NCBI RefSeq assembly: GCF_022267315.1
Contig: NZ_JAIKLE010000034.1
Coordinates: 1 to 64,000, forward strand
DNA: 64,000 nt
Source: Maribellus maritimus
Lineage (GTDB): Bacteria; Bacteroidota; Bacteroidia; Bacteroidales; Prolixibacteraceae
Reading direction: 5' to 3'
How positions within the stretch are numbered: the first letter of the stretch is position 1; each line of letters begins with the position of its first letter. The notes beneath the pieces were generated by a model that was given only the letters and a program-made list of their open reading frames with translations, was not told where the DNA came from and did no database searches. Made by a program: the position numbers and the translations under genes. Of the stretch, positions 1 through 64,000 are shown piece by piece.

Positions 1-102
1 TGAATGTGGTCTATTTGAATATTCATCTCAATTAATTCACATGATTTCCATTCTAAATGCATCGGAATATCTTTTAAAAGTTGTTCCTTAACAAGTTAGA
101 CC

Positions 103-625
103 TTAAAAAGCCCAATATTTTTCTGGCTTATATTTTTGAGATAACCGAGGTATCCAAAGTTTCAATATTTGAAAAAGGATAAAAAGGATTTGTTGTTTAA
201 TCCGATTGAGCATTTTCTTTAAATTGTACCCGGTCCCGGCCAAAATAGTATTTAATTGGTCACCAATAACACCTTTTAAAAAATTCTTACCATTTATTGT
301 CGTGTTTGATATGGGTAATAACTGGTTCTATTCCTGCCCTGCCCTAAAGCGTTTCCTTGCTTTTTGTTTTGGTATTGGGTTGTTTCTTTCTTAGGAACTG
401 ATGGTGATATAATAGCTGTTCCATTGATTCTCTTGTTTGCCAACCATATCTGCAAGCTTTTTACTAAATTTTTAACTGAGGATAACTTTTGAAGATTTTG
501 ATAGCAGTCTTGCCTTTTAGTGTTCCCATCAATTGCGACAATGACACCACCAAGTTATTGACCATACACGGCACACACATAAAAGAGCATTTGCTTAACT
601 GCTCTTTTTTTGATTTCACCATACT
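103..625 (-). pseudogene. Decayed IS5-type transposase, C-terminal half
   Basis: Read on the minus strand, this stretch gives pieces of a DDE transposase C-terminus in shifting frames. One frame has RAGIEPVITHIKHDNKW followed at once by a stop (about 295-350). The next frame continues NFLKGVIGDQLNTILAGTG and KKMLNRIKQQILF (about 180-290) and ends with a stop at 103-105. These blocks match the C-terminal region of IS5/IS1182-like transposases. At least two frameshifts and an internal stop make it non-functional. The N-terminal half is missing, and the sequence joins an IS200-type fragment at about 625. The exact family within IS5/IS1182 is not certain. Confidence 0.6.
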
Positions 626-796
626 CCCAGCCTATCTCCACAAAATATATTTTATATCGTTCTGAAATTTGCAAACATATTTCTTTAGACTCTCTCCTAC
701 TTCTTCTGTTATTACATTTCTACGATATTTCATCTGACAAACTACATGATATAGCAACAACGCTCTATTGTGCCACTTAGTAATATGTTCACTCAT
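626..796 (-). pseudogene. IS200/IS605-type TnpA fragment (5' part)
   Basis: The frame starting MSEHITKWHNRALLLYHVV at 796 continues with MKYRRNVITEEVGESLKK, the usual N-terminus of IS200/IS605 Y1 transposases. The frame stops at 632. A +1 shift restores ERYKIYFVEIG, which is the next expected block, and homology then ends. The HUH motif and catalytic tyrosine are absent, so this is a dead 5' fragment of about 57 codons out of about 150. Upstream at 813-848 lies a motif also found at 3875-3907, which may be the left-end structure of this IS family. Confidence 0.65.
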
Positions 797-812
797 GCAA
801 TGAGCTTCTCCG

Positions 813-848
813 GGAGCAGAGCCTCGAGGAATTCTTTTGATTAAAAAT
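813..848. repeat. Short IS-end-like motif, copy 1
   Basis: The sequence around GCAGAGCCTCGAGGAATTC followed by TTTTGATTAAAA occurs here and, with one or two differences, at 3875-3907. This copy sits 17 bases upstream of the start of the truncated IS200-type TnpA, where the left-end hairpin of such elements is expected. Assignment as an IS left end is inference. Confidence 0.5.
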
Positions 849-1143
849 CCAAGATCTTTCAACGGTTTCTGTAGCGGAACTACATGAACAATTCCGTGGT
901 CAACTTCAAATTCAAGAATAGCAAGGAAACAGAGCAAGTTCCACTTGCATAGCCTCATATCCTAAAACAATTGTTATTTTTATTTTTTATAAATAATTTG
1001 TTTTTAAGATAGAATTTTCTATTTTTAATGTACAAACCCTTATTTTTTATCATTCTTAATACAATTGTGGGCGGCTTTGATGAGAGTTGCCCCTTTTTCT
1101 TTTTTTTATGAGAATAGGAGTTCAGTTTTATTCTCCAAAACAT

Positions 1144-1580
1144 TTTTCTTTCGGTATTGTGTAGGATTAGGTTTTTTTTAAAAAACCAATGTACTAAAAT
1201 AATGGATGGCCTGGAAACCAGGTTCGTTGCTTATTTCTTTTATACTTTTACTAGTTTAAATAAGCATCTATTTTACCCGCATTAATTTAAATTGCAGATG
1301 GTATTATCAGGGAGAAATACTTAAACACTTTACGAAAATAAGAGTAATATAATTGTATCTTTTAGCAAGTTTTTTTTAAGATTATATTCTCCAGTACAAG
1401 TAACTCCAATTTTTCAAATTAACATAACCAGAGAGTTATTTCTATACTGTTTTGTAGTGTCCGGATATTCTACCAGCCCATAAAAGTGAAAAAATTATTC
1501 TTTAAATAAGGAAGAGGGCTTTCATTCTTTTAGCTTTTGGTCATAACTTTAGTAAATATATAGTTCATTTTCAAATACTA
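1144..1580. other. AT-rich gap with no recognised gene
   Basis: No frame here shows a recognisable protein. The sequence is rich in A and T runs. The 62-codon frame to its left (955-1143) is lysine/asparagine-rich low-complexity translation and was not accepted. The small frame at 1583-1837 overlaps the 3' end of the kinase gene and also has no supporting features. Confidence 0.4.
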
Positions 1581-1796
1581 CCTCACGTTTGAATTTGCAT
1601 AAAAAAAACGTCACTTAATAAAACTTCCTTCCTCACTATTATGTAAGGCTTAAAATCAATTAAGAAAATGGGAGTCGCATCAACGGATATTCCCAATCCC
1701 AAGTTTATAAATAATGTTTTACCATTAAGTCTGCTTATCTTATTCCCATAATAGAAACTTATGACTCTTCTACTACTTGAAAAATGAAAAGATAAT

Positions 1797-2918
1797 TCAG
1801 AAATTAACAGGTAAAGAAAAACTAAAAACAGAACCATTATTTAATTCGCTCTCGACCCATATTCTGCCGTTATTTTTTTCAATAAAATCTTTACAAATAA
1901 TTAATCCCATACCTGTTCCACCTTCGCCTTCCGTACCAGTACTCGACTGAATACCACAAGATTGAAACAATAATTCTTTTTTCTCTTTTGAAATCCCCAT
2001 TCCTGAATCTCTAATTGCAACAAATATCTCATCTTCAACAATTGTTGCTGTAACGATTATTTTACCTCCTCTGTCGGTAAATTTAATGGCATTTGATATG
2101 AGATTACGTATAACTGTAGTTATCATTTTTTCATCGGCGACAGCTTGCATTTCCGGCGATACATCGTTTACAAGTCGTATTTCTTTTTGAAAAGCATTCT
2201 GTTTTAAAAAATCAAAACATTTTTCTGCAATAGAATGCAACAGGATAGCTTGTGGGAATATTTTTATACTTTGTGTTTGTGAATATGACCAGCTCAATAA
2301 GTTATCGAGTAGTGATGAAAGAGATTGGGCAGATTGAAGAATTAATTGATTGAATTTTCGTATTTCTTCTCTAGAATATTCTCCATGTTGCTCTTCAATA
2401 AGTTCAGAGAAAGCTACAATATTGTGGAGCGGTCCTTTTAGATCGTGTCCAATGACGGAGAAGAGTTTATCCTTTGTCTCGTTAAGGTCCTTGAGACGGG
2501 CTTCACTTTCTTTTAGTGCCTCTTCTGCATATTTTTGTTTGGTTACATCATTTGTTATGGCAATTATTCCATCAATGCTTCCTGAAGGTTTATAATGAGG
2601 ATAATAATTAATTTCTAATATTTTAAACTTCCCATCTAACATTTTTCCTCGGTACTGAAAAAAAACGGTTTCACCATTTAGTGCTCTATCCATTTGAGGA
2701 GCTATATTCTTTTTAAAATTATCATCTCCCCAAATTTCACTCGGTGTTTTACCGATAACTTTATCTGTTTGTTTATTAAAAAAATCGTTAAAAGCGTTAT
2801 TCACAAAAACATAGCGATATTTGTTAGTAATAAAAGAAGCAGGTTCAGAGATTGTATTTAAAATTTCTTTTTGATAGTGAAAGTACCTTCTGTTATTTCT
2901 TTTTTGTATTTGCGTCAT
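1797..2918 (-). CDS. PAS-domain sensor histidine kinase
   Basis: A 373-residue soluble histidine kinase. An N-terminal PAS domain (about 15-130) is followed by the HisKA dimerisation helix with H-box VIGHDLKGPLHN (about residue 157) and a HATPase_c domain with N-box NLISNAIKF, G1 DSGMGIS and G2 GTGMGL. The H-box is of the HDLKGPL type, common in Bacteroidota, rather than HEIRTPL. No transmembrane segment or receiver domain is seen, so it should sense an internal signal and pass phosphate to an unlinked regulator. It is flanked on both sides by insertion-sequence debris and has no obvious operon partner. The stimulus cannot be told from sequence. Confidence 0.85.
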   Translation of the reverse strand: MTQIQKRNNRRYFHYQKEILNTISEPASFITNKYRYVFVNNAFNDFFNKQTDKVIGKTPSEIWGDDNFKKNIAPQMDRALNGETVFFQYRGKMLDGKFKILEINYYPHYKPSGSIDGIIAITNDVTKQKYAEEALKESEARLKDLNETKDKLFSVIGHDLKGPLHNIVAFSELIEEQHGEYSREEIRKFNQLILQSAQSLSSLLDNLLSWSYSQTQSIKIFPQAILLHSIAEKCFDFLKQNAFQKEIRLVNDVSPEMQAVADEKMITTVIRNLISNAIKFTDRGGKIIVTATIVEDEIFVAIRDSGMGISKEKKELLFQSCGIQSSTGTEGEGGTGMGLIICKDFIEKNNGRIWVESELNNGSVFSFSLPVNF

Positions 2919-3114
2919 TAAATTTAATTTTTTTTAATCTAAAACCCATTCGCTTCATTTATCTATAAAAAATATTTAGCATATGAAAATATACCACTAA
3001 ATTATAAAATGCTATCTTATGGGAAACAGAAATGATATGAATATTTTATTAACGTTCGAAAAAATAAATGAAGAGCGATAGCAAATCATATTCTAATCAT
3101 TGAAGCTGCTCAAA

Positions 3115-3860
3115 GTTTACGCAGTAATAACAGAGAGAGTTATTATGTTCAATACTTCCCGATGAATTGCATTTGTTTCAAAACGAATCAGAATTGCTTT
3201 AAAAGCACCAAACCATCCATTGGTTCCACAACAAACCAGCAATTTATAAATACATCATCAAATGAATATTCCTTAGAAGTCCCATTTCGCTTATTTTGGT
3301 CAATGTTTCCTGTAATTTCAACTTTTGAACAATGACCACGGAATTTCTCAGTAACAAATCATGAATTTGCATTTAAGAATAATCAGTGTGTATTTCAGAG
3401 AATTCTAGCCCTGCAATCATTTTCTGTGCTACAGGTACTAAGTTAAATGCATTATTATGGTTCTCTTCGGCAGGGTTGCTACATGTTAACGGGATACCTT
3501 GGCATTTGTTAAAATCAACATATCGCTTGTCTTTGATTTCTTTCTTCCCTGCTAAGCAACTGCTTCGCCGCCCCGTTTTGTTTGAGTGTGAGTACCATCG
3601 GGTTGGGTACTTGATAAGTCCAGTAGATGCTTATATTTACTTTAAATGTGTTGCCAGACTTTCTGCCAACTCCCAGCATTATACCGTTTTCAAAAATGAA
3701 AATACATACTTTGTCAGGTGCATTTGCTGCGGAGAAATTGTCTTATCGGTCATTGCCGCCATTGACAAGCTCTTTTCAATCTGCTTAATATTGCTTCAAC
3801 GACTTGGTAATCTTTTACGCTTTTCAAAACATCATGAAAACCTTGAGGTTTTCAAACTTT
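3115..3860 (-). pseudogene. Decayed IS5-family transposase
   Basis: The minus strand translates, with several breaks, into blocks typical of an IS5-family DDE transposase: a segment around VVEAILSRLKRACQW, then HLKVNISIYWTYQV, GAAKQLLSREEIKDKRYV, GIPLTCSNPAEENHNN, NLVPVAQKMIAGLEFSEIHTD, FRGHCSKVEITGNIDQNKR, and finally FGAFKAILIRFETNAIH at the C-terminus. Internal stops and frameshifts interrupt the frame. It differs from the IS5-type remnant at the left end of the window. The plus-strand frame over the same bases is only its shadow. Confidence 0.65.
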
Positions 3861-3874
3861 CCTCTATACTCCGA

Positions 3875-3907
3875 GGCAGAGCCTTGAGGAATTCTTTTGA
3901 TTAAAAT
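3875..3907. repeat. Short IS-end-like motif, copy 2
   Basis: Nearly the same bases as at 813-848 (GCAGAGCC then TTGAGGAATTC and TTTTGATTAAAA). Here it lies next to the 5' side of the decayed IS5-type transposase rather than a TnpA. CGAGG and CCTTG flank a CAGAG loop, so a short stem is possible. It is probably a relic of a lost IS200-type element. Confidence 0.45.
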
Positions 3908-4053
3908 CTTTGAAAACGAAAGAAACTCAATTAGAGAAAAAGAACCGTTGCATTTTATTTTTTATTATAAATAAATTTAACCCGCAATTAAAAATCATTT
4001 TTTTTGAGGCTGAAATAAAAGAAACGACTATATTTATCATAAAAAATTGAATT

Positions 4054-4401
4054 ATGGACGTTAGGTTAGCCCGAAAATATACTGTTAAATTGAGTTTTGA
4101 AGAGATTCGATTACCACCTTTTGAAGACATATTAATATTAGGAAAAAAATGTCCACAAGGGAGAATTGGTGTATTTAGATCATTTGATTTTTTAGTCCCT
4201 AATGAATTTGAATCGTATGAGGTAGAAGATAAGTCGGTAGAAGCAGTTTTTATTAACAAGAGGGTCCTAAAAAAAATTAACAATGAAAAAATTATTGAAA
4301 TCCTGCAAGAAAGGGTTTTCCCATATGTTTCTGAATCAGAGATAATAAAGGTCGATTTCAAAATGACAATTTTTTATGATTTTATCGAAGGTGAGTTGTG
4401 A
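4054..4401 (+). CDS. Hypothetical protein coupled to CBS kinase
   Basis: A 115-residue, mostly soluble and charged protein of unknown family. It has no signal peptide, cysteine motif or recognisable domain. Its coding status is supported by the join to the next gene: the stop TGA overlaps the GTG start of the CBS-domain kinase (GTGA at 4398-4401), a layout typical of translational coupling. This suggests the two proteins work together, perhaps with this one as a small sensor or modulator, but that is inference. No function is assigned. Confidence 0.6.
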   Translation: MDVRLARKYTVKLSFEEIRLPPFEDILILGKKCPQGRIGVFRSFDFLVPNEFESYEVEDKSVEAVFINKRVLKKINNEKIIEILQERVFPYVSESEIIKVDFKMTIFYDFIEGEL

Positions 4402-5468
4402 TAGATTTAGATAAATATATATCTCCGCTTTATCATTCTGCAAATCCATTTGAAGGTATTAATTCAATCGAAGATCGCTTGTTGAGCAATAAATACCTTG
4501 TTGTTATAGACGAACAAAATGAATTTCATGGGATTTTGACTGAAGAAGATATAATAAGACGTCCGCATAAAATTGTAATTGATTGCGTTAGTCCGAAAGA
4601 AAATGTGTGCAAAAATGACACAATCAAATCTATTATAGAAAAGTTTGATTTGAGTCGTTCACCTGTTCTGGCAGTAATGGAAGACACAAAATTTGTTGGT
4701 GTTATAGAAAAACAAAATGTTTTAAAAGAGCTGGAAGCAGAAGTAGAAAAATTATTTAGTAAGTCTCTGTTGTCCAAAAATTCGAAAGAGTATTTTCTTT
4801 CGAATCTGTCACATGAGATTCGTACCCCTTTAAATGGAATTCTCGGATTTATCGATATTTTAAAGCAGCTTGAAGCAGCTGAATGTTCTACAGATAAAAA
4901 TGACATTGTCGAATTACTGGAAAAGACAACAGAAAATTTTCTGATATTGTTGAATGACCTTGTAGAATTATCTCTAATAGAAGCAGGAGAAGAGATAGCA
5001 ATTAAAAAAGAAAACGTAGATATTGCAAAAATATTAAAGGAGTTAAAGCTCTTTTTTGAGTCTCTTCCTTTTTCTCAAGGCAAAAAAATAAACATTGATT
5101 ATCTAAACCCCGAGCCTTCTTTTTGTATTTATACTGATAAAAATAGAATAAAACACATCCTTTATCATTTGCTCGACAATGCGATTAAATTCTCGGCTGG
5201 AAATAGAGTTACCTATGGTTTTACCTTTAACCAAGATAGTCAGGATGTTGATTTTTTTGTCAGGAATAAATGGTATAAAGACTCAATAGATATCGAACAA
5301 ATGTTTGACATTTTTGAAAAACAAGAACGGATAGAAAAGAGAATTAATTTTGGATTAGGAATTGGGCTTTCTCTGGTTAAAAAATTAGTTAATCTATTGG
5401 GAGGATCTATTAAAGTTGAATCATATGAAAGTGAAATAATATTTAGAGTGAAAATTCCTGTCAAGTAA
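4398..5468 (+). CDS. CBS-domain sensor histidine kinase
   Basis: A 356-residue kinase beginning with GTG. Residues about 1-115 resemble a tandem pair of CBS motifs (DEQNEFHGILTEEDIIRR and VMEDTKFVGVIEKQNVLKEL), folds that usually bind adenine nucleotides or SAM. The HisKA H-box is NLSHEIRTPLNGILGF (about 133-150), followed by HATPase_c with N-box HLLDNAIKFS and a G2-like FGLGIGLSLVKKL. The usual G1 DxGxG motif is poor here (RNKWYKDSIDIEQMF), so ATP binding may be altered. There is no transmembrane segment and no receiver. It is translationally coupled to the small upstream protein. A metabolic (nucleotide) input through CBS is inferred. Confidence 0.8.
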   Translation: MIDLDKYISPLYHSANPFEGINSIEDRLLSNKYLVVIDEQNEFHGILTEEDIIRRPHKIVIDCVSPKENVCKNDTIKSIIEKFDLSRSPVLAVMEDTKFVGVIEKQNVLKELEAEVEKLFSKSLLSKNSKEYFLSNLSHEIRTPLNGILGFIDILKQLEAAECSTDKNDIVELLEKTTENFLILLNDLVELSLIEAGEEIAIKKENVDIAKILKELKLFFESLPFSQGKKINIDYLNPEPSFCIYTDKNRIKHILYHLLDNAIKFSAGNRVTYGFTFNQDSQDVDFFVRNKWYKDSIDIEQMFDIFEKQERIEKRINFGLGIGLSLVKKLVNLLGGSIKVESYESEIIFRVKIPVK

Positions 5469-5582
5469 GAATATTTTCTAATATAATTTATTGTTACACA
5501 GATGTTCTTTTGTTTTTATAAGAGAACCTTTTTTTTTGTATTTTGTTATTTTTAATGTCAAATTTTCAGATACAGTGTAATA

Positions 5583-8500
5583 ATGAAAAGGGAAGATTGG
5601 GAAAAGATCGAGAGGATTCTTAATTTTTCTTTCGATGCAATATTCTTACTTGATACAAGTTGCAAAATAATCAGACTTAATTACGAAGCTGAAAAAAGCT
5701 TTGGCTATGTAAGTCAAGAGCTAGAAGGAAAGCCGATAGACCTACTTTTTCCTGAGTGGTCTTCAAATTTTAAAAATGTGAATTTTTCAAACGACAATTT
5801 CTTCATAGAAACGGTTGGAGTGCGGAAAGATGATGACAGATTCCGTTTAATAGCAAGAATAAAAGAAGAAGTGTTTGCCAATGAGAGATTTTTGTTGATA
5901 TCTGTTTCTTTAAATGCAAAATCATGTAATACTGATGATTTATTGTCTTTTTATGAAAGCAAGGAACGTTTCTCAAAAGCATTTTATTACGCTTCAATCG
6001 GAATGGCATTGGTTGCTCCAAACGGATCATGGTTGAAAGTAAATAAATCTGTGTGCGAAATCGTTGGCTATTCTGAGTCTGAATTAATGAATCTTACTTT
6101 TCAGGATATAACCCATCCTGACGATTTGGATCTGGATTTAGGTTATGTGGAAAAGATGCTAAAAGGTAAAATCCAGACTTATAAAATCGAAAAGAGGTAT
6201 TTTCATAAAAAAGGACATATTGTATGGGTTTTACTAAGTGTTTCTTTAGTGAAGAAACAAGATGGAAGCCCATTGTATTTTATTTCGCAAATCGAAGATA
6301 TAACTCAATGGAAGACAACCCAGGAGGCGTTGTTAAAGAGCGAGGAACGTTATCATTTACTGGTTTCTGGAACAAACCTTGGAATTTGGGAGTGGAATAA
6401 AAAATTAAAGCAAACTTATTTTTCAGAAAAATATCTTGAATTAACAGGTTACACGAAGGATGAATTAACTTTTGGAAAGATTAATATATTAAACAATGTT
6501 CATCCTAAACATCAAAAACTGTTTAGAAAGAAACTCCGAATTAGTTATCAAGAGAATATACCTTTTAAAATTGAATTTCTATTTAAGAAAAAGAGTGGTA
6601 AATATCGGTGGTTTTTAGCGGCTGGCAGAGCTGAGTTAGATAATAATAGCGAACCTTTCAGAATAATTGGCTACTTGGAAGATATTGAAGAAAAAAAACA
6701 AACAGAGATTCAGTTTGAAAGTTTATTTAATTCTTCTCCTGATGGAATAGTTATTTTAAATAACAAATTTGAAATTCTTTTAGTTAATAATGGCCTGGAG
6801 GTCATAGTGGATAAAAAGAACAGTGAGCTGGTAGGTAACTCTGCGCAGCTATTTTTCCCTAATTTATTCGAAAAGGATGGATATTTTAAAAATTCATTTT
6901 TTGAAGGAGATAAATGGGGCGATATAAATTCCGAGTTATATATTACTCGAAGTAATGGCGATTTGTTACCAGTAGAAGTAACAGTAAAAGCAATAGAAAC
7001 CGGAAAGCAAAAGCTTTTTTTATTGACTATTAGGGATATCCGAAAAAGGCTTTCAGATGATGCCGAAAGGAAACGTATACTTACAGCATTAAATGCTACC
7101 AGCGATGGGATTTTTATGTTTTTACCTGATAGCTTAAAACATGTTTATGTTAATAAAGGAGCATCGATACAGTTAGGATATTCTGAATCTGAACTTCTAA
7201 AGATCACTCCTCTTGATTTTAAAATTGAATATTCAGAGAAAAGTTATCGACAACTTTTGCAACCCTTGATTTCCAGGAAAAGGAGTTCATTAACAATAGA
7301 GACCAAACATAAACATAAAAATGGTAATTTATTTGATGTAGAAATTATTTTTAAATTGGCAACATTTGAAGAGAAACAAAAGATTATTGTTGCAGTAGTA
7401 AGAGATATTACAGAGCGGAAGCAGGCTCAAAAGGCATTACGTTTAAGTGAGGAGCGATATCGAGAGATTTATGAAAATTCAATTTTTGGAATATATCGTA
7501 CGTCCAAAGATGGAAAGATCATTCTGGCTAATCCTGCATTGATTCGGCTGCTTGGATTTAATAGCCTTGAGGAATTACAACAAAGAGATTTAAACAAAGA
7601 AGGATTTGCTCATGCCTCCTCGCGTGAAGAATTCATCCGTCTAGTTGAAGCAGAAAAAAAGCTAACTGACTATGAGTCAATATGGACAACAAAGGATGGC
7701 AAAGAAGTTTATATCAGAGAAAATGTGAAGTTAATAATTGACAAACAAACTGGCGAGCACTACTATGATGCCACTGTAGAAGATATTTCAGAAAAAAAAC
7801 GAGCAGAAAAAGAAAGAATTGCCCGTCGTGCTGCAGAAGAAGCCAACCGAACAAAAAGTACCTTCCTCGCCAATGTATCTCATGAAATTAGAACACCACT
7901 AAATTCAATAATAGGATTCTCCAACTTGTTATATTCATCTCTTAATGATTCAAAACAGAAAGCACGAGTAAATTCAATTCGCTCTAGCGGTAAAAGTTTG
8001 CTAAATATTATAAACGATATTTTAGATCTTTCGAAAATAGAGGCCGGAAAATTAAATTTAAATTTAGAGCCAGTTAGTCTCTATAGTTTGGTGAAAGACA
8101 TTGAGCTTCTAATGATTCCTATTGCTAACGAGAAGAGTATTCCTTTTAATCTGAAGATTGAAAGAAATATAGATTACTACTTGCTTCTCGATGAAGTTCG
8201 AATTAGACAAATACTTTTCAATTTAATAAATAATGCGATAAAATTTACTGAAAAAGGACATGTTGAATTACATGTAAACGTTGTCCCAAAATCCGATAAA
8301 AAAGTTGATATTCTTCTGGAGGTTGAGGATACAGGAGTTGGGATTCCCGAAAGTGAATTTACGACAATATTTGAACCCTTTGTTCAACAGAATGGACAGT
8401 CAGAAAAAGTTTATGGAGGAACTGGTTTGGGATTATCAATTACCCGCCAGATTGTCGATATGATGAGAGGGGAAATTCGGTTAAAAAGTAAAATTGGAAG

Positions 8501-9302
8501 AGGTAGTATCTTCAGCGTTCTTCTACCGGATATTTTAATTGTGGAAGCCCGTAATGATAATAATCTATCACAGGATGATATCAATCCCTCTTCGCTAATT
8601 TTTACAGAAGCAATTTTGTTAGTCGTTGATGATAATAAATACAACCGGGATTTACTTATTGACTTTTTGTCCCATTCTCCAATAGAAATTATTGAAGCTA
8701 AGAATGGTGCTGAGGCTGTGGAATTAGCAACAACTTATGCTCCCGATTTGATATTAATGGATCTAAAAATGCCGGTTTTAAATGGACTTCAGGCAGCAAG
8801 AATTATTAAAAGTAATAGTAATACTGCAAAAATTCCAATAGTTGCAATTTCTGCATCGTCTTTAGATATGAATTTTGATGATTTAAGCATATTTGATGAT
8901 TTTATACTAAAACCTGTCGTTTTTGAAGAACTTAGTGAAAGCTTAAAAAAATATCTGGAGCATACTGAAAACCCAGCTGTTGAAAGAAAAAAAATTAAGG
9001 AAGAAACCAAATTTATCTTGAATTTAAATGAACAGCAAAAGCTTAAATTTCCAACGGTCATTAAAGAAATTGAGACTGAGCTTTTACCAATTCTCAAACA
9101 GGCGCAGAAGAGCCAGGTAATAAATGACATTGAGTTATTTGGTGAAACTCTAATTCGTTTTGGTAAAGAAAAAGAGCTCCCATCTTTAATTAATTTAGGA
9201 AAAGAAATTCTTGACCTTTGCGAAAAGTTTGAAGTTGAAAATCTCTTCGATAAATTGTATATCTTTCAGGATACAATTAGACAATTAAAAAAAATCCCTT
9301 AA
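5583..9302 (+). CDS. Six-PAS hybrid histidine kinase with receiver
   Basis: A 1239-residue cytoplasmic hybrid kinase with no transmembrane segment. Six PAS units can be traced (about 5-115, 128-245, 255-370, 375-490, 500-620, 625-740); several carry the PAC end 'RDIT' or 'EDI'. HisKA follows with LANVSHEIRTPLNSIIGF (about 763-780), then HATPase_c with N-box NLINNAIKF, G1 EDTGVGIPE and G2 GGTGLGLS. The receiver domain (about 1010-1130) has LVVDDN and the phospho-acceptor in LILMDLKMP. The last 100 residues form a helical tail, where an HPt would be expected, but no HxxKG motif and no histidine is present. The next gene, a receiver-kinase, starts within a few bases, so the two are probably one operon. 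Confidence 0.9.
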   Translation: MKREDWEKIERILNFSFDAIFLLDTSCKIIRLNYEAEKSFGYVSQELEGKPIDLLFPEWSSNFKNVNFSNDNFFIETVGVRKDDDRFRLIARIKEEVFANERFLLISVSLNAKSCNTDDLLSFYESKERFSKAFYYASIGMALVAPNGSWLKVNKSVCEIVGYSESELMNLTFQDITHPDDLDLDLGYVEKMLKGKIQTYKIEKRYFHKKGHIVWVLLSVSLVKKQDGSPLYFISQIEDITQWKTTQEALLKSEERYHLLVSGTNLGIWEWNKKLKQTYFSEKYLELTGYTKDELTFGKINILNNVHPKHQKLFRKKLRISYQENIPFKIEFLFKKKSGKYRWFLAAGRAELDNNSEPFRIIGYLEDIEEKKQTEIQFESLFNSSPDGIVILNNKFEILLVNNGLEVIVDKKNSELVGNSAQLFFPNLFEKDGYFKNSFFEGDKWGDINSELYITRSNGDLLPVEVTVKAIETGKQKLFLLTIRDIRKRLSDDAERKRILTALNATSDGIFMFLPDSLKHVYVNKGASIQLGYSESELLKITPLDFKIEYSEKSYRQLLQPLISRKRSSLTIETKHKHKNGNLFDVEIIFKLATFEEKQKIIVAVVRDITERKQAQKALRLSEERYREIYENSIFGIYRTSKDGKIILANPALIRLLGFNSLEELQQRDLNKEGFAHASSREEFIRLVEAEKKLTDYESIWTTKDGKEVYIRENVKLIIDKQTGEHYYDATVEDISEKKRAEKERIARRAAEEANRTKSTFLANVSHEIRTPLNSIIGFSNLLYSSLNDSKQKARVNSIRSSGKSLLNIINDILDLSKIEAGKLNLNLEPVSLYSLVKDIELLMIPIANEKSIPFNLKIERNIDYYLLLDEVRIRQILFNLINNAIKFTEKGHVELHVNVVPKSDKKVDILLEVEDTGVGIPESEFTTIFEPFVQQNGQSEKVYGGTGLGLSITRQIVDMMRGEIRLKSKIGRGSIFSVLLPDILIVEARNDNNLSQDDINPSSLIFTEAILLVVDDNKYNRDLLIDFLSHSPIEIIEAKNGAEAVELATTYAPDLILMDLKMPVLNGLQAARIIKSNSNTAKIPIVAISASSLDMNFDDLSIFDDFILKPVVFEELSESLKKYLEHTENPAVERKKIKEETKFILNLNEQQKLKFPTVIKEIETELLPILKQAQKSQVINDIELFGETLIRFGKEKELPSLINLGKEILDLCEKFEVENLFDKLYIFQDTIRQLKKIP

Positions 9303-9313
9303 AGTTGTATAAT

Positions 9314-10513
9314 ATGGACGGAAAAACATTTAAAATATTGGCAGTTGATGACAATATCAAAAATATCCAAGTTGTTGGTTCGATATTAAAAGAATCAAAC
9401 CATATCGTTGGTTTTGCTTTTGACGGAAATCAGGCGATTAATCTTCTTAATAATTCTTCTGATTATGATTTAATACTGTTGGATATAAATATGCCGGGAC
9501 TTAATGGATATGATACCTGTAAAGAAATAAGAAAAATAAAAGATTACAAAGATGTTCCTATTATTTTCCTAACGGCGCTAAGTGAAACAGAAAACCTTGT
9601 TAGAGGCTTTGAGGCGGGAGGACAAGATTATATTACAAAACCATTTAATGCGCAAGAATTAATGGCCCGAGTACAAACACATATTGAACTGAAATACAGC
9701 AAAGAACAACTAAAAGATGCCAATAAGATATTGGAGAAAAGAGTTGAGAAAAGAACAGAACAATTGCAGAAAGCAAACAATGAATTGCAGCGGGCAAATG
9801 AAGAACTCCAAAATTTGGATCAGGTGAAAGCTGATTTCTTAAAGTTAATAAGTCATGAGATTAATACGCCATTGAACGGCATCATTGGATTTACAAACAT
9901 TTTGAAAGAAGAGTTAGTCGATCATAAATTCTATAAAATGTTAGACTATCTTGATTCTTCTGCAAAACGACTTGAGCGATTCAGTCGTTTAAGTTTATTG
10001 GTCACAGAATTCAGAACTAATAAGAGGACAGTTTTACCTGCTTTAGTTGAAACATTACCTATTGTTAATGAGATATTAGATTTGTTAAAAAAAAATATAG
10101 AAGACAAAAATATTCGGATAGTAAAGAAATTATACGCAACTCATTTTTATGCAGATCCTTCTTTAATAAAACTGTGCATCGAAAGGATGATAACGAATGC
10201 GGTTCGCTATACTTTCTCCGGGTCTACTGTTACTATTTTGGCAGAACAGATGGATAATTCTGTTCTTCTTCAATTTATTGACGAGGGGATTGGCTTTCCA
10301 TCTAAAATACTTGAAAACCCTTTTAGATTATTTAATGTTGGTTTGGAACACTTGGATGAAGATAAGGGAATTAGTCTTGCTTTAACAAAGCTAATTATGG
10401 ATGCACACAATGGGAAAATCGAAATTGGAAATAATAAAAATCCCAAAGGTGCGAAAGTTTGTCTTTTTTTTCCAAATAAAGAAGTTATGGATTCTGTTCA
10501 AATTGAACCTTAA
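9314..10513 (+). CDS. Receiver-histidine kinase (REC-HisKA-HATPase)
   Basis: The N-terminal receiver (about 5-120) has AVDDN, acceptor aspartate in LILLDINMPG and the lysine in YITKPF. A heptad-like coiled coil (about 125-175, rich in KANNELQRANEELQN) leads to HisKA with LISHEINTPLNGIIGF and a HATPase_c with N-box RMITNAVRYT and FIDEGIGFP. The G2 glycines are weak (DEDKGISLAL), so catalytic strength is uncertain. The frame opens with TTG at 9305, but ATG at 9314 is preferred, 11 bases after the preceding stop. This placement suggests a phosphorelay in which the six-PAS kinase or its receiver feeds this protein. No output domain is present. Confidence 0.85.
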   Translation: MDGKTFKILAVDDNIKNIQVVGSILKESNHIVGFAFDGNQAINLLNNSSDYDLILLDINMPGLNGYDTCKEIRKIKDYKDVPIIFLTALSETENLVRGFEAGGQDYITKPFNAQELMARVQTHIELKYSKEQLKDANKILEKRVEKRTEQLQKANNELQRANEELQNLDQVKADFLKLISHEINTPLNGIIGFTNILKEELVDHKFYKMLDYLDSSAKRLERFSRLSLLVTEFRTNKRTVLPALVETLPIVNEILDLLKKNIEDKNIRIVKKLYATHFYADPSLIKLCIERMITNAVRYTFSGSTVTILAEQMDNSVLLQFIDEGIGFPSKILENPFRLFNVGLEHLDEDKGISLALTKLIMDAHNGKIEIGNNKNPKGAKVCLFFPNKEVMDSVQIEP

Positions 10514-10611
10514 ACGAATTATTTTTGATTGATAATATATCCCAGTTATTCGCAAATCTATAGCGAGTTTTGCTCCCCAGGTTTTTAAGGGAGGCTGTCT
10601 CAAAATAGTTC

Positions 10612-10824
10612 TTGGGACTCCACATCGCTTTGAGAAGGAAGAACTACCTGTTTGCAGGAAGCGAGTGTAGAGCAGAACGGGCCGCCATGTTTTATTCCTT
10701 CTTTGCTACATGTAAGAAGAACGATATGAACCCGTTTGAGTTGCTCAAAAAAGTACTGGAGGCAATCCCGGAACACAAGGTCAGCAAACTACACGAACTC
10801 CTGCCTCAGAACCTGAAGCTTTAG
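10612..10824 (+). pseudogene. IS66-type transposase C-terminal remnant
   Basis: The frame contains RRKNYLFAGS, ERAAMFYSFFATCKKND and NPFELLKKVLEAIPEHK and ends in LLPQNLKL, the hallmark C-terminus of the IS66 TnpC transposase. Only about 65 of the usual 500 or so residues remain; the catalytic DDE core is absent. It lies between a kinase operon on the plus strand and the convergent receiver-kinase, marking an old insertion and deletion. Confidence 0.75.
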
Positions 10825-10862
10825 AAAACTGATGTCCCTTGATTGATAACTGGCACAAATCA

Positions 10863-10982
10863 AACTGAAATAGGAGACCTGGTTGGTAGTACCGATACTT
10901 TAGTTAAATCGATTATGGATTTTCTTGGTGTTAAAACTCAAAATTACGAACAATGGCGGAGTCGTTGTGTGCAGGTCTTTTA
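10863..10982 (+). other. Unassigned coding remnant
   Basis: An open frame without a start codon reads TEIGDLVGSTDTLVKSIMDF then LGVKTQNYEQWRSRCVQVF and a stop. The sequence looks protein-like rather than random, but I cannot name the family. It follows the IS66 remnant directly and could be the 3' end of a gene broken by that element. Confidence 0.3.
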
Positions 10983-11012
10983 AAAAGGAATAGTGCTAAA
11001 TTGTATTGCTTT

Positions 11013-12110
11013 TTAGAGTCTCCCAGTCGGTATCCTTACTACTATTTGAGTTCCGAGGTTTATTTCGCTTTTAACCGAAATAAGCCCTTTATTTTGAGCA
11101 ACCATGTCTTTTACAATTTTAAGCCCCAAGCCGCTTCCTTTTTCCTGGTTCGTGCCCTGACTCGTATAAATATTATCATCTTCAAATATCTTTCTTTGAA
11201 GTTCATCGGACATCCCCACCCCGGAATCTGTTACCCCTATTGAAGCATAATTCCCTTCATCTCTTACATTTATGATAATTAACCCTTTATCTGGTGTAAA
11301 TTTAATTGCATTTGATATTAAATTTCGAAAAACAGTATGCATCGTTACTTCATCAAAAAAAGCAATAATTTCTTTTTCTAACTTAAGTTCGATAACAATA
11401 TTTTTTGCTTTCGCGTTCCCTTTTAATAAATTAATACAGTCTTTAATAATTGTTGAAACATCTAAATATTGTGGCTTAAGTGTAATGGTGTCTGTCTGAA
11501 GCCGGGTCCATTCCAACAAGTTGTCTAGCAATATTGTGGTATCCTTAGCCGTTCTTTCCAAAAGAGGCATAACCCGTTTTTTTGTATCGCCACTGTTTTC
11601 TTCTTCATCAAGATTAAGTAAAGATATAAGCATTGATATAGAAGAGAACGGAGCCCTGATGTCATGTGCAATAATTGAAAATAATTTATCACGTGTTTTG
11701 ATGGTTTCAAGTAGTTTCTTCTTCGACTTGTTATGTTCAAGATGAGTTTTCACTCTTATCAACAGTTCGTCGCGAATAAATGGTTTTGTCAAATAATCAA
11801 TCGCACCGGTTTTAAATCCTTTAATAATATCTTCAGGAGCGGTCTTAGCAGTAAGAAAAATTACGGGAATTTCAGCTAATTCTTTATCTGATTTTATTTC
11901 CTCACATACTTCAAATCCGTCTTTCCCAGGCATCATTACGTCAAGCAAAATAAGGTCGATTTGAGTATTTCTAAGCACCTCTAATGCACTCTCCCCATCT
12001 ATCGCCAAGGCGATTTTATAATCTTCTTCTTTTAGAAAATTGCTCACTACTTTTAAGTTTTCAAGATTGTCGTCAACAACTAAAATATAGATGGGATTGT
12101 CCATTATCAT
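11013..12110 (-). CDS. Receiver-histidine kinase
   Basis: A 365-residue protein. The receiver domain (about 8-125) has LVVDDN, acceptor in LILLDVMMPG and lysine in YLTKPF. HisKA follows with H-box IIAHDIRAPFSS (about 153), then HATPase_c with N-box NLISNAIKFTPD, G1 DSGVGMSDE and G2 GSGLGLKIV. The ATG overlaps the stop of the upstream CHASE kinase gene (ATGA), so the two are translationally coupled and probably act in one phosphorelay. The H-box is of the HDIRAPF type. The architecture repeats that of the plus-strand pair at 5.6-10.5 kb: a large hybrid kinase followed by a receiver-kinase. Confidence 0.88.
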   Translation of the reverse strand: MIMDNPIYILVVDDNLENLKVVSNFLKEEDYKIALAIDGESALEVLRNTQIDLILLDVMMPGKDGFEVCEEIKSDKELAEIPVIFLTAKTAPEDIIKGFKTGAIDYLTKPFIRDELLIRVKTHLEHNKSKKKLLETIKTRDKLFSIIAHDIRAPFSSISMLISLLNLDEEENSGDTKKRVMPLLERTAKDTTILLDNLLEWTRLQTDTITLKPQYLDVSTIIKDCINLLKGNAKAKNIVIELKLEKEIIAFFDEVTMHTVFRNLISNAIKFTPDKGLIIINVRDEGNYASIGVTDSGVGMSDELQRKIFEDDNIYTSQGTNQEKGSGLGLKIVKDMVAQNKGLISVKSEINLGTQIVVRIPTGRL

Positions 12111-15100
12111 TCCGTTTTCATTTGATTATTGAGCTCCTCTACTATTAGAGGAAATTTTTCTAAATTATCTTTCAATAAATAAAGGTCGATTTGTTCAATG
12201 TCTTCTTTTAATATTTTCGCATAGTGTATTAAAGATTCAAAATTACATTCGTCAGCAAAATTCAAAAGTTCATCAGCAAAAGCTTCTATTTTAAAAAGCA
12301 CTAAAGAATCCTTTATTACTTCCCATTTTGGAAGAAACTTTTTTTCAAGAACCATTAGTATATCCGGTAAGTTAGGCAAAATATCCTGGGGAACAACAAT
12401 ATCAGTAGACCTTTCTTTTACTATACTGTCACTACGGTTAGAGATAGAGTGTTTTAAAAATTTCGCCAATTCTTGAAATAATTCAGCGCGCTGAACCGGT
12501 TTATATAAAAAGCCATCAAAAACAGAGGTGTTTTCGATTCTTTCAGAACTAAAAACAGAGGCAGTAAAAGCAACTATGGGAATATGTTTCTTATTTGGGT
12601 CAGCCTTGAGCCTGCCAGCCACTTCATATCCATCAATGCCGGGCATACGCATGTCCAATAGAATTAAATCGGGATTAAGGTACTTAAGAATGTCAAGAGC
12701 CATTTCTCCATTTTCAGCGGCAGTGACTGTTATTCCAGTAGAAAGCAGCAAACTTTCAACTGCTTCAATGTTAGAAATAAAATCATCAACAACCAGAATG
12801 TTAGCTGATTCAAAATGGATATCGGAAGTGTCAATTGTAGTTAATTCCTTTTTTCGAATTCCTTTTTTTATTTCCACATCAAAAAGAATAAATGTAAATA
12901 TAGACCCCTGACCTTCTTTGCTACTCACTTTGATAGTGCCCTTCATCTTTTCTACTAAGCGTTTTGAGATGGCGAGACCAAGCCCTGTCCCGCCATAATC
13001 CCGATTCGATTGCCCTTCCTGCTGGCGGAATGCATCAAAAATAATTTTCTGTTGTGATTCACGTATTCCTACACCCGTATCTACCACTGCAATTTCTAAA
13101 TTCCCGTAATTTTCACTATGTCTATTAAAGTTTGCTTTAATTGTAACTGAACCATTATGTGTAAATTTGATAGCATTCCCCACCAGGTTAAAAAGTATTT
13201 GCTTTATTCTTACCTCGTCATGGATAATTGTTTCAGGAAAATCAGGGCTAATTTGTATCTTAAAATCAAGACCTTTTTTTTGGGCTTTATGTTGAAACAG
13301 AAGGATTATTTCCTGAAGCTGTGCATTTAAATCTAACGGGTTATATACAATATCAAGCTTTCCCGCTTCTATTTTCGAAAGATCCAGAATATCATTTAGT
13401 AATGTCATTAGTAAGTTCCCGCTGTTCAAGATTGATTTAAGCATTTTTTGATGTCGTACAGAATCAAGCTGGTGGAACATCGCTTCACTAAATCCAAGAA
13501 TAGCATTCATCGGAGTACGGATTTCATGGCTCATGTTAGCCAGAAACTCAGACTTTAATTTGTTGGCCATTTCTGCTTTGTAACGTTCTTCAACAAGCTT
13601 GTTTTCTAATTCTGTTCGTTTCTTTACATTGACCAACATTTGTGAAAAAACCAAAAGCAAAGCCTCTTCCTTTTCAGAATATAGATGATGCATTTTTACC
13701 GAATCGAAACCAAGAAAGCCGGTGCACGTCCCTTCAAACATCATCGGGATGGTTATCAGACTTTTTATTTCCTGAGGCTCCAGAATTGCCCTTACTGGAT
13801 CATCTTCATGCATGGCAAATACATCAGGGATATTCATGGTTATTCCTTTTAAATGAGCCTCAACCCACTGTGGTAATGCGTCCAAAGGAATATTTTGCAA
13901 CTCCTTTATTTGAGGACTTATTCCCTCATTACACCACTCATACGTATTGTTACACACATTTTTTTTCCAGTCGTAGTCAAAAATGTATGCACGATCCGCT
14001 TCAACAAAACGCCCCAACTCTTCAAGTGAATGGGCAATGGCATTCTCAACCTCTGACGGAGATATATTAATATATTCTGATGATATATCCATCAATATTT
14101 TTTGTAAGGCCGATTGACTAGCCAAAGCTTCTTCTACTTTTTTGAGCTCAGTAATGTCACGATAATACCACAAGTGTTCAACTTCGTTTTCTGAAGTAAA
14201 AATTGGGACATAATCGCGCAAAAGAATCCGTCCGTCTACTAACCGGAGTTCTTCGTTCAACACTACTTTTCTACTTTCAATAATTTGATCTATCCGTTCA
14301 ATAAAAATCCTGCTTTCAACAAACAATTCTTTTACCTGCTCTGAAGCAGCTTTACAGTCTGCACTTATCATTGCTTCTGGAGGGACTGGAATTGCGAAAA
14401 TTTCACAAAACCGTTTATTGGTTTGCTGCACCTTCCGGTCAGATGTTTCCATTAATATTCCACCCGGTAAATGGGAAATAAGCGTGGTTAATCTTTTGGT
14501 CTGATATCGTATTTCGTCCTCTGCTTGTTTTTGACTGGTAACATCCGTCATTACAATAAGGAAGTAATTTTTCCCCTGGCTTTCAACTACACTGCCGGAG
14601 ATTAACCCGTCAATCATTAAATTATCTTTGGTCCTTATTGTTATTTCCATATTACGAATAACATCATCTAAACCAAGCGTTTTATTTATCACCTTCTGTT
14701 TTTCATCATCAACAAATAGATTCAATTGCGATGAAGATTTTCCGATCACCTCTTTTCGCGTATACCCTGTACTTTTAACAAACGCTTCGTTTACTTCAAG
14801 GAATATTCCGTCAGGAATCGAAACGACTGATATAAGCGCGGGATTATTTTCGAAAAACCTGTTGAATTTCTGTTCGCTGTCCTTCAATTTAGCAGTAAGC
14901 TTTTCAGCAATTTGGCGTGCCCTATTACTGGCTGAGAGCAATGATAATATTAAAAAAAAGACAAGAAAACTTATAACTGTTCCCGATATAAATAAAATAA
15001 GGACCTTGCTTTGGAATATTAAAGGTGTAGCATCGGTTTGAGAAAGGACAATTGTCCACCGTTTTCCATGAAAATCAATGGTGCTGGACATACTCCTTGA

Positions 15101-15952
15101 AGAACTCATCTTTTTTTGACCTATTCTCTGTTGTTCACTATCATAAAGCAATGCCTGTGCATCTGTCGTATCATCATCATAAATACGTAAATCGACATAT
15201 CCTTCTCTTGCCGATTCCCAATGTCCCAGGATTCCGTTCATCAGATCATTCATTCGGTATGGGCTGTAAACCCAACCTAAAAATGCCGTACCTCTTTGTG
15301 TAACGGTTTCTACCGGCATATTTTTTTTGTAAACGGGGATGTACATTAAAGTACCGGCCTGAATATCTTCATTCGTTTCTTGCACAAGTGTAACTTTCCC
15401 CGAGAGTATAGCCATGTTAGAATCTCGGGCAGTTTCCATCGCTTTACACCTTACTGGCTCCGACAACATATCAAAGCCAAATGCTCTTTTGTTTCTCCAA
15501 TTAAAAGGCTCCAAATAAACAATTGCAGAATAAGTTTCCCTTTCTCCCTCCGGCCAAACAGTGTATTCTGGAAACCCTTCTTCTCTGATTCTTTGAACAT
15601 GTTTGTCCAATTGTTCTGGAGAAATTGCTTCTGCAAAACCAAAGCCTAAAATTCCCGGAAGGTTATTTTCAACATCTGATCGGCGATAAAATGTATACCA
15701 GTCATCACGGGTTACGTTATTTGAAGAAGAAATAAAAGCAGCTCCTCCTCTTAATAACTGAGCATGCGCAGTTAAGCGATATTCTATCCGGGTTTCAATG
15801 TCTGAATTTATTCTTTGCAGATCATTCAATGCCATTTTCTCCAAATCGTTTTTAACATATAGGGTTGAAAAAATTGTTAATAGTAAACCGATAAGGAGCA
15901 CAAATAAGGCTTTTAATAAAATACTTGAACGCATATTTGAGAATAGATTCAT
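12107..15952 (-). CDS. CHASE-PAS-GAF hybrid histidine kinase
   Basis: A 1281-residue membrane kinase. A transmembrane helix at about 10-30 and another at about 318-340 bracket a periplasmic CHASE domain (about 75-255, with RDDWYTFYRR and GILGFGFAEAI). Then come two PAS domains (about 365-605), a GAF domain (about 620-780, with EADRAYIFDYDW and FEGTCTGFLGFD), HisKA with LANMSHEIRTPMNAILGF, HATPase_c with NLVGNAIKFTHNG and GGTGLGLAIS, and a receiver with LVVDDF and acceptor in LILLDMRMPG. The C-terminal 100 residues resemble the tail of the six-PAS kinase and lack the HxxKG motif of an HPt. CHASE domains bind small extracellular ligands; the ligand here is unknown. Confidence 0.9.
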   Translation of the reverse strand: MNLFSNMRSSILLKALFVLLIGLLLTIFSTLYVKNDLEKMALNDLQRINSDIETRIEYRLTAHAQLLRGGAAFISSSNNVTRDDWYTFYRRSDVENNLPGILGFGFAEAISPEQLDKHVQRIREEGFPEYTVWPEGERETYSAIVYLEPFNWRNKRAFGFDMLSEPVRCKAMETARDSNMAILSGKVTLVQETNEDIQAGTLMYIPVYKKNMPVETVTQRGTAFLGWVYSPYRMNDLMNGILGHWESAREGYVDLRIYDDDTTDAQALLYDSEQQRIGQKKMSSSRSMSSTIDFHGKRWTIVLSQTDATPLIFQSKVLILFISGTVISFLVFFLILSLLSASNRARQIAEKLTAKLKDSEQKFNRFFENNPALISVVSIPDGIFLEVNEAFVKSTGYTRKEVIGKSSSQLNLFVDDEKQKVINKTLGLDDVIRNMEITIRTKDNLMIDGLISGSVVESQGKNYFLIVMTDVTSQKQAEDEIRYQTKRLTTLISHLPGGILMETSDRKVQQTNKRFCEIFAIPVPPEAMISADCKAASEQVKELFVESRIFIERIDQIIESRKVVLNEELRLVDGRILLRDYVPIFTSENEVEHLWYYRDITELKKVEEALASQSALQKILMDISSEYINISPSEVENAIAHSLEELGRFVEADRAYIFDYDWKKNVCNNTYEWCNEGISPQIKELQNIPLDALPQWVEAHLKGITMNIPDVFAMHEDDPVRAILEPQEIKSLITIPMMFEGTCTGFLGFDSVKMHHLYSEKEEALLLVFSQMLVNVKKRTELENKLVEERYKAEMANKLKSEFLANMSHEIRTPMNAILGFSEAMFHQLDSVRHQKMLKSILNSGNLLMTLLNDILDLSKIEAGKLDIVYNPLDLNAQLQEIILLFQHKAQKKGLDFKIQISPDFPETIIHDEVRIKQILFNLVGNAIKFTHNGSVTIKANFNRHSENYGNLEIAVVDTGVGIRESQQKIIFDAFRQQEGQSNRDYGGTGLGLAISKRLVEKMKGTIKVSSKEGQGSIFTFILFDVEIKKGIRKKELTTIDTSDIHFESANILVVDDFISNIEAVESLLLSTGITVTAAENGEMALDILKYLNPDLILLDMRMPGIDGYEVAGRLKADPNKKHIPIVAFTASVFSSERIENTSVFDGFLYKPVQRAELFQELAKFLKHSISNRSDSIVKERSTDIVVPQDILPNLPDILMVLEKKFLPKWEVIKDSLVLFKIEAFADELLNFADECNFESLIHYAKILKEDIEQIDLYLLKDNLEKFPLIVEELNNQMKTE

Positions 15953-16333
15953 TCTTTTTATTTTTTTCCAATACTAAAAAAATAGATTTACTTGGAACTT
16001 TTATTGTTACGTAATTAATTTACTATCTTTTTTATTAGCGGCAAATTTTTGTTGCGAAATTTCTAAAAAGATTTACACGGACTAAACAAAGCAAGAACTT
16101 ATCGAGATAAATGGGCTCCTAATCTTAAATAGATTGTTCTAAAAAGATAAAAAAATAACGATTACATTCGTTGTACGCCGGTTTTTATTATTCAAAATCA
16201 AACCGTTACAAGCTTCAACAAATTTAACAGTTTTCTTATCAATTTGCACAGACCTTGATAAGGTGCACGAATTTATTTTGTTTTTGTGGGTGGGGAAATT
16301 CCAATACCGACTTTAAAGCGGTACTTAGGGGGT
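15953..16333. other. Gene-free gap before FtsX remnant
   Basis: No protein-like frame is seen. It would hold the promoter of the minus-strand CHASE kinase operon at its left end. A short TTTATT/A-rich tract follows. Nothing else is recognised until the inverted repeat at 16334. Confidence 0.4.
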
Positions 16334-16393
16334 GTTAGCTCTTTGGCAAACTTTAAGTTGAGCTTGGCTTTTGAGGTTTGCCAATGTGCTAAC
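16334..16393. repeat. Imperfect inverted repeat beside FtsX remnant
   Basis: The arm GTTAGC-TCT-TTGGCAAAC (16334-16351) is matched by GTTTGCCAA-TGT-GCTAAC (16376-16393), so 15 of 18 positions pair with a three-base internal mismatch and a 24-base loop. It lies 23 bases past the stop of the permease remnant and could be its transcription terminator, or a mobile-element end. Confidence 0.55.
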
Positions 16394-16416
16394 AAATAGG
16401 AGCGTTTTTTTATTAA

Positions 16417-16976
16417 TTACTCATACCTCAATGCTTTAACAGGATTTTTCGTAGCCGCTTGCCAGCTAACTGTCAACAGTGCAATTCCAAGTGCCAATAG
16501 TCCGACAAGTGCAAAAATCCACTAGCTTAAAGTGGTTTTGTAGGTAAAATTTTCGAGCCATTTGTCCATGGTGTAGTAGGCAACAGGGGATGCAATTACA
16601 AAAGCTATAACTACCCATTTTACAAAGTCTTTATTGAGCATGGTCAATATTTCGGAGATTTTGGCCCCATTCACTTTGCGGATTCCAATTTCTTTAATCT
16701 TTGATTCATTCAAAAACATTGTTATTCCAAATAGTCCCAAACAGGCTATAAAAACTGCCAGAATTGTGAGGACAAATGAAATCCTCGCAAAGCTTTGGTC
16801 TTTTTCATACAGCTTAGCCAAGGCTTGGTTAAGGAAATAACATTCAAAGGGCCAGTCACGAGCAAATTGTTTCCATATATCATCTGCTTTTTTGAATACA
16901 GTATTTATATTTTCAGAGCTTACATTAGAAAAAAATGACTTGATTTGAATCTATTCCAATCAGATATTGCAAAAAT
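16417..16976 (-). pseudogene. Truncated FtsX/MacB-type ABC permease
   Basis: The frame begins without a start (IGIDSNQVIFSNVSSENINT) and runs through WKQFARDWPFECYFLNQALA, IACLGLFGITMFLNESKIKE and IGIRKVNGAK, the conserved C-terminal region of FtsX-fold permeases of the MacB/YknZ group. A TAG stop at about 16522 replaces one codon; the same frame then goes on with WIFALVGLLALGIALLTVSW and the family's usual end KNPVKALRYE before a true stop at 16417. Only about 185 of about 800 residues remain. It is a dead remnant. Confidence 0.8.
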
Positions 16977-17090
16977 AATTAATGTTATACAGGACTGTAT
17001 TACCAATTGGGAATTGAATCGAGCGAAACCACAATTAAAATATATTTCAAAAATTGTTACATTTCTTGGATATTTGCCGGAAATAGAGAC

Positions 17091-20000
17091 TTAATCAATA
17101 GCCCATTTTGATATTTTATCCAATAATTCATTTTTCCTTATAGGCTTAGAAATGTAATCGACAAACCCCTTTTGTAAGTATTTTTCTTTGTCTCCACTCA
17201 TTGTGTAAGCAGTTTGAGCAATAATCTTTATGTCTTTGTTTAGTTTTAGGATCTTTTCTGCAGCTATGTCTCCATTCATTACTGGCATACGAATATCCAT
17301 TAAAATAATGTTGATTTCAGGATGTGATTTAACCATCTCAACAGCTTCTTTACCGTTTTGGGCCCAAAATAGTTTTACCGCTTTATCTCTAAATAATGCA
17401 GAGAGATAATAAATATTTGACTCTTCGTCTTCTGCAATAAGAATTGTCTTGTTTTGAAGATTATTTTTATTTATTAAAGCCTCCTTTTCTGTATTTTCAG
17501 ACTGGTCTTCCACTGCTTTATAAGGAATCTCGAATCGGAATATTGAACCCTTGCCATGAGTTGATTTGACTGACATTTTGCCTTCCAGCAACCTTACTAT
17601 TCCTCTTGATATTGACAAGCCCAAACCAGTACCATCAGATTTATGATTTATGTTTTCAATTCGCTCAAATCGCTCAAATATAGTGTCAAGTTTGTTTTTT
17701 GGTATTCCTATACCCTGGTCTTTTACAAAAATCTCCACTCTGTCGTTCTTAATTATATATCCAAACTTTATCGTGCCTTTTCTTGAAAACTTTAATGCAT
17801 TACTAACCAAATTAGTGAGAACCTGCTGTAACCTGAGAGGATCCGTTTCAATAGTCAATTTAGAATACTTTTCAGGAATAATCGCTTTAATCGTGATGTG
17901 TTCTTTTTGTTTTTGCTTTTTTATTTCGTTGAATGTCGCCTCGGTATCCGTAAATATTTTTTGCAGGTAGCAAACTTCTTTATTCAGTTTTAACTCTCCA
18001 GCTTCAATTTTTGAAACATCAATAATATCATCAATCAAGTTCAAAAGCTGTTTTGAATTTTTTTCAATAATGTCAACATATTCATTTTTTGTTTTATCAT
18101 CTATCCCGTCTTCCCTCAATAAACCTGCAAAACCTAGCAACCCATTCATAGGTGTGCGGATCTCATGACTCATATTGGCCAGAAACTGGTCTTTGTAAAT
18201 ATTTGCAGAGTTGGCTTTTATTATTGCCTGCTTTAAAATTTCTTCGTTTTTCTTTTTCTCCGTAATATCCATAAAAACACCAATAAAACTAATAACTTTA
18301 CCGTCAACATCTTTTTCGAAAGGAGAATTAATGGAATAACACCAAACCCAGTCTCCCTTTTTGTTTCTGAAGCGATATTCTATTTTGCAAAATTCAAGTC
18401 CCTCCGCAATTTCAGACATATGCTTCTGAATTTTTCCTTTATCATCCGGATGGTAAAGAGACATAAATTCATTTTCAGTCATGGTTTTTATTTCCTCCGA
18501 ACTATAACCTAATATTCTTTCAAACTGAGGATTCATATAAGTGTTGGTGCCTTTTTTAAAATTATAAATGTATTTAGCGGAAGGCGATAATTCTGTTATT
18601 TTTTTTGAGAACTTCTGTTCACGCATTAGTTCCTCATGCAGATTTCTTCTAATCGTTATATCCTGTGCTACGCCCCGCAGATGGGTGATCTTCCCGTTTT
18701 GATCTCGGCTAACGTCTCCGGTAACCCACATCCATCCGTTTGAACCATTCTTTTTGATTGTTTGCAACTCCAATTCATAGGCTATCCCTTCTTTTATAGC
18801 TTTATCCAACGATTTACTCAGTATCTTCCATGATTCAGGAGTAAAAAGTTTCCCGTGTTCGGAATAAGGCGGCGGCGGAAGAGAAGGATCAAAACCATAC
18901 ATTTTGTATAACTCCTTTGTCCAGAAAACTTCATTTGTTTGAATATTCAACACCCAACTGCCCATTTTTGCAATCTCCTCGGCTTTGATAAGCTCGTCTG
19001 TTTTAGTCTGAAGAGCGGCCTCTTTTTTCTTTAATTCATTAATATCGACAAAAGTTATTACTACCCCTTCAATTTTTTTCTGGATTGTAATATACGGACC
19101 GACCCTCATGAGATAATTTTTCCCGTCTAAATCAACGATTTCTTTTTCAATGGTCGTCAGTTTTTCAAGTGACGTTTTGGAATCACCGAGAACATCGTTT
19201 ATTATATTATCTCTGAAATTGGAAGCAAAACCGGCGATGGGCCTGCCAATGTCACTATTCTGTAATTTGAAATGTTTTTTTAAGGGAGCGGTAAACTTAC
19301 GAATCCGTAGTTCAGTATCTAAGAACAAGGTACCAATTTCGGTACTGTCCAGCAGATTATTGACATCGTCGTTCAACGTTTGTAATTCTTTGTTTTTCTC
19401 CTGTAATTCAGCATTTACGGTATATAATTCTTCATTGACTGATTGTAATTCTTCATTGGTACTCTGAAGCTCTTCGTTGGAAGCCATTAGTTCTTCGTTT
19501 GACGACTGCAATTCCTCATTGCTGGTTTCCAATTCTTCCACCACATTCTGCAATTCTGATTTTGTGGCTTTAAGTTCATTTTCAGCATCTTCAAGCCTTT
19601 GCCTGGAAGCAATATCCAGAGGTACACTGTCAATTTCGATTGTCTCATTTTTTGATATTTCTTTATCCCGGCCAAAGCTGACAACATAAACATCGTTATA
19701 ATTAGCCAGCTCTTCAGCTTTATGTAACCCGATATCAAAAGTAAATCTTTTCTTTTCAGAGTTGCTTTGAACGTCTTTTATGAAAATATCCTTATTTTCC
19801 AGAATTAACCGGCGCATTCCGCTTCGAAGACTGGTTGCTATCTCAGGACTCACTGCTTTTAACAGGTTGTTTTGAAATATTCCTTCGTTGTAACTTAATT
19901 TTTTACCTGCGTCACCCTGAATATAAAGGATATCAAATTCCCTGTTTATAAAAATAACAGCCGGGCTATATTTTTTACTCAGGTACCTATGAAAGGCAGA

Positions 20001-21521
20001 TTCAGGATTTTCTTTATACCGGTATTCATGCTGTATGACCTTATCTCTCTGACTTTTGTAGGTTAAGCTACTAATTCTTTCTTCAGGATTGGACTGTCCG
20101 GGAATTTGTTTGGCATCGGTAATATTTTGAAATATTTTCCATTTATTATCAATAACTTTAAAAAAAACAGAGGCTTTCCCCAGTGATTCGCTGTTTCCAA
20201 GAAATAAGTATCCCCCTGTATTTAAAGCAAACTGGAAATTTAAAATTATTTTGTGCTGGATATTATTCTCTAAATAAATAAGTAAATTCCGACATGAAAT
20301 AAAATCCATACGGATAAAGGGAGGATCTTTTAGTATGTTGTGGTTTGAAAATACAATCCTGTCACGTATACGTTTAATGATTTCGATTTCTTCTCCTGAT
20401 TTTACAAAATAATTTTCGAGATAAAAGTCATCAAGTTCGTTTTCAAAGTGGTATTGACCAAGTCCGGCAATATTTAAAGCCTGGCTATTAACGTCGGTGG
20501 CAAAGATTTTAAAATCGTTATTCAATTTGTGTGTACGGATATAATCATCGAACAAAATGGCAATGGAGTATGCTTCCTCTCCTGTGGAACATCCAGGAAT
20601 CCATATACGAATAGTATCAGTATTTTTTTTCTGTTTTATTAATTCCGGGATTATCTTCGTTTTCAATACTTCAAAAGCTTCAATATCTCGGAAAAAGCTG
20701 GTTACACCAATCAGAAAATCCTGCTTCAAAATATCCTTTTCTTTGGAATTACCCTTTAAAAAAGCATAATAATCAGCACATTGTTCAAAGTTATTTATGC
20801 TCATCCGTTTTTTAAGGCGCCGAAGCAGTGTATTTTTTTTATATTGTTTAAAATCGATGCCGGAGTTTTTATAAACTTCATTGATGATACGATAAAAAAC
20901 AACATCATTTGATTTTGTTTCTTTTTCCGATAGTGCCAGGTATTGTCCGGGGAATCTTATTAAAATATTTGCAATCTCGCCAGGAGGTAGTATGTGGTCA
21001 ACCAAATTCGTCTCAATTGCAGAATTGGGCATTCCATTGAATTGGGCAGATTCCGGTTCCTGAACAATTACGGTCCCTCCTCTCTCCTTTATGGTTTTTA
21101 TACCGCGTGACCCATCAGAACCGGTTCCGGAAAGGATTACTCCAATTGACTTTTCTCTGTATTCTTCCCCCAACGAGTGAAAAAAAATGTCTATCGGCAG
21201 ATTGAGATTTTTTTTGGGTTCCTTGTCAAACAGATACAGTTTATTGCCTTTTATTTGAAGATTTTTACCACGCCGGTTAAAATAAATACAATTGGCAGCT
21301 ATGGTCTGTTTGTCTTCAGCGGTAAAAATTTTCATTTTTGTATGTTTGGCCAGTAACTCAGGCATCAAACTTTTAAAATCGGGAGAAAGATGTTGAATAA
21401 TTATAAATGCACTTCCAGTATCGTTGGGTATTTTATCGAAAAGTTGTTGGATGGCATCAAGTCCCCCAGCTGAAGCACCTATCCCTACTACCCAGAGATT
21501 TTTTTTATTACTCATAATCAT
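17091..21521 (-). CDS. CheB-CheR-PAS-histidine kinase-receiver fusion
   Basis: A 1476-residue single chain. Residues about 8-190 are a CheB methylesterase with catalytic serine in GIGASAGG, histidine in IIQHLSPD and aspartate in GTGSDGS. Residues about 205-470 are a CheR methyltransferase with the SAM site WIPGCSTGEEAYS. A PAS-like unit (about 510-620) precedes a long coiled coil made of near-repeats of ELQSSNEELMASNEELQSTN (about 650-730), then three PAS units (about 735-1105), HisKA with LANMSHEIRTPMNGLLGF, HATPase_c with NLVSNALKFS and GTGLGLSIS, and a receiver with acceptor in IILMDIRMP. No chemoreceptor or CheA lies nearby, so the CheB/CheR parts probably act in signalling other than classical chemotaxis. 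There is no membrane segment. Confidence 0.92.
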   Translation of the reverse strand: MIMSNKKNLWVVGIGASAGGLDAIQQLFDKIPNDTGSAFIIIQHLSPDFKSLMPELLAKHTKMKIFTAEDKQTIAANCIYFNRRGKNLQIKGNKLYLFDKEPKKNLNLPIDIFFHSLGEEYREKSIGVILSGTGSDGSRGIKTIKERGGTVIVQEPESAQFNGMPNSAIETNLVDHILPPGEIANILIRFPGQYLALSEKETKSNDVVFYRIINEVYKNSGIDFKQYKKNTLLRRLKKRMSINNFEQCADYYAFLKGNSKEKDILKQDFLIGVTSFFRDIEAFEVLKTKIIPELIKQKKNTDTIRIWIPGCSTGEEAYSIAILFDDYIRTHKLNNDFKIFATDVNSQALNIAGLGQYHFENELDDFYLENYFVKSGEEIEIIKRIRDRIVFSNHNILKDPPFIRMDFISCRNLLIYLENNIQHKIILNFQFALNTGGYLFLGNSESLGKASVFFKVIDNKWKIFQNITDAKQIPGQSNPEERISSLTYKSQRDKVIQHEYRYKENPESAFHRYLSKKYSPAVIFINREFDILYIQGDAGKKLSYNEGIFQNNLLKAVSPEIATSLRSGMRRLILENKDIFIKDVQSNSEKKRFTFDIGLHKAEELANYNDVYVVSFGRDKEISKNETIEIDSVPLDIASRQRLEDAENELKATKSELQNVVEELETSNEELQSSNEELMASNEELQSTNEELQSVNEELYTVNAELQEKNKELQTLNDDVNNLLDSTEIGTLFLDTELRIRKFTAPLKKHFKLQNSDIGRPIAGFASNFRDNIINDVLGDSKTSLEKLTTIEKEIVDLDGKNYLMRVGPYITIQKKIEGVVITFVDINELKKKEAALQTKTDELIKAEEIAKMGSWVLNIQTNEVFWTKELYKMYGFDPSLPPPPYSEHGKLFTPESWKILSKSLDKAIKEGIAYELELQTIKKNGSNGWMWVTGDVSRDQNGKITHLRGVAQDITIRRNLHEELMREQKFSKKITELSPSAKYIYNFKKGTNTYMNPQFERILGYSSEEIKTMTENEFMSLYHPDDKGKIQKHMSEIAEGLEFCKIEYRFRNKKGDWVWCYSINSPFEKDVDGKVISFIGVFMDITEKKKNEEILKQAIIKANSANIYKDQFLANMSHEIRTPMNGLLGFAGLLREDGIDDKTKNEYVDIIEKNSKQLLNLIDDIIDVSKIEAGELKLNKEVCYLQKIFTDTEATFNEIKKQKQKEHITIKAIIPEKYSKLTIETDPLRLQQVLTNLVSNALKFSRKGTIKFGYIIKNDRVEIFVKDQGIGIPKNKLDTIFERFERIENINHKSDGTGLGLSISRGIVRLLEGKMSVKSTHGKGSIFRFEIPYKAVEDQSENTEKEALINKNNLQNKTILIAEDEESNIYYLSALFRDKAVKLFWAQNGKEAVEMVKSHPEINIILMDIRMPVMNGDIAAEKILKLNKDIKIIAQTAYTMSGDKEKYLQKGFVDYISKPIRKNELLDKISKWAID

Positions 21522-21857
21522 TAATTTCTATAATCCAATTATTAAATTAATACATGTCTTGACTCTTTAGATGAAAAAGAAGACTGGGTATATTAAAACC
21601 TGTTTTTTATTTTCTTTATGATCGGTAAATGAGTACTTATAATTTTGTCTATTTCAGGGTCAAAGATTTTACTATCAGGTTTAAGTTCGCTTGTAAGCAT
21701 TTCAAAAATGGTTACAAACAATTACTAATTTATTAAAAATTTAAAAGATATAAAAATACTTTTATCTAAAACAATAAAGAGAGATAGAAATTTGTTTAAG
21801 CATTCAGTACATTATAGATATCGATTTGCATATTCAAAAAAATGTATTCATTGAATG
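21522..21857. other. Gene-free leader of the CheB-CheR gene
   Basis: No protein-like frame. It contains the promoter region of the minus-strand CheB-CheR fusion gene. No specific operator was recognised. Confidence 0.4.
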
Positions 21858-21858
21858 A

Positions 21859-21890
21859 AAAAAGGGCTAACCCTGGGGGTAACCCTTTTT
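21859..21890 (-). terminator. Hairpin with T-run on both strands
   Basis: AAAAAGGG (21859-21866) pairs with CCCTTTTT (21883-21890), and inner bases CC/GG extend the stem after two mismatches. Read on the minus strand the hairpin ends in a run of Ts, as expected for a Rho-independent terminator of the HU gene about 240 bases upstream; the plus strand also ends in Ts. Confidence 0.6.
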
Positions 21891-21995
21891 GGTGTTCCAG
21901 CAACAGCCGGTAAGCTAAACAAGGGGTTACAGTATTTTTCAATTCAATTACTGATGTGGGGCAAGAGGCAATTTTATATTATAAAGATATATAAG

Positions 21996-22043
21996 TAAAA
22001 ATTAATTTTAGTTTAAATTAATTTAAACTAAAATTAATTTTTA
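21996..22043. repeat. Perfect 48-bp AT palindrome
   Basis: Two 24-base arms, TAAAAATTAATTTTAGTTTA plus AATT and its exact reverse complement, meet with no loop. There is no mismatch, and symmetry stops at the first bases outside. It lies 84 bases past the stop of the HU gene. It could form a cruciform or an RNA hairpin, or be a binding site; which is not known. Confidence 0.85.
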
Positions 22044-22126
22044 TCAGGAGAGCATTGATAAAAGAGTTTCCTGTGGACTGCGATTCAAATGTAGCCTATT
22101 TTGTAATCTATTTTATTTACTTGAAA

Positions 22127-22399
22127 TTATTTAACCTTTGTAAGAAATTCTTTCGCAGGTTTGAAGAATGGGATTTTATGGGCTGGAATGGTAATAATTG
22201 TATTTTTTGAAATGTTCCTCGCTTTCTTTTCAGCTCTTTCCTTAATGATAATACTTCCAAATCCTCTCAGATAAACATTTTCACCATTAGCTAATGAATC
22301 TTTTACAACCTCCATAAAAGATTCTACGGTTTCCAAAACTATTCTTTTATCAATATGAGTTCTTATAGCAATTTGATTTACAATATCTGCTTTTGTCAT
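22127..22399 (-). CDS. HU/IHF-family DNA-binding protein
   Basis: A 90-residue protein of normal HU length. It begins MTKADIVNQIAIRTHIDK, has the dimerisation helices with VESFMEVVKDSLANGENV, the conserved turn LRGFGSI and the DNA-binding arm region ending IPAHKIPFFKPAKEF. In place of the classic GRNPQTG arm tip it reads KKARNISKNTIITIP, which is the usual Bacteroidota form. It should bend and compact DNA non-specifically. It is transcribed alone, with a likely -7 box upstream and a hairpin terminator and a 48-bp palindrome downstream. Confidence 0.93.
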   Translation of the reverse strand: MTKADIVNQIAIRTHIDKRIVLETVESFMEVVKDSLANGENVYLRGFGSIIIKERAEKKARNISKNTIITIPAHKIPFFKPAKEFLTKVK

Positions 22400-22463
22400 A
22401 ATGGTCTTTTTAGTAGTAAAAAATTCTTTGATGTTATTTTTATTTAAGCGTCTTCTTATGTTT

Positions 22464-22471
22464 CAAATATA
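22464..22471 (-). promoter_or_regulatory. Possible Bacteroidota -7 box of the HU gene
   Basis: On the minus strand the bases read TATATTTG, an exact match to the Bacteroidota consensus TAnnTTTG, 65 bases before the HU start codon. A TTTG candidate for the -33 box occurs further up but the spacing is longer than usual, so support is moderate. Confidence 0.35.
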
Positions 22472-22475
22472 CCAA

Positions 22476-22930
22476 ATAATTTTAATAACATATTTTGCAA
22501 ACGACTAATATTTTGCAATGTTGAACTAACTTGTCAGCATTTGCAAAAAACAGAAAAAGAAACAAAAAAATTGTATCTTCACTTCTAATAAAAATCGCAC
22601 TTTGTATTTTTGTGCAAAAAGAAGAAAAAAACGGAAGTTCACTCGTTTCTAAATCGTTACCTGTCAAGAGAAATATTAATGCAATTCGTTTGTTTTCAGC
22701 CAAAAAATAATTCTTGTGTCTTGGTTTGTGCGGATTCGACTTGTCGAATCTCGTCCAAATCTCAGTTTCGGTCGGACTGTTCAGACTCTCGTCTGACTGC
22801 CACGACCTCATACCACCACCAACAGACTGTCGGAAACGTCCGTCTCAATACGATAACAAAAGCTACAATTCCGGTTAAAGGTCTTCATGGTAGAAATTCT
22901 TATTCTGTAATCTTTAAAAAAAGTTTATAA
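22476..22930. other. Gap without convincing gene
   Basis: Open frames exist on both strands (22482-22811 minus, 22610-22930 plus), but neither gives a protein-like or recognisable sequence; the minus frame ends in a phenylalanine-leucine stretch of low complexity. I see no RNA gene. Confidence 0.4.
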
Positions 22931-22936
22931 GTTGCT

Positions 22937-23002
22937 CGTTTTTTCACCGTAAAAGCGCAAAGACACTAAGTTTCTTCTTTGCGTTTTCGTGTCTCTGTGG
23001 TT
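22937..23002. repeat. Imperfect palindrome of GCGCAAAG type
   Basis: CACCGTAAAAGCGCAAAGAC is followed within 12 bases by CTTTGCGTTTTCGTGTCTCT and GTGG, so the two halves are related as imperfect reverse complements (GCAAAG/CTTTGC core). It resembles a dispersed intergenic repeat and sits about 70 bases after the end of the ABC transporter operon, where it might act as a terminator. Confidence 0.45.
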
Positions 23003-23073
23003 ATTGGTTTTCTCAACACCTTGTATTAGAGCTTTAGTAGGTTATTTTTAAAATTTTATTCAGTTTCTTTTTA

Positions 23074-24816
23074 TTAATTCAAAGTTGGTTGTTGCATCTG
23101 CCGCTCCACCATTTTTGCAAAAATTCCTTTTTTCGCTTTTAATTCTTCAGGTGAACCACTTTCTGCAACCCGGCCATTTTCCAGCACTACAATTTTATCT
23201 GCATTAGCAACGGTGCGCATCCGGTGGGCAATGATTAATACGGTTTTGTTCCGGATTAATGCTGAGATACCTGCCTGTATTTTGGTTTCATTTTCTACAT
23301 CGAGCGAGGCGGTAGCTTCGTCAAGTAAAACGATAGGCGCATCTTTCAATAAAGCACGGGCAATGGAGATGCGTTGGCGTTCACCGCCGGAGAGGGTTTC
23401 GCCGTTTTCGCCAATAATCGTTTTATAGCCGTCGGACATTTTACTGACAAAATCATCGCATTGCGCCAGTTTTGCTACATGTAGTACCTCCTTGTCAGTC
23501 GCGCCACGTTTGCCAATACGGATGTTATCTATTATCGAAGTGTTAAACAGAACCACATCCTGGAAAACAATGGAATAGTTTCTCAAAAGGGTTTCCGGTT
23601 CTATTTTGCTGATGTCCTTGCTGCCCAGCGTAATTTTCCCGTTTTGAACATCCCAGAAACGGGCCGCCAGTTTAGCCGATGTACTTTTCCCTCCACCAGA
23701 CGGACCAACCAAAGCGGTTATTTCGCCTTGTTTTGCAATAAAAGAAACATTATGTAATACTTGTTTTCCTTCTTCATACGAGAAGTCAACATTTCTGAAT
23801 TCGATATCATAGTTTACCGGTGTAGATTCTGCTTTTCCCTGTTGAACAGGCATTGCCTGCATTTCGTTCATCCGGTTGATGCGGACATTGAGATATAGCA
23901 GGGCTGCAAGGTTATTGAATACTTCATTGAGAGGGTTATAAATACTTGCTGATATCATCAAATAGATAAAATAAACAAACAAATTTGTTGTCCCGGCAGC
24001 AACCATTCCTGCCCCAACAATAATGACACTTGCCAACCCAAGTTTTAGAAAGGCTGCGGAAGAATTAACAAATATACCAGTTAATAATTCGCCACTAATT
24101 AAATGTTTCTCATACTCGTTGACCGTTGCATTTAGCTCCTTAACATAGGCATCTTCCTGGTTGTATGATTTTATTTCCTGAACAGTATCAAGCCCCTCCT
24201 GAATTTTCTCTGTTACATCCCGCTTGTTTTGATAGCCGATTTTGTTTTCCTTGTCAATTTTTCTTTTAGCAATAAGCAATATTGTAGCAGCAAAAGGTAC
24301 GACCCAGAACAATGCCAGCGACAATTGCCAGTTGTAGGTAAACAAACCTATGGCTATCATGGAAATACTGATTACCGAAGCAAACAATTGTGGTACGGCG
24401 TGCGAAAAAGTATGTTCTAATGCTGTATTATCTTCCATAATGGTAGCAGTAAGGTCGGAAAGGTTTTTCTCGCCAAAGAAAGCCAGCGGCAGTTTACGGA
24501 GTTTCTCAGCAAGAGAAATGCGGCGGTTGGCGCTTTCGTCGTAGATGGTCTCATACGTGCTTTTGTATTGGAGAACCGCAATGACAAACATTATAAGCAT
24601 AAAGCCTATTGCAAGCAAAATGTAGTACCAGATGGCATGCTCAATTGATGATGCGGGATTAAGTACTTTGTTTAAGTATTCGTTCAAAAAGAAGAACATA
24701 AAAACGGCTGGCAACATCAATGAAATGTCAAGCAAGGTGGTGAAAATTGTACCTTTTATAAAGTCTTTTGCCCCTTTTTCTGAAAGTGCTAAATGTTCTT
24801 GAATTGTATTAAGCAT
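23074..24816 (-). CDS. ABC half-transporter, YbtQ/IrtB-like (second of pair)
   Basis: A 580-residue exporter-fold ABC protein: a membrane domain of about six helices (residues 20-315), then an ATPase with Walker A GPSGGGKSTSAK, signature LSGGERQRISIARAL, Walker B IVLLDEATASLD and the H-loop in IIAHRM. It starts 8 bases inside the upstream half-transporter gene, so the two are coupled and should form a heterodimer. The length and pairing fit YbtP/YbtQ and IrtA/IrtB, exporter-fold proteins that import iron-siderophores. Its place at the end of a TonB receptor/flavodoxin locus supports an iron role, but drug or lipid export cannot be excluded. Confidence 0.8.
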   Translation of the reverse strand: MLNTIQEHLALSEKGAKDFIKGTIFTTLLDISLMLPAVFMFFFLNEYLNKVLNPASSIEHAIWYYILLAIGFMLIMFVIAVLQYKSTYETIYDESANRRISLAEKLRKLPLAFFGEKNLSDLTATIMEDNTALEHTFSHAVPQLFASVISISMIAIGLFTYNWQLSLALFWVVPFAATILLIAKRKIDKENKIGYQNKRDVTEKIQEGLDTVQEIKSYNQEDAYVKELNATVNEYEKHLISGELLTGIFVNSSAAFLKLGLASVIIVGAGMVAAGTTNLFVYFIYLMISASIYNPLNEVFNNLAALLYLNVRINRMNEMQAMPVQQGKAESTPVNYDIEFRNVDFSYEEGKQVLHNVSFIAKQGEITALVGPSGGGKSTSAKLAARFWDVQNGKITLGSKDISKIEPETLLRNYSIVFQDVVLFNTSIIDNIRIGKRGATDKEVLHVAKLAQCDDFVSKMSDGYKTIIGENGETLSGGERQRISIARALLKDAPIVLLDEATASLDVENETKIQAGISALIRNKTVLIIAHRMRTVANADKIVVLENGRVAESGSPEELKAKKGIFAKMVERQMQQPTLN

Positions 24817-26581
24817 GGTTAACCTCCTTTCCTATTGTCCAGTTCACCGATTGTTGATATTCATTCCACATATTTGTGTAGATTCCCTGTTTTTGCAATA
24901 ATTTCTGATGCGTACCCTGTTCTGCAATTTTTCCTTCGCTGATGACGAGGATATTGTCTGCATTCATCACGCTGGTAAGGCGGTGGGCAATCATCAGTAC
25001 AGTTTTGCCTTTGGCAAGTTTTTTCAATGCCTGTTGGATAAGATGTTCGTTTTCAGGGTCAGTAAAAGCAGTTGCCTCGTCGAGCAGCACAATGGGGGCA
25101 TTTTTAAGAAAAGCCCTTGCCAAAGCGATACGTTGTTGCTCACCGCCGGATAAATAGGTTCCTTCCGTACCGATTTTCGTATTTAAACCATCCGGCAGAC
25201 TATTTATTATTTCGCGGCATTGGGCTAAATCAACGGCACGGTTTACTTCTTCCATCGTGGCATTGGGATTACCGTATTTGATATTTTCAAGCAAGGTTGT
25301 TTTGAATAACCTGGTATTCTGAAAAACAAACGAAACATGATTCATCAAATCCTCGTGGGCAATATCTTTAACATTAACGTTGCCAATACAAACCTCACCT
25401 TCATCAACATCCCAAAAACGTGGGACAAGGCGGGCAATGGTTGTTTTTCCTCCGCCGGATGCGCCAACCAAAGCAACTGTTTTTCCTCCCGGAATGGTAA
25501 AACTGACATTATCAACCGCTTTTTTATTCGCCCCGGGGTAACTGAACGAAACATTTTTAAATTGAATATCATGGCTTTTAATTTTTTGCGGATTGGCAGG
25601 TTCAGCCAATTGTCCGGCCGAGGTAAGATTTTCCAGCCGGTCGATAGCTTCTTTTGCTTGCCCGAGCGCCTGGGTTATATACATACTTTTCATGATGCTT
25701 TGCGAGAAAACCGGTGTGATAAGAATGTATAAAAACATGTTGAGGATGGGCATAGCATAATTCCCGCTATTTCCAGTCAATAAAATGGCAGCGGGTACTA
25801 AAAAGAAAGTAAACCCATTAATAACAACTGTATAGACAGACATTGGTATCTTCCATATTTTGGTGTATTTTATTACCATTTCCCGGTATTTCACAATACT
25901 GTCGTGAAAATTTTTAAATGAAAAAACGGTTTGTTGGAAGACCTTAACTACGGGAATTCCACGCACATATTCTACGGCTTCTGAATTCATTTCTTCCAAC
26001 GAATTCATATAGGCTTGCATAAAAGTACGGCTGCTTGTCCCCATCATATAACCCATTAAAAGCATGGAAATAATAAGTGGGATAATACAGGCAAGCCCCA
26101 ACCGCCAATCAAAAACAAATATTAGAACGATGGCAGCAAAAGGCATTACCACACTTCCGGCAAGGTCGGGCATTTGGTGTGCCAGGAAACCATGAGTAAT
26201 GCCAGCATTCTCGTCAATAATTTTACGGATACGACCTGTGGTGTTATTGTCGAAAAAGCCGAGGGGCAAACGCACTAATTTGTTCATGGCAGAACGGCGC
26301 ATATTGCATTCGACACGAAATGCTGCAAGGTGAGATGCTGATAAGGCCAAAAAGTAAATAGCAATACTTCCTATCGCCAAGGCCGCTGCCCACCAGGCAT
26401 ATTTTTGAACAATTGCGGGAGAGGAACCTGCCCCTGTTGTAATAAACTCGCGGATGATAAACCACACAAGTATATAGGGCGCCATTCCTGCAAGCGCACT
26501 CATCGCTGATAAGAATAACGATACAGGCAGGAGCGCTTTCCTCCCCGTCATGTATCTTTGTAATTTTGATAATGTACTCAT
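24809..26581 (-). CDS. ABC half-transporter, YbtP/IrtA-like (first of pair)
   Basis: A 590-residue exporter-fold ABC protein with about six membrane helices (residues 15-310) and an ATPase domain carrying Walker A GASGGGKTTIAR, signature LSGGEQQRIALARAF and Walker B IVLLDEATAFTDPENE. The 'EATAFTDPENE' variant in place of EATASLD is a feature shared with the siderophore-importer group YbtQ/IrtB, from what I recall of these families. It overlaps the partner gene by 8 bases. A TetR-type regulator lies 45 bases upstream on the same strand. There is no SIP reductase domain like that of IrtA; flavodoxin encoded upstream may supply electrons instead (inference). Confidence 0.8.
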   Translation of the reverse strand: MSTLSKLQRYMTGRKALLPVSLFLSAMSALAGMAPYILVWFIIREFITTGAGSSPAIVQKYAWWAAALAIGSIAIYFLALSASHLAAFRVECNMRRSAMNKLVRLPLGFFDNNTTGRIRKIIDENAGITHGFLAHQMPDLAGSVVMPFAAIVLIFVFDWRLGLACIIPLIISMLLMGYMMGTSSRTFMQAYMNSLEEMNSEAVEYVRGIPVVKVFQQTVFSFKNFHDSIVKYREMVIKYTKIWKIPMSVYTVVINGFTFFLVPAAILLTGNSGNYAMPILNMFLYILITPVFSQSIMKSMYITQALGQAKEAIDRLENLTSAGQLAEPANPQKIKSHDIQFKNVSFSYPGANKKAVDNVSFTIPGGKTVALVGASGGGKTTIARLVPRFWDVDEGEVCIGNVNVKDIAHEDLMNHVSFVFQNTRLFKTTLLENIKYGNPNATMEEVNRAVDLAQCREIINSLPDGLNTKIGTEGTYLSGGEQQRIALARAFLKNAPIVLLDEATAFTDPENEHLIQQALKKLAKGKTVLMIAHRLTSVMNADNILVISEGKIAEQGTHQKLLQKQGIYTNMWNEYQQSVNWTIGKEVNHA

Positions 26582-26626
26582 TTTTGATTTTTATTTTTAC
26601 TAAACCCGTTCAAAAAAGAACAATGT

Positions 26627-27262
26627 TCATATTTGTTCAAAAAAATAATTTTCTACCCGCATTACTTTTTTCCATCCAGCAGTGCCAAATTCCATGTATT
26701 CACGAATGAATTCTTCTAATTCATTATGAGACAAATCATGCATTACCAGTTCGGCTACTATGCTTATCCACCAAGAACTCATGATATGAATAAAAAAGTT
26801 CGATACTCTACTGTTAATTTCCGGATACTTTTGTTTCATCAGGGCGATATATTCAATTCCGGTCTCGGTATGAGTATCAATTATCTCATTACGAAAATTT
26901 TCAAGCGAAGAACCTGACGCTTTAAACAGTAACAGGTTGAAATCTTCTTTATGATTTTCAATCAATTCAACGAACATATCAATCTGTCTACGCATATATT
27001 CTTCTGAGCTGAAAATATCAATGCTGATATAATCAGGATTGTTATGTTCTTTCATTGCAGAATCTATCGCATGTAGTAATCCGGATAGAACTTCACGGAA
27101 TATTTCATCTTTATTTCTGAAGTAGTTATAAATATTACTTAGTCCTACTCCCGCATTTTTTGCAATACTCCTCATGGAAGCATCTTTAAATCCATTTTCT
27201 ATGAATTCTTTGCGTGCTGCCTTCAGAATAATTTTTCGAATATCTTCTTTTTGTATTTGCAT
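26627..27262 (-). CDS. TetR/AcrR-family regulator
   Basis: A 211-residue regulator. The N-terminal helix-turn-helix (about 10-55) shows RKIILKAARKEFIENGFKDA, MRSIAKNAGVGLSNIYNYF and RNKDEIFREVL, the standard TetR pattern. The C-terminal 150 residues form the ligand and dimer domain, without recognisable ligand residues. It lies directly upstream of the two ABC half-transporters and likely controls them and itself. The ligand is unknown; an iron chelate or other transported molecule is possible. Confidence 0.88.
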   Translation of the reverse strand: MQIQKEDIRKIILKAARKEFIENGFKDASMRSIAKNAGVGLSNIYNYFRNKDEIFREVLSGLLHAIDSAMKEHNNPDYISIDIFSSEEYMRRQIDMFVELIENHKEDFNLLLFKASGSSLENFRNEIIDTHTETGIEYIALMKQKYPEINSRVSNFFIHIMSSWWISIVAELVMHDLSHNELEEFIREYMEFGTAGWKKVMRVENYFFEQI

Positions 27263-27374
27263 AAATGAAGCCTGGTCGTTTACATGGGAAACATAAAAGT
27301 GTCTTTTGTAACTCCAATTTGTGATAAATTAGAGAGATGGAAATTGTAATTTGCTTTGCCCTTTTTAAAACAAG

Positions 27375-27728
27375 TTAATTATTCTCCATTCCTTCAAATT
27401 CTTTTAAGGCATCCAGTGCCATTGTTCCGTAAACCAACGCCGGGCCACCACCCATGAGGATAGCTACCCCAATAGCCTCCACTATCTGGTTGTGAGTTGC
27501 ACCGGACTGAAGAGCATCTTTAACATGACAGGCTATACATCCTTCGCAATGCACGACTATAGCAATGGCAACAGCCAGTAATTCTTTCTCTTTCTTAGTT
27601 AAAGCTCCATCTGAAGAATTGGTTTTATGAAGCATCCCAAATCCTTTCATTAGTTCAGGGTTCTCTTTGGCCAATTCACCCATCCCTGAATAAACTTTTT
27701 TATAAATGTCATAATAATGTGTTTCCAT
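27375..27728 (-). CDS. AhpD-like carboxymuconolactone decarboxylase-family protein
   Basis: A 117-residue protein with the AhpD-type redox motif in HCEGCIACHVKDAL: two cysteines spaced CxxC and a following histidine. Proteins of this fold reduce peroxides or act as thiol-disulfide partners; a true decarboxylase would lack the CxxC. Small length and the end ALVYGTMALDAL fit the CMD family. It sits 33 bases after the flavodoxin gene in the same operon, suggesting a redox or oxidative-stress task during iron limitation (inference). Confidence 0.82.
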   Translation of the reverse strand: METHYYDIYKKVYSGMGELAKENPELMKGFGMLHKTNSSDGALTKKEKELLAVAIAIVVHCEGCIACHVKDALQSGATHNQIVEAIGVAILMGGGPALVYGTMALDALKEFEGMENN

Positions 27729-27761
27729 TTTTGTTTATTTAAAATTTAACACCCTGTTTTT

Positions 27762-28259
27762 TTAATCAAATTCCCTTTTAATTTGCTCCACCCATGATTC
27801 AATACGTTCATCTGTTAAATCGCTCTGGTTGTCTTCATCCAGTGGTAGGCCGACAAATTTACCGTCAACTAAAGCAGACGAATCGTCAAAATCATAGCCA
27901 TCAATGTCCGTCTGGCCAATTATAATGCAGCCTTTATCTCTAATTGCTTTGTAAATTATCCCCATGCCATCAACAAATGAGTCGGGGTACATATCAGCGT
28001 CACCAAGTCCGAAAAGAGCAATTTTCTTCCCTGCCAGTTCTGTTTTTTTGAAAGCTGGAAGAAAAGCATCCCAGTCATCCTGCAAATCGCCTATCCCAAG
28101 CGTTGATGTTCCCAATACTAAATTTTGATATTTATGTATTTCGGAGGTGGGTTGTGTAGCTACATCAAAAATAGCTGCATCCAATTCTCTGGCAATTGTT
28201 TTGGCAATTGTTTCAGTATTTCCGGTTGTTGAACCATAAAGAACTACTGTATTTTTCAT
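27762..28259 (-). CDS. fldA: Flavodoxin
   Basis: A 165-residue long-chain flavodoxin. The FMN phosphate loop is YGSTTGNTETIAKTI (residues 9-23); further cofactor contacts are seen in GTSTLGIGDLQDDWD and FGLGDADMYPDSF, with a YDFDDSSAL region typical of the long-chain form. Flavodoxin replaces ferredoxin as an electron carrier when iron is scarce, and in many bacteria it is an iron-starvation marker. Its place between a TonB receptor operon and the ABC pair suggests it may also donate electrons for siderophore-iron reduction. It lies 2 bases after the small upstream gene. Confidence 0.95.
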   Translation of the reverse strand: MKNTVVLYGSTTGNTETIAKTIARELDAAIFDVATQPTSEIHKYQNLVLGTSTLGIGDLQDDWDAFLPAFKKTELAGKKIALFGLGDADMYPDSFVDGMGIIYKAIRDKGCIIIGQTDIDGYDFDDSSALVDGKFVGLPLDEDNQSDLTDERIESWVEQIKREFD

Positions 28260-28260
28260 C

Positions 28261-28602
28261 TTAATTAAATATTAATATGTTATTAAAATATACTTTCCCC
28301 GGATTTAACATCCAGGTCTCTTTTTGCATCGACAGTAAAAGTTTTAATTCAAAAAATTCGCTTTTGTAAACACAAAACATGATTCTACTATTATCAACTT
28401 TTAACAGCAACTTGCGGTTATTAAAAGCGTTTCTGTTATGATGCAAGTAATAATGTGGATCAATTGAATAAACATATTCTTTAAAACTACGCAGTTCATC
28501 TAATGTGAGGGTCAAAAGAACATTGCCAAATTCCAGATGAAATACATCACTCTCGGGACAGAATGTTATTTGGCCGTTTAATGTTTTGTTTATCAGTTTC
28601 AT
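28261..28602 (-). CDS. Small conserved protein, perhaps DUF6686
   Basis: A 113-residue soluble protein without signal peptide. It contains FHLEFGNVLLTLTLDELRSF and later NRKLLLKVDNSRIMFCVYKS. I associate this pattern with a small Bacteroidota family (DUF6686), but that naming is from memory and uncertain. It ends 2 bases before the flavodoxin start, so it is very likely co-transcribed and perhaps functionally linked to flavodoxin. No motif points to an activity. Confidence 0.6.
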   Translation of the reverse strand: MKLINKTLNGQITFCPESDVFHLEFGNVLLTLTLDELRSFKEYVYSIDPHYYLHHNRNAFNNRKLLLKVDNSRIMFCVYKSEFFELKLLLSMQKETWMLNPGKVYFNNILIFN

Positions 28603-28643
28603 GTTACTGAGCTTAAACCTTATGAATTCACTGTTTAAAGTTT

Positions 28644-29858
28644 TTAGTCTTCAAATGCGACAAATGAATAAGGATAACCCTCTGTAGTGATAACCGCCGA
28701 AGTACTTGTTGTACCGGTTGACGGATTGTAAGTAAAGAACCCGTTGGATGATTCAGTAGCAAGGCCAAAAACAACCTGGTCCTCGAAAATTCCAACTGAA
28801 ACACCAAAAGCATTGCTCCGTGGAAATCCAAGAGCTTTAATGGTTCTTGCGTTCAAATCAATTTCAACAGGAACAACAGCCCTGTCTTCAATGTAATTCA
28901 TCGGGTCGCTATAATATGCCGGGATGTCGGCTGTTGCATACATTTTTCCATTTCCATAATAATTTACCGCATGCATATAATCTGTCGGATTACTTTCTCC
29001 TTCAATAGCAGTTGTGTTAAAAATAAACTGGTAGCTATCATCAAATTCGGTTTCACCGGCTTTAATCCTGAGCACACCGGAATTGTGCATTGCGCCAAAA
29101 CAACCAAGCCCTACAATATAAATATCATTGTTTTCGTCCATAAATATTGAAAATGGGTCAATTGCCCTTGTCGGGTATGAAATTCCGGCTGTGCTTTGTG
29201 TTATCATTTTAACAATCTCATTGTCATCGGTATTAATAATCAATATGTCAGAATAAGGGCGTTCAGGGGCAGGATAATATCCTCCAACCATTTGTATTAA
29301 CCCCACAAACAAAAGATTATCCCTGATAAGCATTGATGATGGGTCAGGATTCTGGTCTCCTGCTCCATAAGAACTTAGGTCAATCTCTGTTATTAACTCC
29401 ATGGTTTGGTGGTTTAAAACCAGGATTTTTCCGTTACCGGGGCATGATATATACGCAGAATTTCCTTTTGTAACAACATTGGTTGCCCATGATTGCTCCG
29501 GTAAAGGACACTCTCCTTGTTCTACCAATTCACCGTCTATCCTGGAATATTTTGTCAGGATATCCGTTTCGCCGCCCCATCCCGGCAATGCATAGACGTC
29601 GTTGCCACATACAATTGGCACACTACTGTATGAAAGAGGCAGTGCAGTTGCATTGGTTAAAGCTTTTGGCTCCATGTTTGCCATTAATTGCATATATGTA
29701 GAACCCGACCACCCGTCAGGATTTGGTAACATCGTTGATACCAATATTTTACCATTTTCAACCAACGGCTTATCATCGTTATCTTTTTCGCATGATATAA
29801 AAGCAATCGCCACAAGGCTTAAAACAATAGCTATCGATTTGATTTTCATTATTTTCAT
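28644..29858 (-). CDS. DUF4374 surface lipoprotein (XusB-like)
   Basis: Start chosen at MKIMKIKSIAIV rather than the first ATG at 29885, because the first would overlap the receptor's stop and the lipoprotein signal (lipobox around AIAFISC, then EKDND) begins here. The mature protein (about 385 residues) is of the DUF4374 family, likely a beta-propeller, with VLSTMLPNPDG-like and VSVGIFEDQVVFGLA segments. XusB of Bacteroides thetaiotaomicron, which binds foreign siderophores at the cell surface, belongs to this family as I recall it. The gene follows its TonB receptor with no gap, as in xusAB. Role in capturing a ferric siderophore is inferred from this. Confidence 0.8.
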   Translation of the reverse strand: MKIMKIKSIAIVLSLVAIAFISCEKDNDDKPLVENGKILVSTMLPNPDGWSGSTYMQLMANMEPKALTNATALPLSYSSVPIVCGNDVYALPGWGGETDILTKYSRIDGELVEQGECPLPEQSWATNVVTKGNSAYISCPGNGKILVLNHQTMELITEIDLSSYGAGDQNPDPSSMLIRDNLLFVGLIQMVGGYYPAPERPYSDILIINTDDNEIVKMITQSTAGISYPTRAIDPFSIFMDENNDIYIVGLGCFGAMHNSGVLRIKAGETEFDDSYQFIFNTTAIEGESNPTDYMHAVNYYGNGKMYATADIPAYYSDPMNYIEDRAVVPVEIDLNARTIKALGFPRSNAFGVSVGIFEDQVVFGLATESSNGFFTYNPSTGTTSTSAVITTEGYPYSFVAFED

Positions 29859-29875
29859 ATATTTTTTATTAATGT

Positions 29876-32230
29876 TTATTTCCAAACATATCGCACTTTC
29901 ATTCCAAAATTCAGGCCTGGTAAGGGGCGGTTAAACTCTGACAATACTTTTGCATTGGTCAGGTTATTTGCCTGGAGGCTAATAAAAACACTTTGATTTT
30001 TCAGACTGTGTTCTATGCCTGAATTAATGGTAAAAGTTCTGGGAATCCGGCGTTCCTGATAGATGCTTTGTTCAAAATCGTAAAAATATTCCTCGACAAA
30101 AGAACCATCGGTAAACCAACGGGTATTTTGCCCTGTGCCTCCAAACAAATTAGCTGCATGTAATTCGATACCCGCATTGGCAAAGAAATAAGGTATATTA
30201 GGAATGCGGTCGCCTTTTGTAGGGTTTGGTACCGATGAACCAGGTTCGTATTCGCGGGTATCCCTTAAATCCTGGTATGTTGTGTTGCCCCAAATGTATA
30301 ACCAGTTCGTGACATCCCATTTCGCTTCAATTTCAGCCCCCAAAGTCCTCATCTCTCCAAAATTCTCATATTTACTTTGTAACGGGCCGCCGGTAAAACG
30401 TATCATATCCTCCAAATGCATGTAAAATCCGTTTAATTCAACCTGGAAACGATTGCTATTTATCCCGGTTAAATCGTACATAAAACCAAGGTTGAAACTT
30501 GTATTACGTTCGGGTTCGAGATTACCGGAAGGGGCAATTATAAAACCATCGCCTAACAGTTCATTTTCGGCAGGTAGCCTCACATCATGAGCCATAGAGG
30601 ATTTTACCAAAAAATCCGGGCTAATTCTGTATCTTATCGCATTACTGATTCCAAAGTCATGATTTTTCATATCAATATCTTCGGGAACCGTTGTAGTGCT
30701 CGCCCTATACAAATCAACCAATCTGGTTTGCATGGAATAGTAGTAGTATTTAATGGTAAAAGCATTGGTAAACTTTTTGTTTGTTGAATTGAATTCATGA
30801 GATAACCCGGTTACCCAACTATTCATGCTGCTGTTAAAAAGTGTTTTATAACCGATAACCTTGTCCAGAAGTGTATCGCTGGGAATCCCCCTGGCAAAAT
30901 TATACTGTGAATTAAAGTTGATGGAATTACGCCCGTCCATAAGGTAGTTCAGGTTCGTTTTTTGCAAGAATGTATGTTTCTGGTTATAAACATCATTAGG
31001 TTGAACCCCGATTTCACCACCATAATCAGTAACTGGCGGCCTGATTTCTCCATCCCATGAATAACGTTGCTTGGCTTTGTCCTGAAAGCAATAAATTGTG
31101 TAAGCATAAGCATTGCTAAAATCCAAATCCAATCCTTCGATAAAAAAATTTGTCTTCTCGCTATGGTTTGCAAGTACATAGGCATCTGCAAAACTTGTTG
31201 CCTCCTGGATATTATATTCAATACCCTGAATTTCTTTTTTTGTAAAAATCACGGCCGGTTCGAATACCACTTCATCAAACCACCACCTTCTGGAAGTAAA
31301 ACCTCCTCCAATAGTTAATTTTCTAAATTTATCGTGGTCCCTGGTTACATATTTGCCCGGCTGTAAAGGAAGTTCCATTTCATAGTTGTTGTCGGAATAG
31401 GTATAAAACCCGCCGAGGCCAAATTCGTAACCGTTCTTATTTCGTTTAAAAATGGTACTCGCTTTGTGTGTATTAAAGGATTGAAGGGAATAACTGGCAT
31501 CAAGATAACTTGGCGGATATTCTTTCAGGACAATGTTTACAGCGCCCCCAACGGCAGAACCGCCAAATTTTGCCGGTACAATACCCTTGTAAATTTCTAC
31601 CCTGTCAATAAGGTCAATGGGGATATCATTCAGGTCAAGAAAATCTGTTTGGTCGTTTAAAGGAGTTTCATCGATAAAAAATCCTATGCGTTTTCCTTCT
31701 AAGCCACGAACAGATATTCGAGAGGTACTTCCTTCTCCTCCCGAAGAGCGAATTTGAACTCCTGATGTTTTTGAAAGTACATCGCTAACATCACTAACCG
31801 TACCTTGCAGTTCGTGCATCGTTATTACCGAAATTGGCATAGCCTGTTCCCTAATTTCGCGTGCCTTGGATTTCCCGGTTACTTTCACTTCGTTAATCTC
31901 TGTAACTAACTCTTTCAATAAAACATTGAGCGTAGTTTTATCTTGTGTGTCACTTACCTCTTTACTAACACTTTCATAGCCAATAGAAGAAAACAGGATT
32001 GTACAGGTTTCGCCGGAAAAGGTAATTTGATATTGCCCTTCCTGGTCTGTTACCGTTCCTTGCCACGATTCTTTTACAACAATATTTACCCCCGGGAGCG
32101 GTTCCTTTGTTCGTGCATCGCGAACAATACCTGTAAATATAGTTTGAGCCGAAATCATCGCTGGAAATAACGACAGGATTGTTATAAGCGGTAGGAATAA
32201 ATTGTATTTATTCATTTGTTTATTTTGCAT
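29876..32230 (-). CDS. TonB-dependent receptor (XusA-like)
   Basis: A 784-residue outer-membrane receptor. A signal peptide (LFLPLITILSLFPAMISA) is followed by a CarboxypepD-regulatory domain (about 32-115, DARTKEPLPGVNIVVKESWQ), a TonB plug (about 135-240, with EQAMPISVITMHELQG and GFFIDETPLNDQ) and a 22-strand barrel ending VRYVWK with the expected final aromatic. Size and the lack of a SusD partner fit siderophore or cofactor uptake rather than glycans. It heads a minus-strand series with DUF4374 lipoprotein, flavodoxin and an ABC pair, and faces a PchR-type regulator. A second start six codons in (Met at 32215) is equally possible. Confidence 0.9.
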   Translation of the reverse strand: MQNKQMNKYNLFLPLITILSLFPAMISAQTIFTGIVRDARTKEPLPGVNIVVKESWQGTVTDQEGQYQITFSGETCTILFSSIGYESVSKEVSDTQDKTTLNVLLKELVTEINEVKVTGKSKAREIREQAMPISVITMHELQGTVSDVSDVLSKTSGVQIRSSGGEGSTSRISVRGLEGKRIGFFIDETPLNDQTDFLDLNDIPIDLIDRVEIYKGIVPAKFGGSAVGGAVNIVLKEYPPSYLDASYSLQSFNTHKASTIFKRNKNGYEFGLGGFYTYSDNNYEMELPLQPGKYVTRDHDKFRKLTIGGGFTSRRWWFDEVVFEPAVIFTKKEIQGIEYNIQEATSFADAYVLANHSEKTNFFIEGLDLDFSNAYAYTIYCFQDKAKQRYSWDGEIRPPVTDYGGEIGVQPNDVYNQKHTFLQKTNLNYLMDGRNSINFNSQYNFARGIPSDTLLDKVIGYKTLFNSSMNSWVTGLSHEFNSTNKKFTNAFTIKYYYYSMQTRLVDLYRASTTTVPEDIDMKNHDFGISNAIRYRISPDFLVKSSMAHDVRLPAENELLGDGFIIAPSGNLEPERNTSFNLGFMYDLTGINSNRFQVELNGFYMHLEDMIRFTGGPLQSKYENFGEMRTLGAEIEAKWDVTNWLYIWGNTTYQDLRDTREYEPGSSVPNPTKGDRIPNIPYFFANAGIELHAANLFGGTGQNTRWFTDGSFVEEYFYDFEQSIYQERRIPRTFTINSGIEHSLKNQSVFISLQANNLTNAKVLSEFNRPLPGLNFGMKVRYVWK

Positions 32231-32653
32231 TTTAATCCTTTTATTAACTAATGGATTGGAAGCATGGTAATATGATGTTTTTAATTTTATTTAATTCGTC
32301 GATAAATAAAACAGATGAATTACAGTGAAATAAAGCCGCAGTTTTTAATAAATAACATGGCCTTTTTAGAAAAAACACTTTGTTATTACTACCACAAAAT
32401 GGCTAACAGGCAGACATAAAAGTTTTTATCCATACTATTTTTTCATCAATACACATTTAACATCTGCATCTTTCTATTTTCTGTATCAACTAATTTCAAA
32501 TGAACTATTGTTAAAACCAAACGATGCTTCATATCCTAATATTTAGGGATTGTGATCCATCCCGTATTACCTTATTTTTACACTCTTGTTTTAAATAAGT
32601 CTAAATAAAGTCATAGCAAAAATACACGGTAACTTTTGGCGGGGCTTACGTGA
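32231..32653. other. Divergent promoter region of receptor and AraC gene
   Basis: A 458-bp intergenic region with no protein-like frame lies between the divergent TonB receptor and the AraC regulator. It should hold both promoters. A direct repeat at its right end is listed separately; no copy of that repeat was found on the receptor side. Confidence 0.5.
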
Positions 32654-32685
32654 AAAGACAAATTTCTTTAACCTAAAGACAAATT
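32654..32685 (+). promoter_or_regulatory. Direct repeat, likely AraC binding site
   Basis: AAAGACAAATT occurs exactly twice, at 32654-32664 and 32675-32685, with a period of 21 bases (two helical turns). AraC-family dimers typically bind such same-face direct repeats. The second copy ends 3 bases before the start codon of the AraC gene, so bound protein would block its own expression (inference). Confidence 0.6.
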
Positions 32686-32688
32686 GAA

Positions 32689-33675
32689 ATGATTTACGCG
32701 ATGTATGATGGTGAATTAAATGAAATTATCCGGACCGAAAATTTTCATAAGTTGGACAAAACCGCAAATTATCTGGGAAACGAAAAGAAGATTAATGAGC
32801 ATTTTGGAAACTTCAGATTGACCGAAACTCATCTGCCGAATATTTGTATTAGCAACTGCAGGTATAATATTCTCAAAGACGTTAAACTAATTGGGGAAAC
32901 CTGCGGCGAAATGTTATGCCTGACTTTTATGAAAAAAGGGAATTCACACTTTTCGTATAACAGAGGAGACAATTATGAACTAAAACAAAATTCTTTCAAT
33001 CTTTTCTGTTTTTCAGGTATTAATAATTACACCAACTTTTTAAGTAAAGGCAAACAAAATGAATCTACTGATATAATAATATCCAAAACTTATTTTGATA
33101 CCCTGACAAACAAATATCCGCACATTTTTGAAAATTTACACCGGCAATATTCGATGAAAAAAAACTTTATGTTGTACGAAAACAGTCCTTTTTTTAGCCA
33201 GGAGATTTTGTCAATATTACAACAAATAAACGAAGCTCACCTTTTGGGTAATACGGCCGAACTGTATATTGAATCAAAAACGCTGGAACTTTTTGCACGA
33301 CTGTTAAGTCAAAAATCAAATGTTCCTTATAATTATATCCCTGAAAATTTAAGAAATAAGATTATTGAAGCTAAATTTATTTTGGAAAACAGTTATGTTA
33401 ATCCTCCAGGTATTCACGAGTTGGCACTTCAAATTGGAATATGCGATACTGCCTTAAAGCATTATTTCAAGAAAATGTTTGATAACACTGTGTTTGGCTA
33501 TCTTTTTGAATTTCGGATGAATAAAGCCTCTAATCTTTTAATACATAATAAGAATCTAAATATTTCGGAAATAGCTGAACAAATCGGCTATGAACACCAT
33601 ACACATTTTTGTACCGCTTTTAAACGGAAGTTTGGTGTAACGCCCTTAGAATATAGAAGAAAAGCGTGTTTTTAG
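32689..33675 (+). CDS. AraC-family regulator, PchR type
   Basis: A 328-residue regulator. The N-terminal 220 residues lack a signal peptide and resemble the ligand-binding part of PchR/YbtA-like activators (FGNFRLTETHLPNICISNCR, FSYNRGDNYELKQNSFNLF). The C-terminal two helix-turn-helix units are clear: PGIHELALQIGICDTALKHY and LNISEIAEQIGYEHHTHFC, ending FGVTPLEYRRK. PchR-type proteins sense a ferric siderophore and activate its receptor, and this gene diverges from a TonB receptor operon. A direct repeat just before its start suggests autoregulation. Confidence 0.88.
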   Translation: MIYAMYDGELNEIIRTENFHKLDKTANYLGNEKKINEHFGNFRLTETHLPNICISNCRYNILKDVKLIGETCGEMLCLTFMKKGNSHFSYNRGDNYELKQNSFNLFCFSGINNYTNFLSKGKQNESTDIIISKTYFDTLTNKYPHIFENLHRQYSMKKNFMLYENSPFFSQEILSILQQINEAHLLGNTAELYIESKTLELFARLLSQKSNVPYNYIPENLRNKIIEAKFILENSYVNPPGIHELALQIGICDTALKHYFKKMFDNTVFGYLFEFRMNKASNLLIHNKNLNISEIAEQIGYEHHTHFCTAFKRKFGVTPLEYRRKACF

Positions 33676-33749
33676 AAAGTATAACTGCAAGTAGATATGT
33701 CTTTACTCTTAACTTATTATTAACAAAATAAATATCTACTGGTACATTA

Positions 33750-33773
33750 TTTTGATGTATGTTTACATCAAAA
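33750..33773. promoter_or_regulatory. Inverted-repeat operator of the ArsR gene
   Basis: TTTTGATGTA (33750-33759) and its exact reverse complement TACATCAAAA (33764-33773) flank a 4-base spacer. A perfect inverted repeat of this size, 16 bases before the ArsR start codon, is a typical ArsR/SmtB operator, implying autorepression of the whole downstream module. Confidence 0.75.
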
Positions 33774-33789
33774 CTAAAATAATAGAAAA

Positions 33790-34128
33790 ATGGTAGCTGC
33801 TAAAACTGACCAATTTGGTGAAGAACTCCAAAAAAGAGCCAATCTGTTCAAAGCGCTCTCGCACCCGGCACGATTGCAAATTCTTCAATTTCTTGCCCAA
33901 ACAAGGAAATGTCTCACCGGGGATATCTCGGAAAATTTTCCTCTCACCCGAGCAACGGTAAACCAACACATGAAGGAATTAAAAAATGCAGGACTGATAT
34001 ACGGACATATGGAAGGTGCTAAAATTGTCTATTGTCTTGACCTTGAAAAAATAAATGAACTGGAAGAAATTCTGGGCAACTTTCTCGAAGAAATGCACTT
34101 GCCTGCTGATTTCTGTTGTAATTTATAA
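33790..34128 (+). CDS. ArsR/SmtB-family repressor
   Basis: A 112-residue winged-helix regulator: FKALSHPARLQILQFLAQ, then the recognition region LTRATVNQHMKELKNAGLI and the wing EGAKIVYCLD. Cysteines occur at KCLTGDIS (start of the helix-turn-helix), in IVYCL and as a C-terminal pair FCC. These could bind a thiophilic metal or metalloid, but the classic ArsR CxC motif is not present, so the ligand is open. It sits under its own inverted-repeat operator and leads a module with a radical SAM protein and a CobW-type GTPase. Confidence 0.88.
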   Translation: MVAAKTDQFGEELQKRANLFKALSHPARLQILQFLAQTRKCLTGDISENFPLTRATVNQHMKELKNAGLIYGHMEGAKIVYCLDLEKINELEEILGNFLEEMHLPADFCCNL

Positions 34129-34164
34129 TTCAAAATAATTATCAAATCAACTAATCAAAATATC

Positions 34165-35094
34165 ATGAATAGAGATGCAGCATTATACTGGCTAAACGTG
34201 GATAACAAATCCAGTGAATTCTATCAGATGATTGACTTATCGAACCAACAAAGTCGGAAACAATTCGGAAACAGGGGATATGTTTTTGCACAAATCGGGA
34301 TGAATGCAGAACCGTGTTCCAAAGATTGTAAATTCTGTTCCCTGGGAATGAGCCATTATTCTATTGGTGAAAGGTGGCAAAAAGGGGTTGAGGATTTAAA
34401 ACCTGAAATTCAACAACTTTTAAGCGAAGGGATGGACGATTTTTTCCTGATGGCAACAGCCGACTATTCCATTAAAAAGTTTATCAAAATTGCTACCGAA
34501 GTTCGAACGTTACTCCCGGAAGAGGTGCGCTTTGTTGCCAACGTGGGTGATTTTGACCTTGAAACAGCCAAAGAATTAAAAGCCATTGGAATAACGGGAG
34601 CTTATCATATTAAGCGATTAAGAGAAGGTATTGATACTCTAATTGAGCCTCAGCTCAGGGAAAAAACAATTGAGAACATTGTTAAAGCAGGACTTGAACT
34701 TTATTATTGCATTGAGCCGATAGGGCCGGAACACAGCTACGAAGAAATTCTGGACTCAATTTATTTTGCCAGTCAGTTCCCCATAGATGCAATGGCTGTC
34801 ATGAGAAGAATTCCAGTACAGGGAACCCCACTGTTTAACCACGGGCAAATCAACGCTATGGAATTGACAAAAATAGTTGCTGTGACAAACCTGGTCATCA
34901 AACCTTCCCGTTCTATGAATGTTCACGAACCTACCCAGATGAGCCTGCTGGCAGGTGTCAATCAATTGTATGCCGAAGTAGGCGCCAATCCAAGGGATAC
35001 CAACCCAGATACAAAAGATGGGCGGGGATTTACACCAACAATGGCCTGGCAAATGCTGGAAGAAGCAGGTTATTTTCCGGGAAATAGTAACTAA
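34165..35094 (+). CDS. BioB-like radical SAM protein
   Basis: A 309-residue radical SAM enzyme. The cluster motif is CSKDCKFC (C-x3-C-x2-C, residues about 50-57). Further features are FFLMATADYS, a TIM-barrel layout with YHIKRLREGIDTLIEPQLRE and YYCIEPIGPEHSYEEI, and the C-terminal region RRIPVQGTPLF, similar to the BATS-like end of BioB, HydE and HmdB/HcgA proteins. Biotin synthase itself is unlikely: the second-cluster residues are not apparent and no bio genes are near. It follows the ArsR gene by 36 bases and precedes a CobW-type GTPase, so it may make or modify a metal-linked cofactor. The substrate is unknown. Confidence 0.8.
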   Translation: MNRDAALYWLNVDNKSSEFYQMIDLSNQQSRKQFGNRGYVFAQIGMNAEPCSKDCKFCSLGMSHYSIGERWQKGVEDLKPEIQQLLSEGMDDFFLMATADYSIKKFIKIATEVRTLLPEEVRFVANVGDFDLETAKELKAIGITGAYHIKRLREGIDTLIEPQLREKTIENIVKAGLELYYCIEPIGPEHSYEEILDSIYFASQFPIDAMAVMRRIPVQGTPLFNHGQINAMELTKIVAVTNLVIKPSRSMNVHEPTQMSLLAGVNQLYAEVGANPRDTNPDTKDGRGFTPTMAWQMLEEAGYFPGNSN

Positions 35095-35209
35095 ATGTGG
35101 CGCATGCAGCTAACAAAAGAATTTAAAGGAGATGTGCCTGGCACTTTTTTACTGGTTTTATTTGGTTAGAAATAATAGCGGTTGATAATATAATAATTAA
35201 ATTTCATCG

Positions 35210-36319
35210 GTGAAAACAACAAGATTGATATTGATAGGAGGCTTTCTGGGGGCAGGGAAAACAACACTATTATGGGAGGCAGCCCAAATCCTTATGAAAA
35301 AGGGACAACGTGTTGGTCTGATAACCAACGACCAGGCTTCCGAACTGGTTGATACAGCCATTTTATTGCGCGATGAAGTAAAAGTTGCTGAAGTGAATGG
35401 GAGTTGCTTCTGCTGCAATTTTCCCAGTCTGATTGATGCCACAAAGAAATTGAAAAAAGAAGCCGAAGCAGATGTAATTATTGCTGAACCGGTGGGAAGT
35501 TGTACCGACCTGTCGGCTACAATTTTACAACCACTTAAACAAAACCTGAAAGGTGAACTGCTGGTTAGTCCGCTTACGGTTCTGGCAGATCCTGTTCGTC
35601 TGGCTGATATCCTGAATGGCGGACATGCAGGCCTGCACCCAAGTGCGGCTTACATTTTCAAAAAACAACTGGAAGAAAGCGACATTATTCTCATCAGTAA
35701 AACAGATTTATTGTCTGCAGATGAACTGACCCTGTTAACAGAAAAGACAAAAATCAGTTATCCCGGTGCTGAGGTTAAAACTATCGGTGTTGTTACAGGA
35801 GATGGAATAGAAAGCTGGTTAAACGAAGTATTGAGCCGCAGTGATGCAGGGAAACGGCTGATAGAAGTAGATTACAATGTTTATGCCGAAGGCGAAGCTG
35901 TCCTGGGCTGGCTAAACAGCACCATTGAGTTAAGCGGGAAATCTATTGACTGGGATATTTTTGCGCGAAATCTTTTATGCGGTTTAAGTAAAAAATTTGA
36001 CAACCTAGATACATCGGTAGGCCATGTTAAACTTATTTTGGAGTCTGGAAATCGTTTTGTTACCGGAAACCTCACAGGAAAAGAAGAAACTTTGAGTTTC
36101 AAAGGTTCAGCAGGAGAAAGCGAACAGGCAAGATTGACATTAAATGCCCGTGTTGAAATGAGCCCGGAAACCTTGGAAAGAATAGTACGGGATACGCTTT
36201 CTTTCCACACAAATGATAATTTAAAGTCCCGGATTATCGTAATGAAGAGCTTCAGTCCAGGACGCCCTAATCCAACCTATCGTTTTGATTATGTGGTTGC
36301 AAGTGGAGGAAATTTTTAG
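35210..36319 (+). CDS. CobW/G3E-family GTPase
   Basis: A 369-residue G3E GTPase, started at GTG. It has Walker A GGFLGAGKTTLL (residues 10-21), the metal-binding CFCC motif in NGSCFCCNF, Walker B-like IIAEPVGSC and the base-specifying ISKTDLL. The C-terminal half (about 215-369) differs from usual CobW_C domains and is not assigned. G3E GTPases insert or deliver metals (Zn, Co, Ni, Fe). It lies 115 bases after the radical SAM gene under the same ArsR operator, giving a likely metal-responsive module. Despite the name CobW, nothing links it directly to the B12 operon 3 kb away on the opposite strand. Confidence 0.85.
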   Translation: MKTTRLILIGGFLGAGKTTLLWEAAQILMKKGQRVGLITNDQASELVDTAILLRDEVKVAEVNGSCFCCNFPSLIDATKKLKKEAEADVIIAEPVGSCTDLSATILQPLKQNLKGELLVSPLTVLADPVRLADILNGGHAGLHPSAAYIFKKQLEESDIILISKTDLLSADELTLLTEKTKISYPGAEVKTIGVVTGDGIESWLNEVLSRSDAGKRLIEVDYNVYAEGEAVLGWLNSTIELSGKSIDWDIFARNLLCGLSKKFDNLDTSVGHVKLILESGNRFVTGNLTGKEETLSFKGSAGESEQARLTLNARVEMSPETLERIVRDTLSFHTNDNLKSRIIVMKSFSPGRPNPTYRFDYVVASGGNF

Positions 36320-36541
36320 TTGTTAATAATTGCATATATTTCAAGCCCGAATTTCATCTTTCTTTCATCATATAAAAAGCTTTGGGAAAAAGATTTGTAG
36401 ACATGGGACAAAACCTTTTTAGCCAAAGAAAATTTGTGGAAAATCTGACTTGATTTTTAAGGTTCTGTTTAAACATAGGTGTAATATTTTTAAATCTATT
36501 GATTTTTAAATCATTATTTTTGATTTTTTAAAATCGCTACT

Positions 36542-37144
36542 ATGAAGATCTCACTTGTATTTATTCTTTTGTTTTTATCAATGACCATATTTGCAGATGA
36601 CCGAGAGAAAAGAATTAAACAGTTTATTAATGATGAGCTGAAATATTATCCCGGTGCACGATTGGCCGATTTATACAAAAATTATTTTCAGGATGCTTAT
36701 GGCTCTGGACACCTGATACCAGACACGACACAAGCCGGAAAATATCTCGATTGGGAACTAAAACAGCCTGGATGGACAGATACCTTACCATATCAGGCAT
36801 TGGGAATTAACCACGATTATTACCGCATTAATCTTCAGTTGGTAAAAAACGGAACTATTCCACGCGATACATTGCTACTGGCAATGATTGAAAGCGCAAT
36901 ACTAGCCCGGAACCCTGATTTGGAAAGCTGGGAAAAAGAGTGGAACGAAGTTCTTGCTATTATCAAAAAAGTAAAACCCAATGTTCCCGGAATAGAATCC
37001 GATGAAAAACTCATAGACCAGTTATTCTCAAAAGGCGATGTAGTTATGCACCATAGTAAATATTACGAGGAAACTTATCATCCACATTACCGCATTGTTC
37101 ACCGTTCTGTTTTTGAACGATGGATAGGGAAATATTTGAAATGA
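36542..37144 (+). CDS. Small exported protein of unknown function
   Basis: A 200-residue protein with a clear signal peptide (MKISLVFILLFLSMTIFADD; cleavage likely after FA). The mature part has no cysteine pair or known domain; it contains YPGARLADLYKNYFQDAYGS and HHSKYYEETYHPHYRIVHRS, the latter rich in histidine and tyrosine. Similar proteins occur as single genes in Bacteroidota, but I cannot name a family. It stands alone on the plus strand, converging with the LarA-like gene 10 bases away. Confidence 0.7.
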   Translation: MKISLVFILLFLSMTIFADDREKRIKQFINDELKYYPGARLADLYKNYFQDAYGSGHLIPDTTQAGKYLDWELKQPGWTDTLPYQALGINHDYYRINLQLVKNGTIPRDTLLLAMIESAILARNPDLESWEKEWNEVLAIIKKVKPNVPGIESDEKLIDQLFSKGDVVMHHSKYYEETYHPHYRIVHRSVFERWIGKYLK

Positions 37145-37154
37145 TTTCTATATA

Positions 37155-38444
37155 TTAATTCTTATCATTTAGTTTATCCTTTGTTGTCCATAATCCGGCC
37201 GATGGTGTGCTGATAAAATAAATTTCTTCACCATTGGGAAGGGTGTTAAAGCCATCCTTCATTTTTGCCGGGTCATAAAGTTCCATTGCCTTTTGATAGT
37301 GGAGATAATTGAAATTTACACTTTCTATTTCATCTTTCGAAAGATGACCCGGTGCATAGGTAATTTTAAACCGTCCTTCCGACGAACCATGGATTAAGTG
37401 AGCAGTTGCATGGGTAAGATCCTGTAACTCGTAATTTTCATTCCAGGCTTTCATAACTGCAGGTGTTCCCGAATAGCCATATTTGCGGATAATCTGGTCT
37501 ACCTCATCCTGCTCGCCAAATCGTTTCAGCCCGGGAGCAATTATAATCAGTTCACCGCCGTCGGCCATCGCCTTTCTGGTGCGGTAAATAGCTTTGTTGG
37601 CCACCCATGTGCTAAAAAATTCGTCGCCCTGCATAACGGCTACAACTTTTTTCAGCGGGGGCACAATGGTAATATTTTCAGCCTTCGATTGCTCGGCAGC
37701 CATCAAATAGGTATCAACATCGTCGCCACAATAAAAACCACTGTGAACCAGTTTCCCCTGCTGATTATATTTCATTACCACCTGAATATAAGCATCAGGA
37801 AGTTCACTGAAATATTCCGATTCCGCTTTGTTAAAACAATGGCGCAATGGAGTTACCAGATTGCCCAGATTGTTTTCAATGCCATAACAGGCCGCGGCCA
37901 TGTGAGAGGCACAGATCATCTCTTTTCCGCCCAGACCGATAAAATAGTTTTTGTTGTGATTGGCAAAGCCCAGCACTTCGTGGGGCACAACATGGCCAAT
38001 ATTAAGAATGATGTCCCATTTTTCTTCTATAATAAGTCGGTTAATATTAACCGGGATTTCCCAGTTGGCTTTTCCATCGGTTATTTTTTCAACATATGCA
38101 GCAGAAATAAATCCCAAATGCTTCCCATCTTTTATCCAGTCGTGTTTTATTATTTTTTTTTCAGGAATATCGCCAAACATCCACCGGTTTTGTTCAGGTG
38201 TATGGGGAAGGTGTTGTCCCAGTGTAGGCATCACATACACGTCAGCCGATGAAGCAAAAAAATGATACAAGAGGTTGGTTATTTTTCCAGCCCCCGAATG
38301 CCTGCGAGTAATATCAGGAGGTAGTAATAAAATTTTTTTCGGTGATGAATTAATACGAGCCAAACATTCTTGGGCACTTTTTTTTACCAGCAATTCAAGC
38401 TGCTCAGGGGGAATTTCATCTTTTCTTTCAAAAAACCAGGCCAT
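37155..38444 (-). CDS. LarA-like (DUF2088) protein
   Basis: A 429-residue protein of the lactate racemase LarA superfamily. LLPPDITRRHSGAGK resembles the N-terminal LarA block; the catalytic-type residues GQHLPHT (H78, H81), NIGHVVPHEVLGF (H151, H155) and GLGGKEMICASHM (K174, H181) match the pattern of histidines and lysine that hold the nickel-pincer cofactor in LarA. The cofactor genes larB, larC and larE are not in the window, so they must lie elsewhere or the protein acts differently. Many LarA homologues racemise or epimerise other 2-hydroxyacids. No operon partner is present. Confidence 0.8.
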   Translation of the reverse strand: MAWFFERKDEIPPEQLELLVKKSAQECLARINSSPKKILLLPPDITRRHSGAGKITNLLYHFFASSADVYVMPTLGQHLPHTPEQNRWMFGDIPEKKIIKHDWIKDGKHLGFISAAYVEKITDGKANWEIPVNINRLIIEEKWDIILNIGHVVPHEVLGFANHNKNYFIGLGGKEMICASHMAAACYGIENNLGNLVTPLRHCFNKAESEYFSELPDAYIQVVMKYNQQGKLVHSGFYCGDDVDTYLMAAEQSKAENITIVPPLKKVVAVMQGDEFFSTWVANKAIYRTRKAMADGGELIIIAPGLKRFGEQDEVDQIIRKYGYSGTPAVMKAWNENYELQDLTHATAHLIHGSSEGRFKITYAPGHLSKDEIESVNFNYLHYQKAMELYDPAKMKDGFNTLPNGEEIYFISTPSAGLWTTKDKLNDKN

Positions 38445-38880
38445 ATTTTTATTTTTATAACAATAGTAACACTTTTTTACAAAAACGTAACACCCTGTAA
38501 AGATATTAAATTATGGATTCAGGGTATGTACTTTTCATAATAAAATTGAATGATGCAAAAATAAAGAATGAAATGTAATTTTATTCCTCGATCAAATACA
38601 AAAAACTAATTGTTAATAGCACTTTTGAGTTCAATCTTTTTGGCAACGTTCATTGCATAATATCCCTATTTATCATCAAAAAAGGTATAGTATTGGATCT
38701 CATTTTTATCCAGATTTGTTTCAAAAACCTCATAAGCATGGATTCTATTTAACAAAAATATTGCTTTGTTTTGCAGATCAATAAAATGCAAGATGAATAA
38801 ATTAATAAAATCAGCTAAAGCAATTTTCAAGGGCGCTTAAGCTATTCACAGTGATATAAGGCCACTCAAATTTTTGATGA
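38445..38880. other. Gene-free gap before TonB receptor stump
   Basis: AT-rich sequence with no protein-like frame, ending in a stop codon that opens the frame of the receptor remnant. It includes the presumed promoter of the LarA-like gene at its left end. Confidence 0.4.
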
Positions 38881-39109
38881 GGACCTTAATATTGAAACTT
38901 CCGGTTCCCAACAGGTTGTCCGTACAAACGATCCGGATTTTAAACTTAATGGTGCTACTTTACGGATTTTTGGTAGAATGAAAAACATATTCAATTCCTA
39001 TCAAAATGACTTCGATGAAGGAATTGACCGTGATCCGGGATATATATACGGATCGACGTTGCCTCGTACTGTTTATCTTGGGATAAAAGTTGGGAATATG
39101 CTAAACTGA
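38881..39109 (+). pseudogene. C-terminal stump of a TonB-dependent receptor
   Basis: Seventy-five codons without a start read [20 protein letters not shown], then [20 protein letters not shown] and [20 protein letters not shown], ending VGNMLN. This is the familiar end of vitamin- or metal-type TonB receptors, with [11 protein letters not shown] and the final '[11 protein letters not shown]' strand. A stop precedes the fragment directly, so the other 600 or more codons are gone. It marks a deletion just downstream of the B12 operon. Confidence 0.8.
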
Positions 39110-39267
39110 TTTAAGAAACTATCTCCAAAAAAATGCCGGATTATTTCATTAAAAATATTTGCTTTTTTGATAAAAGCATGAGAAGATTAAATTTTCGAAG
39201 TTTTAAGAATTAAGAAATTCTGATAAAAATCGTTAGGGACTGCTTTAAAACGGGAGTAATGTATTAA

Positions 39268-41118
39268 TCATGTTTTCTTGCAAAAACTATTTACTTCTAT
39301 GTTGTTTTCTCCGCTTAAAAGAAGAATAAAACCAAGTAAGTAGCCTTGAGGGAGTGCAGAATTGCACACACCAAAACATTTTTTTGCTATTTTTTTATAA
39401 AAACTTTTATTCTCACCGATAGGTAAAATAGAAAAAATAGCATTAGCTATTTGTAAATTTTCAATTTGAAGAATAACATTATCCTGATATCCACAATCTC
39501 GCGCAATTCCCGCAAGAAAAGTCGGATTGAAACGAACGTTTTTACTGTGTGTATCCAAGTTGCCTCCAGCAAGTTTTATAGCTTTCCCAAACATAAGAGC
39601 CAGATTAATTTTTTTTATGTTTTGCTGAACAGCTAATTTTATTGAATCGCCCACCAGATTGCCAAAATGGATAAAAGCCGTGTCTGGCAAGTGTGGGAAC
39701 TCAGAACGAAGCTGATTTTCACTTCGTTTTCCCGAGGTAAAAACAACCTCGTCAAGTCCTAACTTATATGCTACCGACAGTTGATATTTAATGGTCGCTA
39801 AAAAAGCTTCGTTTGAATATGGTTTTACTTTGCCGGTAGTCCCAATAATTGAAACTCCGCCCACAACACCCACTCGCGGATTAAAAGTCTGTTTGGCCAA
39901 CTCCTCTCCTTCCGGCACAAATGGTTTTACATCAAAACCAGCATCCATATCATATTCATCGGCCAATGTTTCCAGTGCTTCCGTAATCATCTTTCGAGGA
40001 ACCGGATTAATTGCCGGCTCACCCACAGGAAGCTGCAAACCAGGTAAAGTAACTTTTCCAACGCCTTTGCCCTGCAAAAAACGGATGCCCTGTTGTTCCG
40101 ATAAAATCAATTCACAACCAATTTCTTTTCCATGGGTTACATCGGGGTCGTCGCCGCCATTTTTAATAACAGTGCAGGTGGCAGACTTTTCAGACAGCGA
40201 TTCCGGGAAGACTAAAAAACTTGTTTGCTCTCCATCGGGCAAAAAAACTTCTACTGATTTTGGGAAAGCTCCTTCTGCCAAAGCCATAAAACAGGCTTTT
40301 ACTGCTGCCGTAACACAAGTTCCGGTGGTAAAACCGGAGCGCAATTCGCCTTCCTTTTTTAAAACGCTTTTTCGTAAAACATAAATTTGCTGAAGCAGTT
40401 GTTTTTCTGAATACACAGTAAAATCGAAGTTGGGCAACGCAGGCCGTTTTACAATCCACAGCGGAATATTTAACTGATTTGCAACCACTATTTTACTATC
40501 CATAAAACCGGAAGCCCCGCTTTCTTTACTCAGCAAAATCTCGGCTCCTGTTCTTTTTGCCAATTGAAGTAACTCATCTGCATTGTCGGATGGAGTCATC
40601 GGAATAATCCATTCTTCAGGAATACCTGTTTGTGCTGCTTTTTGCAGGCTTAGCTCCGTATCCAGAATACGAAAAAAACAGGTTCGGTTTTCCCATATTT
40701 TTTTCAATAACAGAATTGTCTGAACTCCAGTTAATGATAATATTCGTTGGAAATTACTTTTGAGAATTTCAATGGAAAGATGTTCGTAAGAATCAAAAAA
40801 AGTAACGTTTTTTATTTTTTGTAATTCTTCATATTCCCTTTCGTACCGCAAAATCGGAACATCTAATTGTTTGGCAGCTTCATAAATATTTCTGTGCAGT
40901 TGAAGTGCAAAAGGATGAGCAGCATCAATTAGCAAGCGAATTTTATTTTGAAGGGAAAATTCCACTATTTTCATTACGTCCATTTCGCCTGAAATTGATT
41001 TTCCTTTCCATTCAGAATGAACGTCAGTTTTTGTAGAATAAAAATAGGGTTCCTCAATAAAATCGAGAATTTCTGCTGTTTTTTTCCCTTCTGTTGTGCC
41101 GCCGAAAACTAAAACCAT
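39268..41118 (-). CDS. cbiJ-cbiD: CbiJ-CbiD fusion (cobalamin synthesis)
   Basis: A 616-residue fusion. Residues 1-250 are precorrin-6A reductase (CbiJ/CobK), with VFGGTTEGKKTAEIL at the nucleotide-binding start and LLIDAAHPFALQLH. Residues about 258-616 are CbiD, the cobalt-precorrin-5B C1-methyltransferase, with the typical FTTGTCVTAAVKACF, the motif VGEPAINPVPRKMI and TSGKRSENQLR. Both act on the ring-contracted intermediates of the anaerobic route, so the fusion may channel substrate. CbiD is diagnostic of the early-cobalt pathway. This is the last gene of the operon; a TonB receptor stump lies beyond. A dispersed repeat with a long hairpin lies just upstream of its start. Confidence 0.93.
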   Translation of the reverse strand: MVLVFGGTTEGKKTAEILDFIEEPYFYSTKTDVHSEWKGKSISGEMDVMKIVEFSLQNKIRLLIDAAHPFALQLHRNIYEAAKQLDVPILRYEREYEELQKIKNVTFFDSYEHLSIEILKSNFQRILSLTGVQTILLLKKIWENRTCFFRILDTELSLQKAAQTGIPEEWIIPMTPSDNADELLQLAKRTGAEILLSKESGASGFMDSKIVVANQLNIPLWIVKRPALPNFDFTVYSEKQLLQQIYVLRKSVLKKEGELRSGFTTGTCVTAAVKACFMALAEGAFPKSVEVFLPDGEQTSFLVFPESLSEKSATCTVIKNGGDDPDVTHGKEIGCELILSEQQGIRFLQGKGVGKVTLPGLQLPVGEPAINPVPRKMITEALETLADEYDMDAGFDVKPFVPEGEELAKQTFNPRVGVVGGVSIIGTTGKVKPYSNEAFLATIKYQLSVAYKLGLDEVVFTSGKRSENQLRSEFPHLPDTAFIHFGNLVGDSIKLAVQQNIKKINLALMFGKAIKLAGGNLDTHSKNVRFNPTFLAGIARDCGYQDNVILQIENLQIANAIFSILPIGENKSFYKKIAKKCFGVCNSALPQGYLLGFILLLSGENNIEVNSFCKKT

Positions 41119-41122
41119 ATCA

Positions 41123-41197
41123 ATCTTTTCCCGCTGATTTTTGCTGATGTTCTCGCTGATATTCGCAGAAATCTGCGAATATCAGCGAGAAAAAAAT
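41123..41197 (-). repeat. Cobalamin-operon repeat, copy 1 (hairpin form)
   Basis: Lies between cbiG-cobM and cbiJ-cbiD. It holds a perfect 20-base inverted repeat, TTCTCGCTGATATTCGCAGA at 41150-41169 and its complement at 41172-41191, with 2 bases between. The terminal box (TTTCCCGC on the plus strand, 41127-41134) is 8 bases before the cbiJ-cbiD start codon. Confidence 0.8.
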
Positions 41198-41199
41198 AT

Positions 41200-42969
41200 T
41201 TACTTCCCTTTCCGAAAAGCATGGGCAAACTTTCGGCCGTATAATTTTGATTCGCCCGAGCGGTTATCAATAGCTTTTCCAACCACAATCAGCGTTGTCA
41301 TTTTTAGCTTGTTTTCTTTTACGGTTTGCGCAAGCGTTTCCAGGGTACACCGATAAATTTTCTCATCCTGCCAGGTTAATTTGTAGCACACAGCCACCGG
41401 CGTTTCCGCCGGATAATGCGCCATTAATTCGCTTTGTACTTTTTCTGCAATTGCCGCACTCAAATAAATACACATGGTACTTTGCGACTGCGCCAGTTTA
41501 TGCAGTTGCTCTTTTTCGGGCATGGGAGTGCGTCCTTCGCCACGGGTAAGAATGATGGTTTGTACTTCTTCCGGAATGGTGAACTGTGAGCGCAAAGCTG
41601 CCGCCGCTGCCTGAAAAGAAGAAATGCCCGGCGTAATATGATAATTCCAGCCCCACTCATCCATAATCGCCATTTGTTCCTGAATAGCGCCGTAAATACA
41701 TGGGTCGCCCGTGTGAAGTCGCACAATGGACAATCCGCGATCGTAAAAGCGTTTCATACTATCAAGTTGAGTTTGTAAATCCATTCCGGCAGAACTTTCT
41801 ACCACACAACCCGATTTTGCGTATTCAGTTAGCTCTCGCGGAACAAGGCTTCCGGCATACAAAATATAGTCAGCCGTTTGCAACAAACGTTTTCCCTTTA
41901 CCGAAACCAATTCCGGGTCGCCGGGACCGGCTCCTACAAATTCCACAAACCCTTTGCGTTCTTTTTGAGCATCCAGGGCAGCTGCCCAGGTAAAATATTT
42001 ATCGCCTGCTTTCAGTTTTGTTTTTTCAACCAATAAATTATTTTGCGACAAGTGCATGGCTGCTGCTTCGGCCACACCAGCGCTCCCAGTAACCGTTTCC
42101 ACTTTTTCAGAAGGATTCGGAACTTCATATTTTGAAAGAACATCTCCGGCAAAATTCTGCAACGGAAGATTCCATTTTTCGCCTAGATGCAGAAAAGCAT
42201 CTTCATCTTTTTTGAGTTCGGCTGTCCCCAAAGAAGTAATTGATAATTGCGAAATACGCTGCTCTTTTAAACTTATTTCCAGCATTTCTTGAAATTCGTT
42301 GGACGGAATTCCCCGCTGACATCCCAATCCTAAATGCACCATTGGCGGACGGTAAAAAATAGCTTTTTCATCAAAATCATATAAAAATGGAGTGACTGCC
42401 AAAATCAGTTCGTAATTTTCTATTCCAATATCTTTTGCTGCGAAAAACACATCAACAAAATCGGGACAATCAGATTCAAGAAACAAGGTTCCTTTATCAC
42501 GGGCTTCCAGCAGCAAAGCAGTTTTTTTTCGGTTTACAAAACGTCCCATCAAACGGGTGAGATTCCCGGCACATTCCATTTTCCAGTTAAATTGCCGCGG
42601 CAAAACATCCAGCGGCCAGAGTTTTGAAGTATCGCTAACAGTTGTAATTATCGGAACAGCGCCTAGTAAGTTGGCCAGTTTTTTAGCCAACTCGTTTGCA
42701 CCGCCAACATGCCCGGAAACCACCGGCTGTACAAATTGACCATTGGCATCAATGTTAATTACCGCCGGGTCGGTTTTCTTATTTTTTAGAAACGGAGCAA
42801 TCTCGCGGACACAAATTCCGAGCGCGCCAATAAAAACCAGTGCATTGCCCGACTGCCATAATTTTTTATAGTCAATAGGTTTTTGAACCAGTTCTGCTTC
42901 GGATTCTTTTGCCAGTAATTTTTCGGCCAGTATTTTCCCTTTTTCTGAATGTGTTATTATTGAAATCAT
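41200..42969 (-). CDS. cbiG-cobM: CbiG-CobM fusion (cobalamin synthesis)
   Basis: A 589-residue fusion. Residues 1-330 are CbiG, the cobalt-precorrin-5A hydrolase that opens the lactone and releases acetaldehyde (FIGALGICVREIAPF, SGHVGGANELAKKLA, and GLGCQRGIPSNEF in the C-terminal part). Residues about 341-589 are CobM/CbiF, the precorrin-4 C11-methyltransferase, with VGAGPGDPELVSVKGK for SAM binding, YAGSLVP and LHTGDPCIYGAIQEQM. The two catalyse neighbouring steps, giving a sensible bifunctional enzyme; CbiG confirms the anaerobic route. A dispersed repeat precedes the start by 8 bases. Confidence 0.94.
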   Translation of the reverse strand: MISIITHSEKGKILAEKLLAKESEAELVQKPIDYKKLWQSGNALVFIGALGICVREIAPFLKNKKTDPAVINIDANGQFVQPVVSGHVGGANELAKKLANLLGAVPIITTVSDTSKLWPLDVLPRQFNWKMECAGNLTRLMGRFVNRKKTALLLEARDKGTLFLESDCPDFVDVFFAAKDIGIENYELILAVTPFLYDFDEKAIFYRPPMVHLGLGCQRGIPSNEFQEMLEISLKEQRISQLSITSLGTAELKKDEDAFLHLGEKWNLPLQNFAGDVLSKYEVPNPSEKVETVTGSAGVAEAAAMHLSQNNLLVEKTKLKAGDKYFTWAAALDAQKERKGFVEFVGAGPGDPELVSVKGKRLLQTADYILYAGSLVPRELTEYAKSGCVVESSAGMDLQTQLDSMKRFYDRGLSIVRLHTGDPCIYGAIQEQMAIMDEWGWNYHITPGISSFQAAAAALRSQFTIPEEVQTIILTRGEGRTPMPEKEQLHKLAQSQSTMCIYLSAAIAEKVQSELMAHYPAETPVAVCYKLTWQDEKIYRCTLETLAQTVKENKLKMTTLIVVGKAIDNRSGESKLYGRKFAHAFRKGK

Positions 42970-42975
42970 ATCTTA

Positions 42976-43020
42976 TTTTTCTCGCTGATGTTCGCTGATT
43001 TATTACGCAGATTATCGCTT
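42976..43020 (-). repeat. Cobalamin-operon repeat, copy 2
   Basis: A half-length copy (TTTCTCGCTGATG, TTCGCTGATT, ACGCAGATTATCGCTT) fills the gap between cobL and cbiG-cobM. Its box TTTCTCGC (42978-42985) is 8 bases before the cbiG-cobM start codon. Confidence 0.75.
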
Positions 43021-43023
43021 ATT

Positions 43024-44205
43024 CTATTGTTTTTTAATTGCCAATATGGTAATTGGATTATGTTCGTCAACCGCCAGTTTTTGTTTTAATTGAAGTTTGT
43101 AATTATTTCGTTCGCCCCAGTTTAGGAAGTTATTTTCACTTTTTTCGCTTACAGAATTAAAAACGATAATTCCTTCATCCGTTAAATGTTGGTGTACATC
43201 ATCAAGAATAACGTCCATTTTTCCACCGTAACCGCCTAAAAATACAGCATCGGGTTGTTCCATGTTTTCTTTCTCAACTTCCATGTAGTCGCCAATAAAA
43301 AGCTCAATTCCGGGCGTTTGAAATTTCTTTGTGTTTTTTTCAATAAGTACCCGCGACTCTTCCCGTCTTTCAAAAGCAGTCACTTTTAAGTGTGGATATT
43401 GCAAACGCACCTCAATAGAAACACTTCCGGTGCAGGCGCCAATGTCCCAGAACACTTTTTTAGTGTGTAATTCCAAGGCCGCAATCGTAGTTAAACGCGC
43501 AGCCATTTTGGTAATCATTTTAGGGCGGCCTTCCAGAATTTCAAATTCAGTTTCCGGAATTCCTTTACGTGGAACTCGTTCATCAGTCATTTCCAGAAAA
43601 AAACAGTTGGGATGAGAAAATTTAAAATCAGCTGCCTTTTGAATTGAAAATTCTGCTGTTCGTTCGTCATTGCCACCCAAACATTCGCCGTATAACATAT
43701 GATAATTATTGTAGCCGAAATCCAACATTCGGGCAACAATGGTAGCTGGTGTATTTTTGCGATCGGTTAAAATGGCCAAACGTTTTTCGTCCTGAAGGAG
43801 CGCTTTATCAAACTCGTGCCAATCGCGGCCGGTAAGCGAAACGGTTTTGAACTCGCCATAATTTATTCGAAAGCGGTGAGCCAGCAGTTGTAGCGAATTA
43901 AAAACAGGAAATATTTTAAATTCTGCATTGGGGAATTCGCGTTTTAAAGTATTTCCAATTCCAAAAAACAAGGGGTCGCCCGAGGCAAAAATCAGCCAGT
44001 TTGTTTGTGTATTTTTTATCTCATCAAACAAAGTTGTTAACGGAGCAGTAATAAACGTCCATTTCGCATTTTTAGGAAGTTGCTTTCTTACCAATTCATA
44101 GTGCCGTTTCCCTCCTGCAAAATATTGTGATTCCGAAATTGTTTTTTGTTGCTCCTCCGTAAACTCCGGTTGTTTATCGTATATTCCTATTATTGTTATT
44201 TTCAA
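43024..44205 (-). CDS. cobL: CbiE-CbiT fusion, precorrin-6B methyltransferase (CobL)
   Basis: A 393-residue fusion equal to CobL. Residues 1-200 are CbiE, the C5,15-methyltransferase (IIGIYDKQP, FASGDPLFFGIGNTL, VSLTGRDWHEFD). Residues about 205-393 are CbiT, the decarboxylating part, with the Rossmann SAM site VFWDIGACTGSVSIE and FLGGYGGKMDVILD. The start is a TTG; no ATG fits as well before IIGIY. It follows the REP-associated transposase element, so the operon has been interrupted by insertion at this point but reading frames on both sides are intact. A truncated operon repeat lies 14 bases before the start. Confidence 0.93.
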   Translation of the reverse strand: MKITIIGIYDKQPEFTEEQQKTISESQYFAGGKRHYELVRKQLPKNAKWTFITAPLTTLFDEIKNTQTNWLIFASGDPLFFGIGNTLKREFPNAEFKIFPVFNSLQLLAHRFRINYGEFKTVSLTGRDWHEFDKALLQDEKRLAILTDRKNTPATIVARMLDFGYNNYHMLYGECLGGNDERTAEFSIQKAADFKFSHPNCFFLEMTDERVPRKGIPETEFEILEGRPKMITKMAARLTTIAALELHTKKVFWDIGACTGSVSIEVRLQYPHLKVTAFERREESRVLIEKNTKKFQTPGIELFIGDYMEVEKENMEQPDAVFLGGYGGKMDVILDDVHQHLTDEGIIVFNSVSEKSENNFLNWGERNNYKLQLKQKLAVDEHNPITILAIKKQ

Positions 44206-44215
44206 TTTGTTTCTA

Positions 44216-44233
44216 ATTTTTTCTCGCAGGTGA
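44216..44233 (-). repeat. Cobalamin-operon repeat, copy 3 (truncated)
   Basis: Only the terminal box and a few bases survive (TTTCTCGCAGGTG, box 44220-44227), 14 bases before the cobL start. The rest is replaced by the left end of the transposase element, suggesting insertion into the repeat or at its edge. Confidence 0.6.
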
Positions 44234-44254
44234 ATGTTTTTCTCTATTTGAAAT

Positions 44255-44900
44255 ACTTTAGGCTGAAAGCCTTGATTACTTTAATCCGACGGCAACGCCT
44301 CGGGAATAAAAACTCGAATTTTGTTCGCCCTGAAAGGGCAGCTTAATCTGTCCACAAATATTTTTCATTATAGTCGATGCCATATTCTTTTAAAAACAAT
44401 AAATATTCTTCCTCAAATGTCATCTTTGTATGATGTTGTTCCTGATTTTCGATGTAACGCTTTGTTTTTTCGTGTAGCGACGGACTAATAGAAAAAGCTC
44501 CATAACCTGCCTGCCAGGCAAAATTCAAATAATAAGTGTCTTTCGTTTTTATCCATCGACTGCTGTGACGTTTTATCTCTTCAACCAATTTAGCCAACGT
44601 TATATTTTTAGACATTACGCACAAAATATGAATATGGTCTCCCACGCCATTAATAATGATTGGGATTGAATCATTATCCTTTATTATACTTCCCATATAC
44701 GCATATAATTCATCCTTTTCTCGGGGGCGAATCAAGCACGAATTTCTCTTAACATGAAAAATAATATGTACAAATAGTTGAGATAATGATTGTGACATAA
44801 TTAAGTTGTATTAAGTTGCCCTTTCAGGGCGGGGTTAATATTTTATATTATACCCGAAGGCGTTGCCTTGGGCTAAAATAATTTGTCCTTTCAGGACGTT
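44255..44900 (-). mobile_element. REP-associated transposase element with triple-hairpin ends
   Basis: A Y1 transposase gene is bracketed by mirrored sets of three short hairpins. Left: AGGCT-GAA-AGCCT (44260-44272), CCGACGGC-AAC-GCCTCGG (44286-44303), GCCCT-GAA-AGGGC (44327-44339). Right: GCCCT-TTC-AGGGC (44818-44830), CCCGAAGGC-GTT-GCCTTGGG (44853-44872), GTCCT-TTC-AGGAC (44885-44897). The inner and middle hairpins are near-identical in reverse order, so the ends are inverted. The element sits inside the cobalamin operon between cobJ-cbiC and cobL. Confidence 0.7.
44343..44798 (-). CDS. REP-associated tyrosine transposase (Y1/HUH)
   Basis: A 151-residue Y1-type (IS200/REP-associated) transposase of full length. 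It begins MSQSLSQLFVHIIFHVKR, has the HUH metal motif in VGDHIHILCVM, and the catalytic tyrosine region KRYIENQEQHH. Such single-strand transposases cut at hairpins, and hairpins lie directly beside both ends of this gene. The frame is intact, so the element may be active or recently active. It is in the direction of the surrounding operon, which could allow readthrough. A related non-autonomous hairpin set lies at 58.9 kb. Confidence 0.9.
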   Translation of the reverse strand: MSQSLSQLFVHIIFHVKRNSCLIRPREKDELYAYMGSIIKDNDSIPIIINGVGDHIHILCVMSKNITLAKLVEEIKRHSSRWIKTKDTYYLNFAWQAGYGAFSISPSLHEKTKRYIENQEQHHTKMTFEEEYLLFLKEYGIDYNEKYLWTD

Positions 44901-45008
44901 CATCACAAATTTAAAATTCCAAATTACCATCCTTCAATTTATAAATATTCTACATTTTACCAGTATCATATCTTTACAAACATTTTATCATAAATCAGGA
45001 GAAATAAT

Positions 45009-46412
45009 TCATAGTCCCTCTCCCGGATGCATTGCCTTGGCCTCGTTCCAGCTTAAAATGGCATTGATGATGGTAGCTGCCACATTGCTGCCCCCGCGCC
45101 GACCATTTACAAACACTGCAGGAATATGGGGACACCCGTATTTTAGCTGCCACTTGCTTTCCTGAACATTCACAAAACCCACAGGAGCCGCAATTACTCC
45201 GGCTGGATTTGCCTTTCCATTACGCACCAGTTTAACCAATTCAATTAATGCTGTTGGAGCATTTCCAAAAGCAAAAACGGCATCGGGGTGCTCTTCTACC
45301 GCCAAACGAATTCCGGCCTGAGTTCGCGTTATTCCTTTTTCTTCTGCCAATGTTTTAACACGCTCGTCATCCAAATAACATTTAATTTTCAAACCTAATT
45401 TCTCAGCAACAGCACTGCGAATTCCACGGGTAACCATTGATACATCAGTGACAATTACCGGTGGTTTTCCTGAATGAAATTTTTCGTACAGCGCAGAAAC
45501 CACATTGTTTTTTAATTCGATAAAATCATTTAATTGAAAATCGGCTGTGGTGTGAATACAGTGCAAAGCAACCCAAATATGTTCCAACGACTTCCCTGCA
45601 AAATTAACTTCCTGCAAAATGGTGCGAAAACTCTCATTCATAATTTGCCGCCCCACTTTATCGTTAGATTTATTTTCGGTTTGCCGCGACAAATAACCAC
45701 GTGGCGTTATCATTTGGTCGCCAAATTTCCGTGTTTGACTGTTCCCAATGATAATCACCGTAAACATGTCGGCCATGGAAGCATCCAAATCTTTTAGGTA
45801 AATTACTTCTGTGCTTTCCTCTTCCCGTCCAACCTGACGAGCAATCCCAACAGGCGTTTCCGGGGAACGGACTTTCAGAAACAATTCCTTTAGCCGCATT
45901 AGTTGCCAAAAACGGCCACGACTTACCGGATTATAAATGGCAGTGATAAAATCGGCTTCGGCAGCAGCTTTAATCCGCTTTTCAATTTTTTCCCAGGGGG
46001 TAAGTAAATCCGACATGGAAATGGAACAAAAATCATGTCCCAGTGGCGCTCCTAATTTTGCAGCTGCGGCAAACATCGCACTTATTCCGGGAACTACTTC
46101 AATCTCAACCGCCGAATTATTTTTCTGCTTTAATTCCCAAAGCAAGGGAGCCATTCCATACACACCGGCATCACCACTGCTTATTACAGCTACCGTCTTT
46201 CCTTTTTCAGCTTCAGAAAAAGCGGCTTCGGCACGTTCCTGTTCTTTTTTCATGCCCGTGCTAATTTGCTCTTTTCCCTCGGTCAGATGCTCAACATAGC
46301 TCATATAATATTTGTAGCCTACCAAAACATCCGAGTTTTTGATGGCTTGTGTGGCCTCCGGTGTCAAATATTTTTCATCGCCGGGGCCTATTCCGATACA
46401 GTAAATTTTCAT
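45009..46412 (-). CDS. cobJ-cbiC: CobJ-CbiC fusion (cobalamin synthesis)
   Basis: Start set at MKIYCIGIGPGDE (46412); an upstream ATG at 46454 would only add residues read from the dispersed repeat. Residues 1-240 are CobJ/CbiH, the precorrin-3B C17-methyltransferase that contracts the ring (VISSGDAGVYGMA, VVPGISAMFAAAAKLG, YNPVSRGR). Residues about 255-467 are CbiC/CobH, precorrin-8X methylmutase (DVSMVTRGIRSAV, FAFGNAPTALIEL, PVGFVNVQESK, VFVNGRRGGSNVAATI). The steps are not adjacent in the pathway, unlike the other fusions here. CobJ lacks the extra C-terminal domain of some anaerobic CbiH proteins. The start codon abuts the repeat by one base. Confidence 0.93.
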   Translation of the reverse strand: MKIYCIGIGPGDEKYLTPEATQAIKNSDVLVGYKYYMSYVEHLTEGKEQISTGMKKEQERAEAAFSEAEKGKTVAVISSGDAGVYGMAPLLWELKQKNNSAVEIEVVPGISAMFAAAAKLGAPLGHDFCSISMSDLLTPWEKIEKRIKAAAEADFITAIYNPVSRGRFWQLMRLKELFLKVRSPETPVGIARQVGREEESTEVIYLKDLDASMADMFTVIIIGNSQTRKFGDQMITPRGYLSRQTENKSNDKVGRQIMNESFRTILQEVNFAGKSLEHIWVALHCIHTTADFQLNDFIELKNNVVSALYEKFHSGKPPVIVTDVSMVTRGIRSAVAEKLGLKIKCYLDDERVKTLAEEKGITRTQAGIRLAVEEHPDAVFAFGNAPTALIELVKLVRNGKANPAGVIAAPVGFVNVQESKWQLKYGCPHIPAVFVNGRRGGSNVAATIINAILSWNEAKAMHPGEGL

Positions 46413-46450
46413 TTTTCTCGCTGATTTATACTGATTTTTTCGCAGATGAC
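46413..46450 (-). repeat. Cobalamin-operon repeat, copy 4
   Basis: Half-length copy (TTTCTCGCTGATT, ACTGATTTTTTCGCAGATG) between cobI and cobJ-cbiC. The box TTTCTCGC (46414-46421) is only one base before the cobJ start codon, the closest of all copies. Confidence 0.75.
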
Positions 46451-46475
46451 GCAAATAAAATCATAATTACCAAAT

Positions 46476-47174
46476 TCATTCATTTTCAGGATAAACAATA
46501 AGCAATGAGAAATAAGGAATCCGTCGGAATTCCAACTCATCGGCATTGCTGGTAAAAAACTCATTTCCGGTTCCCACGCGCTCGGCATATAAAAATGAAC
46601 GGCCACAATTTTTCAGAAATGAATGCCATCCATCCAACACACTCATTTTCATAATAACGAAGGTTGACTGCCGTTTCAGAGCTTCTGAAATTGCATCAAA
46701 ACTTTCGGGTTTGGCCATCACTTCCAGCCCGGTTGTTTTTTCTACCAGCGGTTGTTCTCCCAAAGCAGAAGCGGCAATAAAAGCCGGAATCCCGGGAATT
46801 AACCGGCAGGGGATTTTTGCCTCTTTTGCCAGTTTAAAAACATAACCAAAGGTGCTGTAAAAAAATAAATCGCCTTCGCTTACCAACACCACATTTTTCC
46901 CGTTTTCGTATTCGTCTTTTATTCGAAGAAAAGCTTCGTTGTAAAATTTCTGGGTCTCCTTTCCTTTCATAGGAAACAGAAGTGGCTCGCAAGGCTTATT
47001 AATTTCCAGGCCGTCTAAAATGTTTGCTGAAAACGAACGATGTTGCCCGTTTTCCAATGAAGAGACAGGATAAAAAATGATGTCGGCGGCCTGCAATGCC
47101 CGAAAGCCTTTTAAGGTTATCAGCTCCGGTTCTCCGGGACCTAATCCAACTCCTGTAAATGTTCCTTTATTCAT
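46476..47174 (-). CDS. cobI: CobI/CbiL, precorrin-2 C20-methyltransferase
   Basis: A 232-residue enzyme that methylates (cobalt-)precorrin-2 at C20. Start placed at MNKGTFTGVGLGPGE (47174); the longer frame from 47300 would overlap cobB and read through the repeat. It shows the SAM-binding GVGLGPGEPELITLKG, FPMKGK, VLVSEGDLFFYSTFGYVFK and LIPGIPAFIAASALG, all usual for CobI/CbiL. It lies between cobB and cobJ-cbiC. A dispersed repeat lies 12 bases upstream. Confidence 0.94.
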   Translation of the reverse strand: MNKGTFTGVGLGPGEPELITLKGFRALQAADIIFYPVSSLENGQHRSFSANILDGLEINKPCEPLLFPMKGKETQKFYNEAFLRIKDEYENGKNVVLVSEGDLFFYSTFGYVFKLAKEAKIPCRLIPGIPAFIAASALGEQPLVEKTTGLEVMAKPESFDAISEALKRQSTFVIMKMSVLDGWHSFLKNCGRSFLYAERVGTGNEFFTSNADELEFRRIPYFSLLIVYPENE

Positions 47175-47184
47175 ATTTTCTTTC

Positions 47185-47232
47185 TTTTTCTCGCAGATTA
47201 ACGTGGATTTTTTCGCAGATTTTCGCTGAATT
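47185..47232 (-). repeat. Cobalamin-operon repeat, copy 5
   Basis: Copy (TTTCTCGCAGATT, ACGTGGATTTTTTCGCAGAT, TTTCGCTGA) between cobB and cobI. The box (47187-47194) is 12 bases before the cobI start. The copy overlaps the 3' end of cobB and codes for its last residues. Confidence 0.78.
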
Positions 47233-48538
47233 TTCCAGAGAGAAATTCTTCTAACTTTCCTTCTTCGCCCAAGTATAGATGCATATACGATGCCCAGCAA
47301 TTTTTATAACGAAGCACTGGCATTTCAACCGGAATTCCACGTGCATTTTTTACTTCAATATTCGTTGTTTCGGGTTCATGTTGAATTAAATTTGAATAAT
47401 GAAATTCGTGCCCTTTTAATTCAAATTCCTTGTGTTTGATTTGCCGATAACCCAAATGCAATTTTTTATTTTCAAAACTGGTGCAGATATTGAAAACGCC
47501 ACACATTGAACTGCTTTCACCATTTTCGTCAATAATCTCCTTTCCGAGATACATCATTCCACCGCATTCAGCAATCACCATCTTCTCGTTCTCAATAAAT
47601 GTTTTTATCGATTCTTGCAAGGTTTTATTCTCAGCCAGTTGCCGTGCAAAAAGCTCAGGATAACCGCCGGGAAGCCAGAGCAAATCGGCAGCAGGCACCT
47701 CTTTATCATGAATCGGACTAAAACGAACAACCGTTCCCACACGCTGCATTGCATCTAAATTGGCGGCGTAGGAAAAGTTAAAAGCTTCGTCGTATGCCAA
47801 TGCAATTTTGAGCTTTTTTTCAGACTTTGGCGGCTTTGTATATTTTGTTTTTTCAGGTCTTTTTGTCAACTCCAGTAAAAAGTCAATATCAATATTTTGC
47901 TCAATCAATTCTGCCGCAATATCAAATATTTCCTGTTTGTTTTCTCCCGGAAGGTGCAATCCGAGGTGACGCGATTTTACCGCCAAACGTCCGTCGTCAG
48001 GAAGATAGCCCAGCGGTTCAACACCGGCATCTTTAGCTGCTTCTTTTAAAAAACGGTAATGCGACTCGCCACTGACTTTGTTAAAAATAACTCCGGCAAT
48101 GGTTATTGCTTTATTGAAGTTTTTAAACCCAAACAGAAGCGGGGCCGCTGAATATGCCATGCTCGCTGCATCAACTACCAGAATTACCGGAATATTTAAT
48201 AATCTGGCAATTTCAGCTGAACTTCCTTTGTCTTTTTGAGCGCCATCAAACAAGCCCATAACACCTTCAACAACTGCCACTCCGGATTGTGGTAAATTCC
48301 TTTCAAAAACGGTACGAACATGCTCATCCGACGCCATCCACGAATCTAAATTATACGAAGTACGACCTGCGATTTTTGTATGGTACATCGGGTCGATATA
48401 ATCGGGGCCGCATTTAAAGGGTTGCACGGTTATTCCCCGATTTACTAGGGCTTTCATCAATGCCAGGGAAACCATGGTTTTGCCTGAATTACTTTTGGGC
48501 GCAGCAATTAAAAATGCTGATGTTTTATTGTTTCCCAT
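47198..48538 (-). CDS. cobB: CobB/CbiA, cobyrinate a,c-diamide synthase
   Basis: A 446-residue ATP-dependent glutamine amidotransferase that amidates the a and c carboxylates of cobyrinate. The N-terminal part has the P-loop PKSNSGKTMVSLALMKAL, PFKCGPDYIDPMYH and NLDSWMAS; the glutaminase part has the nucleophile cysteine in IAECGGMMYLG and a C-terminal histidine-containing block NCWASYMHLYLG. It overlaps pduO by 14 bases. The last dozen residues (about KFSENLRKNPR) are encoded by the dispersed repeat, which appears to have replaced or extended the native C-terminus. Confidence 0.94.
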   Translation of the reverse strand: MGNNKTSAFLIAAPKSNSGKTMVSLALMKALVNRGITVQPFKCGPDYIDPMYHTKIAGRTSYNLDSWMASDEHVRTVFERNLPQSGVAVVEGVMGLFDGAQKDKGSSAEIARLLNIPVILVVDAASMAYSAAPLLFGFKNFNKAITIAGVIFNKVSGESHYRFLKEAAKDAGVEPLGYLPDDGRLAVKSRHLGLHLPGENKQEIFDIAAELIEQNIDIDFLLELTKRPEKTKYTKPPKSEKKLKIALAYDEAFNFSYAANLDAMQRVGTVVRFSPIHDKEVPAADLLWLPGGYPELFARQLAENKTLQESIKTFIENEKMVIAECGGMMYLGKEIIDENGESSSMCGVFNICTSFENKKLHLGYRQIKHKEFELKGHEFHYSNLIQHEPETTNIEVKNARGIPVEMPVLRYKNCWASYMHLYLGEEGKLEEFLSGKFSENLRKNPR

Positions 48539-49106
48539 CTTTTGATTTTTGGGAAGGTAAGAGCATAAATTTCTCCACTTTCACCTTGCTTTGTTTTAAT
48601 TCAACAATGGCCAGCAAATAGAATAAATCGCTCATCCGGTTAAAATATTGCAGGATATAATCAGCAACCGGCTCTGTCTGATTTAACTCCACCAATTCCC
48701 GTTCGGCGGTGCGTATTCCGGTGCGCGCAAAATGGCACAACGAGGCCACTTTATTTCCGCCTGGCAGAACAAACGCCAGCTTTTCATCTTTTAGAAAATC
48801 GTTTAACTCTTCAATCCATGTTTCACAAGCAACCAAGCCTTTTTCGGCATGTGGTTTTTTATTTGGTTTTGAAGAATTTGCCGGTGTTGCAATGTGCGAC
48901 ATCATCAGCATAATATCGCGCTGAATGCTCAATAAACGACTTTCCCATTTATGGTTGTCGGACAATTCGGACAGCAACATTCCAATCCGAACATTCACTT
49001 CATCAATCAATCCGTTGCAACGAATACGAATGTGGTTTTTGTTTACCCTGCTTCCCCCGAAAAGGGAAGTTTGCCCGGTGTCTCCTGTTTTTGTTGTTAT
49101 TGCCAT
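48525..49106 (-). CDS. pduO: PduO-type cob(I)alamin adenosyltransferase
   Basis: A 193-residue PduO-type ATP:corrinoid adenosyltransferase. It opens with TKTGDTGQTSLFGGSRVNK, the ATP-binding signature, then IDEVNVRIGMLLSE, and the corrin/ATP part FARTGIRTAERELVEL. Usual PduO enzymes read RRAER here, so the IRTAER variant is a mild deviation. The C-terminus NRMSDLFYLLA is standard. It attaches the 5'-deoxyadenosyl group to the corrin before side-chain amidation ends. The gene overlaps cobB by 14 bases, and a dispersed repeat lies upstream of the cobU-facing gap. Confidence 0.93.
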   Translation of the reverse strand: MAITTKTGDTGQTSLFGGSRVNKNHIRIRCNGLIDEVNVRIGMLLSELSDNHKWESRLLSIQRDIMLMMSHIATPANSSKPNKKPHAEKGLVACETWIEELNDFLKDEKLAFVLPGGNKVASLCHFARTGIRTAERELVELNQTEPVADYILQYFNRMSDLFYLLAIVELKQSKVKVEKFMLLPSQKSKDGKQ

Positions 49107-49121
49107 AATTATTTGCTTTTG

Positions 49122-49167
49122 TTTCTCGCAGATTTACGCGGATTTTTTTCGCTAATTTTCGCAGATG
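49122..49167 (-). repeat. Cobalamin-operon repeat, copy 6
   Basis: Copy (TTTCTCGCAGATTTACGCGG, TTCGCTAATTTTCGCAGATG) between cobU and pduO. The box (49122-49129) is 15 bases before the pduO start codon. Confidence 0.78.
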
Positions 49168-49173
49168 GTTTTG

Positions 49174-49692
49174 TTATTTTATTTTTAGTGGAAGCCCTGA
49201 AACCATTAAAGTTACCTCGTTGGCAACGCTTGCTATGAACTGATTTACCCAGCCCTGTAAATCGGCAAATTTCCGAGCCAACGCATTTTCAGCATGCCCG
49301 CCCATTCCTATTTCGTTGGAGATGATAAACAAAGTGCAGTTTTTCTCAAACAACTCATTTAGCTCCTTTTTTGCCAATTCCAGTATTTCATCAATATGTA
49401 AATTCTGATTATCAAAATAAAGATTGGTCAGCCACAAGGTTATACAGTCGAGTACCACTACTTTTCCTTCTACTTCTGCCTGAGAAATTTTTACCGGAAT
49501 TTCCAACGTTGTCCAGTTATTGCCCCGATCATTTTGGTGGCGCTGCACACGTTCTTTAAAATCATCGTCCCAGATACGTGCAGTGGCCAGGTAAACCGGA
49601 GTGTCACTTTTTGAAAACGCCAGTTCCTGCGCAAAACGGCTTTTCCCTGAGCGTTGTCCTCCTGTAATAAAGTGGATGGTTGTGTTTTTCAT
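49174..49692 (-). CDS. cobU: CobU/CobP, adenosylcobinamide kinase/guanylyltransferase
   Basis: A 172-residue bifunctional enzyme that phosphorylates adenosylcobinamide and then adds GMP. The P-loop is ITGGQRSGKSRFAQE (residues 8-22), followed by YLATARIWDDDFKERVQRH with the guanylylated-histidine region, VVLDCITLWLTNL and IISNEIGMGGHAENALARKF. Length and order are typical. It stands between the CobC phosphatase and pduO, with a repeat copy in the gap on each side. Confidence 0.95.
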   Translation of the reverse strand: MKNTTIHFITGGQRSGKSRFAQELAFSKSDTPVYLATARIWDDDFKERVQRHQNDRGNNWTTLEIPVKISQAEVEGKVVVLDCITLWLTNLYFDNQNLHIDEILELAKKELNELFEKNCTLFIISNEIGMGGHAENALARKFADLQGWVNQFIASVANEVTLMVSGLPLKIK

Positions 49693-49703
49693 TTATCCTT
49701 ATT

Positions 49704-49779
49704 TTTTTCTCGCTGATTGGCGCGGATTTATTCGCTGATGAGCGCTGAATATTTTCTGTGTAAATCTGCGAGAAACGAT
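49704..49779 (-). repeat. Cobalamin-operon repeat, copy 7 (full length)
   Basis: The clearest full-length copy. It begins TTTCTCGCTGATTGGCGCGG (49706) and ends AAATCTGCGAGAAA (49763-49776), so its ends are inverted repeats of about 13 bases with one mismatch; the total is 71 bases. The box is 13 bases before the cobU start codon; the other end is 7 bases from the stop of cobC. Confidence 0.82.
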
Positions 49780-49782
49780 TCC

Positions 49783-50370
49783 TCATAAAAACTTTATTTT
49801 ATAATAACTTTTGTTGCTCCATTTTACTTGAATGACATCCCCGTAATCAACTTCAATGGCAAATATTTTTCGTGGCGATGCGTCCAGTAAATGAGCCAGC
49901 AAAGCCCGCAATAATCCAGCATGAGAAACCACCAGAATTTCCCTGGTTGCAGTTCGAGTGACCTGCTCCCAAAATTCAACAATCCGCTTTTGTACATCAA
50001 AAAAATTCTCGCCACCATGTATTTTGCAATTGATAAAATCATCGCCCCATTCTTTTTGCTGTTCCTGCGGAATCTCGCTCCAGGGTTTCATTTCCCACGA
50101 TGCAAAATCAATTTCCCGGAGTAATTCATTTGTATCTACATTTTTTGCTCCAACCAATCTTTCAGCAAGCAAGCGGCAGCGTGATAAAGGACTCGAATAG
50201 CACGCATCCAAATCAACTTCGTTTAATTTTGACCTCACTTTTTCTGTCGCTTCCATCAATGAACTTTCACCTGGAAAAACATCCGAATTTCCATAACATA
50301 CTCCATCCGGAGCTTCTGTTTTAGGGTGCCGGATCAGATAAATATTTTTATAAGAGCTGTTTGTTGTCAT
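49783..50370 (-). CDS. cobC: CobC, alpha-ribazole phosphatase
   Basis: A 195-residue histidine phosphatase. The catalytic histidine is in IYLIRHPKTEAPDGVCYG (RHPKT instead of the common RHGET, which is normal for this branch), and the second is in VVSHAGLLRALLAH. SSPLSRCRLLAERL completes the active site. In this operon it should remove phosphate from alpha-ribazole-5'-phosphate or from the adenosylcobalamin phosphate product of CobS. The gene ends at the boundary with cobS upstream (shared base at 50370). Confidence 0.9.
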   Translation of the reverse strand: MTTNSSYKNIYLIRHPKTEAPDGVCYGNSDVFPGESSLMEATEKVRSKLNEVDLDACYSSPLSRCRLLAERLVGAKNVDTNELLREIDFASWEMKPWSEIPQEQQKEWGDDFINCKIHGGENFFDVQKRIVEFWEQVTRTATREILVVSHAGLLRALLAHLLDASPRKIFAIEVDYGDVIQVKWSNKSYYKIKFL

Positions 50371-51140
50371 CAGAGTAAAAATCCTTTAAAACTTAAGAAA
50401 CAGAAAAAAAGAAAAATCAGTACTTCGTTGATTTGCTGTGCCACGCCCAAACAATCGCCAGTGTAGCCGCCAATGTGTTTTTCAAAATATTTTCCTGCAA
50501 GTAAAGTTGCTATAACTGTCACCGGAACAATGGCAAACACGATCCACGGGAAAAGCAACAATGGTAAAAGTGTAATTAGTAGGGCGAGTAAAATACGTGC
50601 CCATGAAAGCGGACTACTGGAATCACGCGATTTGGAAGCGCCTGTTTGCCGCGCATTTTCCCAAAATTTCGGTAACAATAAAACCGGCCACCTGCTAAGT
50701 GACTGAGCCGCAATAAACAGTGTCGGAATTTTGCTTTCTGTTACGCCATTTAACGCCGCTATTTTTATGGCAAACAAAAAAATCAACCCAATAGCTGCAT
50801 AAGCTCCCACCCGCGAATCTTTCATGATATTCAGAATCTGTTCCTTGCTGTAGCCACCGCCAAAAGCATCGCACACATCACCCCAGCCGTCTTCGTGCAA
50901 CGCGCCAGTGGTTAAAACCATTGCTCCAAGTGCCAGAACAACACAAACCAACTGCGGAAAAACAAAAGCTGACAAATAGTAACTCAAGGCGCCAACACCG
51001 CCAACAAAAATTCCAATCAACGGGAACCACGTTAAAATGAACTGCTGATTTTCCTTTTTATAATCTACATGAAACGGCAGACGCACCCGCGTAAAAAACA
51101 GAAAAGCTGACAAAATAATATTTAGTTCGCGTTTAACCAT
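50370..51140 (-). CDS. cobS: CobS, adenosylcobinamide-GDP ribazoletransferase
   Basis: A 256-residue integral membrane enzyme that joins GDP-cobinamide to alpha-ribazole, the last assembly step. It has the acidic motif ALHEDGWGDVCDAFGGGYS (about 80-100) and about six membrane segments. It lies directly after cobT and before cobC with almost no spacing, as expected for the nucleotide-loop assembly genes. Confidence 0.94.
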   Translation of the reverse strand: MVKRELNIILSAFLFFTRVRLPFHVDYKKENQQFILTWFPLIGIFVGGVGALSYYLSAFVFPQLVCVVLALGAMVLTTGALHEDGWGDVCDAFGGGYSKEQILNIMKDSRVGAYAAIGLIFLFAIKIAALNGVTESKIPTLFIAAQSLSRWPVLLLPKFWENARQTGASKSRDSSSPLSWARILLALLITLLPLLLFPWIVFAIVPVTVIATLLAGKYFEKHIGGYTGDCLGVAQQINEVLIFLFFCFLSFKGFLL

Positions 51141-51141
51141 T

Positions 51142-52194
51142 TTACTGTACTACGTTATACACTTTTGCTTCTGTAAATGAAGTCATTTTATTAAGCATAG
51201 CCACGCTCGCCTCAACAATTGGGTAAGCCAAAACCGAGCCGGTTCCTTCTCCCAGCCGGAGTTGCAAATCGAGCACCGGTTTTCCCCCAACAGAATCGAG
51301 CATTTTAATGTGTCCCGGTTCGTGCGAACAATGTGAAAAGATGGCATAATCTTTTACTGTAGGATTAATTGCATAAGCAGCTAAAAATCCGGAAGTCGTA
51401 ATAAAACCATCCACTAAAATCAACATTCTCCGGCGGGCTGCTTCCAGCATTCCTCCTGCAATAGTTGCAATTTCCAGTCCGCCAAAACGCGCCAAATTTT
51501 CTTCCGGGGTATCGGCAACTCCCATTTTTTCGATGGCTTGTTTTAATACCTGTGCTTTGTGACTAACTCCGTCCGGTTCCAATCCACAACCCGGGCCGGT
51601 GCAAGTCTCAACCGGAATTCCTGCGTAAACCGAAAGCAGTGCTGTTGCCGGAGAAGAATTACCAATTCCCATTTCTCCAAAGCCAATAACATTGGTTCCT
51701 TTTTCTGCAAAATCAGCTACAACGTCACGGCCATTTTGCAGTGCCTGATTACACTCTTCCAGTGTCATGGCCGGTTCGTAAAGAAAGTTGCGGCTGGCTT
51801 TGCGTACTTTCTTTTGGATAAGTTTGGGATGCGTTTCAAAATCATAATTTACACCTGCATCCACCACATACAGATCAAAACCAAAATGGTTACATAAAAA
51901 ACCAATTCCGCCACCGCCATTCAAAAAATTCAGGCATTGCTGCCAGGTAATTTCCGTTGGCACCGGACTCACTTTTTCATCTGTAATTTCATGGTCAGAA
52001 GCAACTGTCAGCATCACCGGTTTATTAAGCGACGGTTGCGTTGTTTGTTGTACTAACCCAATTTGCATAGCCAGTTCCTCCAATTGCCCGAGCGAACCCA
52101 GCGGTTTTGTTTTTTGGTCGATGTTATACTGAAGCAGTTGTTGCAACTCTTCATTTTTGATGGGGACGATTTCTAAATTTTCTAATGCTTTCAT
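51142..52194 (-). CDS. cobT: CobT, nicotinate-nucleotide-dimethylbenzimidazole phosphoribosyltransferase
   Basis: A 350-residue enzyme that makes alpha-ribazole phosphate from nicotinate mononucleotide and the lower-ligand base. Seen are KPLGSLGQLEELAMQIG, GFGEMGIGNSSPATALLSVY, GPGCGLEPDGVSHK, and the C-terminal LRLGEGTGSVLAYPIVEAS with the catalytic glutamate. No base-synthesis gene (bluB or bza) is in the window, so the lower ligand cannot be predicted. A repeat copy lies 14 bases upstream. Confidence 0.95.
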   Translation of the reverse strand: MKALENLEIVPIKNEELQQLLQYNIDQKTKPLGSLGQLEELAMQIGLVQQTTQPSLNKPVMLTVASDHEITDEKVSPVPTEITWQQCLNFLNGGGGIGFLCNHFGFDLYVVDAGVNYDFETHPKLIQKKVRKASRNFLYEPAMTLEECNQALQNGRDVVADFAEKGTNVIGFGEMGIGNSSPATALLSVYAGIPVETCTGPGCGLEPDGVSHKAQVLKQAIEKMGVADTPEENLARFGGLEIATIAGGMLEAARRRMLILVDGFITTSGFLAAYAINPTVKDYAIFSHCSHEPGHIKMLDSVGGKPVLDLQLRLGEGTGSVLAYPIVEASVAMLNKMTSFTEAKVYNVVQ

Positions 52195-52206
52195 AATTTA
52201 TTATGT

Positions 52207-52270
52207 TCTTTCTCGCAGATTCTTGCGGATTTTTTCGCTGATGTCCGCTGAAATATTTCTCTGCGAAAAC
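52207..52270 (-). repeat. Cobalamin-operon repeat, copy 8
   Basis: Copy beginning TTTCTCGCAGATTCTTGCGG and ending CTCTGCGAAAAC lies between cbiB and cobT. The box (52209-52216) is 14 bases before the cobT start codon. Confidence 0.78.
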
Positions 52271-52292
52271 TTTTTCATATCAATAACCTTCA

Positions 52293-53231
52293 TCATAAGT
52301 TTAAAACGACAAAAATCAGCGTAAGCAAAAGCACAAAAAAAGCTTCCGTTCGCTGCACTATTTTTATCGTATTGATTAAATCGTTTTTATTAAAATCTCT
52401 TTTTGTTTCTCCAATTGCAGGCTTCGGAACCCATTCTCCAAAATAAAGATGGGCGCCGCCAAAAGTAACATTCAACGCCCCGGCCAACGCAGCTTCCGGG
52501 TATCCTGCATTGGGGCTGCTATGTGCATTTCCAAATTTGAATATAAAATGAAAAGCACGTTTACTTTGGCTGCAAGCCGCCATTAGAAACGCCGTTATTC
52601 GCGCGGGAATAAAATTGACAAAATCATCGATACGGGCAGCGACACGACCAAACAACAAATACTTTTCATTTTTGTAGCCAATCATTGAGTCGAGCGTGTT
52701 GATCATTTTATAGGTCATCATTCCCGGAACTCCGGCCAACGCAAACCAGAAAAGCGGGGCAATAACACCATCGCTGAGGTTTTCCGCCAGGGTTTCAAGG
52801 GTTGCTGCTCTTATTTCATTTTCACTGAGTTCTCTGGTATCGCGCCCTACAATTCTTCCAACTTGTTTTCTTCCGGCTTCCAGACTTTCTTCTAAAGCCC
52901 GAAAAACAGCTTTCCCTTCTTTTACCAATGTCGTTCCTGCCAATCCAAAAAACACAAACAGGGCTTCCACTACAACTCCCAAAATTGACGAAACCTGATA
53001 AGAATATTTTATCAGAAAGAAAAAGAAAATAAAAGTTGTGGCGATTAGCACTATTGCAATTACAGCGCCTTTCAAAATCCTGTAATTTCCGTGATTAAAT
53101 TTTTTCGTAAAAAATGAAATACTTCTTCCGAAAATTACAATCGGATGGGGCAACCACAGCGGGTCTCCCAGTAGTTTATCAAGCAGAAAACCTGCCCACA
53201 ATGCAATACTATGGTAAACTAGAAACTCCAT
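52293..53231 (-). CDS. cbiB: CbiB, adenosylcobinamide-phosphate synthase
   Basis: A 312-residue integral membrane protein that attaches aminopropanol phosphate to cobyric acid. It has GDPLWLPHPIVIFGRSISFF, the conserved NLSDGVIAPLFWFALAGVPG, MINTLDSMIGYKN and PARITAFLMAA, typical of CbiB/CobD. It overlaps the aminotransferase gene upstream by 13 bases, and both proteins serve the aminopropanol branch. Confidence 0.94.
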   Translation of the reverse strand: MEFLVYHSIALWAGFLLDKLLGDPLWLPHPIVIFGRSISFFTKKFNHGNYRILKGAVIAIVLIATTFIFFFFLIKYSYQVSSILGVVVEALFVFFGLAGTTLVKEGKAVFRALEESLEAGRKQVGRIVGRDTRELSENEIRAATLETLAENLSDGVIAPLFWFALAGVPGMMTYKMINTLDSMIGYKNEKYLLFGRVAARIDDFVNFIPARITAFLMAACSQSKRAFHFIFKFGNAHSSPNAGYPEAALAGALNVTFGGAHLYFGEWVPKPAIGETKRDFNKNDLINTIKIVQRTEAFFVLLLTLIFVVLNL

Positions 53232-54232
53232 GTTATCAGCACTTTTATTAACTCGTTGTTTTTATCGATTGATTGCGTGGAGAGCCGAAAATGAAATTCA
53301 GACAAACCTCTGAAATTTGAGGCATCCCGAATGAGTATTCCGTATTTTTCAGCTAGTTGTTTTTTAATTTCGTCTGCATTTTCAGGAGCTTTCACCAGAA
53401 AAAATGAAGTTTTGGAAGGTACAACTTCAAACCCCTTTATCTTGGCAATTTCTATTTGAAACCGTTGAGATTCCGCTAATATTTCAGCTACATTAAATTT
53501 GTCGGTATATTCTTTCGAAAAACAATATAATCCGGCTTCCAAAGCCAGAGTATTGATTCGCCACGGCATTAATTTTTCTTTTAATTTTGATATCAACTGC
53601 GGAGTACAAACCAGATATCCCAAACGCAATCCGGGGATGGAAAATCGTTTGGTAAGCGATCGGACAACAACCAAATTCTGAAAATTTGCAGCTTCATTTT
53701 CCAACGAAATGTCTTTGTTTAGAAATTCAATATAAGCTTCATCTAAAACGAATAAAGTACCGGGGTTTCGCTGAATTTTTTCCTTTATAATTTCTTTATC
53801 AAAAATTTTCCCGTCCGGATTATTCGGATTACAAATCCATACGATATCAAACTGCTTTTCATCTTTTTCTGAAAAAAGTGAGTTACTGCAAAACTCAATA
53901 TTGTGGCTGTACATTTTGCAGGCATCTTCGTATTCAGAAAATGAAGGCGTGTAAATCAGCGACTTTTTATTTTGAAACAACGATGCCAGCAAATAAAAAG
54001 CTTCCACAGCGCCGTTGGTAATCAATACACTTCCGGGAACCAGATTCTTTTGTTGCTCGATTCGACGAGCCAGATTTTCAGCCAATGGTTCCGGGTAAGC
54101 ATCCAATTTGTTGATGCAGGATTTCAGATGTTCCTGCAAACCTGGATTGATTCCCTGCGGATTTACATTCGAACTAAAATTTATCCGAATAGTTTTGAAG
54201 TTATATGTATCGTCGCCGTGCCCGTGAATCAT
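53219..54232 (-). CDS. cobD: CobD-type L-threonine-phosphate decarboxylase
   Basis: A 337-residue fold-type I PLP enzyme of the HisC/CobD group. It starts with GHGDDTYNF, has NINFSSNVNPQG-like INFSSNVNPQGINPGL, WICNPNNPDGKIFD, LDEAYIEFL and the PLP lysine in VVRSLTKRFSIPGLRLGYL. Together with CbiB downstream it should supply (R)-1-amino-2-propanol phosphate. Other HisC-like enzymes look alike, but the operon place leaves little doubt. The name cobC is used for it in the aerobic-pathway convention. It overlaps cobQ by 4 bases. Confidence 0.9.
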   Translation of the reverse strand: MIHGHGDDTYNFKTIRINFSSNVNPQGINPGLQEHLKSCINKLDAYPEPLAENLARRIEQQKNLVPGSVLITNGAVEAFYLLASLFQNKKSLIYTPSFSEYEDACKMYSHNIEFCSNSLFSEKDEKQFDIVWICNPNNPDGKIFDKEIIKEKIQRNPGTLFVLDEAYIEFLNKDISLENEAANFQNLVVVRSLTKRFSIPGLRLGYLVCTPQLISKLKEKLMPWRINTLALEAGLYCFSKEYTDKFNVAEILAESQRFQIEIAKIKGFEVVPSKTSFFLVKAPENADEIKKQLAEKYGILIRDASNFRGLSEFHFRLSTQSIDKNNELIKVLITWSF

Positions 54233-55704
54233 TCCTGTAGCATTTTATACACCGCATCCATATCCATATTTTCGCGAACATGCGCAGCCAGTAAATCGTA
54301 TTGTTTTTGTTTAAATTCGTTGTAATCTTCGGTGGCGCGTTGTTCTTTTGCAAAAGGTGCCAGCAAATCATCTATCACCACCGGATTATCAAGAATGCCG
54401 TGCATGTAAGTTCCCCAACAATTTTCATTTGTGCAGCAACCTTCGTTTTTTCCTTCAGTCAAGCGGTTCAAAGGTTTTGCATTTTCGGCAAAAGTTGTTT
54501 TCCCCATGTGAATTTCGTAGCCCGAACACCGTGTTTCGTAATTTTTGAAATAGAACGAACTGCGAATGGTTTGCTTTTCCGCCTCTAAAATGGTTGTAGT
54601 TGGCAAAATATTGAGTCCTGGTACTGCTACCACATCGCCTTCCACGCCGTGCGGATCTTTAATGCGTTGTCCCATCATTTGGTAGCCGCCGCAAATTCCG
54701 ATAACCGTTTTTCCGGCGCGTGCTAATTTTGAAACTTCAGCAGCCACTCCGTTTCGCCGGAGTTCGATAATATCGGCAATGGTATTTTTTGAACCGGGCA
54801 AAATGATAATATCCGCCTTTTGAAGCTCCGCCTGATTGTTTGTGTAATACAAATGCACACGCTCATCGTGTTCCAGCCGGTTAAAATCAGTGAAGTTGGA
54901 AATCCGGCGCAGCAAAACCACCGCGACATTAATTTTATTGTCGTTGGCAAAAGTAGCTTTTCGTTCGAGCGACACCGAATCTTCTTCTTCAATTTGAATA
55001 TGATTAAATGCCGGGATAACACCCAGAACCGGAACACCGGTAATTTCTTTTATGATTTTCCGCCCTTCGTCAAACAAACTAATATCGCCACGAAATTTAT
55101 TGATTATGATGCCTTTTATCTGTTTCCGCTCTTCGGGCAAAAGCAATTGGATGGAGCCGTAAACACTGGCAAAAACACCACCGCGTTCAATGTCTGCCAC
55201 CAGAATTGTTGCGGCGTTAGTGGCAACCGCCACGCGCATATTGGCAATGTCATTTTCTTTCAGGTTTAACTCTGAAATACTTCCGGCCCCTTCCAATACC
55301 ATTGGATTATATTTTTTAGAGAGCCGCTGAAACGCTTTTATTGCTTCTGCAAAAAGTTGTTCTTTTATTTCGCCCCGGAAATAACTGCCGGCTGAATAGT
55401 TACCAAATACTTTCCCGTTAAGGATGACTTGAGCAGTTTTATCGGAGCTGGGTTTTAGCAACACCGGGTTCATATCGGTATGACAGTCAATTCCACAAGC
55501 TTCTGCCTGAACTGCCTGAGCACGACCAATTTCGCCGCCGTTGGCTGTCACAAAACTATTAAGCGACATGTTCTGCGATTTAAACGGCGCGGGAAAAAAT
55601 CCATCCTCCCTAAAAATACGGCAAAAAGCAGCAGCCAGCACACTTTTCCCCACATCGGATCCTGTGCCCACAAACATAATTGGGCGGTTTATTTTTCTAT
55701 TCAT
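54229..55704 (-). CDS. cobQ: CobQ/CbiP, cobyric acid synthase
   Basis: A 491-residue glutamine-dependent amidase that amidates side chains b, d, e and g. The P-loop is FVGTGSDVGKSVLAAAF, followed by PFKSQNMSLNSFVTANGGEI and VLEGAGSISELNL. The glutaminase half has VIGICGGYQMMGQ with the nucleophile cysteine and GTYMHGILDNP with the histidine. A nine-codon frame (MKKYSCFYE) lies directly before and ends in a TAG overlapping the start codon. The gene heads the late-step cluster cobQ-cobD-cbiB-cobT-cobS. Confidence 0.95.
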   Translation of the reverse strand: MNRKINRPIMFVGTGSDVGKSVLAAAFCRIFREDGFFPAPFKSQNMSLNSFVTANGGEIGRAQAVQAEACGIDCHTDMNPVLLKPSSDKTAQVILNGKVFGNYSAGSYFRGEIKEQLFAEAIKAFQRLSKKYNPMVLEGAGSISELNLKENDIANMRVAVATNAATILVADIERGGVFASVYGSIQLLLPEERKQIKGIIINKFRGDISLFDEGRKIIKEITGVPVLGVIPAFNHIQIEEEDSVSLERKATFANDNKINVAVVLLRRISNFTDFNRLEHDERVHLYYTNNQAELQKADIIILPGSKNTIADIIELRRNGVAAEVSKLARAGKTVIGICGGYQMMGQRIKDPHGVEGDVVAVPGLNILPTTTILEAEKQTIRSSFYFKNYETRCSGYEIHMGKTTFAENAKPLNRLTEGKNEGCCTNENCWGTYMHGILDNPVVIDDLLAPFAKEQRATEDYNEFKQKQYDLLAAHVRENMDMDAVYKMLQE

Positions 55705-55736
55705 AAAAACAACTGTATTTTTTCATTGCTTTTGTT

Positions 55737-55786
55737 TCTTTCTCGCAGATTTGCGCTGATTTTTTCGCGGATATATGCAGAAAAAC
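55737..55786 (-). repeat. Cobalamin-operon repeat, copy 9
   Basis: Copy (TTTCTCGCAGATTTGCGCTG, TTTTTTCGCGGATATATGCAG) between the amidase gene and cobQ. The box (55739-55746) is 34 bases before the cobQ start but only 12 bases before the ATG of a nine-codon frame that ends on the cobQ start. Confidence 0.75.
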
Positions 55787-55824
55787 AACATAAAAATATC
55801 TGCTAAATATATTTTTATCTCTTC

Positions 55825-56643
55825 TCATACATTACCTTTTTCATAAAACTGTCTCAACATTTCATTTCGTTTGAAATGGTTAAACCACGCCATTTTTGAT
55901 TGGTGAATTCGCGTAATTGTTTCGGAATCAAAATTGGCAATACAGTAGCCGCTACCTGTTTGGGTTTCTTCTGCCAGTACTTTCCCTTTTGGATCAAGAA
56001 TCATTGCCAGTCCGGGGAGAACAGATCCGCGCGAAGTTGTTCCGTTTTGGTTACAAACCATTGCATAACACGCATTGTCGTATGCCCGAGCGCACAAATA
56101 GCGTTTGAAGCGTTCGAGTTTTTCGTCTGCCGTTTCTTTGGGTGAGGCAAATCCCAAAGCCAGTAAATTTACACCTTGTTTGGCCTGCGCATAACTAATT
56201 TCGGGAAAATGCGTTTCAAAACACAGTTGCATTCCAATTGCTAATCCCCCAACCTTGAAGATCTGTATTTGATCTCCTGCTGTAAACACACTTTTTTCTG
56301 TCGGCCCAAGATGCGTTTTTCTATGTTTCCCCATTATTTCACCTCCTTCAAAAATGAAATGAGTTATGTAATATTTTTCGTTTTCCTCTTCAGGGAAGCC
56401 AACAGCAAAAGCGATTTGTGTGCTTTTTGAAAATTGTCGCAACTCGTCAAAAGCTTCAGTTTGGTATTTTAGCAACTCTTTAATTTCTTGTTTTGAAGTA
56501 ATATACCCAGACAAATTCAACTCGGGAAACAAGGCAAAACGAACCTGTTCTTTCTCCAAACAAGAAAGCATTTTCAACGTTTCCTGAAGGTTGGCGGAAA
56601 TATTGCCCGGTTCTGTGTTATGATATGCGGCTGCTATTTTCAT
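55825..56643 (-). CDS. Nitrilase-superfamily amidase in the B12 operon
   Basis: A 272-residue carbon-nitrogen hydrolase. The catalytic triad is visible: glutamate in LFPELNLSGYIT, lysine in GKHRKTHLGPTE and cysteine in MQLCFETHFPEIS. The family hydrolyses amides or nitriles, or makes amides. It is not a known step of cobalamin synthesis. Its position between the transporter genes btuD and cobQ, within one strand-continuous operon, suggests a task on corrinoids or on the aminopropanol/glutamine part; another example would be salvage by amide hydrolysis. None of this is shown. A repeat copy lies 15 bases upstream. Confidence 0.88.
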   Translation of the reverse strand: MKIAAAYHNTEPGNISANLQETLKMLSCLEKEQVRFALFPELNLSGYITSKQEIKELLKYQTEAFDELRQFSKSTQIAFAVGFPEEENEKYYITHFIFEGGEIMGKHRKTHLGPTEKSVFTAGDQIQIFKVGGLAIGMQLCFETHFPEISYAQAKQGVNLLALGFASPKETADEKLERFKRYLCARAYDNACYAMVCNQNGTTSRGSVLPGLAMILDPKGKVLAEETQTGSGYCIANFDSETITRIHQSKMAWFNHFKRNEMLRQFYEKGNV

Positions 56644-56656
56644 TTTATCTTATTTC

Positions 56657-56751
56657 GTTTTCTCGCATATTGACGCTGATTTTTTCACGGATTTGCACAG
56701 ATGATTCTGCGTAAATCTGCGATCTTACATCTGCTGTATCTGCGTGAAATA
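56657..56751 (-). repeat. Cobalamin-operon repeat, copy 10 (long)
   Basis: The longest copy (about 95 bases), starting TTTCTCGCATATTGACGCTG and running through further units ATTCTGCGTAAATCTGCGAT and TCTGCGTGAAATAT to the stop of btuD. The box (56659-56666) is 15 bases before the amidase start codon. Confidence 0.78.
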
Positions 56752-56752
56752 T

Positions 56753-57790
56753 TTATTTGTTATTAATTTTCAAATCCATACAATTCATCGTTTGTTTTAC
56801 TATCATTTCCACCGAGCTCTCAGATATTAATTGTTTTTCATTTTTATACAGATGAAAAGTGCTTTGCCCGTTTTTCCCGATCTCAATCCACCATTCCGGG
56901 TTCTCTCGCATTCCGGTGGTTTTTATGCCTCTTCGGGCAAAAGCACGGCGAAGCAATACATATTCAAAACCATGGCCTTTTATAGGTAATTCGTGAAAAT
57001 GTTCGTATTCCACCCGGAACAATCCGGTTTTTGTGTCGAATTCAATTCCTTTATTTTGAAACAGTCGTTGAAATGCATTTTGCAATAACAAATCTTCCGG
57101 GCTTCCGGTAATTAGCGGCCCGTTGTTGTGCAAAAGCCAGAGGCGGTCGGCCATTTGTAAAGCCAGGTCGAGGTCGTGTGTTGACAACAAAACCGACTTT
57201 CCCGATTCGGAGGAAATCCGTCGCAATAGCTGGATAATTTCAACGCGCGCGGGCAAATCCAAGAAAGCAGTAGGTTCATCCAGTAAAATAACAGGAGTGT
57301 CCTGTGCCAGAGCTTTGGCAATAAAAGCTTTTTGCCGTTCACCATCACTAATTGACGAAAGTAGCGCATCTTTTTTGTGCGCAATTCCGCATTGTTCAAT
57401 AGCGCGTTCTATAAATTGCAGATCCTTTTTATTCGTGCGCCCCAAAATTCCGGTATAAGGACTTCTTCCGTACGATACCAATTCTGAAACAGTTGCATTT
57501 GGAACCACAATGCGGTCGGTAAGGACAACACTCACCAGGCGGGAAATTTCTCTTTCAGTAAGGATGCCAATGGTTTTTCCGAGAATGCTGATTTGCCCAT
57601 CAAAAAAAGGTTGAAAACCACAAAGCGTGCGCATCAGCGTACTTTTACCTGCTCCGTTTGAGCCGAGCAGACAAACCAGTTCACCTTTGTTTATTTGGGC
57701 ATTCAGATTTGCTGCAACTATTTTTTGCTTCGAGCCGGAAGCATACCCAATGCTCAAATTGTTGATATTTATAAAATCGGCGCTGCCCAT
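56753..57790 (-). CDS. btuD: BtuD-type ABC ATPase
   Basis: A 345-residue ATPase of the FecE/BtuD importer class. Walker A is LLGSNGAGKSTLMRTLCG, the signature is ISDGERQKAFIAKAL (with SDGE in place of SGGQ, common in this branch), Walker B is VILLDEPTAFLDLPAR and the switch histidine is in LLSTHDLDLAL. About 90 extra residues after the ATPase domain (from about 255, with FEYVLLRRAFARRGIKTTG) form a C-terminal extension of unknown role. It pairs with btuC, whose stop overlaps its start region, and with btuF for corrinoid import. Confidence 0.93.
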   Translation of the reverse strand: MGSADFININNLSIGYASGSKQKIVAANLNAQINKGELVCLLGSNGAGKSTLMRTLCGFQPFFDGQISILGKTIGILTEREISRLVSVVLTDRIVVPNATVSELVSYGRSPYTGILGRTNKKDLQFIERAIEQCGIAHKKDALLSSISDGERQKAFIAKALAQDTPVILLDEPTAFLDLPARVEIIQLLRRISSESGKSVLLSTHDLDLALQMADRLWLLHNNGPLITGSPEDLLLQNAFQRLFQNKGIEFDTKTGLFRVEYEHFHELPIKGHGFEYVLLRRAFARRGIKTTGMRENPEWWIEIGKNGQSTFHLYKNEKQLISESSVEMIVKQTMNCMDLKINNK

Positions 57791-58890
57791 TATTCCATTA
57801 TTTTTTCTTTCCTACGTTTTAAAATGACCGAAATTACCACCGGCGCCCCAACAAATGCGGTTACCGAATTGATAGGCAATTCACTGTCAAGCCCCGGAAG
57901 CCGGGCAATGAGATTACACAACAAAGCGGTTGCGCCGCCAATAATACACGAGTTCAAAATCAATGTAAAATGATTGGAAGTGCGTGAAATCATTTTTGCT
58001 AAATGCGGAACAGCCATCCCTATAAAAACAATTGGTCCGCAAAATGCAGTAACCAAGGCCGTTAAAATTCCGGATGTAAAAATGATAAGAAAGCGGGCTT
58101 GTCGGATATTTAATCCAAGGTTACGCGCGTAGTGATCGCCCAACGCAAGCAAATTTAAAGGTTTACTTAACAGCAGACTCACCAGCGATAATGGGACCGT
58201 TACCGCCGCAAACAGTCCGCCGCGTTCCAGCGACAAGCGGCTAAAACTTCCTAACCCCCAAATCACATAATTATGAACATCTTCTTCGAGGCTGTAAAAT
58301 TTAAGAATTCCCACAACTGAATTGGAAAGGTAGCCAATCATAACTCCCATGATGAGTACGCTGAGCGTTCCGCCCACTTTCCGTGAAATAAACAGGATAA
58401 GCGCCAACACTGCCAGTGCCCCGCCCAGGGAAGCACCGGCCACCGCCAGGTCGCCCCACATACCTACACGGGCAAACGAAAAGCCAAACGCTTGTCCGGC
58501 TACCAGCAAAACAAATGCAACGCCCAGGCTTGCCCCCGAGGAAATTCCTAAAACAGAAGGGCCGGCCAATGGATTTCTAAAAAGTGTTTGCATGAGCAGC
58601 CCGGCAACTCCCAAAGCCATTCCGGCACTCACCGCTACCAATGTTTGCGGCAGACGTGTGCGAATTAATATATTTTGCCAAATGATATTTTCGGAACCTT
58701 TGCCGGAAACGATATGTATTACTTCTGAAAAAGGAATATTTACCGAACCCAGCGCCATATTCAACAGTATTAAAAAAAACAATACTGCGATGGATAATAG
58801 CAGCAGGACTTTGGTTGATATTTTTGCGTTTTGCTTTGGCATCCTGGTTATTTCATTAAAACATTTATTTATTAGCTCCCTATAAAACAA
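57790..58890 (-). CDS. btuC: BtuC-type corrinoid/iron ABC permease
   Basis: A 366-residue FecCD/BtuC permease with about ten membrane segments. Diagnostic blocks are RLPQTLVAVSAGMALGVAGL, QTLFRNPLAGPSVLGISSGA and GPIVFIGMAVPHLAKMISR. A start at Met-17 (MPKQNAKISTK, 58842) is possible and fits the usual length better; the longer start is kept here. Iron-siderophore permeases share this fold, so corrinoid specificity rests on the operon context. The gap upstream holds a triple-hairpin element instead of an operon repeat. Confidence 0.92.
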   Translation of the reverse strand: MFYRELINKCFNEITRMPKQNAKISTKVLLLLSIAVLFFLILLNMALGSVNIPFSEVIHIVSGKGSENIIWQNILIRTRLPQTLVAVSAGMALGVAGLLMQTLFRNPLAGPSVLGISSGASLGVAFVLLVAGQAFGFSFARVGMWGDLAVAGASLGGALAVLALILFISRKVGGTLSVLIMGVMIGYLSNSVVGILKFYSLEEDVHNYVIWGLGSFSRLSLERGGLFAAVTVPLSLVSLLLSKPLNLLALGDHYARNLGLNIRQARFLIIFTSGILTALVTAFCGPIVFIGMAVPHLAKMISRTSNHFTLILNSCIIGGATALLCNLIARLPGLDSELPINSVTAFVGAPVVISVILKRRKEKIME

Positions 58891-58896
58891 CTTATT

Positions 58897-58982
58897 GAAC
58901 CCACTTCGGGGTTCTGTATGCTTTCACCATTTTTTCCGCAGGTTATACCTACGGCTATTATTATTAAACCCCTATCCGGGGT
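58897..58982 (-). repeat. Triple-hairpin REP-like element
   Basis: Three short hairpins in series: GAACCC/GGGTTC (58897-58914), CCGCAGGT-TAT-ACCTACGG (58936-58954) and ACCCC/GGGGT (58968-58982). Number, order and spacing resemble the hairpin sets on each side of the transposase at 44.3-44.9 kb, so this looks like a non-autonomous relative. It fills the btuF-btuC gap. Confidence 0.65.
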
Positions 58983-59042
58983 ATAATTGTAGCATTTCAG
59001 ACTTATATCGTTACTTCTATTCAAGATATTCATTCTGCATTT

Positions 59043-60170
59043 CTACTTTAATAATTCATAAAACTCCGGTTCATAATCGGGCAAAAGTGTCGGATGAAGA
59101 AAATAGATGTAATCCGCAAGGATAACATCGGGTTTCATTGCATTTTGCTCGTAGTACGGTTTTTCCCGTATATTACAGGCAAAAATCCGGTTATTTTTAA
59201 AAGCTCTAAAATCGCCATAACGCGGGTCTTCTGCTACCATCGACTCTTTATTATAGCCGACCGGGTCGGGCAATAAAATTCGCCAGTAATCGCATTCGGC
59301 GGCAGTGGCATATACACTTTCAAAATCAAGCGGATAAGCTGCTTTTTTATCATCTTTAAAAATATATTCTGCGCCGGCATCTTTAAAATAATGAGCATAG
59401 AAACTGTCGCCACCCGGTACATACCAGGTTCCCGAACGCATTTTGCCCGAAAAAATAGTTGGCCGTTTTTTAACTTTTGCAGCCCGTGCTTTTAAAGATT
59501 CATATCGATTGGCAACTTCGTTAAAAATAGAATCAGCCTTTTCTTCCTGATTTGTAAAAGCCGCCATCATTTTTATCCATTCGGCCCGCCCCAGCGGTGT
59601 TTCTTCTTCGTACGCCGCCATCGGAACCAGGTTAAAACCCAAACTTTTCAAGGCATCATACCCTCCGGTTTTAAAAGGCGAAACGAAAATAACGTCGGGA
59701 TTCAGGCTGGCAATCAGTTCCGTATTAAAGTGCCCTTCCTTCCCTACACGTTTTACCAAACCTGCATCAATCCGTTTATTCATTCCTTCATGATAAAGAT
59801 GGCGGCTGCTATTGGTGGCAACAATATTTTCAATGTTATCGAGCGCAAAAAAGTAGGTAAGCTGCGTTGACGACAAACAGATAATTCGCTTGCAGGGAAC
59901 CGGAATTACTCCTTGTTGCGGCTCTTCCGTTTTTTCTGCGGGAACCAGTTTGAATGTTTCAAAATTTGTGCTGTCGCTGCCAATGCCGTATATTTTCAAT
60001 ATCTTGAAATTATCGCCATTTTGTATCTCAAAACTTTTGGCATATTTAAGAGATAAAGTTTTAAGTGTAACAGCGCTGTTTTTTTCAGATGTTTTTTTGC
60101 TACTATTAGAACATGAACTTCCCAATAATACGACACTTAAACAGAAATAATATACCAGTAATCTTTTCAT
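59043..60170 (-). CDS. btuF: BtuF-type corrinoid-binding lipoprotein
   Basis: A 375-residue substrate-binding lipoprotein: signal ending in the lipobox LLGSSC, then a linker, then a two-lobe helical-backbone fold with CKRIICLSSTQLTYFFAL, KEGHFNTELIASLNPDVIFV and EPFYELLK-like C-terminus. It is about 100 residues longer than E. coli BtuF because of an N-terminal segment (about 30-90). It should deliver corrinoids to BtuCD in the inner membrane. It starts 3 bases after the stop of the next upstream gene, so both are co-transcribed. Confidence 0.9.
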   Translation of the reverse strand: MKRLLVYYFCLSVVLLGSSCSNSSKKTSEKNSAVTLKTLSLKYAKSFEIQNGDNFKILKIYGIGSDSTNFETFKLVPAEKTEEPQQGVIPVPCKRIICLSSTQLTYFFALDNIENIVATNSSRHLYHEGMNKRIDAGLVKRVGKEGHFNTELIASLNPDVIFVSPFKTGGYDALKSLGFNLVPMAAYEEETPLGRAEWIKMMAAFTNQEEKADSIFNEVANRYESLKARAAKVKKRPTIFSGKMRSGTWYVPGGDSFYAHYFKDAGAEYIFKDDKKAAYPLDFESVYATAAECDYWRILLPDPVGYNKESMVAEDPRYGDFRAFKNNRIFACNIREKPYYEQNAMKPDVILADYIYFLHPTLLPDYEPEFYELLK

Positions 60171-60172
60171 TG

Positions 60173-60892
60173 TTATTCGTTTGTTGATTCATAAACCAAT
60201 GAGCTCACACATAAACCATTCTTATTGTATAAGAATTCTCGTTTCACATCGGGTTTTGCTCCCATAACATATTGGCGCAGATATGATTTTTCCGTCCCAT
60301 TGGGATTGTACCGATAAAAAGTTTTCACCAAGGCATCCCCATCTCCGGATAAACGCCATTTTTCATCCAGTTTTTCATTTGCATAAATACACTTGTAATT
60401 GTTTTCTGAAAGTAGTTTGTTTTTGCTATTGTATCTTTTCTTATTGATACAATCCCCCTTGTCAGAATAAACGGCAACAACACTCTTCGACAATACCGAA
60501 TCTTTGTAATAATCCGTTTGAATTACCTGCCCCTGCTCGTTATATCTATAAATACGCTTTTCTTCTGTATTTTTAGTAAAATCGTATTTAATGCAGTGTG
60601 TCCTTTCGTTTTCAGGAGAGTAAACATAAACGTAACGAACCAACATTAAAGTGTCTTTACTGTATTTAACCGTTTCAATTTTGTTTCCGTTTGCATCGTA
60701 GATATAATGAACAAAACTCACTAAATTGCGCTCCTCGTCAAACGATTGTTTTTCTATTTGTTGATTTTTAGTATTGTAAACATACTTTCTGACTCCGGTA
60801 AGCTTAAAGTTGTTCTTACTTTGGCAAATTCCACTTTCCCCCATAATTAGAAGAATACAAAAGGCAATGAATATAAATGTGTATTTTTTCAT
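60173..60892 (-). CDS. Exported repeat-containing protein of unknown function
   Basis: A 239-residue protein with a signal peptide (FIFIAFCILLIMGESGICQS). The mature part consists of about eight short beta-like repeats of the kind YDANGNKIETVKYS, YNEQGQVIQTDYYKD, YNSKNKLLSENNYK and YNPNGTEKSYLRQY, reminiscent of YD/RHS or MORN-like repeats in periplasmic proteins. I do not recognise a family with known function. It lies 3 bases before btuF and 6 bases after cbiK, so it is firmly part of this operon and may be a periplasmic partner in cobalt or corrinoid handling (inference). Confidence 0.7.
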   Translation of the reverse strand: MKKYTFIFIAFCILLIMGESGICQSKNNFKLTGVRKYVYNTKNQQIEKQSFDEERNLVSFVHYIYDANGNKIETVKYSKDTLMLVRYVYVYSPENERTHCIKYDFTKNTEEKRIYRYNEQGQVIQTDYYKDSVLSKSVVAVYSDKGDCINKKRYNSKNKLLSENNYKCIYANEKLDEKWRLSGDGDALVKTFYRYNPNGTEKSYLRQYVMGAKPDVKREFLYNKNGLCVSSLVYESTNE

Positions 60893-60897
60893 GTCAA

Positions 60898-61761
60898 TTA
60901 TAGCTTATTAAAAACCTCTTTTAAGTGTTTTATCCAGATGGCATTGATGGCATCAAATTCGGCCAATCCTTTTAAAACCGGGTTCACTGTAAACCCGGCA
61001 GCTTCGAGTTGCGATTTCCAACTGTCGGGTTCATCGCCGGCCATATCATTTTTGGCATGGTCGCCGGCCACCGACAAAAAAGGCTGTAGCCACACGGTTT
61101 TTGCGTTTTGCTTTTTTAATGCTGAAATTACTTCGTCCAGACTTGGGTAACCTTCCACTGTTCCGAGAAAAATCGAGGGCGATTGCTGCCATAAGTAATA
61201 CTGAAGCCCGGGATAGTAAATATTTGACTGGTGTGAAGTTCCGTGTCCCATCAACACTACAGCATCGGTAGATTTTCGTTCTTCCGGTAAAACAGAATGA
61301 AGTGCAGCACAGGTCTCTCCAATATCATTGTGATGGTAAAGCAGAGGTTTCCCCAGTACTATTTTTTGCGTATTCTTCGGAATATGGTTAAATGCATTTA
61401 CTGTTCTTTGCAGGTTTTCGAACTCTTCGCCAGGAATAACGTGTAAGGACTGAACCGCAATTTTTGTAAAACCATCGGCTCCCATTTTTGCAAGCGCTTC
61501 AGCCGGGGAATCAATCGCACGACCACGCTTTTTCAGAATATTACGAACGATATTTGACGTAAATGCCCAGCGGACTTCTACTCCGGGAAAGGTTTCTTTT
61601 GCCTGTTCCTCAATATGACCGAATGCCGACTGGGCACTGGCATAACTGGAACCAAACGATACCAGCAGAATGCCTGTCTTTTCTATTTGTTTATGCTCAT
61701 CCATTCCACTTGCTGTCAAGTTTATAAGAAAAATGGCTATGGCTATTATTTTGATTTTCAT
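60898..61761 (-). CDS. cbiK: Exported CbiK, sirohydrochlorin cobaltochelatase
   Basis: A 287-residue class II chelatase. After a signal peptide (KIIAIAIFLINLTASG) the CbiK fold begins with GILLVSFGSSYASAQSAFG. Metal-site histidines are seen in VQSLHVIPGEEF (H107) and VAGDHAKNDMAGD (H235), with MGHGTSH (H173) between. CbiK inserts cobalt into sirohydrochlorin, the first committed step of the anaerobic route. A signal peptide is known from the periplasmic CbiK of Desulfovibrio, which has been linked to metal or heme transport. It lies between a PepSY membrane protein and BtuF genes, so a periplasmic role is plausible; then cytoplasmic cobalt insertion would need another enzyme. Confidence 0.9.
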   Translation of the reverse strand: MKIKIIAIAIFLINLTASGMDEHKQIEKTGILLVSFGSSYASAQSAFGHIEEQAKETFPGVEVRWAFTSNIVRNILKKRGRAIDSPAEALAKMGADGFTKIAVQSLHVIPGEEFENLQRTVNAFNHIPKNTQKIVLGKPLLYHHNDIGETCAALHSVLPEERKSTDAVVLMGHGTSHQSNIYYPGLQYYLWQQSPSIFLGTVEGYPSLDEVISALKKQNAKTVWLQPFLSVAGDHAKNDMAGDEPDSWKSQLEAAGFTVNPVLKGLAEFDAINAIWIKHLKEVFNKL

Positions 61762-61773
61762 ATTTGTTTTATT

Positions 61774-61850
61774 TTTTTCTCACGGATTGACGCGGATTAC
61801 TTCGCAGATTGGCGCTGAAAGTATTTTCTGCGAAAATCAGCGTGAAATAT
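61774..61850 (-). repeat. Cobalamin-operon repeat, copy 11 (full length)
   Basis: Full-length copy from TTTCTCACGGATTGACGCGG to AAATCAGCGTGAAATA, with inverted ends, between the PepSY gene and cbiK. The box (61776-61783, one base changed) is 14 bases before the cbiK start. It overlaps the 3' end of the PepSY gene (stop at 61837). Confidence 0.8.
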
Positions 61851-63333
61851 ATTTTTCTTTCTTCTTACTTTTTGTTTTTCTCTTAATCCATTTCCAACTC
61901 AGCGCTACACCCGAAAAGCTTACTACAATTCCACCCAACGAGAGAATAACAAGCAGGAGTTTTCGCAGCCAGTCGTGTTCCACCAAAAATTGAAAATTGA
62001 ATTTGTGCAATCCCTGATAAAGCCACCGGTGTATTTTTTTGTTCTTTGTATATGAAGCAACTACTTTCCCGGTTTTGGGGTCGATATAAATTTGATTTTG
62101 CGCCCCATTATTCCAGCTTATCTTATATACGGGGAGCGGCCGTTTAAACATCCCTGATTCCTGATAATAATTATCATATTTGCGTTGTTCGTCAACGCAA
62201 AAAGAAGTGTTTTCAAAAAGACTTTTCGCCCTATTTTCTATTTGTTCCAGCGAAACCGTTTCCTGTTTATAAATAGTATCGGCAGTGCAAACATACACTT
62301 CCGGTGTTTGATAATCGCTGTAATACACCCACCATGCAGGTTTTCCCAAACTGTTTTTCCACTCTAACTTTCGAACGTTGCTTTTATTTTCAAGCGTCTG
62401 CCATAATCCGGCAAAGGAATGACCGGCATTAACCTGCTTCTTTTTCGATTTTTCCCAAATCTTCCGAGGAGAGAAAGTCTTTTGGCCGCTATTCCCTTTT
62501 TCAGGAAAATCGACAACTGAAAACAGCCCGCTGAGCAAAAAGGTAAATACAAAAAATCCAAAAAAGAAGCCGGAAATGTGATGCCATTTAAACCAGAATT
62601 TCTTATAGGGCGTAATGTCTCCAGCCCACTTTCTTTTTCTACGTTTTTTCATACGGATGATTCCGGCAATCATTCCGGAAAGACAGACGAACAAGCCAAT
62701 TGATGAAAGCCAGATAACAGTTTTGTTCCAAAGCTGCACTTTCAGGCGTAACGAGCGAAAATATATCCAGTGGGGAATAGCTCCTACACGCGCCATCCAG
62801 CGTGTTTTCCGATTGGTTTGCTGAACAATAGTACCGGTTTTTGACGATACATAAAACACCGTGTGCTGCTTGTCGTTCATATAAAACTTATAGACAGGGA
62901 GCAAGGCCTGATAATAACTCCAGGGCATCCACTGGTCTAGTTTATTGATTTCAACCGATTTCAAAGCAGAAGCTCCCAAAAAACGTTCAGCTTCGTTTTT
63001 ACAGATTTCTTCGGAAAAATCAGGAATACGCTGAAGTGTTGTTGCATCGTAAACCTGCTGCGCCCTTTTTCCCATAGCTATCCGATACACCGGTCTGTTA
63101 TTTAATTTATCTAACCCAACAGCGCCTTTAATGGAATCGGGTAACGGTTGAATGGCCTCAAAATCGGATAAAGAAAATGGCTCCAGAAAAAGGAAACGTT
63201 CTTCGCGCGAAGCGTGTGGAAAGCCTGCAAAAATGAGCACGATTCCGGAAACGAACCAAACAAAAAACATCAGGCTAAGGGAAATACCCGTAACCTGATG
63301 AATTTTCAATGTTATTTTTTTGAACAGACGCAT
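61837..63333 (-). CDS. PepSY-domain membrane protein
   Basis: A 498-residue protein of the PepSY_TM family with four or more membrane segments: MFFVWFVSGIVLIFAG near 20-40, VIWLSSIGLFVCLSGMIAG near 210, GFFFGFFVFTFLLSGLFS near 260 and LLLVILSLGGIVVSFSG near 470. The soluble parts carry PepSY units (VYKFYMNDKQHTVFYVSSKTG and QIYIDPKTGKVVASY). Such proteins often accompany TonB receptors and are thought to reduce ferric siderophores; XusC of Bacteroides is one. Here it is set between a BtuB-like receptor and CbiK, so cobalt or corrin reduction is an alternative (inference). The last residues, ending KKKEKYISR, are encoded inside a repeat copy. Confidence 0.88.
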   Translation of the reverse strand: MRLFKKITLKIHQVTGISLSLMFFVWFVSGIVLIFAGFPHASREERFLFLEPFSLSDFEAIQPLPDSIKGAVGLDKLNNRPVYRIAMGKRAQQVYDATTLQRIPDFSEEICKNEAERFLGASALKSVEINKLDQWMPWSYYQALLPVYKFYMNDKQHTVFYVSSKTGTIVQQTNRKTRWMARVGAIPHWIYFRSLRLKVQLWNKTVIWLSSIGLFVCLSGMIAGIIRMKKRRKRKWAGDITPYKKFWFKWHHISGFFFGFFVFTFLLSGLFSVVDFPEKGNSGQKTFSPRKIWEKSKKKQVNAGHSFAGLWQTLENKSNVRKLEWKNSLGKPAWWVYYSDYQTPEVYVCTADTIYKQETVSLEQIENRAKSLFENTSFCVDEQRKYDNYYQESGMFKRPLPVYKISWNNGAQNQIYIDPKTGKVVASYTKNKKIHRWLYQGLHKFNFQFLVEHDWLRKLLLVILSLGGIVVSFSGVALSWKWIKRKTKSKKKEKYISR

Positions 63334-63344
63334 GTGCTGTTTTT

Positions 63345-63428
63345 TATTTCTCGCTGATTAACGTTGATTCTTTTCGCAGATAATCGCAGAATGTTATCAT
63401 AAATGCTTCTGTAAATCAGCGTAAATCG
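63345..63428 (-). repeat. Cobalamin-operon repeat, copy 12 (full length)
   Basis: Full-length copy from TTTCTCGCTGATTAACGTTG to AAATCAGCGTAAATCGC between the TonB receptor and the PepSY gene. The box (63347-63354) is 13 bases before the PepSY start codon. Confidence 0.8.
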
Positions 63429-64000
63429 CTACTGGTTTATTGCAATTTGCAAACTCACAAAATAGGTTCGTCCGGGACTAATTGTTCCGTAATGCGAACC
63501 GTAAGGACTGTCGTCCACATAATCAAAAATGTTGTCAATTCCGGCAGACAGGTCAAAAACAAAATCGCCCGGGCCATAAAACCGATGGATGGTTGTCAAC
63601 TTCCACAAGTTATATCCTTTTGCATTTCCTTCGTCGTCATCAAAAAATTTCTCATCCTGAAAACGGGCATTCAGATTCGCTGTTAGCTGGTACTTTTTCC
63701 AGTTATGGACATAGCCCAGGCGTGCATTTCCATAATTCTCTGCCACTCCCTCCAGGCGGATATCATCGGTTTTGTTTTTTGCATCCACATAACTATAACC
63801 ACCACCTATTGAAAATCCTGCTCCAAGATTCGCATTAAAAAGAAAGTCAATTCCTTTGGTTCCGGCTTTTGATATATTGTAATGCCTACGCGTTCTTTTA
63901 ACTCCATTGGCAGCATCTTCTTCTGATGTTTCTACCGTTTCGTAATCAATCAAATCATCCACATCATTCTGATAACCAGTAACACTAAAAGAAAACCCAT
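63429..64000 (-). CDS. TonB-dependent receptor, C-terminal part (BtuB-like)
   Basis: The 3' end of an outer-membrane receptor that runs off the right edge. It reads in one frame from the edge: FSFSVTGYQNDVDDLIDYET, then barrel strands (GGGYSYVDAKN, ARLGYVHNWKKYQLTANL, LTTIHRFYGPGDFVFDLSAG) and the ending NIFDYVDDSPYGSHYGTISP, GRTYFVSLQIAIN. The stretch YQNDVDDLIDY matches the DxxDLIDY region seen in BtuB-type receptors. As first known gene of the B12 operon it is probably the cobalamin receptor; the cobalamin riboswitch, if any, would be beyond this window. The start codon is not included. Confidence 0.85.
   Translation of the reverse strand, partial: GFSFSVTGYQNDVDDLIDYETVETSEEDAANGVKRTRRHYNISKAGTKGIDFLFNANLGAGFSIGGGYSYVDAKNKTDDIRLEGVAENYGNARLGYVHNWKKYQLTANLNARFQDEKFFDDDEGNAKGYNLWKLTTIHRFYGPGDFVFDLSAGIDNIFDYVDDSPYGSHYGTISPGRTYFVSLQIAINQ

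Follow-up and report, generated by a model that had tools for sequence, protein, structure and literature searches.

Twelve intergenic repeats in a cobalamin operon of Maribellus maritimus resemble mobile-type elements that probably arrived with the operon

The cobalamin (B12) operon of Maribellus maritimus carries copies of a short inverted repeat at twelve of its gene junctions, and this repeat looks like a small dispersed element of mobile type rather than a B12 control signal. The account that we favor, with somewhat more confidence than doubt, is that mobile-type repeats came in together with the operon and probably represent gene-free versions of a unit that carries a GxxExxY gene (PD-(D/E)XK nuclease family). 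The window analyzed is a stretch of 64,000 nt (contig NZ_JAIKLE010000034.1, positions 1 to 64,000), and all coordinates refer to it.

The element consists of two inverted arms in which a 7-nt unit (sense ATCWGCG) recurs each 10-11 nt, with GAGAAA at the end. Its termini read TTTCTCGC / GCGAGAAA, and the terminal box is GCGGGAAA in the copy at 41.1 kb and GTGAGAAA in the copy at 61.8 kb. In the window, TTTCTCGCWGATT was matched 24 times at ≤2 mismatches against 4.84 expected, and GCGGATTTTTTCGCAGAT 7 times at ≤3 mismatches against 0.13 expected. The twelve sites listed in an earlier note on this DNA were all real, although the one at 44.2 kb is one box, and its box-to-start distances were exact. 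Its statements on orientation and range also held, as all 12 boxes lie on the minus strand, which is the operon coding strand, and positions 1-41 kb gave just two 2-mismatch matches, the chance level.

Full elements were found on the minus strand at 41127..41192 (CbiG-CbiF-type/CbiJ-CbiD junction, box 8 nt before ATG), 49706..49775 (with inverted ends, phosphatase (CobC-like)/CobU junction, 13 nt before ATG), 56659..56749 (ABC-transporter ATPase/nitrilase-like junction, 15 nt before ATG), 61776..61847 (14 nt before the CbiK ATG) and 63347..63426 (TonB receptor/PepSY gene junction, 13 nt before ATG). The element at 52209..52269 (CbiB/CobT-type junction, 14 nt before ATG) has a degenerate left arm. 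Right halves, likewise on the minus strand, occupy 42978..43021 (CbiE/T-like/CbiG-CbiF-type junction, 8 nt before ATG), 46414..46453 (preceding CbiH-CbiC, 1 nt before ATG), 47187..47231 (12 nt before the CbiL-like ATG), 49122..49166 (CobU/adenosyltransferase gene junction, 15 nt before ATG) and 55739..55784 (nitrilase-like/CbiP-type junction, 34 nt before ATG). The elements at 47.2 and 61.8 kb overlap the ends of the upstream CbiA-type and PepSY genes, respectively, and contain their stop codons. The remaining site, 44220..44232 on the same strand, consists of a terminal box by itself, separated by 14 nt from a TTG start and lying beside an IS200-like Y1 transposase gene (44343..44798, minus strand; PF01797, E=1e-19) that is inserted in the CbiH/C to CbiE/T-like junction; because it is a single box, the set amounts to 11 aligned right halves and one remnant. 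About half of the copies keep the right arm alone, and a left arm was visible by eye in 6 of the 12, one of these weak; terminal inverted repeats without a gene are present in the fuller copies, while the half-copies miss one end. The copy at 56.7 kb has an intact box on the start side; in automatic calling it came out in the reverse orientation because its left arm is richer in recognizable units. Mean column identity among the copies is 80%, and they are not recent-looking. Inspection of the junction strings by eye revealed no target-site duplication, nor did a within-species empty site turn up. No Rfam family matched above its gathering score in the window; the sole Rfam match, a cobalamin riboswitch, precedes the receptor gene on this contig.

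The placement of the copies is regular. Of the operon junctions, 13 exceed 5 nt (counting the IS200-like gene inside one junction), and 12 of these hold an element; the 13th, a 152-nt gap from the BtuF-like to the BtuC-like gene, holds another palindromic repeat, and no element is present in the 8 junctions that overlap or measure ≤5 nt. This regularity, with 12/12 copies in one orientation and 10/12 boxes 8-15 nt from the start codon, would fit a working 5' leader, with an RNA-binding protein docking on its tandem units to co-regulate the B12 cistrons; degenerate same-sense copies in two other B12 operons, that of genome G012 (a clear copy, E=4e-6) and that of the Marinilabiliaceae MAG locus L044 (weaker, 5e-4), with a 3-nt unit spacing that is equal by eye, also fit it. 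We nevertheless regard a leader function as improbable. Scanning of 23 other B12 loci (8 + 15, with D. orientale and a partial Ruminococcus locus left out of the 8), besides three congeneric B12 operons, with inspection of junctions by eye as well, gave no clear copy in 22 of the 23, nothing there being better than E=1.4. In Draconibacterium orientale, whose operon is the nearest, a full copy is likewise missing from the operon, which holds at most possible remnants. Elsewhere, copies of either orientation adjoin unrelated genes, and between species one copy has flipped in place. RNA folding reached z≤-2.3 at 5 of 11 junctions (-6.6 at 41.1 kb, where a 19-bp perfect hairpin is accompanied by an extra tandem pair, -2.3 at 49.7, -2.6 at 52.2, -3.4 at 56.7 and -3.3 at 61.8 kb) and was no better than this at the other 6. 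A B12-wide regulation by the repeat and an RNA fold shared across junctions were both rejected on these counts, and the shared leader or RNA-processing element offered in the earlier note found no support in a family untied to B12.

Within the 7.33 Mb assembly this variant is confined to the operon. All 16 matches of a two-unit pattern at ≤2 mismatches fell inside it, while 16 of the 35 matches at 3 mismatches lay outside; the control, a reversed pattern, gave 0 at both levels. A sequence model, with which 150 of 5361 candidates were scored, placed 11 operon copies at E=1e-13 to 2e-10, and none of the scored candidates outside fell below 0.047. With every ≤2-mismatch match of this variant within 22 kb, one copy might have multiplied inside the operon alone, by short-range hopping or gene conversion, but the copies differ widely, this spacing variant recurs in the G012 operon but at different junctions, and a near variant occurs genome-wide in relatives, which together make such local spread very unlikely.

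These relatives were recognized through a small change of spacing. With the first pattern, which had two bases between the last units, the repeat looked absent from the genus, whereas the sequence model and a one-base-shorter pattern revealed that copies are scattered through genomes of the D. orientale clade. Near-variant matches numbered 35 in G006, 26 in G008, 11 in G012, 23 in G034 and 37 in G002, compared with 2 in the present genome (one in the operon), 0 in its sister G031, 2 in G020 and 7 in G017, and controls were 0 in all 9 genomes. The exact variant was dispersed in none of 65 other genomes of the same order (60 searched at ≤2 and 5 at ≤1 mismatches); among these, G411 had 5 matches to a form that ends in GGTAAA, and 8 kb of its sequence hold 4 of the 5. 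The copies in the D. orientale clade form 37 locus groups, which, taking one representative per group and with 10 groups lacking a resolvable element or neighbor, gave 27 resolvable independent loci, 4 of whose representatives lie within 30 nt of the ends of uncurated ORF calls. Twenty-one of these loci lie between co-directional genes, 4 between convergent and 2 between divergent ones. Fifteen of the co-directional loci point their tandem end at the start and 6 at the stop (p=0.078), a weaker bias than the 12/12 orientation in the operon. Start distances were scattered in two distant genomes rich in the repeat, where many matches lay between converging genes, and most copies did not sit in forward orientation just before starts in G326 or G254. 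Of 76 elements handled by automatic orientation calling, 12 were inside called ORFs or at edges. The earlier suggestion of a mobile repeat that targets gene starts is supported in its first half, by same-architecture copies dispersed in related genomes and by the candidate nuclease gene that such copies bracket (see below), and in its second half is hinted at weakly by the 15 to 6 ratio.

Comparison of trees suggests how the copies reached their present host. In the CbiHC tree this genome and D. orientale form one pair (100/99), and G008 and G012 another (100/99). In the rpoB tree G006, G008 and G012 all fall within a 10-genome clade (100/99) with 92% identity to this genome. In best single alignments, G006 is nearer to this genome than to G008 or G012 for 13 of 13 comparable operon proteins. 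The operon and rpoB trees conflict, and the copies therefore probably arrived with the operon; the direction and time of this transfer we infer. The sister G031 (rpoB 99.5%) is without the operon, and its locus corresponding to the operon's neighborhood looks eroded, so that G031 may instead have lost the B12 operon.

A sequence of events consistent with these comparisons would begin with repeats inserting into short stop-to-start gaps while the operon lived in a repeat-rich genome; the operon would then have moved to the present host with the copies carried along. The 8-15 nt before starts would probably be a residue of short ancestral gaps and not a chosen distance. Gaps in the relatives are given here as the distance from one aligned gene end to the next, counting the stop codon, and window gaps run from stop to start. 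The receptor-to-PepSY gap is 12, 9 and 10 nt in G006, G008 and G012 versus 95 nt here, and the CbiG/F-to-CbiJD gap is 11 nt in all three versus 81 nt here. The 13 nt before the PepSY start, TAAAAAACAGCAC, resemble the entire G012 gap including the stop, TAAAAACAGC, and the start distances may be leftovers of such gaps. Other gaps in G006, G008 and G012 are longer (59, 27 and 27 nt from CbiE/T to CbiG/F; 15, 43 and 73 nt from CbiHC to CbiE/T; 101, 7 and 7 nt from CbiL to CbiHC), and that the relatives' gaps are not uniformly short is a point against insertion into short ancestral gaps. Our account as a whole is also weakened by the 65 genomes in which the exact variant is not dispersed, by the lack of a full copy in the D. 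orientale operon, by an orientation more uniform here than the 15 to 6 of the clade, by the degenerate same-sense copies in two other B12 operons, by the missing target-site duplication and empty site, by copies that do not look recent, by the 5 of 16 protein-selected GxxExxY loci described below that lack strong inverted flanks, and by the possible operon loss in G031.

A possible partner of the repeat was found between its arms. GxxExxY genes lie between facing repeat arms at L064, L154, L177, L262, L270 and L275 and adjoin arms at L060 and L254, giving 8 repeat-selected loci, 6 of them independent. All 6 gene-holding arm pairs enclose GxxExxY, and no other gene was present between facing arms in the 129 loci scanned. 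At L155, one of 7 such loci in a comparison whose 'other' loci partly overlap one another, roughly 2.5 kb separate the gene from the repeat, which does not bracket it. The bracketed protein matches TIGR04256 (GxxExxY; 6e-40, 136 bits versus a cut-off of 35) and PF13366 (PDDEXK_3; 5e-39), and D69, E79 and K81 (D...ExK), identical in all 10 proteins aligned, would be catalytic judging by the family name. Arm flanks scored above all 300 shuffles at 6 of the 8 repeat-selected loci, with 3/300 at L254 and 11/300 at L060. At 11 of 16 loci selected by protein, inverted flanks of other sequence were found (10/15 if L333 and L334, which look like one sequence, are merged). At 3 of the 8 plasmid loci, taken at one place per record (8 of 10 places), the flanks exceeded every one of 200 shuffles, and viral-contig loci exceeded all, or all but one, of 300 shuffles at 8 of 8. 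Controls gave 0/12 (0/200; one of 13 control genes left out) and 2/25 (0/100). A profile was required for the viral contigs, where it found 8 GxxExxY matches and a single-protein query 0; the exact repeat was matched 0 times there, and phage records gave no GxxExxY match.

The arms around GxxExxY belong to many sequence classes (CGCAGAT, CACAGAG, CGGAAT and others). The GxxExxY gene could simply be carried along, or its product could be a nuclease whose action on the repeats serves another purpose, with the arms belonging to another mobility system: movement was not seen, a single-domain protein of a nuclease family is not a known transposase, and strong arms are missing at 5 of the 16 protein-selected loci. 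We consider this unlikely, because the link between gene and arrays spans unrelated arm sequences and several phyla and because facing arms held no other gene in the 129 loci scanned. That the repeats move, and that GxxExxY is the mover, we infer; the GxxExxY units are candidate full-length parents of the gene-free repeats, which would probably be copies of a unit with the gene between the same arms.

Among known systems, REP/BIME/REPIN elements with their RAYT genes are similar in being small inverted elements of intergenic and intra-operon gaps that are dispersed and bracket a nuclease-type gene. REPIN arms, however, form one imperfect palindrome with a GTAG/CGTC-type tag at its foot, whereas the arms here are arrays of 7-nt units and their ends lack such a tag; and the RAYT gene encodes a Y1 HUH transposase, in contrast to the GxxExxY (PD-(D/E)XK) gene bracketed here. 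Still, with small, inverted, intergenic and dispersed elements and a Y1 gene within the operon, the repeats might be REPINs moved by such a Y1 tyrosine transposase; atypical secondary structures, with which this repeat may be identical, reportedly flank Bacteroidetes TnpA subclass 2.6 (PMC6006769). We regard this explanation as improbable. The operon Y1 protein fits IS200 transposases (46 bits) better than REP-associated ones (19 bits), both below cut-off, and its gene is flanked by different palindromes; of 118 repeat-selected loci searched with this protein, one has a Y1 relative, which occupies two frames and has arms at just one of its sides. GxxExxY fills all six gene-holding arm pairs. 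MITE-type elements such as the enterobacterial RU units share the short, gene-free, intergenic form with inverted ends, but here no target duplication was found, the ends are tandem units and the partner is not a known transposase. TAACTGA heptamers reportedly occur in Beggiatoaceae, Cyanobacteria and Bacteroidetes as direct arrays in forward orientation just before starts, also within operons, and resemble the window repeat in this; their patchy spread is taken there to suggest horizontal transfer by a mechanism that is not evident, and those of Beggiatoaceae are proposed as sites for RNA-binding proteins (PMC4679880). The window repeat differs from them in its unit (ATCWGCG), its 10-11 nt spacing, its inverted arms and its linked gene family.

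An open-access literature search (repeat strings, family names, REPIN/RAYT, Bacteroidetes repeats) yielded no account of the link between repeat and GxxExxY and no description of GxxExxY function or flanking arrays. A broader proposal, which we advance tentatively and with slightly less than even confidence, is that GxxExxY genes, each coding for a single PD-(D/E)XK-type protein, with inverted arrays of ~9-11-nt units are widespread, undescribed minimal mobile elements of several phyla, whose gene-free copies settle in operon gaps, the twelve in the window having been stranded by horizontal transfer. If true, tandem-unit intergenic repeats whose mechanism of spread is not evident would gain a partner protein, and GxxExxY, a small nuclease-type family, would gain a testable role. 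Repeats confined to one operon can mark the past whereabouts of that operon and not a regulatory code.

The cobalamin (B12) operon lies on the minus strand; it opens with a TonB-dependent receptor gene at and beyond 63.4 kb and closes with a CbiJ-CbiD fusion at 39.3 kb, with a cobalamin riboswitch upstream of the receptor gene on the same contig, outside the window. Gene names such as BtuC, CobC and PduO are labels from Pfam domain matches of a general kind. One repeat was found at 12 of the 13 open operon junctions, and the twelve boxes and their distances to the next start codon, as described in the earlier note, were all confirmed. In the sense direction, the right half reads approximately TTCWGCGnnnATCWGCGAAAAAATCNGCGnnAATCWGCGAGAAA and is composed of four 7-nt units arranged as two 22-nt halves, with a mean column identity of 80% in the alignment of 11 copies. 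Fuller copies open with the inverse sequence TTTCTCGCAGATT..., others keep the right half alone, and the copy at 41.1 kb forms a perfect 19-bp hairpin. A different palindromic repeat, CCCCGGATAGGGG ... AACCCCGAAGTGGGTT, occupies the gap between the BtuF-like and BtuC-like genes (58891-59042); it shares only short matches (≤16 bases) with the flanks of an IS200-like gene at 44.3-44.8 kb.

At ≤2 mismatches, ATCNGCGNNAATCWGCGNGAAA matched 16 times in the 7.33 Mb assembly, always within the operon (13 on the coding and 3 on the opposite strand), and 0-2 times in each of 36 congeneric genomes. Allowing 3 mismatches gave 35 matches in the assembly, 16 of them outside the operon, and 0 in the control. 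A sequence model of 11 copies scored its own copies at E=1e-13 to 2e-10, and its best listed match outside the operon in this genome was 0.047 (150 of 5361 candidates scored).

A variant with one base fewer between the last units was counted in other genomes of the comparison: 35 in G006, 26 in G008, 11 in G012, 23 in G034, 37 in G002, 7 in G017, 2 in G020 and 0 in G031, with 2 in this genome (one in the operon); the reversed-pattern control gave 0 in all nine genomes. Among 78 clade loci retrieved because they matched the model or the pattern, a unit detector found 76 elements versus 2 in reversed sequence. Neighbouring genes at the 27 resolvable of 37 clade locus groups were co-directional at 21, convergent at 4 and divergent at 2, and at the co-directional loci the tandem end pointed toward the start at 15 and toward the stop at 6 (p=0.078). 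At one intergenic locus (L269, L276, L278), the element has opposite orientations in G002/G008 and in G012, a comparison that suggests inversion in place between species. A phylum scan at ≤1 mismatch matched 33 of 395 genomes, this one included. In the retrieved portions of two distant genomes rich in the repeat, G326 and G254, 30/32 and 26/30 matches were intergenic; converging genes flanked 13 and 10 of these, and no fixed start distance was found. The earlier note had weighed a mobile repeat against a shared leader or RNA-processing element; given these clade counts and the lack of a fixed start distance in G326 and G254, start proximity appears to result from tight gaps, together with a mild bias in orientation; this explains only in part why all 12 operon copies share one orientation. 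The 13 nt that precede the start at one junction are similar to the entire gap of G012, stop codon included, as would be expected had the element inserted at the old stop codon. A related two-unit pattern ending GGTAAA matched 5 times in G411, a genome of the same order, four of the five within 8 kb of one contig (L058, contig C24); G411 is possibly a nearer relative of the operon donor.

A strong CbiH-CbiC match occurred in 4 of 37 genus genomes, namely this genome, G006, G008 and G012. By rpoB, this genome pairs with G031 (99.5% identity), and the other three holders fall within one clade of 10 genomes, with 98.4-98.9% identity mutually and 92% to this genome. In the CbiHC tree, G006 is the partner of this genome and G012 that of G008 (both 100/99), and the same identity order was repeated in 13 of 13 comparable operon proteins. 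This conflict between the operon and rpoB trees calls for a transfer somewhere. G031 had no CbiHC match. Window positions 33750-36337 align, with an internal gap, to G031 7328474-7330257, and the G031 bases just beyond are similar to contig 67148-67227, where a broken DDE-type transposase region has its edge; therefore ~31 kb, operon included, is missing from G031 at the corresponding locus. G031 may have lost the operon, or this lineage may have gained it. The DDE-type transposase gene lies in two pieces upstream of the operon (contig 67222-68313; L054 4223-5314), and an 80-base piece resembling its edge occupies the corresponding place in G031. Adjoining the operon (34165-38444) are radical SAM-like (below cut-off), CobW-type GTPase and lactate-racemase N-terminal-type genes, the first two with a partial match in G031. 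By eye, positions 1797-21521 hold a series of long genes that resemble sensor kinases and response regulators, several of them containing repeated stretches of PAS-like type.

The single ≤2-mismatch match at a named locus of Draconibacterium orientale coincides in place and sequence with that of the congener G006, and on this ground the genus was taken to be Draconibacterium. Since stops interrupt CbiH-CbiC at this locus (L099-L100) and no CobU, CobC, CobS or CbiK relatives were found in the 40 kb searched, the D. orientale/G006 operon looks decayed. The G012 operon carries three degenerate same-sense copies, at CbiK-BtuF, BtuC-BtuD and CbiHC-CbiET; the 3-nt unit spacing of the window operon is readable in two of them, and the dispersed copies of G012 are of the 2-nt form. 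A degenerate copy also stands immediately before CbiG/F in a Marinilabiliaceae MAG (L044), and possible remnants occur at operon junctions of G006 and G008. B12 junctions of other Bacteroidota (L045, L189, L190, L192) carry, by eye, other tandem-unit repeats of the classes CGCAAAG, AGAGAAGT and GGGGCAAA.

Inverted arrays of the 7-nt units (arms) were linked to GxxExxY, a PD-(D/E)XK nuclease family. In 129 repeat-selected loci searched for facing arms 250-1300 bases apart, six enclosed a gene, always GxxExxY (L064, L154, L177, L262, L270, L275); the last three represent a single locus in three species, flanked by two genes that by eye are isocitrate dehydrogenase-like, and the gene at L270 is broken. 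Five other facing-arm loci had no ORF >55 codons between the arms, and a GxxExxY relative adjoins arms at L060 and L254. The arm-bracketed protein matched TIGR04256 at 6e-40 and PF13366 at 5e-39. Of 118 repeat-selected loci (602 kb), 7 held a relative, one of the seven not near arms; 102 other loci, which overlap one another in part (955 kb), held none.

Loci chosen by protein alone comprised all 8 plasmid records found and the full set of 8 viral-contig loci that a profile detected, two of the latter looking like one sequence, and inverted repeats between their 160-nt flanks were compared with shuffles. All 200 shuffles were beaten at three of the eight plasmid loci (Bacteroides, Bernardetia, Gemmatirosa); the Treponema locus had weak inverted flanks (16/200), and the other four had none against 200 shuffles, among them a Sphingomonas gene whose start, by eye, is preceded by a tandem array. 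At seven of the eight viral-contig loci all 300 shuffles were beaten, and at the eighth all but one. None of 12 plasmid control genes reached 0/200, the lowest (2/200) being a neighbour that shares the Treponema arm, and 2 of 25 ORF controls were at 0/100. Arm sequences differ considerably among loci, several showing a visible tandem structure with a period of about 9, and some plasmid GxxExxY genes are co-directional within gene rows, such as between fabD and fabG or after radA.

Alongside the observed structure, placement and confinement of the repeats, the tree conflict and the GxxExxY linkage, the best explanation as a whole is that mobile-type repeats, candidate gene-free GxxExxY units, arrived with the operon. 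We hold this to be somewhat more probable than not, with our confidence slightly lowered because the gaps of relatives are not all short. The arms would fold as hairpins in single-stranded DNA and be recognised by GxxExxY; gene-free copies may have been moved in trans or derived by gene loss, and insertions would be tolerated in gaps between co-transcribed genes. The operon would then have brought gene-free copies into a host without the system, where the repeats are expected to be near-neutral spacers, of which some would form hairpins behind stop codons.
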